This document shows positions 1 through 53,264 of a stretch of 53,264 nucleotides of DNA, piece by piece (within the stretch, counting starts at the first letter, position 1; every line of letters begins with the position of its first letter). The stretch comes from Sulfuritalea sp. GTDB taxonomy: Bacteria; Pseudomonadota; Gammaproteobacteria; Burkholderiales; Rhodocyclaceae. The DNA is taken from the NCBI GenBank assembly GCA_020853215.1, contig JADYZH010000187.1, forward strand, positions 1 to 53,264, read 5' to 3'. A program made the position numbers and the translations under genes. The notes beneath the pieces are model-generated. The model had not been told where the DNA came from. It saw only the letters and a program-made list of their open reading frames with translations, and made no database searches.

Positions 1-190
1 CCACCTCGCCGGCCGGCGTCAGCGTGATGCGACCGTGGCCCCGATCGAATAGCCGGGTATTGAAGTGCTCTTCGAGCTGCTTGATCTGGAAAGTCACCGC
101 CGGCTGCGTCATGAAAAGGACGTCTGCCGCCTTGGTGAACGACAACTGCTTGGCTACGGCATGAAAGACCTGCAGACGACGATCAGCCAT
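1..190 (-). CDS. LysR-family transcriptional regulator, N-terminal part (runs off left edge)
   Basis: The first 63 residues are visible; the rest lies beyond the left edge. They hold the winged helix-turn-helix of a LysR regulator: an amphipathic start (RRLQVFHAVAKQLSFTKAA), then the recognition helix region TQPAVTFQIKQLEE and the wing LFDRGHGRITLTPAGE, in standard family spacing. The ATG is at 190. The gene is divergent from the membrane-protein gene at 386. The 195 bases between them are comparatively AT-rich near 225-300 and probably carry both promoters, but I see no clear sigma-70 pair. The effector-binding domain is missing, so the target and inducer cannot be named. Confidence 0.9.
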   Translation of the reverse strand, partial: MADRRLQVFHAVAKQLSFTKAADVLFMTQPAVTFQIKQLEEHFNTRLFDRGHGRITLTPAGEV

Positions 191-385
191 AAAGGCACTC
201 CCCCAACCACGTTTATCAATGACTACTTGTATTCAATCACAAAAGCGACGCATAAGGTCGGCTGATCCCCGGTGCCAGGATGGATTTTTCGCGGCACGAT
301 TGATGCAATGCCGCATGCCATCCGATAGTTCCGCGCCCCGCCATCAAGGAGCCGCTTCGGCTTTCGTGCTATAAACCCGCAGCCC

Positions 386-1435
386 ATGCCCGCCCTTGCC
401 CGACGCCCCTGGATACAGCTCGCCAAGAAGACCCTCTGGCTGACCGCCGTCGGTCTCGTCATCGGCTGGTCCCTGTGGCTGCTCTATGCCAAGTTGCGCG
501 GCGAAGTCGCAGCCGACCCTGTCGCCAGGGAATTGCTGGCCTCCGGCGGGTTCTGGTTCAGCCTCAAGATCATTGTCGAATCGATCGGCCGCAGTATCGG
601 CAATGTTTCGGCAAGCGCCTACACCCTGGCGGCGGTCTCGGCGCTGCTGGCCTATTTCGCGCTGGCCTGGTACGACCGCATCGCCTTGCTGCACCTGAAC
701 CGCCAGAAAGAAATTTCCTGGCCCTTCATTGCTTCCTGCTCCTTCGTCACCTACGCCCTGGGCCACAATCTGGGGGCGTCGGTGCTGTCTGGCGGCCTGG
801 TGCGCCTGCGCGCCTACGGGGCCTGCGGACTCAGCGCCGGCGAAGTGGCGATCCTGGTCGCGCTCTGTTCGTTCACCTTCGGCTATGGCACCGTACTGCT
901 GACCGGGTTGGTGTTTGTCCTCCAGCCGGAGATCGTGCAACCACTGGCGGCGATGATCCCCCGGCTCGACTTGCCGGTGTCGCTGGTACAAATCATCGGC
1001 GCCGCCATGCTCGGACTCTGTGCGCTTTACGTGCTGGGCTCCTGGTTGCATTTCAAGCCGGTGCATTTCCGGTCCCTGCATATCGTCTACCCGCGACTAC
1101 CGGTGGTCGCGCGTCAGTTGATGGCGGCCCCACTGGAGTTGATCGCTGCCGCAGGGATCATCTACTTCGTCCTGCCCGAGGCGGGAAATCCCGGCTTCAT
1201 CACCGTGCTTGGCGCCTTCCTGCTCTCGTTCTCCGCGGGCCTGCTGTCGCAAACTCCGGGCGGCCTCGGCGTCATGGAAGCGGTGTTCCTCGCCGTATTG
1301 CCCGGCGTTGCCCCGTCCGACGTCATCGCCGCGCTGCTGATCTGGCGCCTGATGTACCTGCTGATCCCGCTGGCGATCTCGCTCCCGCTCGTCGTCGCCT
1401 TCGAACGCGCGCAGTTGCGACGCCCGGGGCGGTAG
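386..1435 (+). CDS. Lysylphosphatidylglycerol synthase TM-region / UPF0104 (YbhN-like) membrane protein
   Basis: This is an integral membrane protein of 349 residues with about eight hydrophobic segments across its length. The family signature is visible in the middle: the stretch around residues 125-145 (YALGHNLGASVLSGGLVRLR) followed by a serine/phenylalanine-rich helix and, near residue 290, the SQTPGGLGVMEAVFLAVLPG loop. It matches the flippase half of MprF and the stand-alone YbhN/UPF0104 proteins; no aminoacyl-transferase domain is present. Family knowledge suggests lipid translocation or membrane-lipid homeostasis, but the substrate is unknown. The ATG at 386 has no good Shine-Dalgarno close by; an AAGGAG at 346-351 is too far upstream, so the start is somewhat uncertain. 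Confidence 0.8.
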   Translation: MPALARRPWIQLAKKTLWLTAVGLVIGWSLWLLYAKLRGEVAADPVARELLASGGFWFSLKIIVESIGRSIGNVSASAYTLAAVSALLAYFALAWYDRIALLHLNRQKEISWPFIASCSFVTYALGHNLGASVLSGGLVRLRAYGACGLSAGEVAILVALCSFTFGYGTVLLTGLVFVLQPEIVQPLAAMIPRLDLPVSLVQIIGAAMLGLCALYVLGSWLHFKPVHFRSLHIVYPRLPVVARQLMAAPLELIAAAGIIYFVLPEAGNPGFITVLGAFLLSFSAGLLSQTPGGLGVMEAVFLAVLPGVAPSDVIAALLIWRLMYLLIPLAISLPLVVAFERAQLRRPGR

Positions 1436-1466
1436 GCGCGATCACGCCGGCAGGATCGCCGACAAG

Positions 1467-1491
1467 GAAAAGTCGGCGCCGGCGGGACGCC
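1467..1491 (-). repeat. Dispersed GCGCCGACTTT repeat, copy 1 (intergenic)
   Basis: On the minus strand this is a copy of the motif G-[CG]-CGT-NN-CGCC-R-GCGCCGACTTT-Y; the exact 11-base core is at 1469-1479. It lies between the convergent ends of the membrane-protein gene and the glycosylase gene. An inverted partial copy (CGCCGAC at 1457-1463) faces GTCGGCG at 1472-1478 across an 8-base loop, giving a 7-bp hairpin. There is no T-run after it, so it is not a typical intrinsic terminator. Confidence 0.6.
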
Positions 1492-1498
1492 GATGGGT

Positions 1499-2221
1499 TC
1501 AGCCCTTGTCGCCCAGCCGCATCGTCCGGCGCATGAAGCACAGGTCTTCCCACGCCCTAGCCTTGTCGGGCAGGTTGCGCAGCAGGTAGGCCGGATGGTA
1601 GGTAACGACCACCGGAATGTCGTGGTAGCGATGCAACCGGCCGCGCGCCGCGCCGATCTTGACCTCGGTTTGCAGCAGGGTCTGGGCGGCCGGACGGCCG
1701 AGCGCGACGATCAGCCGGGGCCGGATCAATTCGATCTGGCGTTCGAGATGGGGCCTGCAGGTCGCAGTTTCTTCCGGCGTGGGGGTGCGGTTCTCCGGCG
1801 GCCGGCATTTGACCGCATTGGCGATATACACGTTCTCGCCGCGCCGCAGACCGATCGCCGCCAGCATGCTGTCGAGCAGTTTCCCGGCCTGACCGACGAA
1901 GGGTTCGCCGCGCGCATCCTCCTCCGCACCGGGACCCTCGCCGACGAACAGCCAGTCGGCATTGCGGTCGCCGACACCGAGCACCGCCTGGTTGCGTGCC
2001 TCGCAAAGCCCGCACTGGCGGCATGTGGCAACCGTCCTGGCCAGTTCATCCCAAGCCGGCGCGGCAACCGCTGACGCGCCGGCAGCAGGCGGATCGGGGG
2101 CGACCGTCGGCCCGGGCGCCGTGGCTACCTGTTCGCAGGGCACAGTTGTCTGTGGCAGGCGCAGCTTCCAAACGGGTCCCAGACCCATTTCGCGCAGTAT
2201 CCGTTCGCGCTCGGAATTCAT
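1499..2221 (-). CDS. Uracil-DNA glycosylase, family 4 (iron-sulfur type)
   Basis: This 240-residue protein removes uracil from DNA in base-excision repair. Motif A appears as GEGPGAEEDARGEPFVG (about residues 94-110) and motif B as TYHPAYLLR (about 207-215). Four cysteines, C67, C70, C139 and C155, have the spacing of the [4Fe-4S] ligands of family-4 enzymes (69 residues between the second and third, 16 between the third and fourth). The first ~60 residues are a low-complexity Pro/Ala extension, as is common in proteobacterial members annotated as a phage SPO1 polymerase-related protein. Its ATG overlaps the rimI stop (ATGA), so it is the last gene of the NfeD-SPFH-tsaB-rimI operon. Confidence 0.93.
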   Translation of the reverse strand: MNSERERILREMGLGPVWKLRLPQTTVPCEQVATAPGPTVAPDPPAAGASAVAAPAWDELARTVATCRQCGLCEARNQAVLGVGDRNADWLFVGEGPGAEEDARGEPFVGQAGKLLDSMLAAIGLRRGENVYIANAVKCRPPENRTPTPEETATCRPHLERQIELIRPRLIVALGRPAAQTLLQTEVKIGAARGRLHRYHDIPVVVTYHPAYLLRNLPDKARAWEDLCFMRRTMRLGDKG

Positions 2222-2658
2222 AGTTTGCGCGCCATCACGACGGCATCCTCACGTCCCGCACGCGCCGGATAATAATCGCGGCGGCGCCCGATTTCCTCAA
2301 AGCCATGGCGCAGGTAAAACCCCTGGCCGGCCAGGTTGCCCGGCCGGACCTCGAGCAGCATGCGCGTCGCCCCATGCGTCCGGGCCCATGCGACAATGTG
2401 GTCGAGCAGTGCCGAGCCGTGACCGCCGCGCTGCAATTCCGGAAGTACGCTGATGTTGAGCAGGTGGACTTCGTCGAGGACCTGCACCACGACCGCATAG
2501 CCGGTCATGCGCCCGCCCTCGCGCGCCAGCCATGCGCCGTGTCCGGCCGCCAGCGAATCGGCGAAATTGCCCCGCGTCCAGGGAAAGGCATAAATGCCGG
2601 CTTCCGCCGCTGTAACCGCATCGAGGTCCGCAACTGTCATATCCTGGTAACGGATCAC
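2218..2658 (-). CDS. rimI: Ribosomal-protein-alanine N-acetyltransferase RimI
   Basis: A GNAT-fold acetyltransferase of 146 residues that acetylates the N-terminal alanine of ribosomal protein S18, using acetyl-CoA. The acetyl-CoA pyrophosphate loop is visible as PELQRGGHGSALLDH (about residues 76-90), followed by LLEVRPGN and the characteristic C-terminal FYLRHGFEEIGRRRDYYP. I chose the GTG at 2658 because it overlaps the tsaB stop (TAGTG); an ATG at 2640 is the alternative. tsaB-rimI adjacency is conserved in many bacteria. The stop overlaps the start of the downstream glycosylase gene. Confidence 0.92.
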   Translation of the reverse strand: MIRYQDMTVADLDAVTAAEAGIYAFPWTRGNFADSLAAGHGAWLAREGGRMTGYAVVVQVLDEVHLLNISVLPELQRGGHGSALLDHIVAWARTHGATRMLLEVRPGNLAGQGFYLRHGFEEIGRRRDYYPARAGREDAVVMARKL

Positions 2659-3347
2659 TATTTCGCTCCGCCACGCGCCAGGCGTTCGGCAGTGGTCAGG
2701 GCCACCTTGTCGCGCACGTAGATGGGTTGCGCCTGTGCCGCCGGCGCTCCCTCGCCCCTGGCAAACGCCGGTGCCGCAAGGCGCAGCACGGCGGCGGCGG
2801 TGGGATATGCCTCGGGGCGAAGCCCGGCGAGGTCTGGCTTGCGGGCAGACAGCAGCGAACCGTAGGCGGCGAAGCCGTCGCCCACTCCCCAGCCGCCGGA
2901 GAAAGTCGGCGCGGGCGCCACGGCGGGCGGCAGGCAGGTCGGCGCCATGAGCTGCCCGACAACGTCTCCGTCGACCCGATAGGCGGCGACATACACCTCG
3001 TTCATCCGCGCGTCGAGGCAGGTCCAGACTTCGCGTTCGCCGCACGCCAGCGCCAGGGCTTCCAGGCTGGACACCGGCAGAACCGGAAGATCGAGACCCC
3101 AGGCCAGGCCCTGCGCCACGCCGCAGGCCAGGCGCAAGCCTGTAAAACCGCCGGGGCCGGCGCCGAAGGCGATGCCGTCGAGCTGCGCCTGGGTGATGCC
3201 GGCTTCCGCAAGCAGCTCGCGGGCCCATGGCAGGACGCGCTCCGAGCCGCCGTTGGCGATTTCCCCACTGCGCTCGATCAGCTCCCCATCCTGCCAGAGC
3301 GCGACTGACAACCGCCGCGTCGCGGTCTCGAACGCAAGCAAGCGCAT
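2658..3347 (-). CDS. tsaB: tRNA threonylcarbamoyladenosine biosynthesis protein TsaB
   Basis: This 229-residue protein is the non-catalytic partner of TsaD in forming t6A37 on ANN-decoding tRNAs. The ASKHA-fold start is intact: RLLAFETATRRLSVAL, then FGAGPGGFTGLRLACGVAQG (about residues 70-90) and the SSLEALA segment. Residues near 140-155 (AVAPAPTFSGGWGVGDGF) carry a Pro/Ala stretch encoded by a copy of the dispersed repeat (about 2900-2924), at a position where I would expect a shorter linker. It is followed immediately by rimI with a one-base overlap, and preceded by the SPFH gene with a 14-base gap. Confidence 0.93.
   Translation of the reverse strand: MRLLAFETATRRLSVALWQDGELIERSGEIANGGSERVLPWARELLAEAGITQAQLDGIAFGAGPGGFTGLRLACGVAQGLAWGLDLPVLPVSSLEALALACGEREVWTCLDARMNEVYVAAYRVDGDVVGQLMAPTCLPPAVAPAPTFSGGWGVGDGFAAYGSLLSARKPDLAGLRPEAYPTAAAVLRLAAPAFARGEGAPAAQAQPIYVRDKVALTTAERLARGGAK
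2900..2924 (-). repeat. Dispersed GCGCCGACTTT repeat, copy 2 (inside tsaB)
   Basis: The exact 11-base core is at 2902-2912 and reads in the sense of tsaB, encoding A-P-T-F within VAPAPTFSGG. Similarity to the copy inside the AddA-like gene extends over GCCGTGGCGCC before the core and CGGCGG after it. Confidence 0.65.
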
Positions 3348-3361
3348 GAAACCGCCGCCGC

Positions 3362-4216
3362 CTACTTGCGGCTGCCGAGAATGCCGCGCAGAGTGTCCTG
3401 AATGTCGGCCGGAATCAATACCGTCTTGGCATTGTCCGACTTGGCCAAATTGCCGATGGCATGGATGTATTTCTCGCCGAGCATGTAGCGCATCGGCGCA
3501 TCCTCGGCGCCGATCGCCACGGCGACGCGGCGGATCGCCTCGGCCGAGGCCTCGGCCAGCGTCACCTGCGCTTCGGCAGAAAGCCGCGCCGCCTGCAATT
3601 GCGCCTCGGCATTCAGGATGGTGGCCTGCTTGGTGCCTTCGGCCTTGGTCACCATGGCCTTGCGCTCGCGCTCGGCGGAAGCCTGGGCTTCCATGGCCTT
3701 CTGCATCGATTCGGAAGGATTGATGTCCTGGATCTCGACTGATTTGACGGTAAGCCCCCAGTCGATGGCTTCGTCGGCGACGCCCTCGCGCAGGCGCGCC
3801 TTGATCTTGTCGCGATTGGACAACGCCTCGTCCAGGGTCATGTCGCCGATGATCGAGCGCAGGGTGGTCATGATCATGTTGCGGATTGCCTCGGAGAAAT
3901 CCGTCACGCCGTAGACCGCCTTGATCGGGTCGGTTATCTTGATGAAGGCGATGGCGTTGGTCAGGATCACCGCATTGTCCTTGGTGATGACTTCCTGTTC
4001 CTGCACGTCGAGGATGATGTCCTTGGTGGTCAGCTTGTAGCGCACCTGGTCGAAATAGGGGACGATGATGTTGAGGCCGGGGCGCAGCGTGGCGTGGAAT
4101 TTTCCCAGCCGCTCGACGATCCATTCCTCGCCCTGCGGCACGATGCGCACGCCCTTGGCGATGGTGACAGCGACAAAAACGAACAGTACGACGACGACGA
4201 TCCCGAATTCACCCAT
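3362..4216 (-). CDS. SPFH/stomatin-family membrane protein, QmcA-like
   Basis: The 284-residue protein starts with one hydrophobic helix (residues 3-20), followed by an SPFH/band-7 domain (RIVPQGEEWIVERLGKFH, then LRPGLNIIVPYFD) and a long Ala/Glu/Arg-rich coiled coil (about residues 165-245) that would support oligomerisation. The motif KSVEIQDINPSESMQKAMEA is typical of the QmcA/paraslipin group. Members form large membrane-associated rings or microdomains and are often encoded with NfeD proteins, as here: the NfeD gene ends 11 bases upstream. The ATG at 4216 follows a GGGAAAGG Shine-Dalgarno. Confidence 0.92.
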   Translation of the reverse strand: MGEFGIVVVVLFVFVAVTIAKGVRIVPQGEEWIVERLGKFHATLRPGLNIIVPYFDQVRYKLTTKDIILDVQEQEVITKDNAVILTNAIAFIKITDPIKAVYGVTDFSEAIRNMIMTTLRSIIGDMTLDEALSNRDKIKARLREGVADEAIDWGLTVKSVEIQDINPSESMQKAMEAQASAERERKAMVTKAEGTKQATILNAEAQLQAARLSAEAQVTLAEASAEAIRRVAVAIGAEDAPMRYMLGEKYIHAIGNLAKSDNAKTVLIPADIQDTLRGILGSRK

Positions 4217-4227
4217 GACCTTTCCCT

Positions 4228-4680
4228 TCAGAATTTACCGACTTTAAGCAACTGTCCGTCTACCGCCAGCACCCTCACCCGCGCCCCGGCCGGGATCGCC
4301 TCGTCGGCCAGGCAGGGCCAGACATCGGACCCCATCACCGGCTTCTGGAAACGTACTTCACCGCGCGCCAGCTCGATGCCCGGCGGTTCCACCGCGCGGA
4401 CCAGGACGCCGATTTCGCCGAGTGCCTCGTCGGGCTGGCCGGAGCGCATCTTGCCGCCGTCCTTGCGCAGGAACTTGAACCAGAACACGGTCATGGCCAC
4501 CGATGCCGCCGTCCACAGCAATATCTGGGAGCTGAAGGCCATGGCCGGAAACGCCAGCATGGCAAACCCTACCAGCAGTGCGCCAAGGCCGAACCAGATG
4601 ACGAAGAAAGAGGCGACGACGAGTTCCAGCATGCCCAAGCCGAGGCCGAGAACCATCCAGTGCCACCATTCAAGATACAT
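4228..4680 (-). CDS. NfeD-family membrane protein (short form)
   Basis: 150 residues: an aromatic N-terminus (YLEWWHWMVLGLGLGMLELV), three to four hydrophobic segments up to about residue 80, then a soluble OB-fold tail (about 95-150) with GEIGVLVRAVEP and GARVRVLAVDGQLLKVG. This is the short NfeD1b type, without the ClpP-like protease domain. Such proteins pair with SPFH proteins, and the SPFH gene is the next gene downstream. I prefer the ATG at 4680 over an in-frame TTG at 4689, because AAAGGG sits ten bases before the ATG but only one base before the TTG. It is the first gene of the leftward operon. Confidence 0.9.
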   Translation of the reverse strand: MYLEWWHWMVLGLGLGMLELVVASFFVIWFGLGALLVGFAMLAFPAMAFSSQILLWTAASVAMTVFWFKFLRKDGGKMRSGQPDEALGEIGVLVRAVEPPGIELARGEVRFQKPVMGSDVWPCLADEAIPAGARVRVLAVDGQLLKVGKF

Positions 4681-5000
4681 ATCCTGCAAGCCCTTTCACC
4701 GCGGCCGCCCCGGCCGGCACGCGCAATTCACGACGGTAACCCAGCCCGATACCGTCTCGCGGCCGGAATTCATTTTATCGCCTTTGCCGGTTTGCTTGCC
4801 ATTTGTCGGGAGGATAATTCAAGCGGCACCGCGTCCGGTCATGGCCGCTGCGGGATGGATTCCCGGCCGTGTTTCTCCCCGTGTCAAATTGCCCGTTAAT
4901 CAAAAAAAAACGACGCGGACATGAAAATCATTGACACACTGCGTTACCATGCACCCAGATTTAGCCCGCTACCACCATCATCACTTCCACGAGGTCACAC
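4681..5000. other. Divergent intergenic region between the NfeD gene and the HU gene
   Basis: These 320 bases separate two divergent genes and contain no convincing small ORF. The half near HU is AT-rich (a nine-base A-run near 4910) and holds a perfect TTGACA at 4931-4936. For the leftward operon a possible -10, TAAAAT on the minus strand, is at 4772-4777, but its -35 (TGGCAA, 18-base spacer) is poor. Nothing else is recognisable. Confidence 0.5.
4931..4960 (+). promoter_or_regulatory. Candidate sigma-70 promoter of the HU gene
   Basis: A perfect -35 TTGACA (4931-4936) is followed at 18 bases by CCAGAT, a weak -10. Transcription would begin about 35 bases before the HU start codon. The -10 is poor, so the exact site is uncertain. 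Confidence 0.4.
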
Positions 5001-5297
5001 ATGAACAAGTCTGAACTGATCGAAATCACCGCCAAAGAAGCCGACATCAGCAAGGCTGCCGCCGAGAAGGCACTGTCTGCCGCGATGGGCGCCATCGTCA
5101 AGGCCGTATCCAAGGGCGACACCGTCACCCTCGTCGGCTTCGGCAGTTTCAAGTCCTCCAAGCGCGCCGCGCGCGTCGGTCGTAATCCGCAGACCGGCAA
5201 GGAACTCAAGATCGCCGCCACCACCGTGCCGCGCTTCACCGCAGGCGCCACGTTCAAGGCCGCCGTTGCCGGCAAGAAGGCCGCCAAGAAAAAATAA
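5001..5297 (+). CDS. hupB: DNA-binding protein HU
   Basis: A histone-like nucleoid protein, 98 residues. It begins MNKSELIEITAKEADISKAA, contains VTLVGFGSFKSSKRAARVGRNPQTGKE (the HU beta-arm signature centred on GRNPQTG) and ends in a lysine-rich tail (AGKKAAKKK). It binds and bends DNA as a dimer. The tail is slightly longer and more basic than in E. coli HU, as is common in betaproteobacteria. GAGGT at 4991-4995 is the ribosome-binding site. The gene is monocistronic: its own promoter region lies upstream and a strong terminator follows 24 bases after the stop. Confidence 0.97.
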   Translation: MNKSELIEITAKEADISKAAAEKALSAAMGAIVKAVSKGDTVTLVGFGSFKSSKRAARVGRNPQTGKELKIAATTVPRFTAGATFKAAVAGKKAAKKK

Positions 5298-5321
5298 ATC
5301 CGGGCGCTGCTGCCGGATCCG

Positions 5322-5345
5322 GGCCCGCCATGAGCGGGCCTTTTT
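5322..5345 (+). terminator. Rho-independent terminator of the HU gene
   Basis: GGCCCGC (5322-5328), a five-base loop, GCGGGCC (5334-5340) and then TTTTT (5341-5345): a perfect 7-bp GC stem with a U-run. The last T is also the end of the convergent methyltransferase gene. No T-run follows the stem on the minus strand, so it acts in one direction. Confidence 0.88.
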
Positions 5346-6148
5346 CATGGCCGCGCCGCAATCCCCCCTGCCCCCGCTGCGCGCTGGCGGCGCGCTTCGA
5401 ACAGGCAGATCGCCGTCGCCGCCGCCACGTTCAGGGATTCCGTTCCGGCGGCAAGCGGAATCGTGGCGCGAATTTTTGCCGCGGCGACGAGCTCCGCCGA
5501 TAGACCCGCGCCCTCGTTGCCCACCAGCCAATAGACCGGTCCGCCCAGATCGAGTTCGTAGAGACTCTTTCCGCCATGAGCGACCGTCGCCACCGCGGTT
5601 GCGGCGCCGCCTGCCAGCGCCGCAGGCAGATCGACCTGCTCGCGGATATCCAGCGAGAAATGCGCTCCCTGCCCGCCGCGCAACACGCGCGCAGTCCACG
5701 CCCCGGCACAGCCCGGCCCGAGCAGGACGTTGCGTACTCCTGCGGCCGCGGCGGTACGGAGTATCGCGCCGACATTGCCGGCATCCTGCACCGCTTCCAG
5801 CAGCACGGCATCGCCCGGCGACAATTCCGCCGGCGCCGGAGGAATGTCGATCACGGCGGCGATGCCGATCGGCGAGGTAACACCCGACAGTTCGCGAAAC
5901 AGGCTGTCGCGCAGACAGAGGCAGTCCAATCCGGTCGCGCCGCGCAGCAGCGCGGCAACCTCGGGATGATGTTGTCCGCTCTCGCTGACCAGCAACTGCC
6001 TGATAGCGACACCGCGGGCAAGGCAGGTTGCCACCAGATGGATGCCATCGGCCATGGCGCGACCGTGGCCTCGCGGGTCTGCAGCCAGGGCACGCAGCGC
6101 CTTGAACCGGGCGTTATCACGTGAGGCAATCTGGCGCATGCCGCTCAT
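5345..6148 (-). CDS. TrmH/SpoU-family RNA 2'-O-methyltransferase
   Basis: 267 residues with an N-terminal substrate-binding domain and a C-terminal SPOUT knot. The three SpoU motifs are intact: [20 protein letters not shown] (motif 1), [12 protein letters not shown] (motif 2) and [20 protein letters not shown] (motif 3), which build the S-adenosylmethionine site. It 2'-O-methylates ribose in rRNA or tRNA; the particular nucleotide cannot be told from sequence alone. The start overlaps the rnhB stop (ATGA), and it is the last gene of the rpsB-to-rnhB operon. Its C-terminus meets the HU terminator. Confidence 0.92.
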
Positions 6149-6720
6149 CCTCCGTCTTCGAACAAGGCTCTGACCGGGCCGAAACTCCGGCGATGGAAAC
6201 TGGCCGGTCCGTGCAATTTCAGCGCCTCGCGATGGGCCGCCGTGTCATAACCCTTGTGGCGATCCAGCGCGTACTGCGGAAATGCTTCGTGGATAAGCCG
6301 CATTTCGGCGTCGCGCGCGGTCTTGGCCAGGATCGAGGCGGCCGAAATGGCCGGCACCGTGGCATCGCCGCCCACGATGGCGCGGGCCGGCATCGCCAAC
6401 TGCGGACAGCGATTGCCGTCGATCAGCGCCTCACCCGGCTGCACGGCGAGCGCCTCGACCGCACGGCGCATGGCCAGCAGCGTCGCCTGCAGGATGTTGA
6501 GACGGTCGATTTCCTCGACCGTTGCGAAGGCAATGCCGAAGGCCAGCGCCTTCTCGCGGATCTCCACGGCCAGCCTCTCCCGCTTGCGCTCGGAAATTTT
6601 TTTGGAGTCGGCCAGGCCGACGATGGGCCGCGCCGGATCAAGAATCACGGCAGCGGCAAACACCGGTCCGGCAAGCGGCCCGCGCCCGGCCTCGTCAACG
6701 CCGCAAACCGGCACATTCAT
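6145..6720 (-). CDS. rnhB: Ribonuclease HII
   Basis: 191 residues. It cleaves the RNA strand of RNA-DNA hybrids and single ribonucleotides in DNA. The catalytic motif [15 protein letters not shown] gives the Asp-Glu pair; further acidic residues lie in ALIDGNRCP (about residue 100) and KTARDAEM (about residue 133). [13 protein letters not shown] and [10 protein letters not shown] are also family hallmarks. It overlaps lpxB upstream and the methyltransferase downstream by four bases each, so translation is probably coupled. Confidence 0.97.
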
Positions 6721-7859
6721 GCTTTTCGCAAATACGGCAACACCGCATCCGCCGCCCTCTGCGCATTGTCCTGCCGCAACAGGCGATGGATGCTGTCGAA
6801 AACGCGGCCGATGGCGGTGCGTGCCTGACGGTCCACCAGCAGGTTGCCCAGCGCCTGGGCGAGATTATCCGGCGTCGCTTCATCCTGCAGAAACTCGGGT
6901 ACGACGAAGCGGCGGGCCAGAATGTTGGGCAAGCCGATCCATGGCAGGTAACCCATGTGGCGCATCAGCCTCCAGGACCATGGCGACATCTTGTAAGCGA
7001 TCACCATCGGCCGGCCGACCAGGGCGGTTTCCAGCGTGGCGGTACCGCTGGCGACCAGCACCGCATCGCTGGCGGCAACGGCGTCCGTCGCGTGCCCGAA
7101 CATCAGGGTAAAGGGAAGTTCGTCGGCCTTGAGTTTCCACAGCGCCGTTTCGAACTGCAGCCGCGTTTCGCGCGACACCAGCGGTACCAGGAACTGCAAC
7201 TGCGGCTGGCGCTCCAGCAGCAGTTTCGCCGCTGCGATGAAGGTCTCGGCCATGTAATGCAGTTCGGACTGCCGGCTGCCCGGCAGCAACGCAACCACCG
7301 GCCGGCCGGGGGCAACACCGAGCTTTTCGCGTGCATGGTCCTGGTCGATGCCGAGAGGAATCACGTCGGCCATGGGATGACCTACATAACTGCACTTGAC
7401 CCCGGTGCCCTTGTAAAGCTCCGGCTCGAAGGGATACAAAGCAAGAATGTGGCTCACCGAACCGATGATTTTCCGCAGCCGGTACCGGCGCCAGGCCCAG
7501 ATCGACGGGCTGACGTAATGGATGGTGGCAATTCCGGCGCGCTTGAGGCGATGTTCCAGCCAGAGATTGAAGTCGTAGCCGTCGACGCCGATGAAGACAT
7601 CCGGCCGGTCAGCCAGCAGGCGCCGCAGCAACTGCCGCCGCATCCTGGCAATGGCCCGGTAATTCCGCAGAGCTTCGGCATACCCGTGCACGGCAAGCAT
7701 CTCCGCCGGCCAGAGCGACTCGAAGCCCTCGCGCTGCATCTTCGGGCCGCCGATGCCGCAGAACTCCGCATCGGGCAGATGCTTGCGCAGCGCGCTGATC
7801 AGATGTGCAGCAAGCTGGTCGCTGGAGGCTTCCCCCGCGACCATGGCAATTCGCGTCAT
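6717..7859 (-). CDS. lpxB: Lipid-A-disaccharide synthase
   Basis: 380 residues. A GT19 glycosyltransferase at the inner membrane that joins UDP-2,3-diacylglucosamine and lipid X to make the lipid A disaccharide. Family blocks seen: [16 protein letters not shown] at the N-terminus, [34 protein letters not shown] and [10 protein letters not shown] (about residue 200). The usual GEASGD or GETSGD loop reads GEASSD, a conservative change. It overlaps lpxA (TGATG) and rnhB (ATGA). Confidence 0.97.
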
Positions 7860-8632
7860 CAGCGGATGATGCCGCGCCCGGGCGCGGCGAGAAAATCGCT
7901 GAGCAAGGCGAGTTCGGGTGTTGCGGCACGCTCGGATTCAATCTCGGCACGTGCCTCGTCGAGCTTCAAGCCGCGCCTGTACAGGGTCTTGAAAGCACGT
8001 TTCACCGCCGCCACGGCAGCGCTCGAATAGCCGCGCCGCTTGAGGCCTTCCGCGTTGATGCTGCGCGGCACGGCGGGGTTGCCGGCGGCCATGACGAACG
8101 GCGGCAGGTCCTGCAGGAGCACGCATCCCACCGCCGTGAAGCTGTGCGCTCCGATACGGACGAACTGGTGCACGCCGGTGAAACCGCCGAGGATGGCCCA
8201 GTCGCCGACGTGGACGTGGCCGGCAAGCTGGGTGTTGTTGGCGAAGATCGTCTTGTTGCCGACCTGGCAGTCGTGTGCCAGATGGACGTAGGCCATGATC
8301 CAGTTGTCATCGCCCAGGCGCGTCACTCCGGCATCCTGGGCCGTGCCGCAGTTGAAGGTGCAAAACTCGCGGATGGTGTTGCGATCGCCGATTTCGAGGC
8401 GGGTCGGCTCGCCGGCGTACTTCTTGTCCTGCGGCTGTTCGCCGATGGAGCAGAACTGGAAGATGCGGTTGTCGCAGCCGATCCGGGTATGGCCCGTGAT
8501 GACGACATGCGGCCCGATGACGGTATGGTCGCCGATCTCGACATGCTCGCCGACCAGCGAATACGGACCGACCACGATGCCGCGACCCAGCCGCGCGGCG
8601 GGATGGACGATGGCGGTCGGGTGGATGCTCAT
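7859..8632 (-). CDS. lpxA: UDP-N-acetylglucosamine O-acyltransferase
   Basis: 257 residues. The first enzyme of lipid A synthesis; it moves a 3-hydroxyacyl chain from ACP to the 3-OH of UDP-GlcNAc. The N-terminal two thirds is a left-handed beta-helix of hexapeptide repeats starting at [14 protein letters not shown]. The catalytic histidine lies in [10 protein letters not shown], and a helical C-terminal domain follows [16 protein letters not shown]. The start overlaps the fabZ stop (ATGA) and the stop overlaps the lpxB start. Confidence 0.97.
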
Positions 8633-9108
8633 GTCGAGGTAGAGCGCATGGCGCACATCAGGTCGGCCTCCGCCGCCACCTGGCCGTCGACTTTGGCCGT
8701 CGCCGAGAATTTCCAGATGCCGCGCTTGGTGGTCGTCAGTCTGACATCGAGCATTAGCTGGTCGCCGGGTCCGACCGGCCTCTTGAAGCGGGCGTTGTCG
8801 ATGCCGACGAAGTAGTAGACCGACACGCCGTCCGGCTTGACGCCCATGGTCTTGAAGGAGAGTATCGCTGCCGTCTGCGCCATCGCCTCGACCACCAGCA
8901 CGCCGGGCATCACCGGATGATGCGGGTAGTGACCGGGAAAGAAGGGCTCGTTCATGCTGACGTTCTTGAGCGCCGTGATCCGCTCGCCGGGAATCACCTC
9001 CAGCACCCGGTCTACCAGCAGGATCGGATAGCGGTGCGGCAGGTATTCGAGAATCCGGTGGATGTCCATGCTGGAATCGACGGCTACGCTTGCCACTGTG
9101 TCGCTCAT
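8629..9108 (-). CDS. fabZ: 3-hydroxyacyl-ACP dehydratase FabZ
   Basis: 159 residues, hot-dog fold. It dehydrates 3-hydroxyacyl-ACP in fatty acid elongation and competes with LpxA and LpxD for the same substrate, which fits its place between them. The family start [20 protein letters not shown] is clear, and the catalytic His and Glu lie in [19 protein letters not shown]. The ATG at 9108 overlaps the lpxD stop (ATGA), which favours it, but residue 14 is also Met (9069) and is closer to the usual family start. Confidence 0.96.
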
Positions 9109-10154
9109 GATTTCTTCTCCAATGCGGCGAGCCGCTGTTCCAGGGCGCGGATTTTATCGGCCATCGCGTCAAGGTGACGCAGCCGCGAAAAATTTCTCAG
9201 CCAGTCGCCATGCTCGAGCAGAGGGATGGCTCCGCTGTAGGTACCCGCGGCCGGAATCGACTTCATCACCAGCGTGCCGGCCGCCACATTGACGTCATCA
9301 GCAATGTGCAAGTGGCCGAGGATTATTGCGGCGCCACCTACCGTGCAGCGGGCCCCGATAAGGGTGCTACCGGCGATGCCGACGCAGCCTGCCATGGCGG
9401 TATGGGCGCCGATGCGGACGTTGTGGCCGATCTGGATCTGGTTGTCGAGCTTGACACCGTCGGCGATCACCGTGTCACCCAGCGCACCGCGATCGATCGT
9501 AGTGCCGGCGCCGATCTCGACATCGTCACCGATCAATACACGCCCCATCTGGGGAATCTTGACCCAGCGACCTTCTACCTCGCGGGCAAAGCCGAAGCCG
9601 TCGGCACCGATCACGGCCCCCGAATGCACCAGGCAGCGGGCCCCCAGGCGACTTCCCGGATAAATTGCCACGTTGGCCGCCAAGCGGCTGTCGATACCGA
9701 TCACCACCCCGGCCCCGATGCTGCAGTTCGCGCCGATGACGACGCCCTCGTCAACCGCGGCGCCCGGTCCGATCCAGACATTCGGTCCGATGCTGGCACA
9801 GGCGGCGACCTCGCCTTCCACCACTGCGCTCGGATGGATGCCGGGTTCCGGCGCCCGCGGCAGATTCAGCCATTGCGCCACGCGCGCGTAATAGAGATAA
9901 GGTTGCGCCGTCAGGATCGCCGCCACCCCCTCCACCGCCGGTGGCGCCATGATCACGGCGGCGGCGCGGGTGGTCGCCAGTTGATGTCGATACTTCGGAT
10001 TGGCGAGGAAGGCCAGTTCGCCGGGGCCGGCATTTTCCAGCGTCGCGATACGCGAAACCGCCGTATCGCCGGCACCGACTATCTCCCCGCCGAAGCGGGC
10101 GACGATCTCGTCAAGCCGGACCACCACGACGGGAGTCTTACTTGCCGCCGTCAC
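9105..10154 (-). CDS. lpxD: UDP-3-O-(3-hydroxyacyl)glucosamine N-acyltransferase
   Basis: 349 residues. The third enzyme of lipid A synthesis, adding the N-linked acyl chain. It has an N-terminal uridine-binding domain (about residues 1-100), a hexapeptide-repeat beta-helix beginning at [18 protein letters not shown] with the GADGFGFA loop and the catalytic-histidine motif [16 protein letters not shown], and a C-terminal helix ([15 protein letters not shown]). The start is a GTG at 10154 inside the end of skp (17-base overlap), with AAGG seven bases before it; GTG codons at 10127 and 10124 are alternatives without a ribosome-binding site. Confidence 0.96.
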
Positions 10155-10638
10155 CCAGCGCCTTGAGCACCTTGTCGGTAATGTCGATGCGCGGGCTCAC
10201 GTAGGCCGCCTCCTGGAAAATGATGTCGTACTTCTCGGTTTCCGCGAGCTGCTTGACGATCTTGTTCACCCGCTCGAAGATTGCCGCCATTTCCTCGTTC
10301 TGCCTCTGGCTCAGGTCCTCGCGGAATTCGCGCCGCTTGCGCTCGAACTCCCGGCTGAGGTCGCCGAACTCGCGCTCCTTGGCGCGGCGCTCGGTCTCGG
10401 CCATGGTCACCGCATTCTTGTCAAGATTTTCCTGCATCGATTTGAGCTGCTTGGCGATGCGCTGCAGTTCCTGGTCGCGAACCTCGAAATCCTTCTCGAT
10501 TTTTTTCTTGGCGCGTGCCGCCTGGGGCGCTTCGGCCAGTATTTTCTGGATATTGATTGCGCCGATCTTGCTGTCCGCCAGGGTGACGGCGGAGAACGAA
10601 AGCAGGGCAATACCGGCAAGAACCGTTTTCTTCAGCAT
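10138..10638 (-). CDS. skp: Periplasmic chaperone Skp/OmpH
   Basis: 166 residues. A signal peptide (LKKTVLAGIALLSFSAVTLA) is probably cut before DSKIG. The mature protein is a small beta body plus long charged helices (about residues 50-120, rich in Glu, Arg and Lys) that form the tentacles of the Skp trimer. It holds unfolded outer-membrane proteins in the periplasm and hands them to the BAM complex, whose core gene bamA is directly upstream (24-base gap). lpxD follows with an overlap. Confidence 0.95.
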   Translation of the reverse strand: MLKKTVLAGIALLSFSAVTLADSKIGAINIQKILAEAPQAARAKKKIEKDFEVRDQELQRIAKQLKSMQENLDKNAVTMAETERRAKEREFGDLSREFERKRREFREDLSQRQNEEMAAIFERVNKIVKQLAETEKYDIIFQEAAYVSPRIDITDKVLKALGDGGK

Positions 10639-10662
10639 GACTGTCTCACTCTTGGTAAGGAC

Positions 10663-13011
10663 TCAGAACGACGAGCCCATCTGGAACTGCAGACGCTGGA
10701 TATCGTCGTTTTTATTCGTGTCGAAGGGATTGCCGTAGGAGAACTTCAATGGTCCGAACGGCGAATTCCAGGACACGGCCAGGCCAGCACTGTATCTGAG
10801 GTCGCTGAGGCTGAAACTGGTACTGTTGTCTTTGACTCTGGCGGAGGCTATGCCCTTGGCTGGACCCCAGACGTTGCCGGCATCGACGAAAATGCTCATG
10901 CGCAAGGACTTGTCCAGTCCCATGCCGGGAACCGGGAACATCAGTTCGGCATTGGCGACCAATCGCGTGTCGCCTCCCACCGCGTCGTTGCTTATCGGGT
11001 CACGCGGTCCCAGTGAACCCGACTCGAAGCCGCGCACCGAACCTATGCCGCCGGCGTAGTAGTTCTTGAAGAAGGGCAGCACTTCGTCACCGCCATAGGT
11101 TCTGCCGATGCCGACTTCGCCGTTCAGGGCCAGCGTCAGCTTGCCACGTTCGATGAGCGGAAAGAACTGCAGATGCTGATAGCTGGCGCGGTAATAGCTC
11201 ACCGTACTGCCGGGAAGCGAAACCTCCGCTATAGCCTTGCGCAACCTGCCCGAGGTGGGGAAGATCACGCTGTCCCTCTCGTCCTTTTGCCAGCCGAAAG
11301 TGGTCAGAAAGGTATCCGTGGTGTTGCCGTATTCACAAACGTATCGCTGATACTGCAACGATGTGTTGGGATCGATAGTGGTGCAATTGCGCGTGATATC
11401 GTTGATTTTCGTATGATCGTAGGACAGGCCGAAATTGATGTAATCATCCTCGCCGATCGGCACCCCCCAGCGCAGGCCGCCGCCGAACGATTCCGAGCTG
11501 TAGTCGGCGACGTCCAGAGATTCGGTATCGATGTTGCGCACGTAGAGGTCGAAACCCTGGCTGACCCCATCGACCGTGAAATAGGGGTCGGTATGCGAGA
11601 TCGAATAGACCTGGTTCGACTTGCTGGTGCTGATCTGCAAGCTGAGGTGCTTGCCGCTGCCGAAAAGGTTTTGCTGTGAAATCGAGCTCGAAAGGGTGAA
11701 ATTCTCCGCGCTCGAAAAGCCCGCGCCCAGCGAGAGGTTTCCGGTGGGCTTCTCCTTGACCTTGAGATCCATGTCGACCTGGTCCGTCGTCCCCGGGACG
11801 GGCGGTGTTTCCACCGTCACCTCCTCGAAATAGCCGAGGCGGTCGACCCGCGTACGCGACTTGTTGATTTTCGCGCCGTCGTACCAGCCGGCTTCCGACT
11901 GGCGCATTTCGCGGCGGATCACCTCGTCGCGCGTCTTCGTATTGCCCGTCACGTTGATGCGGCGGACATAGACCCGGCGTCCGGGGTCGATGAAAATGGT
12001 GAATGCCACCTGGCGCTTTTCCTTGTCGAGCTCGGGCGCGGCATTCACGTTGGCAAAGGCATAACCGTCGTTGCCCAGGCGCTCGCTGATGGCCTTGGTG
12101 GTCTCGGTCATGTTCTCGCGCGAAAACACCTCACCCGGCTTGATTCTCACCAGCTTCGTCAACTCGTCCTCCGGCACCAGCAACTGGCCGGCCAGCTTGA
12201 CCGAGGAGATGGCGTATTTTTCGCCCTCGCTGATATTGATGGTGATGTAGATGTCCTGCTTTTCGGGCGAAATCGAAACCTGGGTCGACTCGACATTGAA
12301 TTCGAGATAGCCGCGATTGAGGTAATACGAGCGCAGGGTCTCGATGTCCCCCGAGAGTTTCTGCTTTGAGTACTGGTCGTTTTTCGTATACCAGGTCAGC
12401 CAGTTCGGCGACCGCAAGACCATCAGATCGAGCAGGTCCGACTCCTTGAAGGCGCCGGCACCGACGATGTTGATCTGCTTGATCTTGGCGATGTCACCCT
12501 CGACCACCGCGAAGTTGATGCCGACGCGATTGCGCTCCAGCGGCGTGATGGTGGTCGTCACCTGAACCGCATAGTAGCCCTGCGCGAGGTACTGGCGCTT
12601 GAGCTCCTGCTCGGCACGTTCGACCATGGCACGGTCGAAGATGCGCGACTCGGCAAGACCGACGTCGCGCAAACCCTTCTTCAGGTCTTCGGGCTTGAAG
12701 GCCTTGAGCCCGGCGAATTCCAGCGAGGCGATGGCCGGGCGCTCTTCCAGTACCACCACCAGAACCTGCCCTTCAATCTCGAGGCGAACGTCCTTGAAAA
12801 AGCCGGTGGCAAACAATGCCTTGATTGCGGCGGCCGCCTTTTCGTCGGTCATGGTATCGCCCACCTTCACCGGCAGGTAGGAGAAAACGGTTCCTGCTTC
12901 GGTGCGCTGGATGCCTTCGACCCGGATATCCTTGATCTGGAATGCGTCAAATGCCAATGCGGTGCGCGCCAGCAGCGCGAGAACCAGCCCGGCAAGCAGT
13001 TTCTTGTTCAT
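10663..13011 (-). CDS. bamA: Outer membrane protein assembly factor BamA
   Basis: 782 residues. A signal peptide (NKKLLAGLVLALLARTALA) precedes the mature FDAFQIKDIRVEG start. Five POTRA repeats occupy roughly residues 22-420 and a 16-strand Omp85 barrel the rest. The lid-lock motif VRGFESGSLGP (about residue 655) and the terminal phenylalanine (MGSSF) are both present. It folds and inserts outer-membrane barrels. It sits between the rseP protease gene (15-base gap) and skp, the classical proteobacterial order. Confidence 0.98.
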   Translation of the reverse strand: MNKKLLAGLVLALLARTALAFDAFQIKDIRVEGIQRTEAGTVFSYLPVKVGDTMTDEKAAAAIKALFATGFFKDVRLEIEGQVLVVVLEERPAIASLEFAGLKAFKPEDLKKGLRDVGLAESRIFDRAMVERAEQELKRQYLAQGYYAVQVTTTITPLERNRVGINFAVVEGDIAKIKQINIVGAGAFKESDLLDLMVLRSPNWLTWYTKNDQYSKQKLSGDIETLRSYYLNRGYLEFNVESTQVSISPEKQDIYITINISEGEKYAISSVKLAGQLLVPEDELTKLVRIKPGEVFSRENMTETTKAISERLGNDGYAFANVNAAPELDKEKRQVAFTIFIDPGRRVYVRRINVTGNTKTRDEVIRREMRQSEAGWYDGAKINKSRTRVDRLGYFEEVTVETPPVPGTTDQVDMDLKVKEKPTGNLSLGAGFSSAENFTLSSSISQQNLFGSGKHLSLQISTSKSNQVYSISHTDPYFTVDGVSQGFDLYVRNIDTESLDVADYSSESFGGGLRWGVPIGEDDYINFGLSYDHTKINDITRNCTTIDPNTSLQYQRYVCEYGNTTDTFLTTFGWQKDERDSVIFPTSGRLRKAIAEVSLPGSTVSYYRASYQHLQFFPLIERGKLTLALNGEVGIGRTYGGDEVLPFFKNYYAGGIGSVRGFESGSLGPRDPISNDAVGGDTRLVANAELMFPVPGMGLDKSLRMSIFVDAGNVWGPAKGIASARVKDNSTSFSLSDLRYSAGLAVSWNSPFGPLKFSYGNPFDTNKNDDIQRLQFQMGSSF

Positions 13012-13026
13012 GTAATTGGACGGTAA

Positions 13027-14400
13027 TTAGCCGGAAACAAGGCGGTTGATGTCGTTATAAAAGGCAAAAGCCATGAGCAGCGCCAGCAAGGCAAAACCGA
13101 TCTGCTGGCCTATTTCCAGAGCCCGTTCCGAGACCGGGCCGCCCTTCAGAAATTCGACGAGATAATACATCAAATGCCCTCCGTCCAGAACGGGTACAGG
13201 CAGCAGATTGAGCACGCCGAGACTGATGCTGATCAGGGCCAGGAAGCGCAGGTAATAGCTGGGTCCGAGTTTGGCCGACTGGCCGGCGTAATCGGCGATC
13301 GTCACCGGGCCCGAGAGGTTTTTCCATGACAGTTCGCCGGTCAGCATTCGGCCCATCATGCGCAAACTGAGGATCGACGTGTCCCAGGTCTGCCGCAGTG
13401 CGCGAGTGACCGATTCGAGGGGGCCGTAGCTCACGACTATGGTCATCGCGAAGAGTTCACCCTGCCCTTCCCTTACCATCAGGCCAAGCCGCCCCGATTT
13501 TTGCCCACCTTCCTCCACCGGTCGCGGGGTCGCCAGCAGTTCGAGCCGGCCGCCGTCCCGCTCGATGGTGAAGCGCAACTGCCGATCTGGCGCTGCCCTT
13601 GCTGCCGCAGCCAGCTCCGCCCATGTGGCAATCCCCGTGCCGTCGATCGCGAGCACCCGGTCGCCATCACGGAACCCGGCCTGGGCGGCGGCAGAACCCG
13701 ATTGCACCATTCCCACCACGGCGGGTAGCGGCGGACGGTAGAGGACCAGGCCCAGCAGGCGCAGCGGATCGTTCTCCAGTTCTTCGACATCGAAACGATC
13801 GCTGGCGAAACGGTAGGTGGCGATCTCTCGTTGCTGACTGATCACTTCCAGTCGCACGTCCTCCTTGTCCAGGGCCAGACGTATCACCTCCCAGCGCAAC
13901 TCCTGCCAGGTCGCGATCGCCCTGCCGTTGACCGCGCGCACCGTACCGCCTTCGACGATGCCCGCCACCGCCGCCGGCGTCCCCGCCGGCGGCGAACCGA
14001 GGCGCGGCTTGAGCTCGGTAACGCCATGCATGAAGAGGAACCAGTAGAGCACGATGGCCAGCAGGAAGTTGGCGGCCGGACCTGCCGCCACGATGAAGGC
14101 GCGCCGGCCCACCGATTGCCGGTTGAAGGCACGCGGCAAGTCGGTTGCGGCAACTTCGCCTTCGCGTTCGTCCAGCATCTTGACGTAGCCGCCGAGGGGA
14201 AATGCCGAGATCGCCCACTCGGCGCCGTCGCGGCCGTGGCGGCGCATCCAGAGTACCTTGCCGAAACCGAAGGCAAAGCGCAGTACCTTGACGCCGCAGT
14301 AACGCGCCGCGAGGTAGTGGCCCATTTCGTGCACCACCACCAGTACCGCGAGGGCGACCAGGAAGGCGGCGACATACCAGGCCAGCATTTGTGGATTCAT
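13027..14400 (-). CDS. rseP: Site-2 zinc metalloprotease RseP
   Basis: 457 residues, inner-membrane intramembrane protease. The zinc motif HEMGH is at residues 24-28 in the first transmembrane helix; the third ligand lies in [18 protein letters not shown] near residue 400. Two PDZ domains lie between, the second around [19 protein letters not shown]. By family knowledge it cuts anti-sigma-E after outer-membrane stress and clears remnant signal peptides. The neighbouring bamA, skp and lpx genes are typical sigma-E-linked envelope genes. The start overlaps the dxr stop. Confidence 0.97.
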
Positions 14401-15584
14401 GAAGAGGAGCCGCCCTGTCGCAAGAGGATTTCCGTCGCCATCGCGCGTCCCTGTCGATCGGCTTCGAGTACTGCCGCCAGATCAGGCAGCGCCGCCTGCG
14501 GCACCGCATCCAGGGTCGCCGCGATCAGCCCGGCAATACCCAGGAATGGCAATCGCAGCTCAAGAAACGCGGACACCGCGACCTCGTTGGCCGCATTCAG
14601 CACCGCGGCCGCATTGCCTTCGGCGCGCAGGGCCCGGTACGCCAGATCCAGGCAGGGAAAGCGCACCGGATCCGGCCGCTCGAAATCGAGCCGGCCGACA
14701 GTGAACAGATCGAGCGGCGCCACGCCGGAATCGATGCGTTGCGGCCAGGCCAGGGCATGGGCGATCGGCGTCCGCATGTCGGGATTGCCTAGCTGGGCCA
14801 GCACCGAACCATCCTCGTAATCGACCAGGGAATGGATCACGCTCTGCGGATGGATCACCACCTCGATTCGTTCGGCCGGCGCGTTGAACAGCCAGTGTGC
14901 CTCGATGACTTCGAGACCCTTGTTCATCATGGTCGCCGAATCGACGGAGATCTTGCGCCCCATCACCCAGTTCGGATGCGCCACCGCCTGCTCGGGCGTG
15001 ATCCGGGTCAAAGCATCGAGCGGCGTGGTGCGAAATGGACCGCCCGAGGCGGTCAGCAGTATCCGTCTGACCCCGCACCGCGCCATGTCGCCGGAATAGT
15101 CGCCGGGCATGGACTGGAATACCGCATTGTGCTCGCTGTCGATCGGCAGCAGCAGGGTGCCGGCGCGGCGAGCCTCGCCCATGAATACCGCCCCGGCCAT
15201 GACCAGTGCTTCCTTGTTGGCCAGCAGGACGCGCTTGCCGGCGCGTACCGCAGCCAGGGTCGGCGGCAGTCCGGCGGCACCGACGATCGCGGCCATCACC
15301 GCATCGACCCCTGGCAGGCTGGCAACCCCGGTCAGGGCGTCGGGACCGTGCAGCACCTCGGTGCGCACGCTGGCATCGCGGAGCAGGGCAACCAGTTCCC
15401 GCGCGGCCGTGGCAGTTCCCACCACCGCATACGCCGGACGAAACTGCCGACATTGTGCGGCGAGCAGTTCCACTTGCCCATGCCCCGTCAGGGCCACCAC
15501 CTCAAAGCGATCCGGGTGACGCGCCACCACGTCGAGCGTGCTCACGCCGATCGAACCGGTGGCGCCGAGTATGGTCAGTTTCAT
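14397..15584 (-). CDS. dxr: 1-deoxy-D-xylulose 5-phosphate reductoisomerase
   Basis: 395 residues. The committed step of the MEP isoprenoid pathway: DXP plus NADPH to 2-C-methylerythritol 4-phosphate. The NADPH-binding start is [40 protein letters not shown] and [10 protein letters not shown] follow, and the metal and substrate site [20 protein letters not shown] is intact. The gene overlaps cdsA and rseP by four bases each. The pathway feeds uppS, encoded two genes upstream. Confidence 0.97.
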
Positions 15585-16384
15585 GCGCGCACGAAATACA
15601 GGATCAGCGCCGCCAGCGGCAGGGCCGAGGTAAGCGCGTCGATGCGATCGAGCACGCCGCCGTGACCGGGCAGCAAATTGCTGCTGTCCTTGATGCCGGC
15701 CTGGCGCTTCAGGAGCGACTCGAACAGGTCGCCCATGACGCTGACAGCAGTCAGCAACAGCAACAGCAACACTACGAGGGGCGTCGCCAGCGGTACCTTC
15801 CCGGCAAGTGGCGAAAAGTTGAGCACGATCGTGCCATAGACCATGACACCGGCTACTGCACCCGCGACGCCTTCCCAGGTCTTGCCGGGACTGATCGCCG
15901 GCGCCAGCTTGTGTTTGCCGAAGGCCCGCCCGACGAAATAGGCGGCAATGTCGGCAACCCAGACCAACGCCATGGCGGCCAGCAAAAGCCATACGCTCAC
16001 GGCGTGCAGGGCCGTCATCGCGGCCCAGGTCGGCAGGATTACCAGCGCACCGAGCAGGTAGCCGACGAAATCGTTGCCTGACAGCGTCCATTTGAAGCGG
16101 AACCACAAGGGCACCACGGCGATCCAGAATACCGCAGACACCGCCAGCAGGACCGGAACAAGTTGTGGTGCCGCCACCGCAAGCTGCCAGCAGAACAGCA
16201 GCTGCACAAAGGCATACATCACCCGCGCCGGAGGGTCCTGCCGCATCAGGCCACCCCACTCCCATGCGGCGAGCGCAGCGACGAGGGCAAATGCCAGCGT
16301 CGCCGCCAGCGGCGGCAAGGCAAAAAGAATCAAGGCAAACCCCGCTACCAGCAGCAGCGCGGTGATGACCCGCGTCCTAAGCAT
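15581..16384 (-). CDS. cdsA: Phosphatidate cytidylyltransferase CdsA
   Basis: 267 residues, with about eight membrane helices. It makes CDP-diacylglycerol from phosphatidate and CTP for phospholipid synthesis. The C-terminal signature is complete: [20 protein letters not shown] followed by [15 protein letters not shown], which holds the metal-binding aspartates. The start is the ATG at 16384, inside the last codons of uppS (8-base overlap); a longer reading frame upstream only adds an arginine-rich stretch unlike the family. Confidence 0.96.
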
Positions 16385-17186
16385 TACCGTCCGTGAAGGG
16401 GGATGCAATAGTCGGCGCCGGCGCAACGGCGGCGACCTGATCCAGCTGTTCGCTGGTACGGCCGAAGCGGCGCTCGCGGCGGCGATAGGACTCTATCGCC
16501 GCATCCAGGGCCGCATCGTCGAAATCCGGCCAGAGTGTCTTGGTGAAATACAACTCGCTGTAGGCCAGCTGCCAGAGCAGGAAATTGCTGATGCGCTGTT
16601 CGCCGCCGGTACGAATGAACAGGTCCGGCTCGGGCGCATAGGCCATTGTCAGATGCGGCGCCAGATCACCCTCGCCGAAACAGCCAGCTTTTTCCGGATG
16701 CGCCAGCGCCAGCTGGTTGATGGCCTGCAGCATGTCCCAGCGACCGCCATAATTCGCGGCAATGGTCAGCGTCAGCTTGGAGTTATTGGCGGTCTTCGCT
16801 TCGCCTTCGCGAATCAGCGCCACCAGTCGCGGCTCGAAGGCCCCCAGGTCGCCCACCACCTTGAGCCGGACGCCATTGACATGCAGCTTGCCGATTTCGG
16901 CCTGCAGGGCGCCAATGAACAGATTCATGAGGAAGGACACCTCCTCCGCCGGCCGCCGCCAGTTTTCAGAGGAAAAGGCGAACAGGGTCAGGTAGTCCAC
17001 TCCCCGGGCAATGCAGGCCTTGACCATGGCCCGCACCGTTTCGACCCCGCGTTTGTGGCCGGCGACGCGCGGCATCATGCGCTTCCTGGCCCAGCGGCCG
17101 TTACCGTCCATGATGATGGCGATGTGCTGCGGCACATCGACTACCGCGGGAATGGCCTGCGTCGAGCTGGTGAATTTCCCTGCCAT
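16377..17186 (-). CDS. uppS: Undecaprenyl diphosphate synthase (isoprenyl transferase)
   Basis: 269 residues. A cis-prenyltransferase that makes the C55 lipid carrier for peptidoglycan and O-antigen. Motifs: [15 protein letters not shown] with the catalytic Asp, [21 protein letters not shown] and [19 protein letters not shown]. The family fold ends near [13 protein letters not shown]; the last ~20 residues ([18 protein letters not shown]) are an extra tail encoded partly by a near-copy of the dispersed repeat (16408-16418). The cdsA start lies inside this tail's coding sequence. Confidence 0.96.
16408..16418 (-). repeat. Dispersed repeat, near-copy 3 (inside the uppS 3' end)
   Basis: The core reads GCGCCGACTAT (one mismatch) and is preceded by GCCGTTGCGCCG, matching the extended consensus. 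It encodes A-P-T-I in the extra C-terminal tail of UppS, in the same reading frame as the tsaB and AddA copies. Confidence 0.5.
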
Positions 17187-17226
17187 GCCATTCCCTCCGC
17201 TGTGGTCGGGTGGCGATCCGCAAACT

Positions 17227-17784
17227 TCAGATCGCCATCAGATCCTTCTCTTTTTCCGCCAGCGCGCGGTCGACTTCCGCCACGTAGCGGTCGGTCAGGC
17301 GCTGCATGTCGTCGAGCGCCTTGCGCTCCTCGTCTTCGGCGATTTCCTTCTTCTTCAGTGCGTCCTTCAGGTGCGAAATCGCGTCGCGTCGGAGGTTGCG
17401 GATTGCCACCTTGGCGTTCTCGCCCTCGTGCTTGATCACCTTGATCAGGTCGCGCCGGCGCTCTTCCGTCAGCGCCGGCATCGGCACACGGATCAGTTCG
17501 CCCTGGGATGAAGGATTCAGCCCCAGGTCGGAATCGCGAATCGCCTTTTCCACCTTGGCCACCATCGGCTTTTCCCAGGGCTGTACGCCGATGGTGCGGG
17601 CGTCGATCAGAGTTACATTGGCCACCTGTGGAATGGGCACCGGCGACCCGTAGTAATCGACCTGCACATGGTCGAGGATGCCGGTATGCGCCCGACCGGT
17701 GCGCACCTTGCCGAGGTCGGCCTTCAAGGCCTCCAGGCTTTTTTGCATTTTCTGTTCGGAAGTCTTTTTCAGTTCGGGAATCAT
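17227..17784 (-). CDS. frr: Ribosome recycling factor
   Basis: 185 residues, the standard family length. It splits post-termination ribosomes together with EF-G. Seen: [59 protein letters not shown] and the C-terminal helix [19 protein letters not shown]. It lies between pyrH (8-base gap) and uppS (40-base gap), the usual order in proteobacteria. Confidence 0.98.
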
Positions 17785-17792
17785 GCCTGCTC

Positions 17793-18509
17793 CTAAACGT
17801 GAACCAGTGTGCCCTCGTCCTCGCCCATCACCACGCACTTCAATGCGCCGGCCTTGAAGATCGAAAACACGTTGATCGGCAGCTTCTGGTCGCGGCAAAG
17901 GGCAAAAGCCGTGGCATCCATTACCGCCAGGTTGCGGCTGATTACCTCGTCGAAGCTGATGCGGGCGAAGCGCGTCGCCGCCGGATCCTTTTTCGGGTCG
18001 GCCGTATAGATGCCGTCGACCTTGGTCGCCTTCAGTACGATTTCGGCACCGATCTCGGAGCCGCGCAGCGCCGCCGCGGTATCCGTCGTAAAAAAAGGAT
18101 TGCCGGTACCGGCGCCGAAAATCACCACCTTGCCTTCTTCCAGATAGCGGATGGCCTTGCCGCGGATGTAGGGCTCGACTACCTGCTCGATATTCAGCGC
18201 CGACTGCACGCGGGCGTTGATGCCGGCCTGACGCATGGCATCGGACAGTGCCATGGCGTTCATCACCGTCGCCAGCATGCCCATGTAGTCGGCCGTGGCG
18301 CGATCCATGCCGGTCGCCGTACCGGCGATGCCGCGAAAGATGTTGCCGCCGCCGATCACCACGCCGACTTCGACGCCGAGATCGGTGACCGCCTTGATTT
18401 CCGCCACGATGCTGCCCAGCATCGCCGTGTTGATGCCGTAGGCATCATCGCCCATCAGCGCCTCGCCCGACAGCTTGAGCAGGATGCGGCGAAACTTCGG
18501 CACGGTCAT
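17793..18509 (-). CDS. pyrH: Uridylate kinase
   Basis: 238 residues. A UMP kinase of the amino-acid-kinase fold; it makes UDP from UMP and ATP. Signature segments: [49 protein letters not shown] and the nucleotide-site region [17 protein letters not shown]. The ATG at 18509 follows tsf by 10 bases and matches the usual family start. Confidence 0.98.
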
Positions 18510-18519
18510 GGCGTGTCGA

Positions 18520-19422
18520 TTATTGCTTGTTGCCGGCGGCAGCCGCTGCCTGCGCCGCCACCTCGGCAGCGAAGTCATTGACCTTCTTCTCGATGCCCTC
18601 GCCGACGATGAACAGCGTGAAACCCGCCACCGATGCACCCTTGGCCTTCAGCAGCTGCTCGATGGTCTGCTTGCCGTCTTCGGCCTTGACGAACACCTGG
18701 CCGAGCAGGGTGACGTCCTTCAGGTACTTCTGCACCGTGCCCTCGGCGATCTTTTCCAGCATGGCTTCCGGCTTGCCGGCCTCGCGCGCCTTCTCGATCG
18801 CGATACGGCGTTCCATGTCCAGCAGCTCCGCCGGCACGCCGGACGAATCCAGCGACTTCGGCTTGGAAGCGGCGATGTGCATCGCCAAGTCCTTCGCCAG
18901 CTGCTCGTCGCCGCCGACCACATCGACCAGTACGCCGATCTTCGAGCCGCCGTGGATGTAGGAAGTCAATTTGCCCTTGGCCGCAACGCGCACGAAGCGG
19001 CGGATGCTCATGTTCTCGCCGATCTTGCCCACCAGCGCGGAGCGGGTGGATTCGACCGTGCCCTCGCCCATCGGCAGGGCCGACAGCGCGGCGACGTCGG
19101 CCGGACTCTTTTCCGCCACCAGGTGCGCGCAGTCGGCAGCCAGCTTGAGGAACTCGTCGTTCTTGGCGACGAAGTCGGTCTCGCTGTTGATCTCGAAAAT
19201 GCTGCCCAGCTTGCCGTCGGCGGCGATGTGGATTGCCACCACGCCCTCCGCCGCGACGCGGGTGGCGGCCTTGCTGGCCTTGTTGCCCAGCTTGACGCGC
19301 AGGATTTCCTCGGCCTTCGCCATGTCGCCGGCCGCTTCGGTCAGCGCCTTCTTGCATTCCATCATCGGCGCGTCGGTCTTCTCGCGCAGTTCCTTGACCA
19401 TGCTTGCGGTAATTTCCGCCAT
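18520..19422 (-). CDS. tsf: Elongation factor Ts
   Basis: 300 residues. The guanine-nucleotide exchange factor for EF-Tu. The N-terminal UBA-like segment [20 protein letters not shown] is clear, and the [10 protein letters not shown] motif (about residue 80) is the conserved EF-Tu contact. The C-terminus ends in a short Ala-rich tail. rpsB ends 120 bases upstream; that gap holds a cluster of direct and inverted CACAGAGG repeats that could tune tsf expression relative to rpsB. Confidence 0.98.
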
Positions 19423-19460
19423 TGCTCTACTCCAGAATCAAAACCTTAGAATCTGTTAGT

Positions 19461-19529
19461 CACAGAGGCCACAGAGGTCACAGAGGAAACCCTCTGCTCT
19501 TCTCTGTGTCCTCTGTAATCTCTGTGGCC
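19461..19529. repeat. CACAGAGG direct and inverted repeat cluster between rpsB and tsf
   Basis: Three CACAGAGG copies start at 19461, 19470 and 19479 with a strict 9-base period. After a short centre, inverted versions follow: CCTCTG (19491), CTCTGTG (19502), CCTCTGT (19510) and CTCTGTGGCC (19520-19529). The outer pair GGCCACAGAG (19467-19476) and CTCTGTGGCC (19520-19529) is a perfect 10-bp inverted repeat, so the transcript can fold into a long hairpin. There is no T-run. Similar intergenic ACAGAGG repeats occur in other environmental bacteria, to my recollection. Confidence 0.75.
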
Positions 19530-19542
19530 AGATGCCTTGCCT

Positions 19543-20292
19543 TTATTCGGCCGCTTCCGAGACTTCGACGAATTCGTCGTCGCCGGCCAGCTGTTGCACC
19601 ACCTCGTTTACGCCCTGGCTCTTGCCTTCGAGGATGGCGTCGGCCACGCCACGGGCGTACAGGCGGATCGCGCCGGAGGAGTCGTCGTTGCCGGGGATCA
19701 CGTAGCTCACGCCTTCCGGGGAGTGGTTGGTATCGACCACGCCGATCACCGGGATACCGAGCTTGCCGGCTTCCGTGATGGCGATCTTGTGGTAGCCGAC
19801 GTCGATGACGAAGATCGCATCCGGCAGGCCACCCATGTCCTTGATGCCGCCGATGGACTTGCGCAGCTTGTCCATCTCGCGCTGCAGGGTCAGGGTTTCC
19901 TTCTTCGACAGTTTCTCGAAGTTGCCCTCGGACATGGCGGTTTCCAGGTCCTTGAGGCGCTTGACCGACAGCTTCAGCGTCTTGAAGTTGGTCATCATGC
20001 CGCCCAGCCAGCGGTCATCGACATAGGGCATACCGCAACGCTGGGCTTCCTCGGCGATGATCTCGCGCGCCTGGCGCTTGGTGCTGACGAACAGGATGGT
20101 GCCCTTCTTGGCCGCCATCTTGCGGATGAAAGCGATCGCCTCCTGGTACTTGCCCAGGGTCTTTTCGAGGTTGATGATGTGGATCTTGTTGCGATGGCCG
20201 AAAATGTAGGGGGCCATCTTGGGGTTCCAGAAACGGGTCTGGTGGCCGAAATGAACGCCGGCCTCCAGCATCTGGCGCATGGTTGTGCTCAT
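19543..20292 (-). CDS. rpsB: 30S ribosomal protein S2
   Basis: 249 residues. Family hallmarks: [49 protein letters not shown] and [19 protein letters not shown]2 joins the 30S subunit late and needs S1. It is the first gene of the long leftward operon; a strong promoter and a structured leader precede it, and GGAGA twelve bases before the ATG is the ribosome-binding site. Confidence 0.98.
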
Positions 20293-20408
20293 GTGACTAT
20301 CTCCGATTGGGTTGAACCTCCGCCCGGCCGTGCTGCTTCGCGCTGCTGCGCGAAGCCACCCTATCGGCGCCGGGCGTGTGGATTTTGTCCGGGACCATCC
20401 CGGGCAAG
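20293..20408 (-). promoter_or_regulatory. Structured rpsB 5' leader
   Basis: About 115 bases lie between the predicted transcription start and the rpsB ATG. The leader holds a perfect 9-bp hairpin (GCTTCGCGC at 20335-20343 and GCGCGAAGC at 20348-20356, four-base loop), a 5' hairpin around 20389-20404 (CCGGGA/TCCCGG) and a possible enclosing pairing (CGCCCGG at 20321-20327 with CCGGGCG at 20370-20376). S2 autoregulates rpsB-tsf through such a leader in gammaproteobacteria; the same role here is inference. Confidence 0.4.
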
Positions 20409-20414
20409 CGCGCG

Positions 20415-20443
20415 ATTATAGCGGCTCCGTCAGGCAGGCACAA
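20415..20443 (-). promoter_or_regulatory. Sigma-70 promoter of the rpsB operon
   Basis: On the minus strand, -35 TTGTGC (20438-20443), a 17-base spacer and a perfect -10 TATAAT (20415-20420). The predicted start is near 20408. It is the strongest promoter-like sequence I found in the window and fits a heavily expressed ribosomal operon. On the plus strand the same gap holds a weak TAAAAT (20458-20463) that may serve map. Confidence 0.75.
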
Positions 20444-20490
20444 GCCGTGGCACCGGTTAAAATACGCTTCCCCGATATTTCCCAGCATCC

Positions 20491-21300
20491 ATGGCCATTT
20501 CCATAAAAACCGCCGAAGAGATTGCCGAAATGCGCGTTGCCTGCCACCTGGCCGGCGAAGTCCTCGACTATATCGAGCCCTTCGTCAAGCCCGGCATCAC
20601 CACCGTCGAACTGGACAAGCTCTGCCACGACTACATGGTCGACGTCCAGGGCTGCATTCCGGCCCCGCTCAACTATGCGCCGCCGGGCTACGCCCCCTAC
20701 CCCAAGTCGATTTGCGCCTCGGTCAACCATCAGGTCTGCCACGGTGTGCCGAACGAACGCGCGCTGAAGAAGGGTGACATCGTCAACCTCGACATCACCA
20801 CCATCAAGGACGGCTGGCACGGCGATACCAGCCGCACCTTCTGCGTCGGTGACACATCCATCCTGGCGCGACGGCTGGTCGCCATGACCCACGAGTGCAT
20901 GTGGGTCGGCATCGCCCAGGTCAAGCCCGGCGTGCATCTCGGCGCAGTCGGCGCCACGATCCAGAAACATGCCGAAGGCGCCGGCTTTTCCGTGGTACGG
21001 GAATTCTGCGGCCACGGCATCGGCCGCAATTTCCACGAGGAACCCCAGGTCCTGCACTACGGCAAACCGGACGCCGGACCGCTGCTGGTGCCCGGCATGG
21101 TGTTCACCATCGAACCGATGATCAATGCCGGCAAGGCCGCGATCTCCGAATTGCCCGACGGTTGGACCATCGTCACCAAGGACCGCAGCCTTTCCGCGCA
21201 ATGGGAACACACGGTCTGCGTCACCGAAACCGGCGTCGAGGTGATGACGATGTCCGCCGGCGCGCCACCCTGCCCGCCGCACATACGCATCACCCCATAG
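20491..21300 (+). CDS. map: Methionine aminopeptidase, type I
   Basis: 269 residues. It removes the initiator methionine from nascent proteins. All five metal ligands are seen: Asp in NLDITT, Asp in HGDTSRTF, His in CGHGIGRNFHEE, Glu in FTIEPM and Glu in AQWEHTV. It diverges from rpsB, a frequent arrangement. The last codon before the stop is CCA (Pro). The TAG stop spans the edge of an inserted element: T-A is the target dinucleotide and G is the first base of the element. Confidence 0.97.
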   Translation: MAISIKTAEEIAEMRVACHLAGEVLDYIEPFVKPGITTVELDKLCHDYMVDVQGCIPAPLNYAPPGYAPYPKSICASVNHQVCHGVPNERALKKGDIVNLDITTIKDGWHGDTSRTFCVGDTSILARRLVAMTHECMWVGIAQVKPGVHLGAVGATIQKHAEGAGFSVVREFCGHGIGRNFHEEPQVLHYGKPDAGPLLVPGMVFTIEPMINAGKAAISELPDGWTIVTKDRSLSAQWEHTVCVTETGVEVMTMSAGAPPCPPHIRITP

Positions 21301-21566
21301 GGTCTGTTCTCAATCATGCGACGGTGGCGCCGGGATCAAATCTGGATGCGATGCAAGGCGCGGCGACGCCGCGCGATTCATATCTCGCCAGGAGCCGCAA
21401 CGCCGCAGCGCGCCAGATTTGACCCGGCCCTCCGGGTTGAGGCCGGACGCGGCGTCTGCGGCGTTGTCGAACTTGGCAAGGGATTACCCTTGCCTGCGTC
21501 CTCCGCCTTGCATCCATCCGCGTCGGGCCTCAACGCCATCCGCCGGCTGATTGAGAACAGACCCTA
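21298..21566. mobile_element. MITE-like element with 17-bp inverted ends and TA target duplication
   Basis: TAGGGTCTGTTCTCAATCA at 21298-21316 is exactly the reverse complement of 21548-21566. Taking TA as the duplicated target leaves a 267-bp element with perfect 17-bp terminal inverted repeats. Inside are further inverted segments: GGGATCAAATCTGG (21332-21345) against CCAGATTTGACCC (21413-21425); GGATGCGATGCAAGGCG (21344-21360) against 21504-21519; and an 8-bp hairpin at 21475-21494. There is no open frame long enough for a transposase, so it would be non-autonomous. A TA target is typical of IS630/Tc1-mariner-type transposases. Only one copy is in the window. Confidence 0.72.
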
Positions 21567-21569
21567 AGC

Positions 21570-24143
21570 ATGGCCGACCTGCGCCAACTGGCCGCGAGCG
21601 CCCGCCAGCGCCTGGTCGACGGCCAGCAGCAACTGGCCGCCGCCTGGCGCGAGAAACGGGACAGCGCCGCCCTGCTTGGCGGACGTGCCGCGCTGGTCGA
21701 TGGCGTGCTGCGCGATATCTGGCAGGCCCTGGCGATGCCGGTCGGGTGCGCCCTGGCAGCCGTGGGCGGCTATGGCCGGGGCCGGCTCTATCCCGGCTCC
21801 GACGTCGATCTGCTGATCCTGGTCGTCGACGAACAGCACGCGACGCAGGATTCAGCTACCGCGGCGCGCATCGAGCAGCTGATCGGCCTGCTCTGGGACA
21901 TCGGCCTCGACATCGGCCACAGCGTGCGCAGCATCGACCAGTGCCTCGACGAAGCCGAACGCGACATTACCGTCAAGACCGCGCTGCTCGAGGCGCGCCG
22001 GCTGGCCGGCTCCCGCGAGCTCTACGATGCCTTCGAACAAAGCTGCGCCGTGGCGCTGGAGCCGGCGGCCTTCCTCACCGCCAAGCAACTGGAACAGGCC
22101 GAGCGTTATGCCAAGTTCCACGACACTCCCTACAGCCTGGAGCCCAATTGCAAGGAAAGCCCCGGCGGCGGCCGCGACCTGCAGGCGATCCAGTGGGTAG
22201 CCCGCGCCGCCGGCATCGGCGACGACTGGAAATCACTGGCCCGCGCCGGACTGATCACGGCATCCGAGGTACGCCAGTTCGAACGCGCCGAGCGCTTCCT
22301 CGCCGAACTGCGTATCGAACTGCACCTGCTCGCCGGCCGGCGCGAAGACCGCCTGCTGTTCGACCACCAGGAAAGGCTGGCCGTGGCAATGGGCATCGGG
22401 CCGACCGAGACCAAGCGCGCCTCCGAAGTACTGATGCAGCGCTACTACCAGAACGCCAAGCTGGTGACGCAGATCAATTCACTGGTAATGCAGGTACTGG
22501 CTGACCGCCTGCTGTCAGTCAAGCCGGGACCGCCGATCGTCATCGACGCGCACTTCCAGATGGTGCGCGACCTGCTCGACGTGCGTGACGAGGAGGTGTT
22601 CCAGCGCGATCCGCGGGCGATCCTCGAGTGCTTCCTGCTGCAAATGCAACGCTCGGAAATCAAGGGCATGACGCCGCGCACGCAACGCGCCCTGTGGCGC
22701 TCGCAGGCCCGCATCGACGCCGCCTTCCGCCGCGATCCGCAAAACCGCGTGCTGTTCCTCAAGCTGTTCCAGCAGAAGCACCTGACGCATCCGATGCGGC
22801 GCATGAACCAGTACGACATCCTCGGCCGCTACCTGCCCGCCTTCGGCCGCATCGTCGGCCAGATGCAGCACGACCTGTTCCACGTGTACACCGTCGACCA
22901 GCACATCCTGCAGGTGATGGGCAACCTGCGCCGCTTCGTCATGCCCGAATTCGCCCACGAATACCCGTTCTGCTCGCGGCTCATCACCGGCTTCGAGAAG
23001 CGCTGGCTGCTGTACATCGGCGCGCTGTTCCACGACATCGCCAAGGGCCGCGGCGGCGACCATTCGCAGCTGGGCAAGCGCGATGCGGCAAACTTCTGCC
23101 GCGACCACGGCATCACGGGGGAGGATGCCCAGCTGGTGGTATTCCTCGTCGAACAGCACCTGACCATGTCGCAGGTGGCACAGAAGCAGGACCTGGCCGA
23201 TCCCGACGTCATCCTCGCCTTCGCCGCGCGGGTCGGCAACCTGCGCCAGCTCACGGCCCTCTACCTGCTGACGGTGGCCGACATCCGCGGCACCAGCCCG
23301 AAGGTCTGGAACGCCTGGAAGGGCAAGCTGCTGGAAGACCTGTTCCGAATGACCGCCGGCGTGCTCAAGGGCAACGCGGTGCTGCAACTCACCGGCGTCG
23401 CCGAACGCCAGGAAGAAGCGCGCAGCATCCTGCGCTACCACGGCCTGCGCCCGGACACCGAAGTCGCCCTGTGGAGCCAGCTCGACACCGGCTATTTCAT
23501 GCGCCACGCCGCCGACGAGATCGCCTGGCACACGCGCACCCTTTACCACCGCCCGTCCGGCGCGGAGCCCGTGGTGCGGGCGCGCCTCAACCCGATGGGC
23601 GAAGGCCTGCAGGTGATGGTCTACGTGCCCGACCAGACGCTGCTGTTCGCCCGCCTCTGCGGCTTCTTCGCCCGACTGGGATTCAGCATCGTCGACGCCA
23701 AGATCCACACCACGCGCCACGGCTATGCGCTGGACAGCTTCGTCGTCTTCCCCATCGACGACAGCATGCCCTACCGCGACATGATCGGCCTCATCGAGCA
23801 CGACATCACCGAACAGCTGACCCGGCTGCCGCCGCTGCCCACCTCCTTCGGCGGGCGCCTGTCGCGCCAGGTCAAGCACTTCCCGGTGACGCCCGAAGTG
23901 GACATCCGCGCCGACGAGCGCGGCAGCCAGTATCTGCTTTCGCTCACCGCCGCCGACCGGCCGGGCCTGCTCTACGGCGTTGCCCGGGTGCTCGGCGAGC
24001 ACGGCATCGCGCTGTACACGGCCAAGATTTCCACCCTCGGCGAACGCGTCGAGGACAGCTTCCTCATCAGCGGCAAGGAACTGGCGCATACCGCTACGCT
24101 GGTGAAGCTGGAGCAGGACCTGCTCGCGGTGCTGCAGGTCTGA
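21570..24143 (+). CDS. glnD: Bifunctional uridylyltransferase/uridylyl-removing enzyme GlnD
   Basis: 857 residues (E. coli 890). It uridylylates and deuridylylates PII proteins in response to glutamine. Domains in order: nucleotidyltransferase with GGYGRGRLYPGSDVDLLIL (from about residue 66), GlnD helical linker, HD phosphohydrolase with GALFHDIAKGRGGDHS (about residue 487), and two ACT domains (about 680 and 787, the second with TAADRPGLLYGVARVLGE) that sense glutamine. The upstream sequence TTGAGAACAGACCCTAAGC is the element's right end, so the original leader has been displaced and no proper Shine-Dalgarno remains. Confidence 0.97.
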   Translation: MADLRQLAASARQRLVDGQQQLAAAWREKRDSAALLGGRAALVDGVLRDIWQALAMPVGCALAAVGGYGRGRLYPGSDVDLLILVVDEQHATQDSATAARIEQLIGLLWDIGLDIGHSVRSIDQCLDEAERDITVKTALLEARRLAGSRELYDAFEQSCAVALEPAAFLTAKQLEQAERYAKFHDTPYSLEPNCKESPGGGRDLQAIQWVARAAGIGDDWKSLARAGLITASEVRQFERAERFLAELRIELHLLAGRREDRLLFDHQERLAVAMGIGPTETKRASEVLMQRYYQNAKLVTQINSLVMQVLADRLLSVKPGPPIVIDAHFQMVRDLLDVRDEEVFQRDPRAILECFLLQMQRSEIKGMTPRTQRALWRSQARIDAAFRRDPQNRVLFLKLFQQKHLTHPMRRMNQYDILGRYLPAFGRIVGQMQHDLFHVYTVDQHILQVMGNLRRFVMPEFAHEYPFCSRLITGFEKRWLLYIGALFHDIAKGRGGDHSQLGKRDAANFCRDHGITGEDAQLVVFLVEQHLTMSQVAQKQDLADPDVILAFAARVGNLRQLTALYLLTVADIRGTSPKVWNAWKGKLLEDLFRMTAGVLKGNAVLQLTGVAERQEEARSILRYHGLRPDTEVALWSQLDTGYFMRHAADEIAWHTRTLYHRPSGAEPVVRARLNPMGEGLQVMVYVPDQTLLFARLCGFFARLGFSIVDAKIHTTRHGYALDSFVVFPIDDSMPYRDMIGLIEHDITEQLTRLPPLPTSFGGRLSRQVKHFPVTPEVDIRADERGSQYLLSLTAADRPGLLYGVARVLGEHGIALYTAKISTLGERVEDSFLISGKELAHTATLVKLEQDLLAVLQV

Positions 24144-24362
24144 GGATTACTTGCCGGAAGCCTTCACCGGGTTATACGTCATGACTCCCGCTGCTGTCCC
24201 CTGGCAAATTTCCAGCCACCGCCGGAATGAGCGCCGCATCGGCGACACGGCGAGCGGCGGGTGACATTGCCGATTTCACGCAGGCCCAAGGTGGAGGCTC
24301 CGGCAGCCGGGGCGCCGGGGAAACGACCCGGAGACAGGTCCGGACATGGGCCGCGGAAAGGC
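24144..24362. other. Convergent intergenic region after glnD
   Basis: 219 bases lie between the glnD stop and the end of the DHH phosphoesterase gene. I see no terminator with a T-run and no repeat. A minus-strand frame of about 30 codons ending at 24147 has no ribosome-binding site and no recognisable similarity. Confidence 0.5.
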
Positions 24363-25295
24363 TCAGCCGTCGTCGTTGATGTTGGTGATCAGTTCCTGCA
24401 GCACCGTATCCGCCCGATCGTTGACGATCTGGCAGGTGCCGGCGTTTTCGTGGCCGCCGCCGCCGTAGAACAGCATCAGCTCGCCGATGTTGGTGTTCGA
24501 GCTGCGATTGACGATCGACTTGCCGCAGGCGAGCACGGTGTTCTGCTTCTGCACGCCCCACAGGACGTGGATCGAGATGTTCACCTCGGGAAACAGGGCG
24601 TAGACCATGAAGCGATTGACGGCGAAGATGATGGGTTCGCGGCGCAGGTCGAGCACCGCGAGGTTCTTGTGGATCTTCGTGCAGCGCCTGATCTGCTCCT
24701 TGGCCTTGTCCACGTGGTCGAAGTAGAGGTCGACGCGCTCCTTGACATCGGGCAGGGCCAGAATGTCATCGATGCCGTGATTCCGGCAGTAGGCGATCAG
24801 GTCCATCATCAGCTGGTAGTTGCTGACGCGGAACTCGCGGAAGCGGCCAAGCCCGGTGCGCGAATCCATGATGTAGTTGAGCAGCACCCAGTCCTTGGGG
24901 TCGAGGATTTCCTGGCGCGTGAAGTTGGCCGAATCGCTCTTGTCAACGGCGAGCATCATTGCGTTGAAGGGCGCCGGGAAACGGCTCTTGCCGCCAAAAT
25001 GTTCGTACACCACGCGCGCCGCGGAAGGCGCATCGGGGTAGATGATGTGGTTGGGGCGGTCGCCCGGATTGCGGAAGGTCTCCGAGAGATGGTGGTCGAA
25101 GGCCAGGTGCACGCCCGGAACGAAGGGCAGGTTGGTGGTGATGTCGCGCTCGGAAATTTCGACCTTGCCATCCTGCATGTCCTTGGGATGGACGAACTTG
25201 ATTTCGTCGATCAGGTCCATCTCGTTGAGCAGCACGGCACAGACCAGGCCGTCGAAATCGCTGCGTGTGACCAGGCGATATTTCTTGTCGGACAT
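24363..25295 (-). CDS. DHH-family phosphoesterase (exopolyphosphatase-like)
   Basis: 310 residues. The N-terminal DHH domain shows VTRSDFDGLVCAVLL and LAFDHHLSE, and the C-terminal DHHA1 domain shows FYGGGGHENAGTCQI. These are metal-dependent phosphodiesterases that include RecJ, NrnA/nanoRNase and related enzymes; this subgroup is often annotated exopolyphosphatase, but the substrate is not evident. I start at the ATG at 25295 because GGGAG lies eight bases upstream and the family starts there. An in-frame ATG at 25367 overlaps the AddA stop (ATGA) but would add a 24-residue low-complexity extension. Confidence 0.85.
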   Translation of the reverse strand: MSDKKYRLVTRSDFDGLVCAVLLNEMDLIDEIKFVHPKDMQDGKVEISERDITTNLPFVPGVHLAFDHHLSETFRNPGDRPNHIIYPDAPSAARVVYEHFGGKSRFPAPFNAMMLAVDKSDSANFTRQEILDPKDWVLLNYIMDSRTGLGRFREFRVSNYQLMMDLIAYCRNHGIDDILALPDVKERVDLYFDHVDKAKEQIRRCTKIHKNLAVLDLRREPIIFAVNRFMVYALFPEVNISIHVLWGVQKQNTVLACGKSIVNRSSNTNIGELMLFYGGGGHENAGTCQIVNDRADTVLQELITNINDDG

Positions 25296-25363
25296 GTCGT
25301 TTCTCCCAGACGGCGCGGACGATGGTTTCAGTGCCGTCCGCGTTGCGGCCGAAGCCGGAAAAT

Positions 25364-28300
25364 TCATTCGTCGGGAGGATTGTATTCCAGTCTCGCCAGG
25401 ATGCCATGCGCGACATAAAACACCGCCAGGCGCAGCGGCCGACCCTCGCCGGCGAACAGCGCGGCATAGGCTTCGAGCTGCGGCCGGTAGCCTTCAACAT
25501 GGGCTGCGAGGCGCGCCGCGTCGGCTGACGCGCCGAGGTCGCTGGTCTTGTAGTCGATGATCCAGCGTACGCCGTCCTCGACGAAGCTGCGGTCGATAAC
25601 GCGGGTTTCCGCCCGGCCGCCCTCCCCGCGCCGCGCGATGGCCAGCTCGGCGCCGGCATCGGCGCGCGGCCGCAACAGCCACCGCCCATCCGCGCTGGAA
25701 AGCGTGGTCGCCAGCAGGCGCGCCGCCCGCTCCGCCCCGTCGCGCGCCTTGGCCTGCGGCCAGCCGCGCCCGGCCAGCCAGCGCTCGAAACCGGGCCGGC
25801 GCGCAGCGACGGCCCCGAGCGGCCAGGAGGCGGGATTGGTCGCCGCCATTTCCAGCAGCGCATGTACCAGCGTGCCGACATCGGCCGCCAGGGAATCCAC
25901 GACTTCCTCGCGCACGGCCGCTGCGGCGGGCAGCGGTGGCGCGCGCCAGGCAACGGGGATCGCGGGGGCTGCAAGACGGCACAGGCGCGGCACGAAGTAC
26001 GAGGCGTTCTCGCCGCCGCTAAAAAAAGTCGGCGCTGGCGCCACGGCGGCAGCGGAGAATTCGGCCTCGACGGCCGGCCACAGGCGGGCCAGCAGCGAAT
26101 TCGCCGCCGGCGTGGCCAGCGTGCCGTCCTCCCTGCGGCTGGCCACCGCCACCAGGTGCAGGCGGCGCACCGCGCGCGTGACGGCGACATACAGCACGCG
26201 CGCCGCCTCGTTGGCGGAGCGCTCATCTTCCAGTCCCTTCAGGAAATCGTATAGGGTCGGCTCGCCCGCGCCGCGCCGCCGCCGGCGATTTACCGGCGCC
26301 GCCAGCAGGCGCTCGCCGGCTTGCAGCGGCAGGCTGTCCCAGGCCAGGAGCGGCGCATCCGGCGGCCGCGTGGCACGCTGCAGGCCGAGCAGGATCACGG
26401 TGTCGAACTCGAGGCCCTTGGCCTTGTGGATGGTCATCAGTTGCAGGCGGCCGTCGGCCCGCGCATCGGCCGCGGCGAACAGCCGCGCCATGTCCTCTTC
26501 GAGGCTGTCCAGTGCGAAATGCCCCGCCGCGTCGAGCTCGTCCAGGCGTGCGAAGAAGGCCCGTGCATCGGACGCTTGCGATCCTTCGCCGAGGCAGGCC
26601 GGGCCGCCCAGCTTCTTCCAGGCATCTTCCACCCAGCGCCGGCGCGATACCAGCCCTTGCCCGGCCAGGGCTTCGGCCATGACTTCGCGCAGGTGGGCCA
26701 GACGGCACCGGCCGTCGGCCGACAGGCGCGCCACGCGCGCGTGGTCAGCCATCAGCGACCAGAGCGTCGAGTCGTGATCATCGGCGGCCAGCGTGTGCAG
26801 GTCGGCAAGCCGCAGCCCGCACCAGGGCGCGCGCAGGATCGCCAGCCAGTGCAGGCGGTCGCCGCGATGATGCAGGGCGCGCGTCAGCGAGATCAGGTCC
26901 TGCACCGCCTGGCGTTCGGCCAGCGGCTCGATTTCGACCGCGCGGTAGCGCCAGCCCGCCGGATGGCGGCGGATCGCCGCCGCCAGCGCGACGAGGTGGC
27001 TGCGCGCGCGCACCAGCACGGCGATCTGTCGTGCCGGATCGGCGCGCCACTCGGCCTCGATCACGGCCACCACGCGTTCGGCTTCGAGCTGCTCGCCGTC
27101 CTCGCCCTCGCCGGCCTCGGTAATCAGCGCATGCACCGCAACGCCGGCATCGGGCAGGTCTTCGCGCGTGGCGACGAAGGGCCGGTAGCCGATCTCGCCG
27201 CGCAAAGGTTCGTCATGCGCCGGGAAGAGCGGCGGAAAGCCGGCGTTGATCCAGTCCACCACCGGCGCACAGGCGCGGTTGTTGCGCGACAGACGCAGCG
27301 GCGTCAGCGGCAAGCCGCCGATGCCCTGTGCCTTGGCGCGCAGGAACAGCCCCACCTCAGCCTTGCGGAAGCGGTAGATCGACTGCATCGGATCGCCGAC
27401 GCAGAACAGCGTGCGGCCGTCGCCTGGCTGCCAGCCGGCGGTGAGGCGCTGCAGCAGCTCGACCTGGGTCGGGCTGGTGTCCTGGAACTCGTCGACCAGC
27501 AGGTGGCGGATGCGCCAGTCGAGGCGCAGGCCCAGTTCCGTCGGGTCCATGTCGTCGCCCAGGGCGGCGATGGCGCGCGCGGCGAGCTCGCCGAAATCCA
27601 CTTCGCCGGCCTCGCGGAACACCAGCCACAGCTCGGCCGCGGCGAGCTTCATCAGTCGCACCAGGGCGCGCACGATGGCGTCGTCCTCGTGTTGGGCCGC
27701 CGGCAGGCGGCGCAGGCGCACCAGGGCGGCGACGGCATCCGCGTCGAGGCCCGCCAGCGCGGCAAGCATGGCGTCCTTCTGCGCTTTGACCTCCCTGCCG
27801 GCGGGGAAGCCGTTCTTGACGTTGACCGCCTTGCGCGGGGTATCGTCGAGCGTCAGCAGGAAGGCGGCCAGCGCGCGCCAGCGCGGCAAATCCTCACTTT
27901 GCGCGGACAAGGCACGGTCCCAGTCGGCGAGCGCGCCTTCCCCCAGGTTGGCCGCGGCAAAACGCGCCAGCGGCATCCATGGCGCCTGCCAGGCCGGGCC
28001 CAGCGTCTGCACCGCGCTGGCGAGTTCCTCAGCAAGCATCTCTTCCAGCGCCGCGGCGATCGCCGATTCCGGATGATCAAGCGCGGCGCCTGATTGCAGC
28101 AGCGGACACCATTGGTCGCGCCGCGCCAGCATCGCCACCAGCAGGCCGATCAAGCGCTCGGCGTCGTTGTCCATCCAGGCCAGGGCGGCGGCCACGGCAC
28201 TTGCGTAGCCCTCGGCTTCGTCGCCGTCTTCGAGGTGGTCCAGGGCGCGGCGCGCGGCTTCGCGGTAATGCCGGCCGGCGTCCTCGACCGTCGCCGGCTG

Positions 28301-28720
28301 TACGCCGAAGCGCGACAGCAGGGGCATCTGCCGCGCCAGCCCGGCGCAGAGCGCATCGATGGTGGTCAGGCGCAGCCGCCCCGGCTGCGTCTCGATGCGC
28401 CAGTCGCGCGCCGCCGAACGCGCCAGCGCCGCCCGCGCCAGATCGAAGGTGACGCGCTTGTGCGCGGCCTCGGGCGGCACGCCGCCGCGCGCGCGCTCCA
28501 GGCTTTCGGCGATGCGGCTGCGCATCTCGCCGGCGGCCTTGTTGGTGAAGGTGATGGCGACGATTTCCTCTGGCTCGTCGGCAACCGCCAGGAGGCGCAG
28601 GTAGCGCTGCGTCAGCAGCTCGGTCTTGCCGGCGCCGGCCGGCGCCTCGACGATGAAGGATTCCAGTTCGAGCGCGCGGCGGCGGCTGGCGTCGTCTTCG
28701 GCGAGGAGATCGGTAGTCAT
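25364..28720 (-). CDS. UvrD/AddA-type helicase with RecB-like nuclease domain
   Basis: 1118 residues. Superfamily 1A helicase motifs: Walker A EAPAGAGKTELLTQRYL (about residue 25), ITFTNKAAGEMRSR, LTTIDALC, Walker B LLVDEFQDTSP, VGDPMQSIYRFRKAEVGLFL, LMTIHKAKGLEFDTVIL and RVLYVAVTRA. The C-terminal nuclease has VGTLVHALLEMAA and WIIDYKTSDLG, a RecB/Cas4-type PD-(D/E)XK site. With the AddB-like protein it should resect double-strand breaks for recombination. Residues near 935-950 (AVAPAPTFFSGGEN) come from a copy of the dispersed repeat. The start overlaps the AddB-like gene's stop (ATGA). Confidence 0.93.
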   Translation of the reverse strand: MTTDLLAEDDASRRRALELESFIVEAPAGAGKTELLTQRYLRLLAVADEPEEIVAITFTNKAAGEMRSRIAESLERARGGVPPEAAHKRVTFDLARAALARSAARDWRIETQPGRLRLTTIDALCAGLARQMPLLSRFGVQPATVEDAGRHYREAARRALDHLEDGDEAEGYASAVAAALAWMDNDAERLIGLLVAMLARRDQWCPLLQSGAALDHPESAIAAALEEMLAEELASAVQTLGPAWQAPWMPLARFAAANLGEGALADWDRALSAQSEDLPRWRALAAFLLTLDDTPRKAVNVKNGFPAGREVKAQKDAMLAALAGLDADAVAALVRLRRLPAAQHEDDAIVRALVRLMKLAAAELWLVFREAGEVDFGELAARAIAALGDDMDPTELGLRLDWRIRHLLVDEFQDTSPTQVELLQRLTAGWQPGDGRTLFCVGDPMQSIYRFRKAEVGLFLRAKAQGIGGLPLTPLRLSRNNRACAPVVDWINAGFPPLFPAHDEPLRGEIGYRPFVATREDLPDAGVAVHALITEAGEGEDGEQLEAERVVAVIEAEWRADPARQIAVLVRARSHLVALAAAIRRHPAGWRYRAVEIEPLAERQAVQDLISLTRALHHRGDRLHWLAILRAPWCGLRLADLHTLAADDHDSTLWSLMADHARVARLSADGRCRLAHLREVMAEALAGQGLVSRRRWVEDAWKKLGGPACLGEGSQASDARAFFARLDELDAAGHFALDSLEEDMARLFAAADARADGRLQLMTIHKAKGLEFDTVILLGLQRATRPPDAPLLAWDSLPLQAGERLLAAPVNRRRRRGAGEPTLYDFLKGLEDERSANEAARVLYVAVTRAVRRLHLVAVASRREDGTLATPAANSLLARLWPAVEAEFSAAAVAPAPTFFSGGENASYFVPRLCRLAAPAIPVAWRAPPLPAAAAVREEVVDSLAADVGTLVHALLEMAATNPASWPLGAVAARRPGFERWLAGRGWPQAKARDGAERAARLLATTLSSADGRWLLRPRADAGAELAIARRGEGGRAETRVIDRSFVEDGVRWIIDYKTSDLGASADAARLAAHVEGYRPQLEAYAALFAGEGRPLRLAVFYVAHGILARLEYNPPDE
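26025..26035 (-). repeat. Dispersed GCGCCGACTTT repeat, copy 4 (inside the AddA-like gene)
   Basis: Exact core, sense with the gene, followed by extra T residues. The flanks GCCGTGGCGCCA before it and GCGGCGG after it match the tsaB copy over about 35 bases. It encodes A-P-T-F within VAPAPTFFSGG, in a linker before the nuclease domain. Confidence 0.65.
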
Positions 28721-31476
28721 TCGCCCTCTGCCTCGAACTGCTGTTGGCGCTCGGCCAGCCGCAGCAAAGGCTTCACATCGCAATACTGGAGATCGCTTTC
28801 CTTCTGGAACACCACGGCGGCGGTACCCTCCTTCACCTCGCGCGCGACTTCGCGGATGCGCTCGGCCCACAGCGCTCGCAGCGCCGCCCAGTCGGGAAAG
28901 TCGGCGCCGGGGAAACGGCGGCGCTGCTGGTCGAGCGTGGCGACGCCGGGCAGCAGGCCCGCATCCGCGGCGACGCCGAGGAAGGCAGGGGCCTCGCGCG
29001 TCACGCGCGCCAGCGCGACGGCGGCGACGGCGCGGTCGGGGAAGGCCAGCGCGGCATAAATCGGCAGCTGCGGCTCGGTGATGCGCGGGTCGGCCCAGGT
29101 TCTGGTCCGGTCGGCGCGCCCGCTCTTGTAATCGATGATGGCCAGCCGCCCGTCGCCGGGTTCGTCGCCGAGTTCATCGACTCTGTCGACCACCACCGTC
29201 ACCGGCAGGCCTTCGATGTCCAGGCGGTGGCGTTCCTCGCGCGCCAGCACGCGGAAGGGGCTGCGCGTCGCCTCGACCTCGAGCCACGTGGCCAGCAGTT
29301 CGCCCAGGCGCTTCGCCTCCAGCGCGCGCAGGCGCGGCGGCAGCGGCAGGACGGCGACGCGGTCGTGGTCGGCCAGCGCCAGCGCCACGACGCGGGCTAT
29401 CTCGGTGGCACGCAGCCCGTCATCCATGGCCAGCAGTTCGGCCAGCCCGCGCCCGACCCAGAAAGCCTCGAGCGCGGCATGCAGCAGCGAGCCGCGCGCC
29501 AGCGCGTCGAGGCCGAAAGTCAGCGCCGGCAATACGGTGGCACCGAGGCGGTATCGGTAGAAAGCCCAGGCCGGACAAGCCGCCTGCGCCGCCAGCAGGC
29601 CCGTGCCGCCGTGGATCTCCTCGTCGGCGCCAAGTGGCGGCGCCCGCGAATCATCGATGAGCTCCAGGGCGGCATCGTCGACGAGGTCCAGCGCAGATTC
29701 AACGATGGCTTCGTCCGTCGCATCCGGCACCGGCGTCATGACCAGAGCCAGTTCGTCGAGCAGCGGGCTGCGGCGCAAGGCCTTTTCGCCCTCCTGCAGC
29801 GACCACGAAAAGACCACCTCGGCGGCGCTGGCGCACCACAGCGCCTGGGTTTCGCGCGCGGCATCGGCCAGGCTGTCGGCGCGCGCGGCGGGAACTCCGG
29901 CGCGGCGCTGCAACTCCGCCGGCAGCAGCGGATTGGGGCGCGGTGCCGGCGGCCAGGCGCCTTCGTTGAGGCCGATCACCCAGAGGCCATCGACCGCTCC
30001 GGCCAGCGCCTCGTCGAGGCTGCAGACCTCGACGCGCGGCGCGCCGCGACGCCGCGCGCGCAAGGCGCGATCGCCGCACTGGCGGCGCAGTTGGCGCAGC
30101 GCCTCGTTGCGGTCGATGCGGCCGAGGATGGCATCAAGCGCAGTCAGGCCGGCGATCAATTCGTCCAGCGCGTCGGCGGCGGCGGCCTCCGCCGCCAGCA
30201 ACGGGCGCTGCCCTGGCCAGCCCAGGGCGGCGAGCAGTTGGCCGAAGGTCAGGCCCCAGGCCGATGGCGCCTGGCGGCGCGAGGCCGCGCGCACGGCCAC
30301 CAGCAGTGCATCGAGGCTTTGCTCCAGCCGCGGTGCGGGAACCCGAGCGGTGAGGCGGCCGACCGCCGCGCGTAGTTGTTCCAGTGTAGCCTCGGGCGGC
30401 AACTTCTCGCGCAGGCCGGCTTCGATGCGGGCGCGCGCATCGGCCTCGTCGATGTCGGCCGACCATCCCGGAGCGCAGAGCAAGGCGCCGAACTCCGCCT
30501 GCGCGATGCGGCGCGGCACGGCGTAGATCTGCAAGAGCGACAGCGCCGTGGCGACCAGGGGCTGCGCCGCCAGCGGTTCGCCGCCGACAAATTCGTAGTC
30601 GCGTTCCTGTGCCGCCCAGCCGGCGCCGACGGCCTCCCCATGCAGGGTATCGGCGAAGGCGGCGTCGAGCTGACGCCGCCGCGCCGGCAGTTCCGCCACG
30701 GCGATGCGCAAGCGCAGCCGCGCGTCACCCGCCGTCTGCAGGCGTTGCCGGGCCCAGCCCGCGGCGGCACGGCATTCGGCTTCCGCCTCGGCGCATTCGA
30801 TACCGCGCAAGTTCGCTTTGCCGCCGGCACCGAAGTCGACGCGGAACAGATCGACCCCGCGCTCTTCCAGCACCAGCAACAAGCGCGAGACCAGCGGGTC
30901 GGGCAGGACGAAGCCGGCCAGTCCGATACGCGCCGGCAGGCCGCCCAGCCCGCGTTCGACGCAGGCGATGCGCCAGGCCAGGATGTCGTCCATACCGCGC
31001 CAGCCGCCGGCGCGGCAGGCGGCCTCGACATCCTCGCGCCAGCGAAGGAAGGCGGCGTATTCGGCGCTGTGCCAAGCTGAGGGGACCTCGATGCGCCAGC
31101 AGCGCTGCAGGCTCGCCGCCTCCAGCGCCGCCAGTGCCAGGCCTTCGCCGTCGAACAGCCCGGCCGCCGCGCCGGTGTCGCGCGCGATCGCCAATTCCCA
31201 GAGATTGCGCTCCTGCACCTGGCCGAGGAAGCTGCCGGCGGCGGCATCCGGCGGAAGCTCGCCGGCAAGCAGGGCGCGCGACACCAGGTGGTCCAGCCAC
31301 AGCGCCGGCGTCGCGCTTTGCAGCGCGCGCCAGGTCGTCGCGCCGCGCGCGGCCTGCGCCTCGCCGTGGGCACGGCGCAGATCGGTGGCCAGCCGCGCCG
31401 TGGCGCAGAGCACCACCGGCTCGGGCCCGCCGGGCAGGTCGGCGAGCGCGATGACGGGCAGGTCGGGACGGATCAT
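28717..31476 (-). CDS. AddB-like PD-(D/E)XK nuclease family protein
   Basis: 919 residues, the proteobacterial AddB-like class often annotated as a probable DNA repair protein. The N-terminal region is an inactivated helicase-like fold with no Walker A. The nuclease domain near the C-terminus has GSLLHAALEAFW, LAIIDYKSGRADR and QLPIYAALA. Such nucleases normally carry a four-cysteine iron-sulfur staple: here the first cysteine (AACPAWAFYRYRLGA) is present, but the C-terminal block reads LQYCDVKPLLRL, where I would expect two further cysteines at the leucines. It overlaps the AddA-like gene downstream and lies 7 bases after a 40-codon membrane peptide gene. Confidence 0.88.
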   Translation of the reverse strand: MIRPDLPVIALADLPGGPEPVVLCATARLATDLRRAHGEAQAARGATTWRALQSATPALWLDHLVSRALLAGELPPDAAAGSFLGQVQERNLWELAIARDTGAAAGLFDGEGLALAALEAASLQRCWRIEVPSAWHSAEYAAFLRWREDVEAACRAGGWRGMDDILAWRIACVERGLGGLPARIGLAGFVLPDPLVSRLLLVLEERGVDLFRVDFGAGGKANLRGIECAEAEAECRAAAGWARQRLQTAGDARLRLRIAVAELPARRRQLDAAFADTLHGEAVGAGWAAQERDYEFVGGEPLAAQPLVATALSLLQIYAVPRRIAQAEFGALLCAPGWSADIDEADARARIEAGLREKLPPEATLEQLRAAVGRLTARVPAPRLEQSLDALLVAVRAASRRQAPSAWGLTFGQLLAALGWPGQRPLLAAEAAAADALDELIAGLTALDAILGRIDRNEALRQLRRQCGDRALRARRRGAPRVEVCSLDEALAGAVDGLWVIGLNEGAWPPAPRPNPLLPAELQRRAGVPAARADSLADAARETQALWCASAAEVVFSWSLQEGEKALRRSPLLDELALVMTPVPDATDEAIVESALDLVDDAALELIDDSRAPPLGADEEIHGGTGLLAAQAACPAWAFYRYRLGATVLPALTFGLDALARGSLLHAALEAFWVGRGLAELLAMDDGLRATEIARVVALALADHDRVAVLPLPPRLRALEAKRLGELLATWLEVEATRSPFRVLAREERHRLDIEGLPVTVVVDRVDELGDEPGDGRLAIIDYKSGRADRTRTWADPRITEPQLPIYAALAFPDRAVAAVALARVTREAPAFLGVAADAGLLPGVATLDQQRRRFPGADFPDWAALRALWAERIREVAREVKEGTAAVVFQKESDLQYCDVKPLLRLAERQQQFEAEGE
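28897..28907 (-). repeat. Dispersed GCGCCGACTTT repeat, copy 5 (inside the AddB-like gene)
   Basis: Exact core, sense with the gene, preceded by GCCGTTTCCCCG. It encodes G-A-D-F, a different reading frame from the tsaB and AddA copies. Confidence 0.5.
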
Positions 31477-31483
31477 GCGGTGG

Positions 31484-31606
31484 TCACCCCGCCAGCGGCA
31501 GCATCAGCGCGCCCAGGGCGCAGAGCGTGGTGGTGACGACGAACACGATGAGATCGGCGGGATGGGTTTGTGCGGCGGGCTTTTCGGCAGACGGTTTGGC
31601 AGACAT
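31484..31606 (-). CDS. Small single-span membrane protein, 40 residues
   Basis: A short frame with a near-ideal ribosome-binding site: AAGGAGG (31614-31620) seven bases before the ATG at 31606. The product has a polar N-terminal part (MSAKPSAEKPAAQTHPADL) and one hydrophobic helix (IVFVVTTTLCALGALMLPLA) ending in Gly. The stop lies 7 bases before the ATG of the AddB-like gene, so translation may be coupled. I do not recognise the family; a function in the nuclease complex or simply in controlling AddB translation are both possible. Confidence 0.65.
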   Translation of the reverse strand: MSAKPSAEKPAAQTHPADLIVFVVTTTLCALGALMLPLAG

Positions 31607-31652
31607 GGGGCTTCCTCCTTGACCATGGGGAGGAGTCTGCCGGAGGCGAGGC

Positions 31653-33008
31653 TCATGGCATGAGCCTGTCGGATGATGTTGCCGGATCGGGCGCCTGCAG
31701 TTCCGGCGCCTGCACCTCGCGCGGCAGGCTTTCCACCGGGGCGAGGTCGGCGATCTCGCGGTCCTCGCCGGCGACCTTGAGCTCGCGGAACTTGCGCGCC
31801 GAGACCAGGACGCGGGTTTCCAGCGAAGCCACCGACTTGTTGTAGGCGCCGACCGCCTCGCCGAGGTTCTTGCCGACCCGGCCCCAGTGCTCGGCCAGGG
31901 TGCCGAGGCGCTCGTAGAGTTCGCGCCCGAGCTGGCTGATGCGCTCGGCGTTCTCGGTCAGGGCCTGCTGGGTCCAGCCGTAGGCCACGGCGCGCAGGAG
32001 CGCGATCAGCGTGGTCGGCGTCGCCAGGATGACGCGCGAATCGACGCCGGCCTCGATCAGCGAGGGGTCGGCTTCCAGCGCGGCCGAGTAGAACATCTCG
32101 CCGGGCAGGAACAGCACGACGAAGTCCGGCGAGGGCTGGAACTGCTCCCAGTAAGACTTCTGCCCCAGCTTGCGCAAGTGGTCGCGCACCTGGCGCGCGT
32201 GGTCGGCGAGCTTGCGCTTCTTGCCCTCCTCGTCCGCCGCTTCGAGCGCGTCGAGGTAGGCGGCGAGCGGCGCCTTGGCGTCGACCACGATGTGCTTGCC
32301 GCCGGGCAGCCTGACGACCAGGTCGGGACGCAGGCGGCCCTCCTCGGTGTTGACGTTTTCCTGCTCGAAGAAATCGCAGTGGTCGAGCATGCCGGCCATC
32401 TCGACCACGCGCTTCAACTGCAGCTCACCCCAACGACCGCGCGTCTGCGGTGCACGCAGGGCCTTGACCAGGTTGCCGGTCTCGCCGCGCAACTGCTCCT
32501 GGCCGGTCGCCAGCGCCCGCACCTGCTCGGAGAGCGTCGCGTAGGCATCGCCGCGGGCCTTTTCCAGGCCGGTGATCTGCTGCTCGAATTTCTCCAGCGA
32601 GGCCTTCACCGGGGCGACCAGCTCGCCGATGGCCTGCTGGCGCTTTTCCAGTTCGCCTTTCGCCACCGACTGCTGTGCTTCGAGCGCGGCACGGGCGAGT
32701 TCGAGGAAGCTTTGGTTGTTCTGCGCCAGGGCATCGGCCGAGATCGCCTTGAAGGCGTCGGCAAACCCGCCCCGGGCGGCCTCGAGCGTGGCCTGGCGTT
32801 CGGCGAACAGCGCGCGTTCGCCTTCGAGTTCGCCTTGCAGCGTGGCGCACCGTACCGCCAGCGCCGACTTTTCATCGCGCAGGGCGGCGAGTTCGGTTTC
32901 GCGCTGCGCCAGCGCGGCGCGCACCTCCCTGACCCGCGCCGCGAAAACCACGGCGACCAGGCCGCCGCCGAGCAGCAGGCCGATGACGAGTGAGAAGGCT
33001 AGTTCCAT
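31653..33008 (-). CDS. rmuC: DNA recombination protein RmuC
   Basis: 451 residues. One N-terminal membrane helix (residues 4-23), a long coiled coil (about 25-185, Ala/Glu/Arg-rich), then the RmuC nuclease-like core with LKALRAPQTRGRWGELQLKR, RPDLVVRLPGGKHIVVDAKA and FVVLFLPGEMFYSAALE. By family knowledge it limits inversions at short inverted repeats and may be a membrane-anchored nuclease. The AddB/AddA genes follow in the same direction, about 47 bases downstream via the small membrane peptide, suggesting a recombination cluster. A palindrome (33023-33046) lies directly before the start codon. Confidence 0.94.
   Translation of the reverse strand: MELAFSLVIGLLLGGGLVAVVFAARVREVRAALAQRETELAALRDEKSALAVRCATLQGELEGERALFAERQATLEAARGGFADAFKAISADALAQNNQSFLELARAALEAQQSVAKGELEKRQQAIGELVAPVKASLEKFEQQITGLEKARGDAYATLSEQVRALATGQEQLRGETGNLVKALRAPQTRGRWGELQLKRVVEMAGMLDHCDFFEQENVNTEEGRLRPDLVVRLPGGKHIVVDAKAPLAAYLDALEAADEEGKKRKLADHARQVRDHLRKLGQKSYWEQFQPSPDFVVLFLPGEMFYSAALEADPSLIEAGVDSRVILATPTTLIALLRAVAYGWTQQALTENAERISQLGRELYERLGTLAEHWGRVGKNLGEAVGAYNKSVASLETRVLVSARKFRELKVAGEDREIADLAPVESLPREVQAPELQAPDPATSSDRLMP
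32861..32871 (+). repeat. Dispersed GCGCCGACTTT repeat, copy 6 (antisense inside rmuC)
   Basis: Exact core on the plus strand, preceded by ACCGCCA; rmuC reads the other strand here as K-S-A-L. It is the only copy opposite in sense to the gene that contains it. Confidence 0.45.
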
Positions 33009-33078
33009 AGGGAGAAGAGTATCACCGGCGGCAAGCTTGCCGGGTGAGCCCTTTTGGGTGATATTTCCGGCGTTGGCG

Positions 33079-33468
33079 TCATTCGTTGAACCCGCGTATC
33101 AGACGCCCCGCCTTCTTGGTCGGCCTTCCCTTGAGTCCGGCGCCGGGCACCGGGGCGAGCCGGCGCAGTTCCTCCGCCCGCCGGCGGCGCGCCACGCTTT
33201 TCGCCGTCTCTTCATAGAGCAGGCGCGCCTCGGGCGCCGGTCGGCGCTGATTGTTGAGCGCGCGCACGAGCACCGTCCAGCGCAGTTCGCCGGCGGCTAT
33301 TTCGAGTTCGTCACCGGCCCTGATCTCGCGCGCAGGTTTCACGATCTGTCCGTTCCAGCGCACCCGGCCGCCGTCAATGGCATCGGCCGCGAGGCTGCGC
33401 GTCTTGAAGAAACGTGCAGCCCAGAGCCACTTGTCGAGGCGCTGGCGCGACTCACCGGCGTCGGCCAT
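33079..33468 (-). CDS. hslR: RNA-binding S4-domain protein, Hsp15 (HslR)
   Basis: 129 residues. The S4 domain is at the N-terminus: RLDKWLWAARFFKTRSLAAD, then GGRVRWNGQIVKPAREIRAG. A basic C-terminal tail (ARRRRAEELRRL and GRPTKKAGRLIRGF) is typical of Hsp15. The E. coli protein binds stalled 50S subunits that carry a nascent chain and helps recycle them. rmuC starts 70 bases downstream in the same direction. Confidence 0.93.
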   Translation of the reverse strand: MADAGESRQRLDKWLWAARFFKTRSLAADAIDGGRVRWNGQIVKPAREIRAGDELEIAAGELRWTVLVRALNNQRRPAPEARLLYEETAKSVARRRRAEELRRLAPVPGAGLKGRPTKKAGRLIRGFNE

Positions 33469-33502
33469 CAGGCGCTCGGCCCGGCGCGCGCGAGGCTGCC
33501 GA

Positions 33503-33952
33503 CTAAACCGCGGCCTCTTCGCGCTTTCGGCGCGAGGTGGTCATCACCATTGCCTCGCCGTCGATCACCACCTTGTCCAGTACGGTGCACACGGTGTCCA
33601 GTACGACACGGGATTTTTCGGCAAGGACCTCCCTGACCGTGACCCGCGCATGCACGGTGTCGCCGATGCGCACCGGAGCGCGAAAGCGCAGGGACTGGCT
33701 GAGGTAGACCACGCCGGGGCCCGGCAGCTGGTTGCCGAGCACCGCGGACAGCAGGCTGGCGCTCAGCATGCCGTGGGCAATACGGCCACCAAACGGCGTC
33801 GTCCGTGCATATTCCTCGTCCATGTGCACGGCGTTGAAGTCGGTGGACACGCCGGCGAAGAGGACGATGTCCGCATCGGTGATGGTCTTGGTGGTTTCGG
33901 CGCTCATGCCGACCTTCATGTCTTCGATGTCATAACCATTGCGCGGGTTCAT
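33503..33952 (-). CDS. MaoC-like (R)-specific enoyl-CoA hydratase
   Basis: 149 residues, single hot-dog domain. The hydratase-2 motif is present: DFNAVHMDEEYARTTPFGG gives the catalytic Asp and His, followed by RIAHGMLSASLLSAVLG. PhaJ-type enzymes hydrate trans-2-enoyl-CoA to (R)-3-hydroxyacyl-CoA, feeding PHA synthesis or the fatty acid and lipid pathways. No PHA genes are nearby, so the pathway is unclear. AAAGGA eight bases before the ATG is the ribosome-binding site. Confidence 0.88.
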   Translation of the reverse strand: MNPRNGYDIEDMKVGMSAETTKTITDADIVLFAGVSTDFNAVHMDEEYARTTPFGGRIAHGMLSASLLSAVLGNQLPGPGVVYLSQSLRFRAPVRIGDTVHARVTVREVLAEKSRVVLDTVCTVLDKVVIDGEAMVMTTSRRKREEAAV

Positions 33953-33989
33953 TGCCGTCCTTTCGGTGGGTTGGATGTGCCGGCCCGTA

Positions 33990-34361
33990 TCAGGCCGTAT
34001 TGCCAGCGTTCACTGCGGCCCTCAGTTGCCGCAGCAATTCCTCGATCTGTGCCGACAGCGAGAGGTAGGCGACGATGGCCGGGTCGGTCAGGACAAGGAC
34101 GGATCCCGACCTGAGTTCGTCCGCGATCGCCTTCGACTGGCGATGGAACTCCTCGTGGACCGGAAGCAACCTTGCGGCTGCGGCATGCCCTGCCAGTTCG
34201 TCGGCATTGGCCGCCAGCCACTTACCCAGGCTGCAACTCGCGGCATCGCCGATCGGCGCGGTGTCGTAATCCTCGCCCTGGACGCTGCCCAGCGCGATCT
34301 GGAATCTCATTTTCCAGGCTCGGTGCCTGTCCAGTGCATTGTCGAAATCGAAGGACTGCAT
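33990..34361 (-). CDS. Stand-alone CZB (chemoreceptor zinc-binding) domain protein
   Basis: 123 residues, predicted all-helical. The CZB zinc ligands are in place: H13 in HRAWKMRF, C43 in CSLGKWL, H69 and H73 in HEEFHRQS. CZB domains usually sit at the end of chemoreceptors or diguanylate cyclases and sense zinc or oxidants such as hypochlorite through the Cys-Zn centre. Here the domain stands alone, so it would have to signal to a partner or buffer zinc. A metal-transporter homologue is encoded directly upstream (93-base gap, with a possible TAGAAT -10 at 34393-34398). Confidence 0.85.
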   Translation of the reverse strand: MQSFDFDNALDRHRAWKMRFQIALGSVQGEDYDTAPIGDAASCSLGKWLAANADELAGHAAAARLLPVHEEFHRQSKAIADELRSGSVLVLTDPAIVAYLSLSAQIEELLRQLRAAVNAGNTA

Positions 34362-34454
34362 TGCGGCTCTCTCGCTGTCATCAAGTCGGGAAATTCTACC
34401 CCCTTGCGGTCCGAAATAACCCGTTCGACCGCGGCGGCGCGGATCGGCTGCGCA

Positions 34455-36497
34455 TCATGCGGCCAGCACCGACAGTCCGCCAAAGCCCAGGCGCACCACG
34501 CCCGCAAGCAATAGTGCGACGCCGACCGACAGGGCCACGGAAAGCCAGGCGTCGCGCCGGCCGACGGTACGCAGCATGACGGCGAAGGTGGAAATGCAGG
34601 GAATGTAAAAGCTGAGGAATACCAGCAGCGTCACCAATTGCATCGGGTCGAGCAGGCGGTCGATATCCTGGGTACCCAGTGCCTGATAGATCATCAGCAG
34701 CGAGAGTTCCTTGCGCAGCACGCCGAACAGCAGCGGCACGCCCAGCGCCAGCGGCAGGCCGAGCCACCAGACCGTGACGGGAGTCAGCAGGGTATTGATC
34801 GCCGCATCGGCGCCGACATGGGCGAGCAATGCCAGCACCACGCTGCCACCCACCAGCAACGGTGTGACGATGGTCAGGATGTCGCTGGTACGCGCCCAGG
34901 TTTCCGCCAGCAAGGGGCGCAAGGCGGGAAGCGCATAGGCAGGAATCTCCTGCACCTGGCCCGGCCCCGGTTCGCGCCTGCCACGCGAAAGCAGGCGGCC
35001 CATGACGGCAATCAGGATGATGGTCAGCGCGAACATGCCGAACACGCCGGCGGCGCCGAGGTACTTGCCGGCAATCGCGAGGATGATGGCGGAACGGGCA
35101 GAACAGGGAACGAAAGTGATCAGCACCGAGGCGATGAGCCGTTCGCGGCCACGGGTGATCCTGGCTACCCCCGATATCGCCGGCACATTGCAGCCCAGGC
35201 CGAGCAGAAAGGGCACGGCGACGCCGCCATGCAGGCCGATCTGGTGAAAGCCGCGATCGACGACGAAAGCGATGCGCTGCATCAGTCCGGCCTGTTCCAG
35301 GCTCACCAGCAATACCACCAGCGGGATCATGTAGGGCACCACGATGCCAGTCAGGCCGAGCAGGCCATCCACGACCGCGCGCCCGACCACGCCGCCGGTG
35401 GCTTGCGGCTGCCAGCCGCCGAGGGCTTCGGCCAGGCGAACCGTGGTCATCGAATCGATCCAGCCGCTGATCTCGAACACCACGAACAATACCGCGGCGA
35501 ACACGGCGAGGCTGCCGATCAGACCCCATTGCGGATGCAGGAACAATTCGTCGAGCCAGAAGCGCAAGTCGCGCCTCTGCCCGGGCGCTCCCCAGTGCTG
35601 CGCCGCCTCGACCAGGCTGGCGGCGCAGTGGTGGCGGTCGGCGTGAAGCTCTTCAGCCAGGGGGCGCGGCAGACTGGCCCCGGCCGCCGCCCGCAAATCG
35701 CGCAATTCCGGCAGCAGTTGCGGAAAGTGTTGCGCGAGCTCGTCCTCGATGAAGCCGTCGGCCACCGCGAACTGGCACAGCAGCATGGGATGCGGCAGGC
35801 GGAAGGCAGCATGGACCTCCGGCCGGTTGAGTGCCGCCGAAAGCGGCGCAAGGCTCTGCAAGATATGCCGGCTGGGCGGTTGCGGCAGCGGGCAGGCTGC
35901 CTCGCGCGCGGCTTTGACCGCGGTATCGAACAACGCCGTAAGGCCCTGCCCCATCAGCGCCACGGTTGGCAACACCGGGATGCCGAGCAGTTGCTCAAGC
36001 GCCCTGACATTGACGTAAAGGCCCTTCTTCGCCGCTTCATCCATGCGATTCAGCGCCAGCACGATGGGGCGGTCGAGTTGGGCGAGCTCCAGCGTCAGTT
36101 CGAGGTGGCTTTGCAGGTTGCCGGCATCGACAACCTGGATGATCACGTCCGGTGCTGCAAAAGGCACCGGCGGGCCGGAGCGTTCGTGCATCGAGACCAC
36201 GGGGCGCTCGTCGCCCCAAAGCAGATATTTCAGCGCCAGGAGGTCATCGCCTTCCAGATGGTGCAGGGAACGGATGCCCGGCAGGTCGACCACGCTGGCT
36301 TCGTCGAAGCCGATCTGCACCAAGCATTCACGGTAGACGCCGTGCGCACCGGCCAACTCGCCGCGCCGCGGTGCCGTGCTCGACACGGCCTCGAACAGCG
36401 TCGTCTTGCCGCCGCCGGGCAGTCCGGCCAAAGCGATACGCAAGCGTCGATCGCCGCGGAACAGCGGCGTATGCAGGGGAACCCTGGCTTCGGTCAC
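34455..36497 (-). CDS. FeoB-like GTPase/ferrous iron transporter, divergent
   Basis: 680 residues. The N-terminal G domain has G1 GLPGGGKTTLFEAVSS (canonical FeoB reads GNPNxGKTTLFN), G3 VVDLPGIRSLHHLEGDDLLA and G4 LNRMDEA. The membrane part keeps both gate motifs, GLGCNVPAISGVARI and FVPCSARSAIILA, plus GVLRKELSLLMIYQALG and FYIPCISTFAVM. No feoA or feoC is nearby. The gene overlaps the upstream CBS/DUF294 gene (ATGA) rather than sitting in an iron operon. It could be a ferrous iron transporter or a relative for another divalent metal; the changed G1 loop suggests altered nucleotide handling. Confidence 0.85.
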   Translation of the reverse strand: MTEARVPLHTPLFRGDRRLRIALAGLPGGGKTTLFEAVSSTAPRRGELAGAHGVYRECLVQIGFDEASVVDLPGIRSLHHLEGDDLLALKYLLWGDERPVVSMHERSGPPVPFAAPDVIIQVVDAGNLQSHLELTLELAQLDRPIVLALNRMDEAAKKGLYVNVRALEQLLGIPVLPTVALMGQGLTALFDTAVKAAREAACPLPQPPSRHILQSLAPLSAALNRPEVHAAFRLPHPMLLCQFAVADGFIEDELAQHFPQLLPELRDLRAAAGASLPRPLAEELHADRHHCAASLVEAAQHWGAPGQRRDLRFWLDELFLHPQWGLIGSLAVFAAVLFVVFEISGWIDSMTTVRLAEALGGWQPQATGGVVGRAVVDGLLGLTGIVVPYMIPLVVLLVSLEQAGLMQRIAFVVDRGFHQIGLHGGVAVPFLLGLGCNVPAISGVARITRGRERLIASVLITFVPCSARSAIILAIAGKYLGAAGVFGMFALTIILIAVMGRLLSRGRREPGPGQVQEIPAYALPALRPLLAETWARTSDILTIVTPLLVGGSVVLALLAHVGADAAINTLLTPVTVWWLGLPLALGVPLLFGVLRKELSLLMIYQALGTQDIDRLLDPMQLVTLLVFLSFYIPCISTFAVMLRTVGRRDAWLSVALSVGVALLLAGVVRLGFGGLSVLAA

Positions 36498-38383
36498 AGC
36501 CTGTATTCGAGTTGCAGCCGCGACTGAAGGCGCTTGGCCTGCTTGAAGGCCTCCTTGAGCACCTGCCGGTCGAGTTCGTTGAGCTTGTCCGGGTCGACGC
36601 GGTTCTCGCCGCCGGGCGGGGTTCCCGCGCGCTGGTTACGCAGGCGCAGCTGCTGGATGAAGAAAAATCCCTCGATCATCGCGTTGATGTCGTCGCTGCC
36701 CAGCAGCGCCTTCGCTGCGGCGGCACGCAGCCGTTCCACGGTGTTGCTGTGCGGGATGCCGTGGGCCAGCGCGATGATGCGCGCCGCATCGACGAAGAGG
36801 CGGGCACCGAAGGCCTTGAGGTCGAGCGTGTGCGGAAAATCGGCATTGTTGTCGAAGGAGAAATCGCGGATCAGGCCCAGTGGCGGCGGCGCCTTCAGGG
36901 CATTTTCCGCCATGAAGCGCAGGAACAGCGCGGCATGCGCCGTCATCTCCAGCAGCCAGGCGCTCAGGTTCCTTGCCAGCGTCTCGTTGCCGTACAGCGC
37001 GCGAAAGTCGAAGAAGATCGTGGCATTCAGCAATGCCTCTGGCTCCGGCTTGCGGATCCACTGCGTGAAGCGCTCCTGCCACTCGTCGCGGGACAGGCAC
37101 CAGAGCGGATTGCTGGCCATGATGTTGCCCTTGCACAGCGGGAAGCCGCAGCGCGCAAGGCCTTCGTTGACCTCCCTGGCAAAGGCCAGGAAGCGGCGGC
37201 GCAGGGCCTCGGGATCGCTGCCCCCGGGGCAGGAAAAGATGATGCCGTTGTCCTGATCGGTACTGAAGGTCTGCTCGTCGCGACCCTCCGAACCGAAGGC
37301 CAGCCAGGCCCAGTCGAGTCCGTCCAGCGCGTGGCCGGCGCCGACGATCTCGATCACGCGGCGCGTCAGGCTGTCATTCAGGCCGGAGATAAACTGGGTC
37401 AGCTTCTCGGCATTGACGCCCTGCGCCAGCATGTTGAGGCAGAGCCGACGCACGTCGCCGGCGGCACGGCAAAGGGCATCGATGTCGGCGGCAGCCTCGA
37501 TCACCTTGCGCACGTTGCGCAGGCCGATGCGCTGCATGGCGAACAGGTCGCGCTCGGAAACCACGCCTGCCAGTTTTTCGTCGGCGTCGACGATCACCAG
37601 GTGCCGGATCCGGCGCATCGCCATGGCCAGCATCGCGTCGTAGGCGGTGGCGGTGGCGGTGATGATCGCCGGCGGTGCCGTCATCACCTCGGCGACGGGC
37701 GCCGTCGTATCGTGGCCCGGCACCACCACGCGGCGCAGCGCGTCGCTCTGGGTGAAAATGCCTAACGGACGGCCCTCGCCGTCGGCGACGACGACGGAGC
37801 CGACCCTGGATGTGACCATGGTCTGCATCGCCTCGGCGATCGGTGTGTCAAGGCCGACGCGCACCACATTGGGCCGCAGGAATGCCGCCAGCGACGAGTT
37901 CATGCTCTGCTGGTCGGAATTGCGCTGGCCGAACTGGATCTCGATCTGGCGCCGCGCTTCATCGAGCAGGCCGGCGACGTGGTCGAGGACGAAGCGGTTG
38001 AATTCGCAGCTGGAAAGCAGCAACGACGAAAAGTCGGCGCTGGCGAGACGCCAGACCCGCACCTCCCCCACCGCGCTATAGACGTTGATCGCGGGACGCT
38101 TCGCCGCCACTGCGGCAAGCGGAAAGCTCTGTCCCGGCTCAAGGTCGTACAGCGGCTGGTCGGTCAGATTCACGTCTCCTGCCAGGCGCGCCTGCACCTT
38201 CCCCAACTCGATGATGAACAGGTCGGGCGGCATCTCGGTCGGCGTCACGATGAAGCTGCCGCCGGCGACGTCGAGCGGCGTCAGCCCGGCAACCAGCGCC
38301 TTGAGGGCGAAGGCACCCATGTCCCTGAACGGTGCATGCTGGCGCAGGAAAGCGAGGAGTTCTTCGCGGGATTCGGAAGCCAT
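36494..38383 (-). CDS. cNMP-binding, CBS and DUF294 nucleotidyltransferase-like signalling protein
   Basis: 629 residues. In order: a cyclic-nucleotide-binding-like domain (about 1-140), two CBS repeats (about 170-290; VTSRVGSVVVADGEGRPLGI and MRRIRHLVIVDADEKLAGVV), a DUF294 nucleotidyltransferase domain with WLAFGSEGRDEQTFSTDQDN (about residue 360) that keeps the G-S and D-x-D pattern of the GlnD-type polymerase-beta fold, and the DUF294 C-terminal helical domain to the end. It may transfer a nucleotide to a protein or small molecule under adenylate control; no target is known to me. AAGGA precedes the ATG at 38383. It overlaps the FeoB-like gene. Confidence 0.88.
   Translation of the reverse strand: MASESREELLAFLRQHAPFRDMGAFALKALVAGLTPLDVAGGSFIVTPTEMPPDLFIIELGKVQARLAGDVNLTDQPLYDLEPGQSFPLAAVAAKRPAINVYSAVGEVRVWRLASADFSSLLLSSCEFNRFVLDHVAGLLDEARRQIEIQFGQRNSDQQSMNSSLAAFLRPNVVRVGLDTPIAEAMQTMVTSRVGSVVVADGEGRPLGIFTQSDALRRVVVPGHDTTAPVAEVMTAPPAIITATATAYDAMLAMAMRRIRHLVIVDADEKLAGVVSERDLFAMQRIGLRNVRKVIEAAADIDALCRAAGDVRRLCLNMLAQGVNAEKLTQFISGLNDSLTRRVIEIVGAGHALDGLDWAWLAFGSEGRDEQTFSTDQDNGIIFSCPGGSDPEALRRRFLAFAREVNEGLARCGFPLCKGNIMASNPLWCLSRDEWQERFTQWIRKPEPEALLNATIFFDFRALYGNETLARNLSAWLLEMTAHAALFLRFMAENALKAPPPLGLIRDFSFDNNADFPHTLDLKAFGARLFVDAARIIALAHGIPHSNTVERLRAAAAKALLGSDDINAMIEGFFFIQQLRLRNQRAGTPPGGENRVDPDKLNELDRQVLKEAFKQAKRLQSRLQLEYRL
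38030..38040 (-). repeat. Dispersed GCGCCGACTTT repeat, copy 7 (inside the CBS/DUF294 gene)
   Basis: Exact core, sense with the gene, preceded by GGCGTCTCGCCA, which is nearly identical to the flank of the copy before murI. It encodes S-A-D-F. Confidence 0.55.
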
Positions 38384-38398
38384 GGTGTGTCCTTGATC

Positions 38399-39463
38399 TC
38401 AAATGTCCATGTGGAATCGGGTTTTCAGCCTCTGCTGCAATGACCGTGCCTGCCGCAGCGCTTCCAGCAGAACGCGGCGGTCGAACTCGTTCAGGTCCTG
38501 CGGCGCAACCTGGTTGCCCGCCGCGCCGTCGCCGGCGGCAGCCTGCACCGCGCAGCGGATTCCCTGCAAGGCCTGGAAGGCATGCACCGCCGCCTCGGCA
38601 TCGGCGACCGTCATTATTCCATCGGCGGCCATCCACTGCAGGCGCGCCGCGGTGGATGTCGCGTCAGCACCGGTACCGAGCGCCATGATGCGCGCGGCAT
38701 CGACGAATATCCGCGAACCGAACTTCTTCAGGTCGATCGTGCCGCCGCTGCGCTCCTCGGTGACGAAATCGCGCAGGCGACCCAGGGGCGGCGACGCCGC
38801 CAGGGCATTGGCGGTCATCATGCGCAGGAAGATGTCATTGCCGCGCGTCAGTACCGATAGGGAATCGCGCAGCCCGGTCGCCAGTCCGGCGGCGCCGGCC
38901 AGGGGCCGGAAATCGAAGAAGATGGCGGCATTCAGCAGGGCCTCGGGTTCAGGGGTACGCACCCAGGCGGAAAAACTTTCCAGCCACTCGGACTGCGACA
39001 GGCACCAGCGCGGATTGCCGGCCATGATCTCGCCGTCGCACAGTGGAAACCCGCATTCGGCCAGCACCTGGTTCGCCGCGCGGGCGAAGGGCAGGAACAG
39101 TTCGCGCAACTGCTGCGCTTCGCCGTCGCCGCTGGCCGAAAACACCAGGCCGTTATCCTGGTCGGTGGCCAGGGTCTGTTCCATGCGTCCTTCCGAACCG
39201 AGGCCGAGCCAGCACCAGGCGGCTGGTGGCAGGCGAAAACGCCGTTGCAGCAGGTCCAGGACGCGCGCCACGATCGCATCGTTGAGGCGGGAAAAGACAC
39301 CCGTGACTAGGGCTGCGCCGGCCTGATCGCGCTGCAGGGCGACCGCCAGCCGGCGCGCGTCGGCGGCGCAAGCGGCCAGCGCTACGACATCCGCGGCAGC
39401 GGCGATGCGGGCAGCGCAGCCGGCGATCGCCGTGGCCTGAGGCAGGATCTCGGGCATGCTCAT
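38399..39463 (-). CDS. DUF294 nucleotidyltransferase-like protein without sensor domains
   Basis: 354 residues, a paralogue of the next gene downstream (gap 15 bases) that lacks the cNMP and CBS domains. The nucleotidyltransferase motif is intact: WLGLGSEGRMEQTLATDQDN. Other shared blocks are CGFPLCDGEIMAGNPRWCLS, PEALLNAAIFFDFRPL, and the C-terminal LNEFDRRVLLEALRQARSLQ. The start at ATG 39463 is two bases after the stop of the exonuclease-fusion gene, so the two are probably co-translated. Its pairing with an exonuclease suggests that the two act on one nucleotide-linked process, but that is inference. Confidence 0.85.
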   Translation of the reverse strand: MSMPEILPQATAIAGCAARIAAAADVVALAACAADARRLAVALQRDQAGAALVTGVFSRLNDAIVARVLDLLQRRFRLPPAAWCWLGLGSEGRMEQTLATDQDNGLVFSASGDGEAQQLRELFLPFARAANQVLAECGFPLCDGEIMAGNPRWCLSQSEWLESFSAWVRTPEPEALLNAAIFFDFRPLAGAAGLATGLRDSLSVLTRGNDIFLRMMTANALAASPPLGRLRDFVTEERSGGTIDLKKFGSRIFVDAARIMALGTGADATSTAARLQWMAADGIMTVADAEAAVHAFQALQGIRCAVQAAAGDGAAGNQVAPQDLNEFDRRVLLEALRQARSLQQRLKTRFHMDI

Positions 39464-39465
39464 GA

Positions 39466-41763
39466 TCAGTAGTTGACCCGGGCGAAATAGGTCTTCTGCG
39501 AGGCCTCCAGCGCCTGGCGCAGGGTGACGATGCCCATGTCGGCCAGCAGCGGAATCATCTTGAGGAAGACTTCGCCGGTGACGAAGGCGTCGCCCAGCGC
39601 CGTATGGCGGCCGATGACGTTTATGCCGAGGCGCTCGGCGATGCTTTCCAGCCGGTGCGAGTCCTGGTTCGGATGGATCACCGCCGACAGCAGCAGGGTG
39701 TCGAGTACCGGCTGGGTGAAGCGGACGCCGAGGCTGTCTTCCTTCAACTGGAAGAAACGCAGGTCGAATGCGGCGTTGTGCGCCACCAGCACCGTCTCGG
39801 CACAGAACTCGTGGAAGGCCGGCAGCACCGCGTCGAGCCGCGGCTGGCCATTCACCATCGCCTCGGTGATGCCATGGATCGGGATCCCCTCGGGTTTCAG
39901 CGGAATCCCCGGATCGACCAGCTGGTCGAAGATTTCCTGGCGCAGCAGGCGATTGTTCACCACCCGCACGGCACCCATCTGGATGATCTCGTCGCCCTCG
40001 GCGGGCAGCAGGCCGGTAGTCTCGGTGTCGAACACCGAGTAACTCAATTCGGTCAGCTTGCGCTCCGGGTCGATGCCCGCACCCGCGGCGTCGCGCGCGG
40101 CGAACAGGTCGAAGTCGTAGTACTCGGGACGGCTGTCGCTGTGCAGGTGCTGCGCCAGGTCGACCACCGGCGCATCGGGTGTGGCAGCAGCCGGCAGCAC
40201 GATGCGGAAAAACGCGTTGTGCGCTGCCTTGTCGCGTTGGTACCAGATCTCCGCACCATGCCTGTCGATGACGTCGCGCAGCGTCAGCGGACTGGTTTCG
40301 GCGCCGACGTTCATCGGTTCCAGCTCCCAGGTGTAGAGGGTCTCCGACGATACCGTGGTGCCCGACCAGATCAGGTCCACGAATACCATGCTGCCCTCCG
40401 TCGCAAGGCGCAACCGCAGTTCGCGGATTTCGTAGTGGTCCTGCAGGCGCGCGGCGAGGAAGGTGATGGCCTGGATCAGGGAAAAGCTGTCCACCCGCAT
40501 CCACAGGCTGGCATCCTGCTCCTCGTGCTTGATCGGCAGCTTGAGCTTTTCCTCGATCCGCCGCGCCGCCGCGGCGAGGATGTCGATCGCCAGCACATCC
40601 TCCAGCGGCCAGCGCGTCTTCAGCGAATCGGCGAAGCGGTTCATGGTGGCTTCGAGCTTGCCGCTCATCGCCGCGACCTCGTCGGCGATCACGCGCATGA
40701 AGCGGCCGCGGATGTCCGTCCCCATCTCCGGCGAATCGAGCAGGGTCTCGACCGCGGCGCGGATGTTGCCCAGCGCCGCGCGATTGCCGTCGGTCAAGGT
40801 CTGCAAGGCCTGATCGCGTTCCGCTTCGCGCTCGAAATTGCGCGTGATGTTCTCGATGGTCAGGACATAGCCGGTGACCTGCAACTCCGCACCGAACGGG
40901 TTATCCAGGACCTTCTCCTGGGCAGGCGCAGCCTGGCCACCAACTTCATCGCCCCCCTCCCCGGGAGGGGGGGTGGGGGGGAGGCCGTCAACAGTGGCAG
41001 TTGCCGGGCCAGAGGCTCCTGTGCGCAGCACAGGAGCCATCTGCGCCCTGAGCAACTGCCCGCCGCGCGTGGTCGTGATGAAGTTCGCCGTCGGCTCGGC
41101 GCTGCCCTTGCGCAGGCGTTGCTGGATGTTGTCCAGCGAGTGCGTGATCTGACCGCGCTCGAGGATGGAGAAGATCGAGCGGCCAAGCCCGATCAGGGCG
41201 CCCCCGCTCATCGAGGTCGGCCCCTGTGCCAGCGCCTTGAACTGCAGGCGGGCGCGACTGTTGTAGAGCAGGACGCGGCCATCGAGATTGCAGACGATGA
41301 CGCCCAGCGCAAGCTCGGACATCAGCGCGGCAAGCCGGTTCTTTTCCTCTTCCACCGTCGCCTTGGCCCGGTCGATCTGCCCTTCGACATCGTCCAGCAA
41401 TTTGTCGCGCTGTTGTGCCAGGGCGTTGACCGCCCGCGCCAGTTCGCGCACTTCGGGCGGCCCCTCCGGAGTGACGCGAAAGTTCCGGTTGGCGCCCAGC
41501 ATCAGGCGCATGGTTTCCGCCATCCGCAGCAGGCCATGGACATACTGCCGGAACAGGCTGCGCAACAGAATCAGGCCTCCGACAAAACCCATGAAGGTCA
41601 TGAGCCCCCCCAGCGGCAGCCGCGGGATCAGGAACTCGGCGAACGCGGCGCGCTCGGCCTCTTTGGCGTCGGCAAACAGCAACAATGCCGTCAGCAGGAA
41701 CGGGCCCGTCATGAGCAAGCCCAGCACGCCGGCCGCGAGGATGAATCTGGGCTTCGCCTTCAT
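39466..41763 (-). CDS. Membrane pseudo-histidine-kinase fused to a DnaQ-like 3'-5' exonuclease
   Basis: 765 residues. Two membrane helices (about 8-30 and 50-68), a HAMP-like segment, a PAS-like domain (about 145-230), and a helical region that resembles a kinase dimerisation domain but reads RAALGNIRAAVETLLDSP, with Asn where a phosphorylatable His would be. A weak ATPase-like domain follows, then a DEDDh exonuclease from about residue 570: SVFDTETTGLLPAEGDEIIQ, LVAHNAAFDLRFFQL and GRHTALGDAFVTGEVF keep all catalytic residues. It is usually annotated DNA polymerase III epsilon subunit, but the membrane and sensor parts argue against a replication role. A Pro/Gly insert (PPTPPPGEGGDE) interrupts the linker. 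The start overlaps the response-regulator stop. Confidence 0.85.
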   Translation of the reverse strand: MKAKPRFILAAGVLGLLMTGPFLLTALLLFADAKEAERAAFAEFLIPRLPLGGLMTFMGFVGGLILLRSLFRQYVHGLLRMAETMRLMLGANRNFRVTPEGPPEVRELARAVNALAQQRDKLLDDVEGQIDRAKATVEEEKNRLAALMSELALGVIVCNLDGRVLLYNSRARLQFKALAQGPTSMSGGALIGLGRSIFSILERGQITHSLDNIQQRLRKGSAEPTANFITTTRGGQLLRAQMAPVLRTGASGPATATVDGLPPTPPPGEGGDEVGGQAAPAQEKVLDNPFGAELQVTGYVLTIENITRNFEREAERDQALQTLTDGNRAALGNIRAAVETLLDSPEMGTDIRGRFMRVIADEVAAMSGKLEATMNRFADSLKTRWPLEDVLAIDILAAAARRIEEKLKLPIKHEEQDASLWMRVDSFSLIQAITFLAARLQDHYEIRELRLRLATEGSMVFVDLIWSGTTVSSETLYTWELEPMNVGAETSPLTLRDVIDRHGAEIWYQRDKAAHNAFFRIVLPAAATPDAPVVDLAQHLHSDSRPEYYDFDLFAARDAAGAGIDPERKLTELSYSVFDTETTGLLPAEGDEIIQMGAVRVVNNRLLRQEIFDQLVDPGIPLKPEGIPIHGITEAMVNGQPRLDAVLPAFHEFCAETVLVAHNAAFDLRFFQLKEDSLGVRFTQPVLDTLLLSAVIHPNQDSHRLESIAERLGINVIGRHTALGDAFVTGEVFLKMIPLLADMGIVTLRQALEASQKTYFARVNY

Positions 41764-42125
41764 GCCAGCAGCGATTTGATCCGGACGATCAGGTCCTTGG
41801 TCGAGAATGGCTTGGTGATGTAGGCATCGGCGCCGAGCGCAAGGCCCTTGGCAACCTCTGTTTCACGCCCCTTGGCGGTCAGCATGATGATTTTCAGGTG
41901 CGCCTGCGCGGCATCCGCGCGCAGGCCTTCGCAGACCTCGAAACCGGACTTTATCGGCATCATGACGTCGAGCAGGACCAGGTCCGGGCGGAATTCCCCG
42001 GCAAGGGCCAGTACCGCCTCGCCGTTTTTGGCCACGGCAACCTCGAAACCCTCCTTTTTCAGCAGGTATTCCAGCGAAATGACGATGTTCGGCTCGTCAT
42101 CCGCGATCAGGATACGATGGCTCAC
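41760..42125 (-). CDS. Single-domain response regulator (receiver only)
   Basis: 121 residues, one CheY-like receiver domain and nothing else. Acidic pocket ILIADDEPN, phospho-acceptor Asp in DLVLLDVMMPIKSG (about residue 54), switch Thr in IIMLTAKG and Lys in ITKPFSTKDL are all present. It overlaps the upstream kinase (ATGA) and the downstream exonuclease fusion (ATGA), so it is almost certainly the kinase's partner. It has no DNA-binding domain, unlike CrbR or CbrB, so output must pass through another protein. Confidence 0.92.
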   Translation of the reverse strand: MSHRILIADDEPNIVISLEYLLKKEGFEVAVAKNGEAVLALAGEFRPDLVLLDVMMPIKSGFEVCEGLRADAAQAHLKIIMLTAKGRETEVAKGLALGADAYITKPFSTKDLIVRIKSLLA

Positions 42126-44911
42126 TGCGCTCCCCCCGGCTGATTGTCATTCCCCGCCTGAAGCGGAGCAGGGCCATTATCGCCCGAGTGGCGCGGCAGC
42201 GTGAAGATGAAGCAGGCGCCGTTGCCCGGGGTACTTTCCACCCACAGGCGCCCGTTGAAATACTCCACTATCTGCCGGCTGATGGGCAAGCCGAGGCCGG
42301 TGCCCTGGGGTTTGTCGGTGAGCACGTCGGTATTGCCGGAGCCCTGGCGGAACTTGTCGAAAATCACCTCGTGGTCGGCGACATGGATGCCCGGGCCGTT
42401 GTCGGTAACGCTGACCCTCACTTCGCTGATCGTGCCCCTGGCGGCCACTTTCACCAGACCGCTTTCCGCCGGCACGAACTTCAAGGCATTCGACAGCAGA
42501 TTGACCATCACCTGCATCAAACGGTCGCGGTCGGCCATGACACTGAGCCCGGTAGCGCATCCACCGAGGTCGAGCGTCACGGATTTTTCGGCGAACAGCA
42601 CCGTCAGCGAATCCGCCGCTTCGCGAATCACCTCGCCGACATCGACGGCGGCCACGGTCCACTCGGCGCGGCCGGATTCGAGTTTCGCCAGGTCGAGGAT
42701 CTGGTTGATGAGGCGCGAAAGCCGAACGGTTTCGCTGACGATGATGCCGAGAAACTTGCTCCTCTGCTCAAGGTCCGTCTTCGGGTCCTCTTGCAGCATT
42801 TCGGAGAAGGCGCGGATCGAGGTCAGCGGCGTACGCAACTCGTGGGTCACCGTGGAGATGAAGTCATCCTTCATGCGGTCGAGTTCGCGCAGGCGTTCGT
42901 TGGCCTGGCGCAGTTCGGCCGTGGCGCGCGTCAGTTCCAGCGATTTTTGCTCCAGCTCGCGCGAATACGCGCGCACCTGGGAGGCTTCGTCGAGGATGTT
43001 CATCACCTCGTCGAGGCCCAGCGGCTCCTCGCTGACCACCGAGGACACCATGGCACGCGCCGAAGCCGAGCCGATGGCCCCGGCCAGCAGGTTCTCGGCA
43101 AAATTCACCAGGCGCGCATCTCCCGGCAATTCCTCGACCGAATGCAGGCCGCGACTGCGGGCATGGCGCATGAAGGCATCTTCGGCGCGTTCGCGGCCCA
43201 GAAAACGGCTGGCCAGCGGCAGGAGGTCGGCGACGCCGGCACTGCCGCTCCAGGCCAGGTGGCCGGAAAGGTCGGTACCGCCGATGAACAGCGAGGCCTG
43301 GCGGGCCTCGCGCGCGTTCGGCACGCGCAGCAGCGAAACGCCGATATAAGCGCCCACGTTGGCCAACAGGCTCCAGACCAGGCAATGGGTAATCTCGTCG
43401 AGCCCGGCCAGGCCCAACAGGTGCTGGGGCCGCAGCAGTTCGATGCCGAACAGGCCGTGGGCGATGAAGCCTTCGGGCAGCCAGCCCGACTTGGCGAAGG
43501 AAGGCAACAGCAGCGTGTAGGCCCAAAGCACGAAGCCGATGGCCAGACCCGCAAGCGCGCCGTCGCGCGTGCCGCCCTTCCAGAACAGGCCGCCGATTAC
43601 CACCGGCGCGAACTGGGCCACGGCGGCGAAGGAAATCAGGCCGATCGAAACCAGCGCGTAAGCCTCGCCGGCAACGCGGAAGTAGAGGTAGCCCAAGCCG
43701 AGGATGATGGCGATCGCCCAACGCCGGATTTCCAGCAGCAGGCCGGAGAGGTCGGCCTTCTCGGCCAGGCCGAGCCAGCGCATGCGCAGCAGCAGCGGCA
43801 TCACCAGATCGTTGCAGACCATGGTCGACAGTGCGATGGTTTCGACGATGACCATGCCGGTAGCGGCCGAGAGTCCGCCGATGAAGACGAACAGCGCCAG
43901 GCCCTCCTGCTGGTGGGCCATCGGCAGGGTCAGCACGAAGGTATCGGCGTCGACGGTACCGGCCGGGAAGTGCAGCAGTCCGGCCAGCGCCACCGGCAGC
44001 ACGAACAGGTTGATCAGGAACAGGTAGAGCGGGAACAACCACACCGCGCGATCGAGGTGCTTGACGTCGACGTTTTCCACCACCGCGATCTGGAACTGGC
44101 GCGGCAGCAGCAGCGACGCGAACAGCGAAAGGAAGATCAGCGTGCCCCAACTGCCGTAGGCGGCCGACGTGTCGGCGCGGGTCAGGCGGCGCGCCACCTC
44201 GGGCACTTCGGCGGCGCGCGCGAAAACGTCGGCGACGCCGCCGTGCAGGCCCCAGACTACGAAGGTACCGACGGCAAGGAAGGCGACCAGCTTGACGATG
44301 GACTCGACGGCGATCGCCGCCACCATGCCCTCGTGGCGCTCGGTGGCATCCAGGTGCCTCGTGCCGAACAGGATGGTGAAGGCGGCGAGGATCATCGCCA
44401 CGTAGAGCGCACTGTCCTGGAACAGCGGCACCGCGCCGGCGCTGGCCGGCATCACGATTTCGGGGTAGCTGCTGAGGATGGTGAAGCTGTTCGACACCGC
44501 CTTCAACTGCAGCGCGATGTAGGGGATCACGCCGACCACCGCGATCACCGTGACCAGGCCGCCGAGCAACTGGCTCTTGCCGTAGCGCGAGGCGACGAAG
44601 TCGGCGATCGAAGTGATGCGGTTGGCCTTGGCCACCCGGATCATGCGGTAAAGGATGAAGCCGGCGAGCGCGAACAGCAGGGTCGGCCCGAGGTAGATAG
44701 GCAGGAAGCCGATGCCGTTGGCCGCGGCGCGGCCGACGCTGCCGTAGAAGGTCCAGGTCGTGCAATACACACCCAGCGAGAGCGCATACACCACCGGGTT
44801 GGCGATCAGCGAGCGGCCATGGTCGGCGCGATGGTCGGCGTACCAAGCGATGCCGAACAGCACCCCCAGGTAGAGGAAGGAGGCGAGGACGATGACCCAG
44901 ACTTGCAGCAT
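42122..44911 (-). CDS. Sodium/solute symporter-histidine kinase hybrid, CbrA/CrbS type
   Basis: 929 residues. An SLC5/SSS transporter domain with about 13 helices (1-~540; e.g. YCTTWTFYGSVGRAA and FIGGLSAATGMVIVETIALS), a STAC-like linker (about 590-650; ENLLAGAIGSASARAMVSSV), a coiled coil, then HisKA with the phospho-acceptor STVTHELRTPLTSIRAF and HATPase_c with N box VNLLSNALKF, G1 DNGPGI and G2 GTGLGLPIS. No PAS domain is obvious. Relatives couple substrate transport or sensing to control of carbon use; CrbS controls acs in Vibrio and acs lies upstream here. The start at 44911 overlaps the small upstream gene (TGATG). Confidence 0.93.
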   Translation of the reverse strand: MLQVWVIVLASFLYLGVLFGIAWYADHRADHGRSLIANPVVYALSLGVYCTTWTFYGSVGRAAANGIGFLPIYLGPTLLFALAGFILYRMIRVAKANRITSIADFVASRYGKSQLLGGLVTVIAVVGVIPYIALQLKAVSNSFTILSSYPEIVMPASAGAVPLFQDSALYVAMILAAFTILFGTRHLDATERHEGMVAAIAVESIVKLVAFLAVGTFVVWGLHGGVADVFARAAEVPEVARRLTRADTSAAYGSWGTLIFLSLFASLLLPRQFQIAVVENVDVKHLDRAVWLFPLYLFLINLFVLPVALAGLLHFPAGTVDADTFVLTLPMAHQQEGLALFVFIGGLSAATGMVIVETIALSTMVCNDLVMPLLLRMRWLGLAEKADLSGLLLEIRRWAIAIILGLGYLYFRVAGEAYALVSIGLISFAAVAQFAPVVIGGLFWKGGTRDGALAGLAIGFVLWAYTLLLPSFAKSGWLPEGFIAHGLFGIELLRPQHLLGLAGLDEITHCLVWSLLANVGAYIGVSLLRVPNAREARQASLFIGGTDLSGHLAWSGSAGVADLLPLASRFLGRERAEDAFMRHARSRGLHSVEELPGDARLVNFAENLLAGAIGSASARAMVSSVVSEEPLGLDEVMNILDEASQVRAYSRELEQKSLELTRATAELRQANERLRELDRMKDDFISTVTHELRTPLTSIRAFSEMLQEDPKTDLEQRSKFLGIIVSETVRLSRLINQILDLAKLESGRAEWTVAAVDVGEVIREAADSLTVLFAEKSVTLDLGGCATGLSVMADRDRLMQVMVNLLSNALKFVPAESGLVKVAARGTISEVRVSVTDNGPGIHVADHEVIFDKFRQGSGNTDVLTDKPQGTGLGLPISRQIVEYFNGRLWVESTPGNGACFIFTLPRHSGDNGPAPLQAGNDNQPGGAQ

Positions 44912-45111
44912 CAGTCGCGCATCCCTTCGATCACCAGCGCCAGCAAGCCAATCAGGGCCAGCCAGGAACCCATCAGCCATGCATACAACGACGGCATGCC
45001 GAACAGGCTGCCACCCTGGTTGAAGATCGACAGCAGCGGGTAATTGAAGAAGAAACAGCCGAGCAGGAACAGGAAGGCCAGGCGCTGGGCAACGAGGCGG
45101 GTGCGGATCAT
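44911..45111 (-). CDS. Small two-span membrane protein upstream of the kinase (CbrX-like)
   Basis: 66 residues, two hydrophobic segments (LAFLFLLGCFFFNYPLLSIF and LYAWLMGSWLALIGLLALVI) joined by a short polar loop. GGGGAG eight bases before the ATG is a good ribosome-binding site. Its stop overlaps the kinase start (TGATG), indicating coupled translation. In Pseudomonas a small membrane gene, cbrX, occupies the same place before cbrA; this could be the counterpart by position and topology, but I cannot show sequence homology. It may assemble with or tune the transporter-kinase. Confidence 0.8.
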   Translation of the reverse strand: MIRTRLVAQRLAFLFLLGCFFFNYPLLSIFNQGGSLFGMPSLYAWLMGSWLALIGLLALVIEGMRD

Positions 45112-45168
45112 CGTGTCATCTCCCCCTTATCTTCATCGCATGGTACCGAAGGCACCCGTGCTCGTGGC

Positions 45169-45198
45169 AAAAAAAACGCCCGTCCGGGGACAGGCGTT
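45169..45198 (-). terminator. Rho-independent terminator of the acetyl-CoA synthetase gene
   Basis: Reading leftward, AACGCCTGTC, a four-base loop, GACGGGCGTT (10-bp stem with one G-U pair) and then a run of eight T on the minus strand, which includes the last two stem bases. It separates acs from the downstream signalling operon, whose promoter must lie within 45112-45168 or upstream; TTGCCA near the 45170 end is a possible -35 without a good -10. Confidence 0.9.
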
Positions 45199-45218
45199 GA
45201 TCGCGACCGCGACAGCTA

Positions 45219-47201
<1,983 letters not shown>

Positions 47202-47352
47202 TGAAACCTCTCCTCTCTCATTGTGGCCGGATGATCCGGGTAAGGATATGTTCCATCACGCCCGCCCCGGCGGCTACCGGGCGGTTGGTCGATCAATGGC
47301 GGATGGAAGCAGGAACTGTCACCGGCGGCCTGACAGCCGGCCGGGATTGCGC

Positions 47353-47390
47353 ATTCTAAGAGCTTGCACATTAAAGTAAAAGAGTCTTAC
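47353..47390 (-). promoter_or_regulatory. Candidate acs promoter overlapped by a palindrome
   Basis: On the minus strand, -10 TAGAAT (47353-47358), a 17-base spacer and -35 TTTTAC (47376-47381). The -35 lies in an imperfect palindrome, GTAAAAGAGTCTTAC (47376-47390), and a CTTAC is repeated 11 bases further on (about 47386 and 47397). This looks like a regulator site at a weak promoter, fitting a gene under activator control. Downstream in the leader, CCGGATGATCCGG (47227-47239) is a second small palindrome. The rightward gene at 47472 has only a TAAGAT (47435-47440) as a possible -10. Confidence 0.35.
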
Positions 47391-47471
47391 ACATGACTTA
47401 CGCAGTCGCGCCGCAAGGAAGCGCCCGCCTGCGGTAAGATTGCCGCCCCGTACCAAGGACGACACCAGCCC

Positions 47472-48005
47472 ATGAATCAGATCATCAAACCGATGGAGTA
47501 CATCATTTTCTGGAGCCGCTGGATCCAGGCCCCCCTGTACCTCGGACTGATCGTCGCCCAGATCGTCTATTGCTGGCTGTTCATGGTCGAGCTGAGCCAC
47601 CTGGTGCACGGCGCCATCGCCGCCGAGCGTGTCAGCGAGGTCGACGTCATGCTGGCCGTCCTCGGCCTGATCGACGTGGTCATGATCGCCAACCTGCTGA
47701 TCATGGTCATCGTCGGCGGCTACGAGACCTTCGTTTCACGCCTTGACCTCGAAGGACATCCGGACCAGCCCGAGTGGCTGTCGCATGTCAACGCCGGCGT
47801 GCTCAAGATCAAGCTGGCCACCGCCATCATCGGCATTTCCTCGATTCACCTGCTGAAGACCTTCATCAATGCCGCCAACCTGAGCGAACACACGATCAAG
47901 TGGCAGGTACTGATCCATGTGGTGTTCCTGATCTCCGCGGTCGCCATGGCCGCAGTCGACCGGATGATGACCCAGAACCTCGCCCTGCAGCGCGCCAAGC
48001 ACTAG
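47472..48005 (+). CDS. UPF0114 / TIGR00645 (YqhA-like) membrane protein
   Basis: 177 residues with four hydrophobic segments. The family signature is plain: MEYIIFWSRWIQAPLYLGLI at the N-terminus, VMIANLLIMVIVGGYETFVS (about residues 75-95) and LATAIIGISSIHLLKTFINA. The function of the family is unknown. It is divergent from acs and is followed after 10 bases by the fumarase gene, so the two are probably co-transcribed. Confidence 0.93.
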   Translation: MNQIIKPMEYIIFWSRWIQAPLYLGLIVAQIVYCWLFMVELSHLVHGAIAAERVSEVDVMLAVLGLIDVVMIANLLIMVIVGGYETFVSRLDLEGHPDQPEWLSHVNAGVLKIKLATAIIGISSIHLLKTFINAANLSEHTIKWQVLIHVVFLISAVAMAAVDRMMTQNLALQRAKH

Positions 48006-48015
48006 GAGCCCCGCC

Positions 48016-49539
48016 ATGACCACCATCAAGCAGGAAGACCTGATCCAGTCGATCGCCGACGCCTTCCAGTACATCAGCTACTACCACCCGCTCGACTACA
48101 TCACGGCGCTGGGCGCGGCTTACGAGCGGGAGGAATCCCCGGCGGCGAAGGACGCCATCGCGCAGATCCTTACCAACAGCCGCATGTCGGCCGAAGGCCA
48201 CCGTCCGATTTGCCAGGACACCGGCATCGGCATGGTGTTCCTCAAGGTCGGCATGAACGTGCGCTGGGACGATGCGACCCTGTCGCTGCAGGAAATGGTC
48301 AACGAAGGCGTGCGCCGCGCTTACGGCAATGCCGACAATCCGCTGCGCGCCTCGGTGCTGGCCGATCCGGCGGGCGCGCGCCGGAACACGAAGGACAATA
48401 CCCCGGCCGTGGTGCATTACGACATCGTTCCCGGCGACCATGTCGAGGTGATCTGCGCCGCCAAGGGCGGCGGCTCGGAAGCCAAGGCCAAGTTCGCCAT
48501 GCTGAATCCCTCGGACGACCTGGTCGAGTGGATCCTCAAGACGGTGCCGACCATGGGCGCCGGCTGGTGTCCGCCCGGCATCCTCGGCGTCGGCATCGGC
48601 GGCACCCCGGAAAAGGCCATGCTGCTGGCCAAGGAAGCCATCATGGCGCCGGTGGACATCCATGAACTGAAAGCGCGTGGTGCAAAGACCCGTGCCGAGG
48701 AACTGCGCCTCGAACTGCACGAAAAGGTCAATGCGCTGGGCATCGGCGCCCAGGGCCTCGGCGGCCTCACCACGGTGCTCGACGTCAAGGTTCTCGACTA
48801 CCCGACTCACGCCGCCAACCTGCCGGTGGCGCTGATCCCCAACTGCGCCGCGACGCGCCACTGTCATTTCCACCTCGACGGCTCGGGCCCGGCGAAACTG
48901 CAGCCGCCGCGCCTCGAGGACTGGCCGGCGGTGACCTGGACGCCGGACCTCAAGTCCGCGACCCGCGTCGATCTCGACAGCCTGACCCGGCAGCAGGTCG
49001 CCGCCTGGACGCCGGGACAGAAACTGCTGCTCAACGGCAAGATGCTGACCGGCCGCGATGCCGCCCACAAGCGCATCGCCGACATGCTGGCGAAAGGCGA
49101 AAAGCTGCCGGTCGACTTCACCAACCGCATCATCTACTACGTCGGCCCGGTCGATCCGGTCGGCAGCGAAGTCGTCGGCCCCGCCGGTCCCACCACGGCG
49201 ACACGGATGGACAAGTTCACCCGCATGATGCTGGAGCAGACCGGCCTGATATCGATGGTTGGCAAGGCCGAGCGCGGCCCGGCGGCGATCGAGGCGATCA
49301 AGGACAACAAATCGGCCTATCTGATGGCCGTGGGCGGCGCCGCCTACCTCGTCGCCAAGGCGATCAAGTCGGCAAAAGTGGTCGGTTTTGCCGACCTCGG
49401 CATGGAAGCCATTTACGAATTCGAGGTCAAGGACATGCCGGTCACCGTCGCCGTCGATTCGCAGGGCAGTTCGGTGCACATCACCGGGCCCAGGGAATGG
49501 CAGGCGAAGATCGGCAAGATCCCGGTCAAGGTCGCCTGA
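48016..49539 (+). CDS. fumA: Fumarate hydratase, class I (iron-sulfur)
   Basis: 507 residues, the full-length single-chain form. It interconverts fumarate and malate in the TCA cycle using a [4Fe-4S] cluster. The likely cluster cysteines are C66 in GHRPICQDTGIGMVFLK, the cysteine in GAGWCPPGILGVGIGG and the first cysteine in NCAATRHCHFHLDGSGP. The C-terminal beta domain shows YYVGPVDPVGSEVVGPAGPT and TATRMDKFTRMMLEQTG. AGGAG eight bases before the ATG is the ribosome-binding site. Class I fumarases are oxygen-sensitive, which fits facultative or microaerobic growth. Confidence 0.95.
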   Translation: MTTIKQEDLIQSIADAFQYISYYHPLDYITALGAAYEREESPAAKDAIAQILTNSRMSAEGHRPICQDTGIGMVFLKVGMNVRWDDATLSLQEMVNEGVRRAYGNADNPLRASVLADPAGARRNTKDNTPAVVHYDIVPGDHVEVICAAKGGGSEAKAKFAMLNPSDDLVEWILKTVPTMGAGWCPPGILGVGIGGTPEKAMLLAKEAIMAPVDIHELKARGAKTRAEELRLELHEKVNALGIGAQGLGGLTTVLDVKVLDYPTHAANLPVALIPNCAATRHCHFHLDGSGPAKLQPPRLEDWPAVTWTPDLKSATRVDLDSLTRQQVAAWTPGQKLLLNGKMLTGRDAAHKRIADMLAKGEKLPVDFTNRIIYYVGPVDPVGSEVVGPAGPTTATRMDKFTRMMLEQTGLISMVGKAERGPAAIEAIKDNKSAYLMAVGGAAYLVAKAIKSAKVVGFADLGMEAIYEFEVKDMPVTVAVDSQGSSVHITGPREWQAKIGKIPVKVA

Positions 49540-49572
49540 GGCCGGACCGGGACCGCGATCGCCGTCTCGCCA

Positions 49573-49583
49573 GCGCCGACTTT
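49573..49583 (+). repeat. Dispersed GCGCCGACTTT repeat, copy 8 (immediately before murI)
   Basis: Exact core ending two bases before the murI ATG, preceded by GCCGTCTCGCCA. It occupies the place where a ribosome-binding site would normally be. Confidence 0.6.
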
Positions 49584-49584
49584 C

Positions 49585-50346
49585 ATGATCGGTGTCTTCG
49601 ATTCCGGCCTCGGCGGCCTGTCGGTGCTGGCGGCGCTGGTCGAAGCTCTGCCACAGGCGGACGTTATCTACTATGCCGACACGGCCCACGTCCCCTACGG
49701 CAGCAAAAGCGAGGCGCATATCCAGCGCCGCGTGCTGGCCATCGGCGAACACCTCGCGGGCCAGGGCTGCGGCCTGCTGGTGGTGGCCTGCAATACCGCC
49801 ACGGCCGCCGCGGTGCAGGCCCTGCGCGCCGCGCATCCGGGCATCCCGGTGGTCGGCGTCGAACCCGGCATCAAGCCGGCGGCGCAGGAAACCCGGAGCG
49901 GCCGGATCGCGGTGCTCACCACTGAGGCGACTGCCGGCAGCCGGCGCCTGAAAAACCTGATCCGCGACCACGCGGGCGGTGTCGAAGTCTTTGTCGAACC
50001 GTGCCCCGGCTGGGCCACGCACGTCGAAATGCTGCAACTGGATGACCCGGCCCTGGCGACCGACGTCCGCGCCCGCATCGATCCGCTACTGGAACGGGGC
50101 GTAGACCGCATCGTACTGGGCTGCACGCATTACAGCTTTCTTGCGCCGCTGCTGGGACGGGTGATCGGGACGCGCGCGCAACTGGTCGATGTCGCCGAGG
50201 CCGTCGCGCGGCAGACACGGCGCCTGGCGGCGGATCGCGCGCACGGGTCGGGGCGCCTGCTCCTGCAGGCTTCGGCACATCCCGAGCGCCTGCACGCCGC
50301 TTTGCCCCGCCTGCGTCTCGGTCACATCGCCGCTCGCGTGGCCTGA
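49585..50346 (+). CDS. murI: Glutamate racemase
   Basis: 253 residues. It makes D-glutamate for peptidoglycan. Both catalytic cysteines are seen: C69 in VVACNTATAAAVQALR and C180 in IVLGCTHYSFLAPLL; the N-terminal IGVFDSGLGGLSVLAAL and YYADTAHVPYGSKS are standard. No Shine-Dalgarno is visible, because the bases before the ATG are taken up by a copy of the dispersed repeat; a fumA-murI transcript is possible (45-base gap). Confidence 0.95.
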   Translation: MIGVFDSGLGGLSVLAALVEALPQADVIYYADTAHVPYGSKSEAHIQRRVLAIGEHLAGQGCGLLVVACNTATAAAVQALRAAHPGIPVVGVEPGIKPAAQETRSGRIAVLTTEATAGSRRLKNLIRDHAGGVEVFVEPCPGWATHVEMLQLDDPALATDVRARIDPLLERGVDRIVLGCTHYSFLAPLLGRVIGTRAQLVDVAEAVARQTRRLAADRAHGSGRLLLQASAHPERLHAALPRLRLGHIAARVA

Positions 50347-50427
50347 ACGCCGGCGCTCGCGGCCGTAACTGCGCTTCGCGCTCGCCGGAACCAGCCGTTG
50401 CCCGCGCCAGCCGCCGGACAATGAAGT

Positions 50428-51630
50428 TCAGCCTACCGCATCGCCGAACGTCACCACGCGGTTCCGGCCGTTCTGTTTGGCCAGATAGAGCGCCTCGTCC
50501 GCGCGTCTGATCAGGCCTTCTGCCGTGTTTGAATGCAAGGGCGTCACGGCGATGCCGATCGAGGTCGTGACCCGGATCCGATGGTCGCCAAACACGACCA
50601 CCGTGCCTCCCAACTGCCGCAACAGATGTTCGCCGCGTTCCCGCGCGATATCCCCCGGCATTTTCGGCAACACGAGCAGGAATTCCTCGCCACCGTAGCG
50701 ACAGACGATGTCCTCCGCGCGCGCACTTTCCTGCAGCAGCCGCGCCAACACACGCAACACCTCGTCGCCGGCCTGGTGGCCATAGGTGTCGTTTATCGCC
50801 TTGAAATGATCGATATCGAGCAGCAACATGGAAAGCGGCGTGTTTTCGCGCTTGCAACGGGCGATTTCGCGCTCCAGGGTACCGTCCAGGTAGCGGCGGT
50901 TGAACAGGCCGGTGAGCGAATCGCGATTGGCCTGCTCGCGCAGCATTTCCTGCAGATCGTGGATCGTTCTGATCTGCTCGTGCAACGCGCCGTTTGCGTC
51001 TTCGAGGATCTGCTTTTGCGCGGCAACCGCACCCTGCACCTCCTGCAAGCGGCGGATATAGGAAAAGAACTCGACCCCCATCAGGGAGAGATAGATGGCC
51101 AGGCCGGTTATGGACGCCAGCGTCACCAGTCCGTCGGTATCGGTGGATACCCGGAAGGCGATCACCGTGGTGGACGCCAGGGCACCGCACAAGATCGCCG
51201 CCGGACAGATCAGGACACCCGGCAGTCCGCGCATGATGGTGTGATTGAGCAGCGTCGCAAGGAACAGTGCGACGCTGATCCAAAGCGGAAAAGCGAGACC
51301 CGCAGCCCAGGCGCCGGACATCAAGGCATCGACGATCAGGTTGTCGAGTTCGGCTTTCTCGGGCTGTGCGCAACGCCGCGCACGCCACTGCATCAGGTGC
51401 GGATAGATGGCGAACTGCAGCACGAACGCGATCCAGAACAGCGCGCCGGGGCTGCGCGGAAGCACGTGCAGGGCAATCGGTATCGCTATCAAGGCAAAGG
51501 CGGCGACCCGCACCCGGTAGCTGTTCACAGCAACCCAATGGTGTGTTCGTTCGAAATCCAGCGCTACGGCACTCACATCCGATCCTTCGTCAAAAAGCCC
51601 TGCCGCGATCCGGCGACGCTGGCTACCCAT
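50428..51630 (-). CDS. Diguanylate cyclase with MASE2 membrane sensor domain
   Basis: 400 residues. The N-terminal MASE2-like region has about five to six hydrophobic segments (residues 35-195); a coiled coil (about 200-235) leads into a GGDEF domain starting at NRDSLTGLFNRRYLDGTLER. The active site is CRYGGEEFLLVLPK, and an inhibitory I-site RAED lies five residues before it, so it should make c-di-GMP under product inhibition. I start at the ATG at 51630, which overlaps the relA stop (TGATG); a GTG at 51576 with GAAGGA before it is a good alternative. It converges with murI. Confidence 0.9.
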   Translation of the reverse strand: MGSQRRRIAAGLFDEGSDVSAVALDFERTHHWVAVNSYRVRVAAFALIAIPIALHVLPRSPGALFWIAFVLQFAIYPHLMQWRARRCAQPEKAELDNLIVDALMSGAWAAGLAFPLWISVALFLATLLNHTIMRGLPGVLICPAAILCGALASTTVIAFRVSTDTDGLVTLASITGLAIYLSLMGVEFFSYIRRLQEVQGAVAAQKQILEDANGALHEQIRTIHDLQEMLREQANRDSLTGLFNRRYLDGTLEREIARCKRENTPLSMLLLDIDHFKAINDTYGHQAGDEVLRVLARLLQESARAEDIVCRYGGEEFLLVLPKMPGDIARERGEHLLRQLGGTVVVFGDHRIRVTTSIGIAVTPLHSNTAEGLIRRADEALYLAKQNGRNRVVTFGDAVG

Positions 51631-53264
51631 CAACCCCGCGCGACGCGGATCACCCCCGGCACCTCATGCAACAAGGATAGCACCCTTGCCAGAATTCCCG
51701 TGCCCGGCAATTCGACGACGAAACCCATGCGCGCGATGCCGCCGCGCGACTGTGTCCGCACCGCCGTGACATTGATCCGCTCGCGCGACAGGATGTCGGA
51801 AATGTCGCGCAGCAAGCCCTGCCGGTCGGCGGCATCCACCACCAGGTCGATCGGATAGACCGCACCGGCCTGCTCTCCCCATTCGGCACCGATTACCCGC
51901 TCTGGATTCCGGGCCGCCATGTTGCGGTAGTTAACGCACTCCACGCGATGGATCGAGATGCCCTTGCCGCGCGTGACGAAGCCGGTGATCGCGTCGGGCG
52001 GCATCGGCTTGCAGCACTTGCCCATCTGCGTCAACAGCTTGTCCACGCCCACCACCAGGATGCGACTGCCGCCGGCACGGCTCTTGCGCATGGGGATTTC
52101 CGGCTCCGGCGGCAGGGGCGCCGTGCCGCCGCGCAGCGCCGTGTCGATTGCCCGCATGCCGACTTCGCCACGCGCGGCGGCAAGGAACAGCGCCTCGGCG
52201 GACTTCAGCCCGAGCTTGGCGGCCAGTTCGTCCAGGTTGGCCTGGCTCTGCCCCTCGCGCTGCAATTCGCGAGTGACGAGCCCGCGCCCCTGGGCCAGCA
52301 GTTCCGCTTCGTCCTGCGCGGCAAACCATTGCTTGACCTTCGATCGCGCGCGCGACGTGACGAGATAGCCCTGTGCCGGATTGAGCCAGTCGCGCGACGG
52401 ACCGCCGCTTCTGGTGGCGACGATTTCCACGCGCTGGCCGTTCTGCAGGGGGGTATTCAGCGAAACCATGTGGCCGTCGACCTTCGCCCCGCGACAGCGA
52501 TGGCCGAGGTCGGTATGCAGCCGATAGGCGAAATCCAGCGACGTGGCGCCGCGCGGCAGGTCGATCACCTTGCCCTGCGGCGTCAGCACGTAAATCGTGT
52601 CATCTAGCGCGGCACGCTTGAACTGCTGCACCCATTCGGCGGAATCGGCGATTTCGTCGCGCCACGAGAGCAGCTGCCGCAACCAGGAAATCTTGTCCTC
52701 ATAGGCGCCGCCGGCCTTCGCCGAACTACCCGCCTCCTTGTAGCGCCAATGTGCCGCCACGCCCAGTTCGGCATGCTCGTGCATCTCGCGGGTACGGATC
52801 TGTACCTCCAGAGAGCGGCCGCCCTCGTCTTCGACGGCGGTATGCAGCGAGCGGTAGAAATTGCCCTTGGGATGGGAAATGTAGTCGTCGAATTCGCCAT
52901 GGATCGGCTGCCACAGGTGATGCACGATGCCCAGCGCCGTGTAGCAGTCCTTGATGTCATCGACGATGATGCGCACCGCACGCACGTCGTAGACTTTCTC
53001 GAAGTCGATGTCCTTGCCGCGCATCTTGTTCCAGATGCTGTAGATGTGCTTCGGCCGGCCATAGACTTCGGCGCGAACCCCGGCGGCGGCCATCTCCGCC
53101 TGCAGGCGCGCCACCGCGGCGGCGATGAACGCCTCGCGTTCCGAGCGCTTTTCATCGAGCATTGTCGCGATGCGTTTGTAGGTTTCCGGCTCCAGGTAGC
53201 GGAAGGAAAGATCCTCGAGCTCCCACTTCACATGCCAGATGCCCAGGCGGTTGGCCAGCGGCGC
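51630..53264 (-). CDS. relA: (p)ppGpp synthetase RelA, C-terminal 544 residues (runs off right edge)
   Basis: The frame is open to the right edge, so the true start and any HD-like domain lie outside. Visible: APLANRLGIWHVKWELEDLS, the synthetase domain with YGRPKHIYSIWNKM and YDVRAVRIIV, and the acidic motif GEFDDYISHPKGNFYRSLHT. The E-F-D-D motif is that of monofunctional RelA rather than the R-x-K-D of bifunctional SpoT. A TGS domain (DTIYVLTPQGKVIDLPRGAT), a helical/zinc-finger region (QMGKCCKPMPPDAI) and a C-terminal ACT domain follow. It makes the alarmone on ribosomes with uncharged tRNA. Its stop overlaps the cyclase start. Confidence 0.95.
   Translation of the reverse strand, partial: APLANRLGIWHVKWELEDLSFRYLEPETYKRIATMLDEKRSEREAFIAAAVARLQAEMAAAGVRAEVYGRPKHIYSIWNKMRGKDIDFEKVYDVRAVRIIVDDIKDCYTALGIVHHLWQPIHGEFDDYISHPKGNFYRSLHTAVEDEGGRSLEVQIRTREMHEHAELGVAAHWRYKEAGSSAKAGGAYEDKISWLRQLLSWRDEIADSAEWVQQFKRAALDDTIYVLTPQGKVIDLPRGATSLDFAYRLHTDLGHRCRGAKVDGHMVSLNTPLQNGQRVEIVATRSGGPSRDWLNPAQGYLVTSRARSKVKQWFAAQDEAELLAQGRGLVTRELQREGQSQANLDELAAKLGLKSAEALFLAAARGEVGMRAIDTALRGGTAPLPPEPEIPMRKSRAGGSRILVVGVDKLLTQMGKCCKPMPPDAITGFVTRGKGISIHRVECVNYRNMAARNPERVIGAEWGEQAGAVYPIDLVVDAADRQGLLRDISDILSRERINVTAVRTQSRGGIARMGFVVELPGTGILARVLSLLHEVPGVIRVARG

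Follow-up and report, generated by a model that had tools for sequence, protein, structure and literature searches.

A dispersed 24-base motif as a candidate DNA uptake sequence in Sulfuritalea, Sulfurisoma, Rugosibacter and their kin

To our knowledge, sequence-tagged uptake of self-DNA is known so far in just two bacterial families. Uptake sequences are usually quoted as 9–12 nt. In the Neisseriaceae the tag is the DUS and its receptor is ComP, and an excerpt of PMC3630211 gives about 1900 exact DUS for Neisseria meningitidis. For the USS of the Pasteurellaceae, an excerpt of PMC7811141 describes a relatively even distribution, with one copy per about 1 kb and accumulation by molecular drive, and the model of Haemophilus influenzae there uses a 31-bp full-length USS.

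Here we describe a 24-base element, which reads CGCCGTNNCGCCRGCGCCGACTTT in the Sulfuritalea assembly. Its 3′ part is an 11-mer that the first-pass annotation had reported seven times in the window (the whole stretch of 53,264 nucleotides that was analysed) and had compared with DNA uptake sequences, with a small selfish repeat as the alternative. All seven exact 11-mers were found at the coordinates claimed. Two imperfect copies listed with them, at 10072 and 16408, are matches to the longer element, with 22-base cores at 10059–10080 (plus strand, one mismatch) and 16410–16431 (minus strand, no mismatch). The element is asymmetric and not palindromic. Its copies in the window are the following.

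1469..1492, minus strand, non-coding motif copy between gene 386–1435 (plus strand) and a minus-strand gene ending at 1499
2902..2925, minus strand, motif copy, sense, in gene 2658–3347 (minus strand)
10059..10082, plus strand, near copy whose 22-base core has one mismatch, antisense, in gene 9105–10127 (minus strand)
16408..16431, minus strand, perfect 22-base core, T run with one mismatch, sense, in gene 16377–17186 (minus strand)
26025..26048, minus strand, perfect-core copy, sense, in UvrD-type helicase/nuclease gene 25364–28720
28897..28920, minus strand, motif copy, sense, in PD-(D/E)XK nuclease gene 28717–31476
32848..32871, plus strand, motif copy, antisense, in rmuC-type gene 31653–33008 (minus strand)
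38030..38053, minus strand, motif copy with two mismatches in the core, sense, in DUF294/CBS gene 36494–38383
49560..49583, plus strand, non-coding perfect-core copy between fumarase gene 48016–49539 and an Asp/Glu racemase gene starting at 49585

The reading frames were also as annotated: the exact 11-mers lie in sense phase 0 (2902 and 26025) and phase 1 (28897 and 38030), antisense (32861) and in non-coding DNA (1469 and 49573). Gene 25364–28720 is predicted to be AddA-like by its domains, and gene 28717–31476 is putatively AddB-like by domain and position. With up to one mismatch, the 11-mer occurs at 12 places in the window; 100 dinucleotide shuffles averaged 2.22 such places, with at most 7 in any one. 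The one-mismatch 11-mers at 5766, 20978, 29516 and 40301 fall outside the 22-base core matches of the window (up to two mismatches). The copy at 1469..1492 has a degenerate inverted partner on its 3′ side, a possible hairpin judged by eye.

The motif is abundant far beyond the window. In the 3.40-Mb assembly, the exact 11-mer occurs 415 times (215 and 200 by strand), compared with eight times for its reversed control (seven and one), and the 21-base core of the element is found at 648 places at up to two mismatches, against nine for the control. Several hundred copies per genome are present, also in close relatives, and the motif is not confined to this region. Nor is the count near the expectation from codon usage. 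In 357 predicted genes from 419,057 bases of the genome, the 11-mer was observed 28 times and the exact 22-base core 20 times; across 100 synonymous-codon shuffles, the means were 1.99 and 0.1 and the highest counts 7 and 1, respectively. The same procedure in genome G002 gave 15 observed versus 1.5 for the 11-mer and 27 versus 0.08 for the exact core. Without any seed, the motif was the top 12-mer in samples of G000, G002 and G028. When 12-mers had to occur in four or more 2-kb bins of an 80-kb sample, it ranked first in G152, G219 and G028, and weakly in G119, where the best 12-mer had four copies. In 100 kb each of G001 and G026, a different k-mer came first. Matches to the motif were also seen in IMG/VR, where by a rough estimate the chance number in GC-rich contigs is not negligible.

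The element resembles the DUS: asymmetric copies are dispersed by the hundred over both strands, within and outside genes; dialects vary between species; and the betaproteobacterial host has a pilin of the ComP_DUS family. However, it is longer than the DUS and has fewer copies (631 at up to two mismatches), and CTG at positions 6–8, after GCCGT, is found in none of the 71 sites of G000 and none of the 75 sites of G002. Inverted terminator pairs are likewise not general here, unlike in the Neisseriaceae. The first-pass annotation had noted a paired inverted copy at 1457–1478. On the 3′ side of the motif, the first 40 nt were searched for an inverted partner matching exactly over 7 bases, and one was found for 1 of 31 non-coding copies of G000 and for 0 of 27 of G002; random non-coding stretches had such a partner in 3.2% and 2.2% of cases, respectively. 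Therefore, the hairpin stands as a single case and not as a general feature. The element shares with the USS a long full-length motif, a relatively even distribution and, probably, a build-up through molecular drive, but its GC-rich sequence is unrelated, and a copy occurs every 5 kb or so here, compared with about 1 kb in the excerpt on the USS. The motif is longer than usual uptake sequences, a point against the uptake reading, although the full-length USS model has 31 bp.

The placement of the copies was examined in G000 and in G002, a single-contig genome of which 400 kb were covered. Non-coding DNA holds 31 of 71 copies in G000, where it makes up 14% of bases, and 25 of 75 in G002 (two more partially), where it makes up 17%, which corresponds to a two- to threefold enrichment outside genes. 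Some copies directly precede start codons. Within genes, sense and antisense copies are about equally frequent (18 and 22 in G000; 23 and 25 in G002), and in neither genome do the copies tend to follow the gene strand. An RNA-level element, such as a terminator or a 5′ UTR signal, or a by-product of codon usage might be suspected, as a terminator-like hairpin could form at one copy and some copies lie just upstream of start codons. This explanation has next to no probability in our view, given the balance of sense and antisense copies, the inverted partner in just one of 58 non-coding copies, and the codon shuffles, which yield only 0.1 and 0.08 exact cores.

In these 400 kb of G002 the copies lie on both strands (37 plus and 38 minus), mixed along the contig, and a KOPS-like strand polarity was rejected on this count. 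A strand-polarised sign for recombination or segregation, of the Chi or KOPS kind, would share with the motif its asymmetry, abundance, lineage specificity and genome-wide occurrence; copies occur in the AddAB-like genes of the window, and same-strand neighbours are in slight excess. However, the strands are mixed along those 400 kb, the copies do not tend to follow the gene strand, and the motif is far longer, known Chi and KOPS sites being shorter than its 24 bases. We regard such a role as extremely improbable. The slight excess itself, 76 adjoining pairs on the same strand versus 51 on opposite strands, is a point against the uptake reading. Intervals below 1 kb number 9 of 127, compared with 22.4 expected, and none of 2000 simulations gave so few, while the overall coefficient of variation of the intervals is weakly low (6.9% of simulations). 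The spacing is even at short range.

A mobile or selfish short repeat, like REP/REPIN elements or MITEs, would also have a high copy number and be enriched outside genes. These elements differ from the motif, which is not palindromic and shows no trace of insertion where homologous places were compared. A version of the gap test on single HSPs (262 comparisons, 154 kept, 92 of the same length, 16 with small indels and none with a gap of at least 8) might have disfavoured long gaps, so the test was repeated with the two flanks anchored separately. This gave 221 comparisons of homologous sites, representing 13 homologous places. The motif was absent from the target in 96 of them, of which 79 were of equal length, 15 were longer, two had small indels and none had a motif-sized gap; nine places had a motif-lacking target and six an equal-length one. 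In the window, the homologous site of copy 28897..28920 in seven other species is equal in length and lacks the motif, and site 38030..38053 aligns without gaps across 22 orthologues, its own copy included. At the compared places, the copies thus came about through mutation of resident sequence instead of transposition, and the selfish repeat offered as an alternative by the first reading is very improbable. Because 110 other comparisons were dropped (flank missing, 80; flank end more than 25 bases off, 27; too far, 3) and the evidence comes from 13 places, non-coding insertions could be missed; all five query sites with a gene call were coding.

Copies are dense in a single clade of betaproteobacteria, comprising Sulfuritalea, Sulfurisoma, Rugosibacter and kin, and near background in the other genomes drawn from the family. 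In an RpoB tree, all ten rows with at least 64 copies fall within one clade with 100/98 support. This tree used 23 rows out of 30 genomes requested; six had no RpoB match, among them the dense G081, G111 and G173, and G033, whose RpoB was found in pieces, was left out. Motif-poor genomes include G313, G156, G118 and G017. Within genus g43, the count is 643 in G197 and 364 in G152 but 1 in G313. Samples of G313 (76,843 bases) and G017 (66,824 bases) yielded no replacement dialect, and when G034 and G036 from other genera were searched for a rival motif (200 kb each), just repeats of other kinds appeared. Between species and genera the motif differs in the manner of dialects (7–75 copies per genome compared). 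Such a shift is seen within g1, where G028 and G001 differ from G000: position 18 is A in 70–76% of copies in G028 and G in G000.

In dense species, conservation was 0.864 in the motif versus 0.796 in the flanks (12 homologous groups), a difference of 0.068 (interval 0.004–0.130) that was positive in 10 of the 12 groups. In three sparse species, the motif was no better conserved than its flanks (0.790 versus 0.784; eight groups). Treating query sites as independent had given a difference of 0.086 (interval 0.052–0.118), which was weakened by grouping them by homologous place. With each place counted once, conservation above the flanks in dense species is modest, and its interval nearly reaches zero. 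This pattern bears on another explanation, in which a clade-specific DNA-binding protein inside the cell, one that organises the nucleoid or chromosome, binds the copies, and selection keeps them at hundreds of places. A long, asymmetric, genome-wide motif, limited to a clade with motif-poor members, somewhat better conserved than its flanks and enriched outside genes, would suit such a protein. However, a base change at most copies within one genus, as at position 18, is hard to achieve by selection at each site, the deficit of close copies better fits one tag per fragment, and copies lie within genes in both orientations. We consider this explanation unlikely.

Competence genes, to which the first-pass annotation had pointed as a check, are present but not diagnostic. 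ComEC was found in 30 of 31 genus genomes and in all 22 family genomes tried, the motif-poor G313, G156 and G118 among them, without stops in those three. The motif was thus not lost there through loss of ComEC. A ComP_DUS pilin was found in 29 of 30 genomes tried. Because both ComEC and ComP_DUS occur also in relatives without the motif, they do not predict it, and presence of the pilin was rejected as a marker. For ComEA (TIGR00426), nothing was found in the own genome and nothing above the cut-off in the 31 genus genomes. Weak matches in 19 of these 31, of which 18 lay in frames of about 790–940 aa and one in a frame of 550, are probably another protein.

The apparent lack of mobility, the use of both strands, the avoidance of close spacing, the enrichment outside genes, the dialects and the somewhat better conservation in dense species are what an uptake sequence spreading through molecular drive would show. 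With short-range even spacing, copies on both strands, tolerance within genes and dialects, the uptake-sequence reading of the first-pass annotation gains support. From these sequence patterns, the element is probably a DNA uptake sequence, which competence machinery on the cell surface would bind as a tag for the preferential uptake of DNA from the same lineage. A surface receptor would prefer motif-bearing DNA; our best guess is a minor pilin of type IV pili, either ComP_DUS-like or FimT-like. ComEC would then bring in one strand, and recombination would swap resident near-matches for motif-bearing alleles, so that copies may build up through molecular drive. It also appears likely, if slightly less so, that the Sulfuritalea/Sulfurisoma/Rugosibacter clade has a third, independently evolved self-DNA uptake system, with a multi-block motif of 24 bases that arose a single time, disappeared from G313 and G156, split into species and genus dialects, and is read by a receptor.

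In the open-licence literature, we found no paper pairing Sulfuritalea with natural transformation or an uptake sequence; if the uptake reading is true, natural competence is implied for this genus. A third case, with an unrelated and longer motif, would then provide a comparative test of how specificity arises, spreads, changes dialect and is lost. As dense and lost states occur within g43 and shifted dialects within g1, the drive model is directly testable in this clade.

All seven positions of the 11-mer reported by the first-pass annotation were confirmed in the window. Across the source assembly (G000; 3,397,924 bases in 364 contigs), the 11-mer occurred 215 times on the forward and 200 times on the reverse strand, against 7 and 1 for the backwards pattern. 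Using 51 fully flanked copies from 419,057 bases (the window and 20 further stretches), we defined the element as TCGCCGTVBCGCCRGCGCCGACTTTT. The outermost Ts were weaker, and bases beyond the element ends were at background level. A search seeded with the left part, CGCCGTNNCGCCRGC, recovered the same right part; therefore, the long motif is no seed artefact. Its core, CGCCGTNNCGCCNGCGCCGAC, matched 648 places in the assembly with at most two mismatches, compared with 9 for the reversed control pattern. The motif was not generated by shuffling synonymous codons: the exact core occurred 20 times within genes, against a mean of 0.1 and a maximum of 1 in 100 shuffles. Other repeats were also present. 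A TCCCACAAGGGG-type repeat had 5 copies in the 419 kb of G000. In the 400 kb sampled from genome G002 (L029-L048), a further dispersed repeat, not related to the motif, was built around ATTTCGCAGATT / TCCGCAGATTTC (9 and 11 copies). Genome G034 (L232-L241) carried CTTGTGGGAG and GTAGGTTGGGGTGAGC repeats, REP-like in appearance.

The core exceeded its control in all 30 other genomes of the genus (g1), from 96 copies (G017) to 797 (G023), the next lowest counts being 207 (G022) and 265 (G026). Six sister genera contained 5-15 copies and 24 genomes from other families of the order 0-20, close to controls. In an even draw of 249 family genomes from 68 genera, 31 were dense (at least 64 copies at up to two mismatches). 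They belonged to g1 (9/9), g32 (1/1), g62 (1/1), g43 (7/8), g70 (4/4), g88 (7/7), g38 (1/1) and g47 (1/2), the exceptions being G313 (g43) and G156 (g47) with one copy each. The single g69 genome had 36 copies, and every remaining family genome at most 27. Eighteen of the 20 genomes behind named contigs, which were picked via motif matches and hence are not a random sample, were also dense; among them, Sulfuritalea UWPOB_SULF1 has 755 copies, Sulfurisoma sediminicola 297, and two Rugosibacter MAGs 340 and 255. The two near background are a Thiobacillus MAG (12 copies, 4 in its control) and a Casimicrobiaceae MAG (8 copies, 5 in its control). In the NCBI taxonomy, Sulfuritalea, probably the genus of the window, is placed in Sterolibacteriaceae, Betaproteobacteria. 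The exact core was also found in at least 120 viral-contig stretches of IMG/VR, 80 of them listed as L256-L335.

A 23-row RpoB tree placed all ten rows with at least 64 copies within one 13-row clade (support 100/98), the other three members being G313 (1 copy), G156 (1) and G118 (36). On this single-gene tree a minimum of four changes is required, a single gain plus three losses, for instance. Neither the motif nor a replacement motif was detected in a 77-kb sample of G313; in its congener G152, the motif is the top 12-mer in 80 kb. The motif-free G313 and G156 sit on longer RpoB branches than other members of their genera, and their assemblies are small (2.3 Mb at 87% completeness and 1.7 Mb at 79%, respectively), as if they were faster-evolving lineages. 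Outside the clade, G047, G066 and G129 carry a few perfect or near-perfect copies, possibly transferred DNA or contamination.

Genes predicted by a purpose-written caller, which cover 86% of bases in G000 and 83% in G002, contained 40 of 71 and 48 of 75 copies; non-coding DNA is thus enriched about threefold and twofold, respectively. In-gene copies were in sense (18 and 23) and antisense (22 and 25) orientation, and strand totals were 77 plus and 69 minus. Adjacent copies shared a strand in 76 cases and differed in 51, a slight excess without long-range polarity. Close copies were deficient: 9 of 127 intervals were below 1 kb (22.4 expected; as low in 0 of 2000 uniform simulations) and 3 below 500 bases (11.8 expected). 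The overall interval CV was only weakly low (0.862 vs 0.977; as low in 6.9% of simulations). Among 4-kb windows, the 11 with a GC below 0.59 had 1 site, the 56 at 0.59-0.63 had 36 and the 133 at 0.63 or above had 106. The low-GC scarcity fits rarity in foreign DNA, but composition could also explain it. The paired inverted copy noted in the first pass did not extend to a general trait, inverted partners not being general on the 3' side of non-coding copies in G000 and G002.

Homologous places were sought in other species for 184 copies carrying no more than one mismatch. With each flank anchored on its own, 38 query sites yielded 221 comparisons; 110 additional comparisons were excluded because a flank was missing or distant. 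The motif was present in 125 comparisons and missing in 96, where 79 targets were of equal length, 15 more than 9 bases longer, 2 had small indels and none was shorter by 10 bases or more. The comparisons collapse to 13 homologous places; at 9 of these some target lacks the motif, and at 6 such a target is of equal length. All five query sites with a gene call were coding. These alignments indicate that copies are gained and lost by substitution at the compared places. In the nuclease gene (28717-31476), the motif directly precedes PDW codons in G000 and G014, and at this site seven other species have an equally long stretch of other codons; L080 is alike. The DUF294 gene has a gap-free site across 22 aligned orthologues (own copy included), with point changes in the motif-poor G017, G022 and G026 and also in some dense species; here peptide conservation alone may hold the DNA similar. 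In L058 and L085, one of two close relatives has, within or next to motif copies, a short sequence around CCCGCTGCGGGGCATTCC with the appearance of a small insertion in the motif.

Toward dense targets, identity by homologous group was 0.864 at specified motif positions and 0.796 in flanking sequence, a difference of 0.068 (interval 0.004-0.130; positive in 10 of 12 groups; 216 comparisons). Toward the sparse G017, G022 and G026 it was 0.790 and 0.784 (interval -0.062 to 0.073; 8 groups, 46 comparisons). The motif excess was greater toward dense targets in 6 of 7 groups having both kinds. The contrast was stronger per query site, although sites are non-independent (0.890 vs 0.804 dense; 0.810 vs 0.775 sparse). 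This weakly suggests that whatever preserves the motif is active in dense genomes and has faded in sparse ones.

The motif also has dialects, sampled from 7-75 copies per genome. At position 18, G000, G002, G014 and G006 have G, G028 has A in 70-76% of its copies, and G001 is mixed. At position 22, G000 has T and G002 either T or C. In G152 (g43), 82% of copies have T at position 0; in G219 (g88), 58% have A at position 9. The main rival to an uptake sequence is that a clade-specific intracellular binding protein occupies the copies, but a base change at most copies between congeners makes this less likely. For the DUS, passages of PMC3630211 describe dialects, one-mismatch copies and terminator pairs.

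ComEC (PF03772) was detected in 30 of 31 genus genomes, the sole absence being the 79%-complete G030, and in 25 of 30 genomes beyond the genus. A pilin matching ComP_DUS (PF16732) was found in 29 of 30 genomes tried, own included (C327), motif-bearing or motif-free, and in 0 of 14 control genomes. ComEA was not established by profile search in the own and genus genomes. Any assignment of the receptor is therefore a guess.

Sequence-specific uptake of this kind is known, according to passages of PMC12616744 with which those of PMC5031613 agree, only from Neisseriaceae and Pasteurellaceae. Among the open-licence full texts searched, none that names Rhodocyclaceae mentions a "DNA uptake sequence" and none that names Sulfuritalea mentions an "uptake sequence" or "natural transformation"; broader searches gave no uptake-sequence report for the clade among the matches listed. 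Over-representation, in-place substitution, the close-copy deficit, occurrence on both strands, the bias to permissive sites and the dialects are, taken together, what uptake-biased molecular drive would predict.
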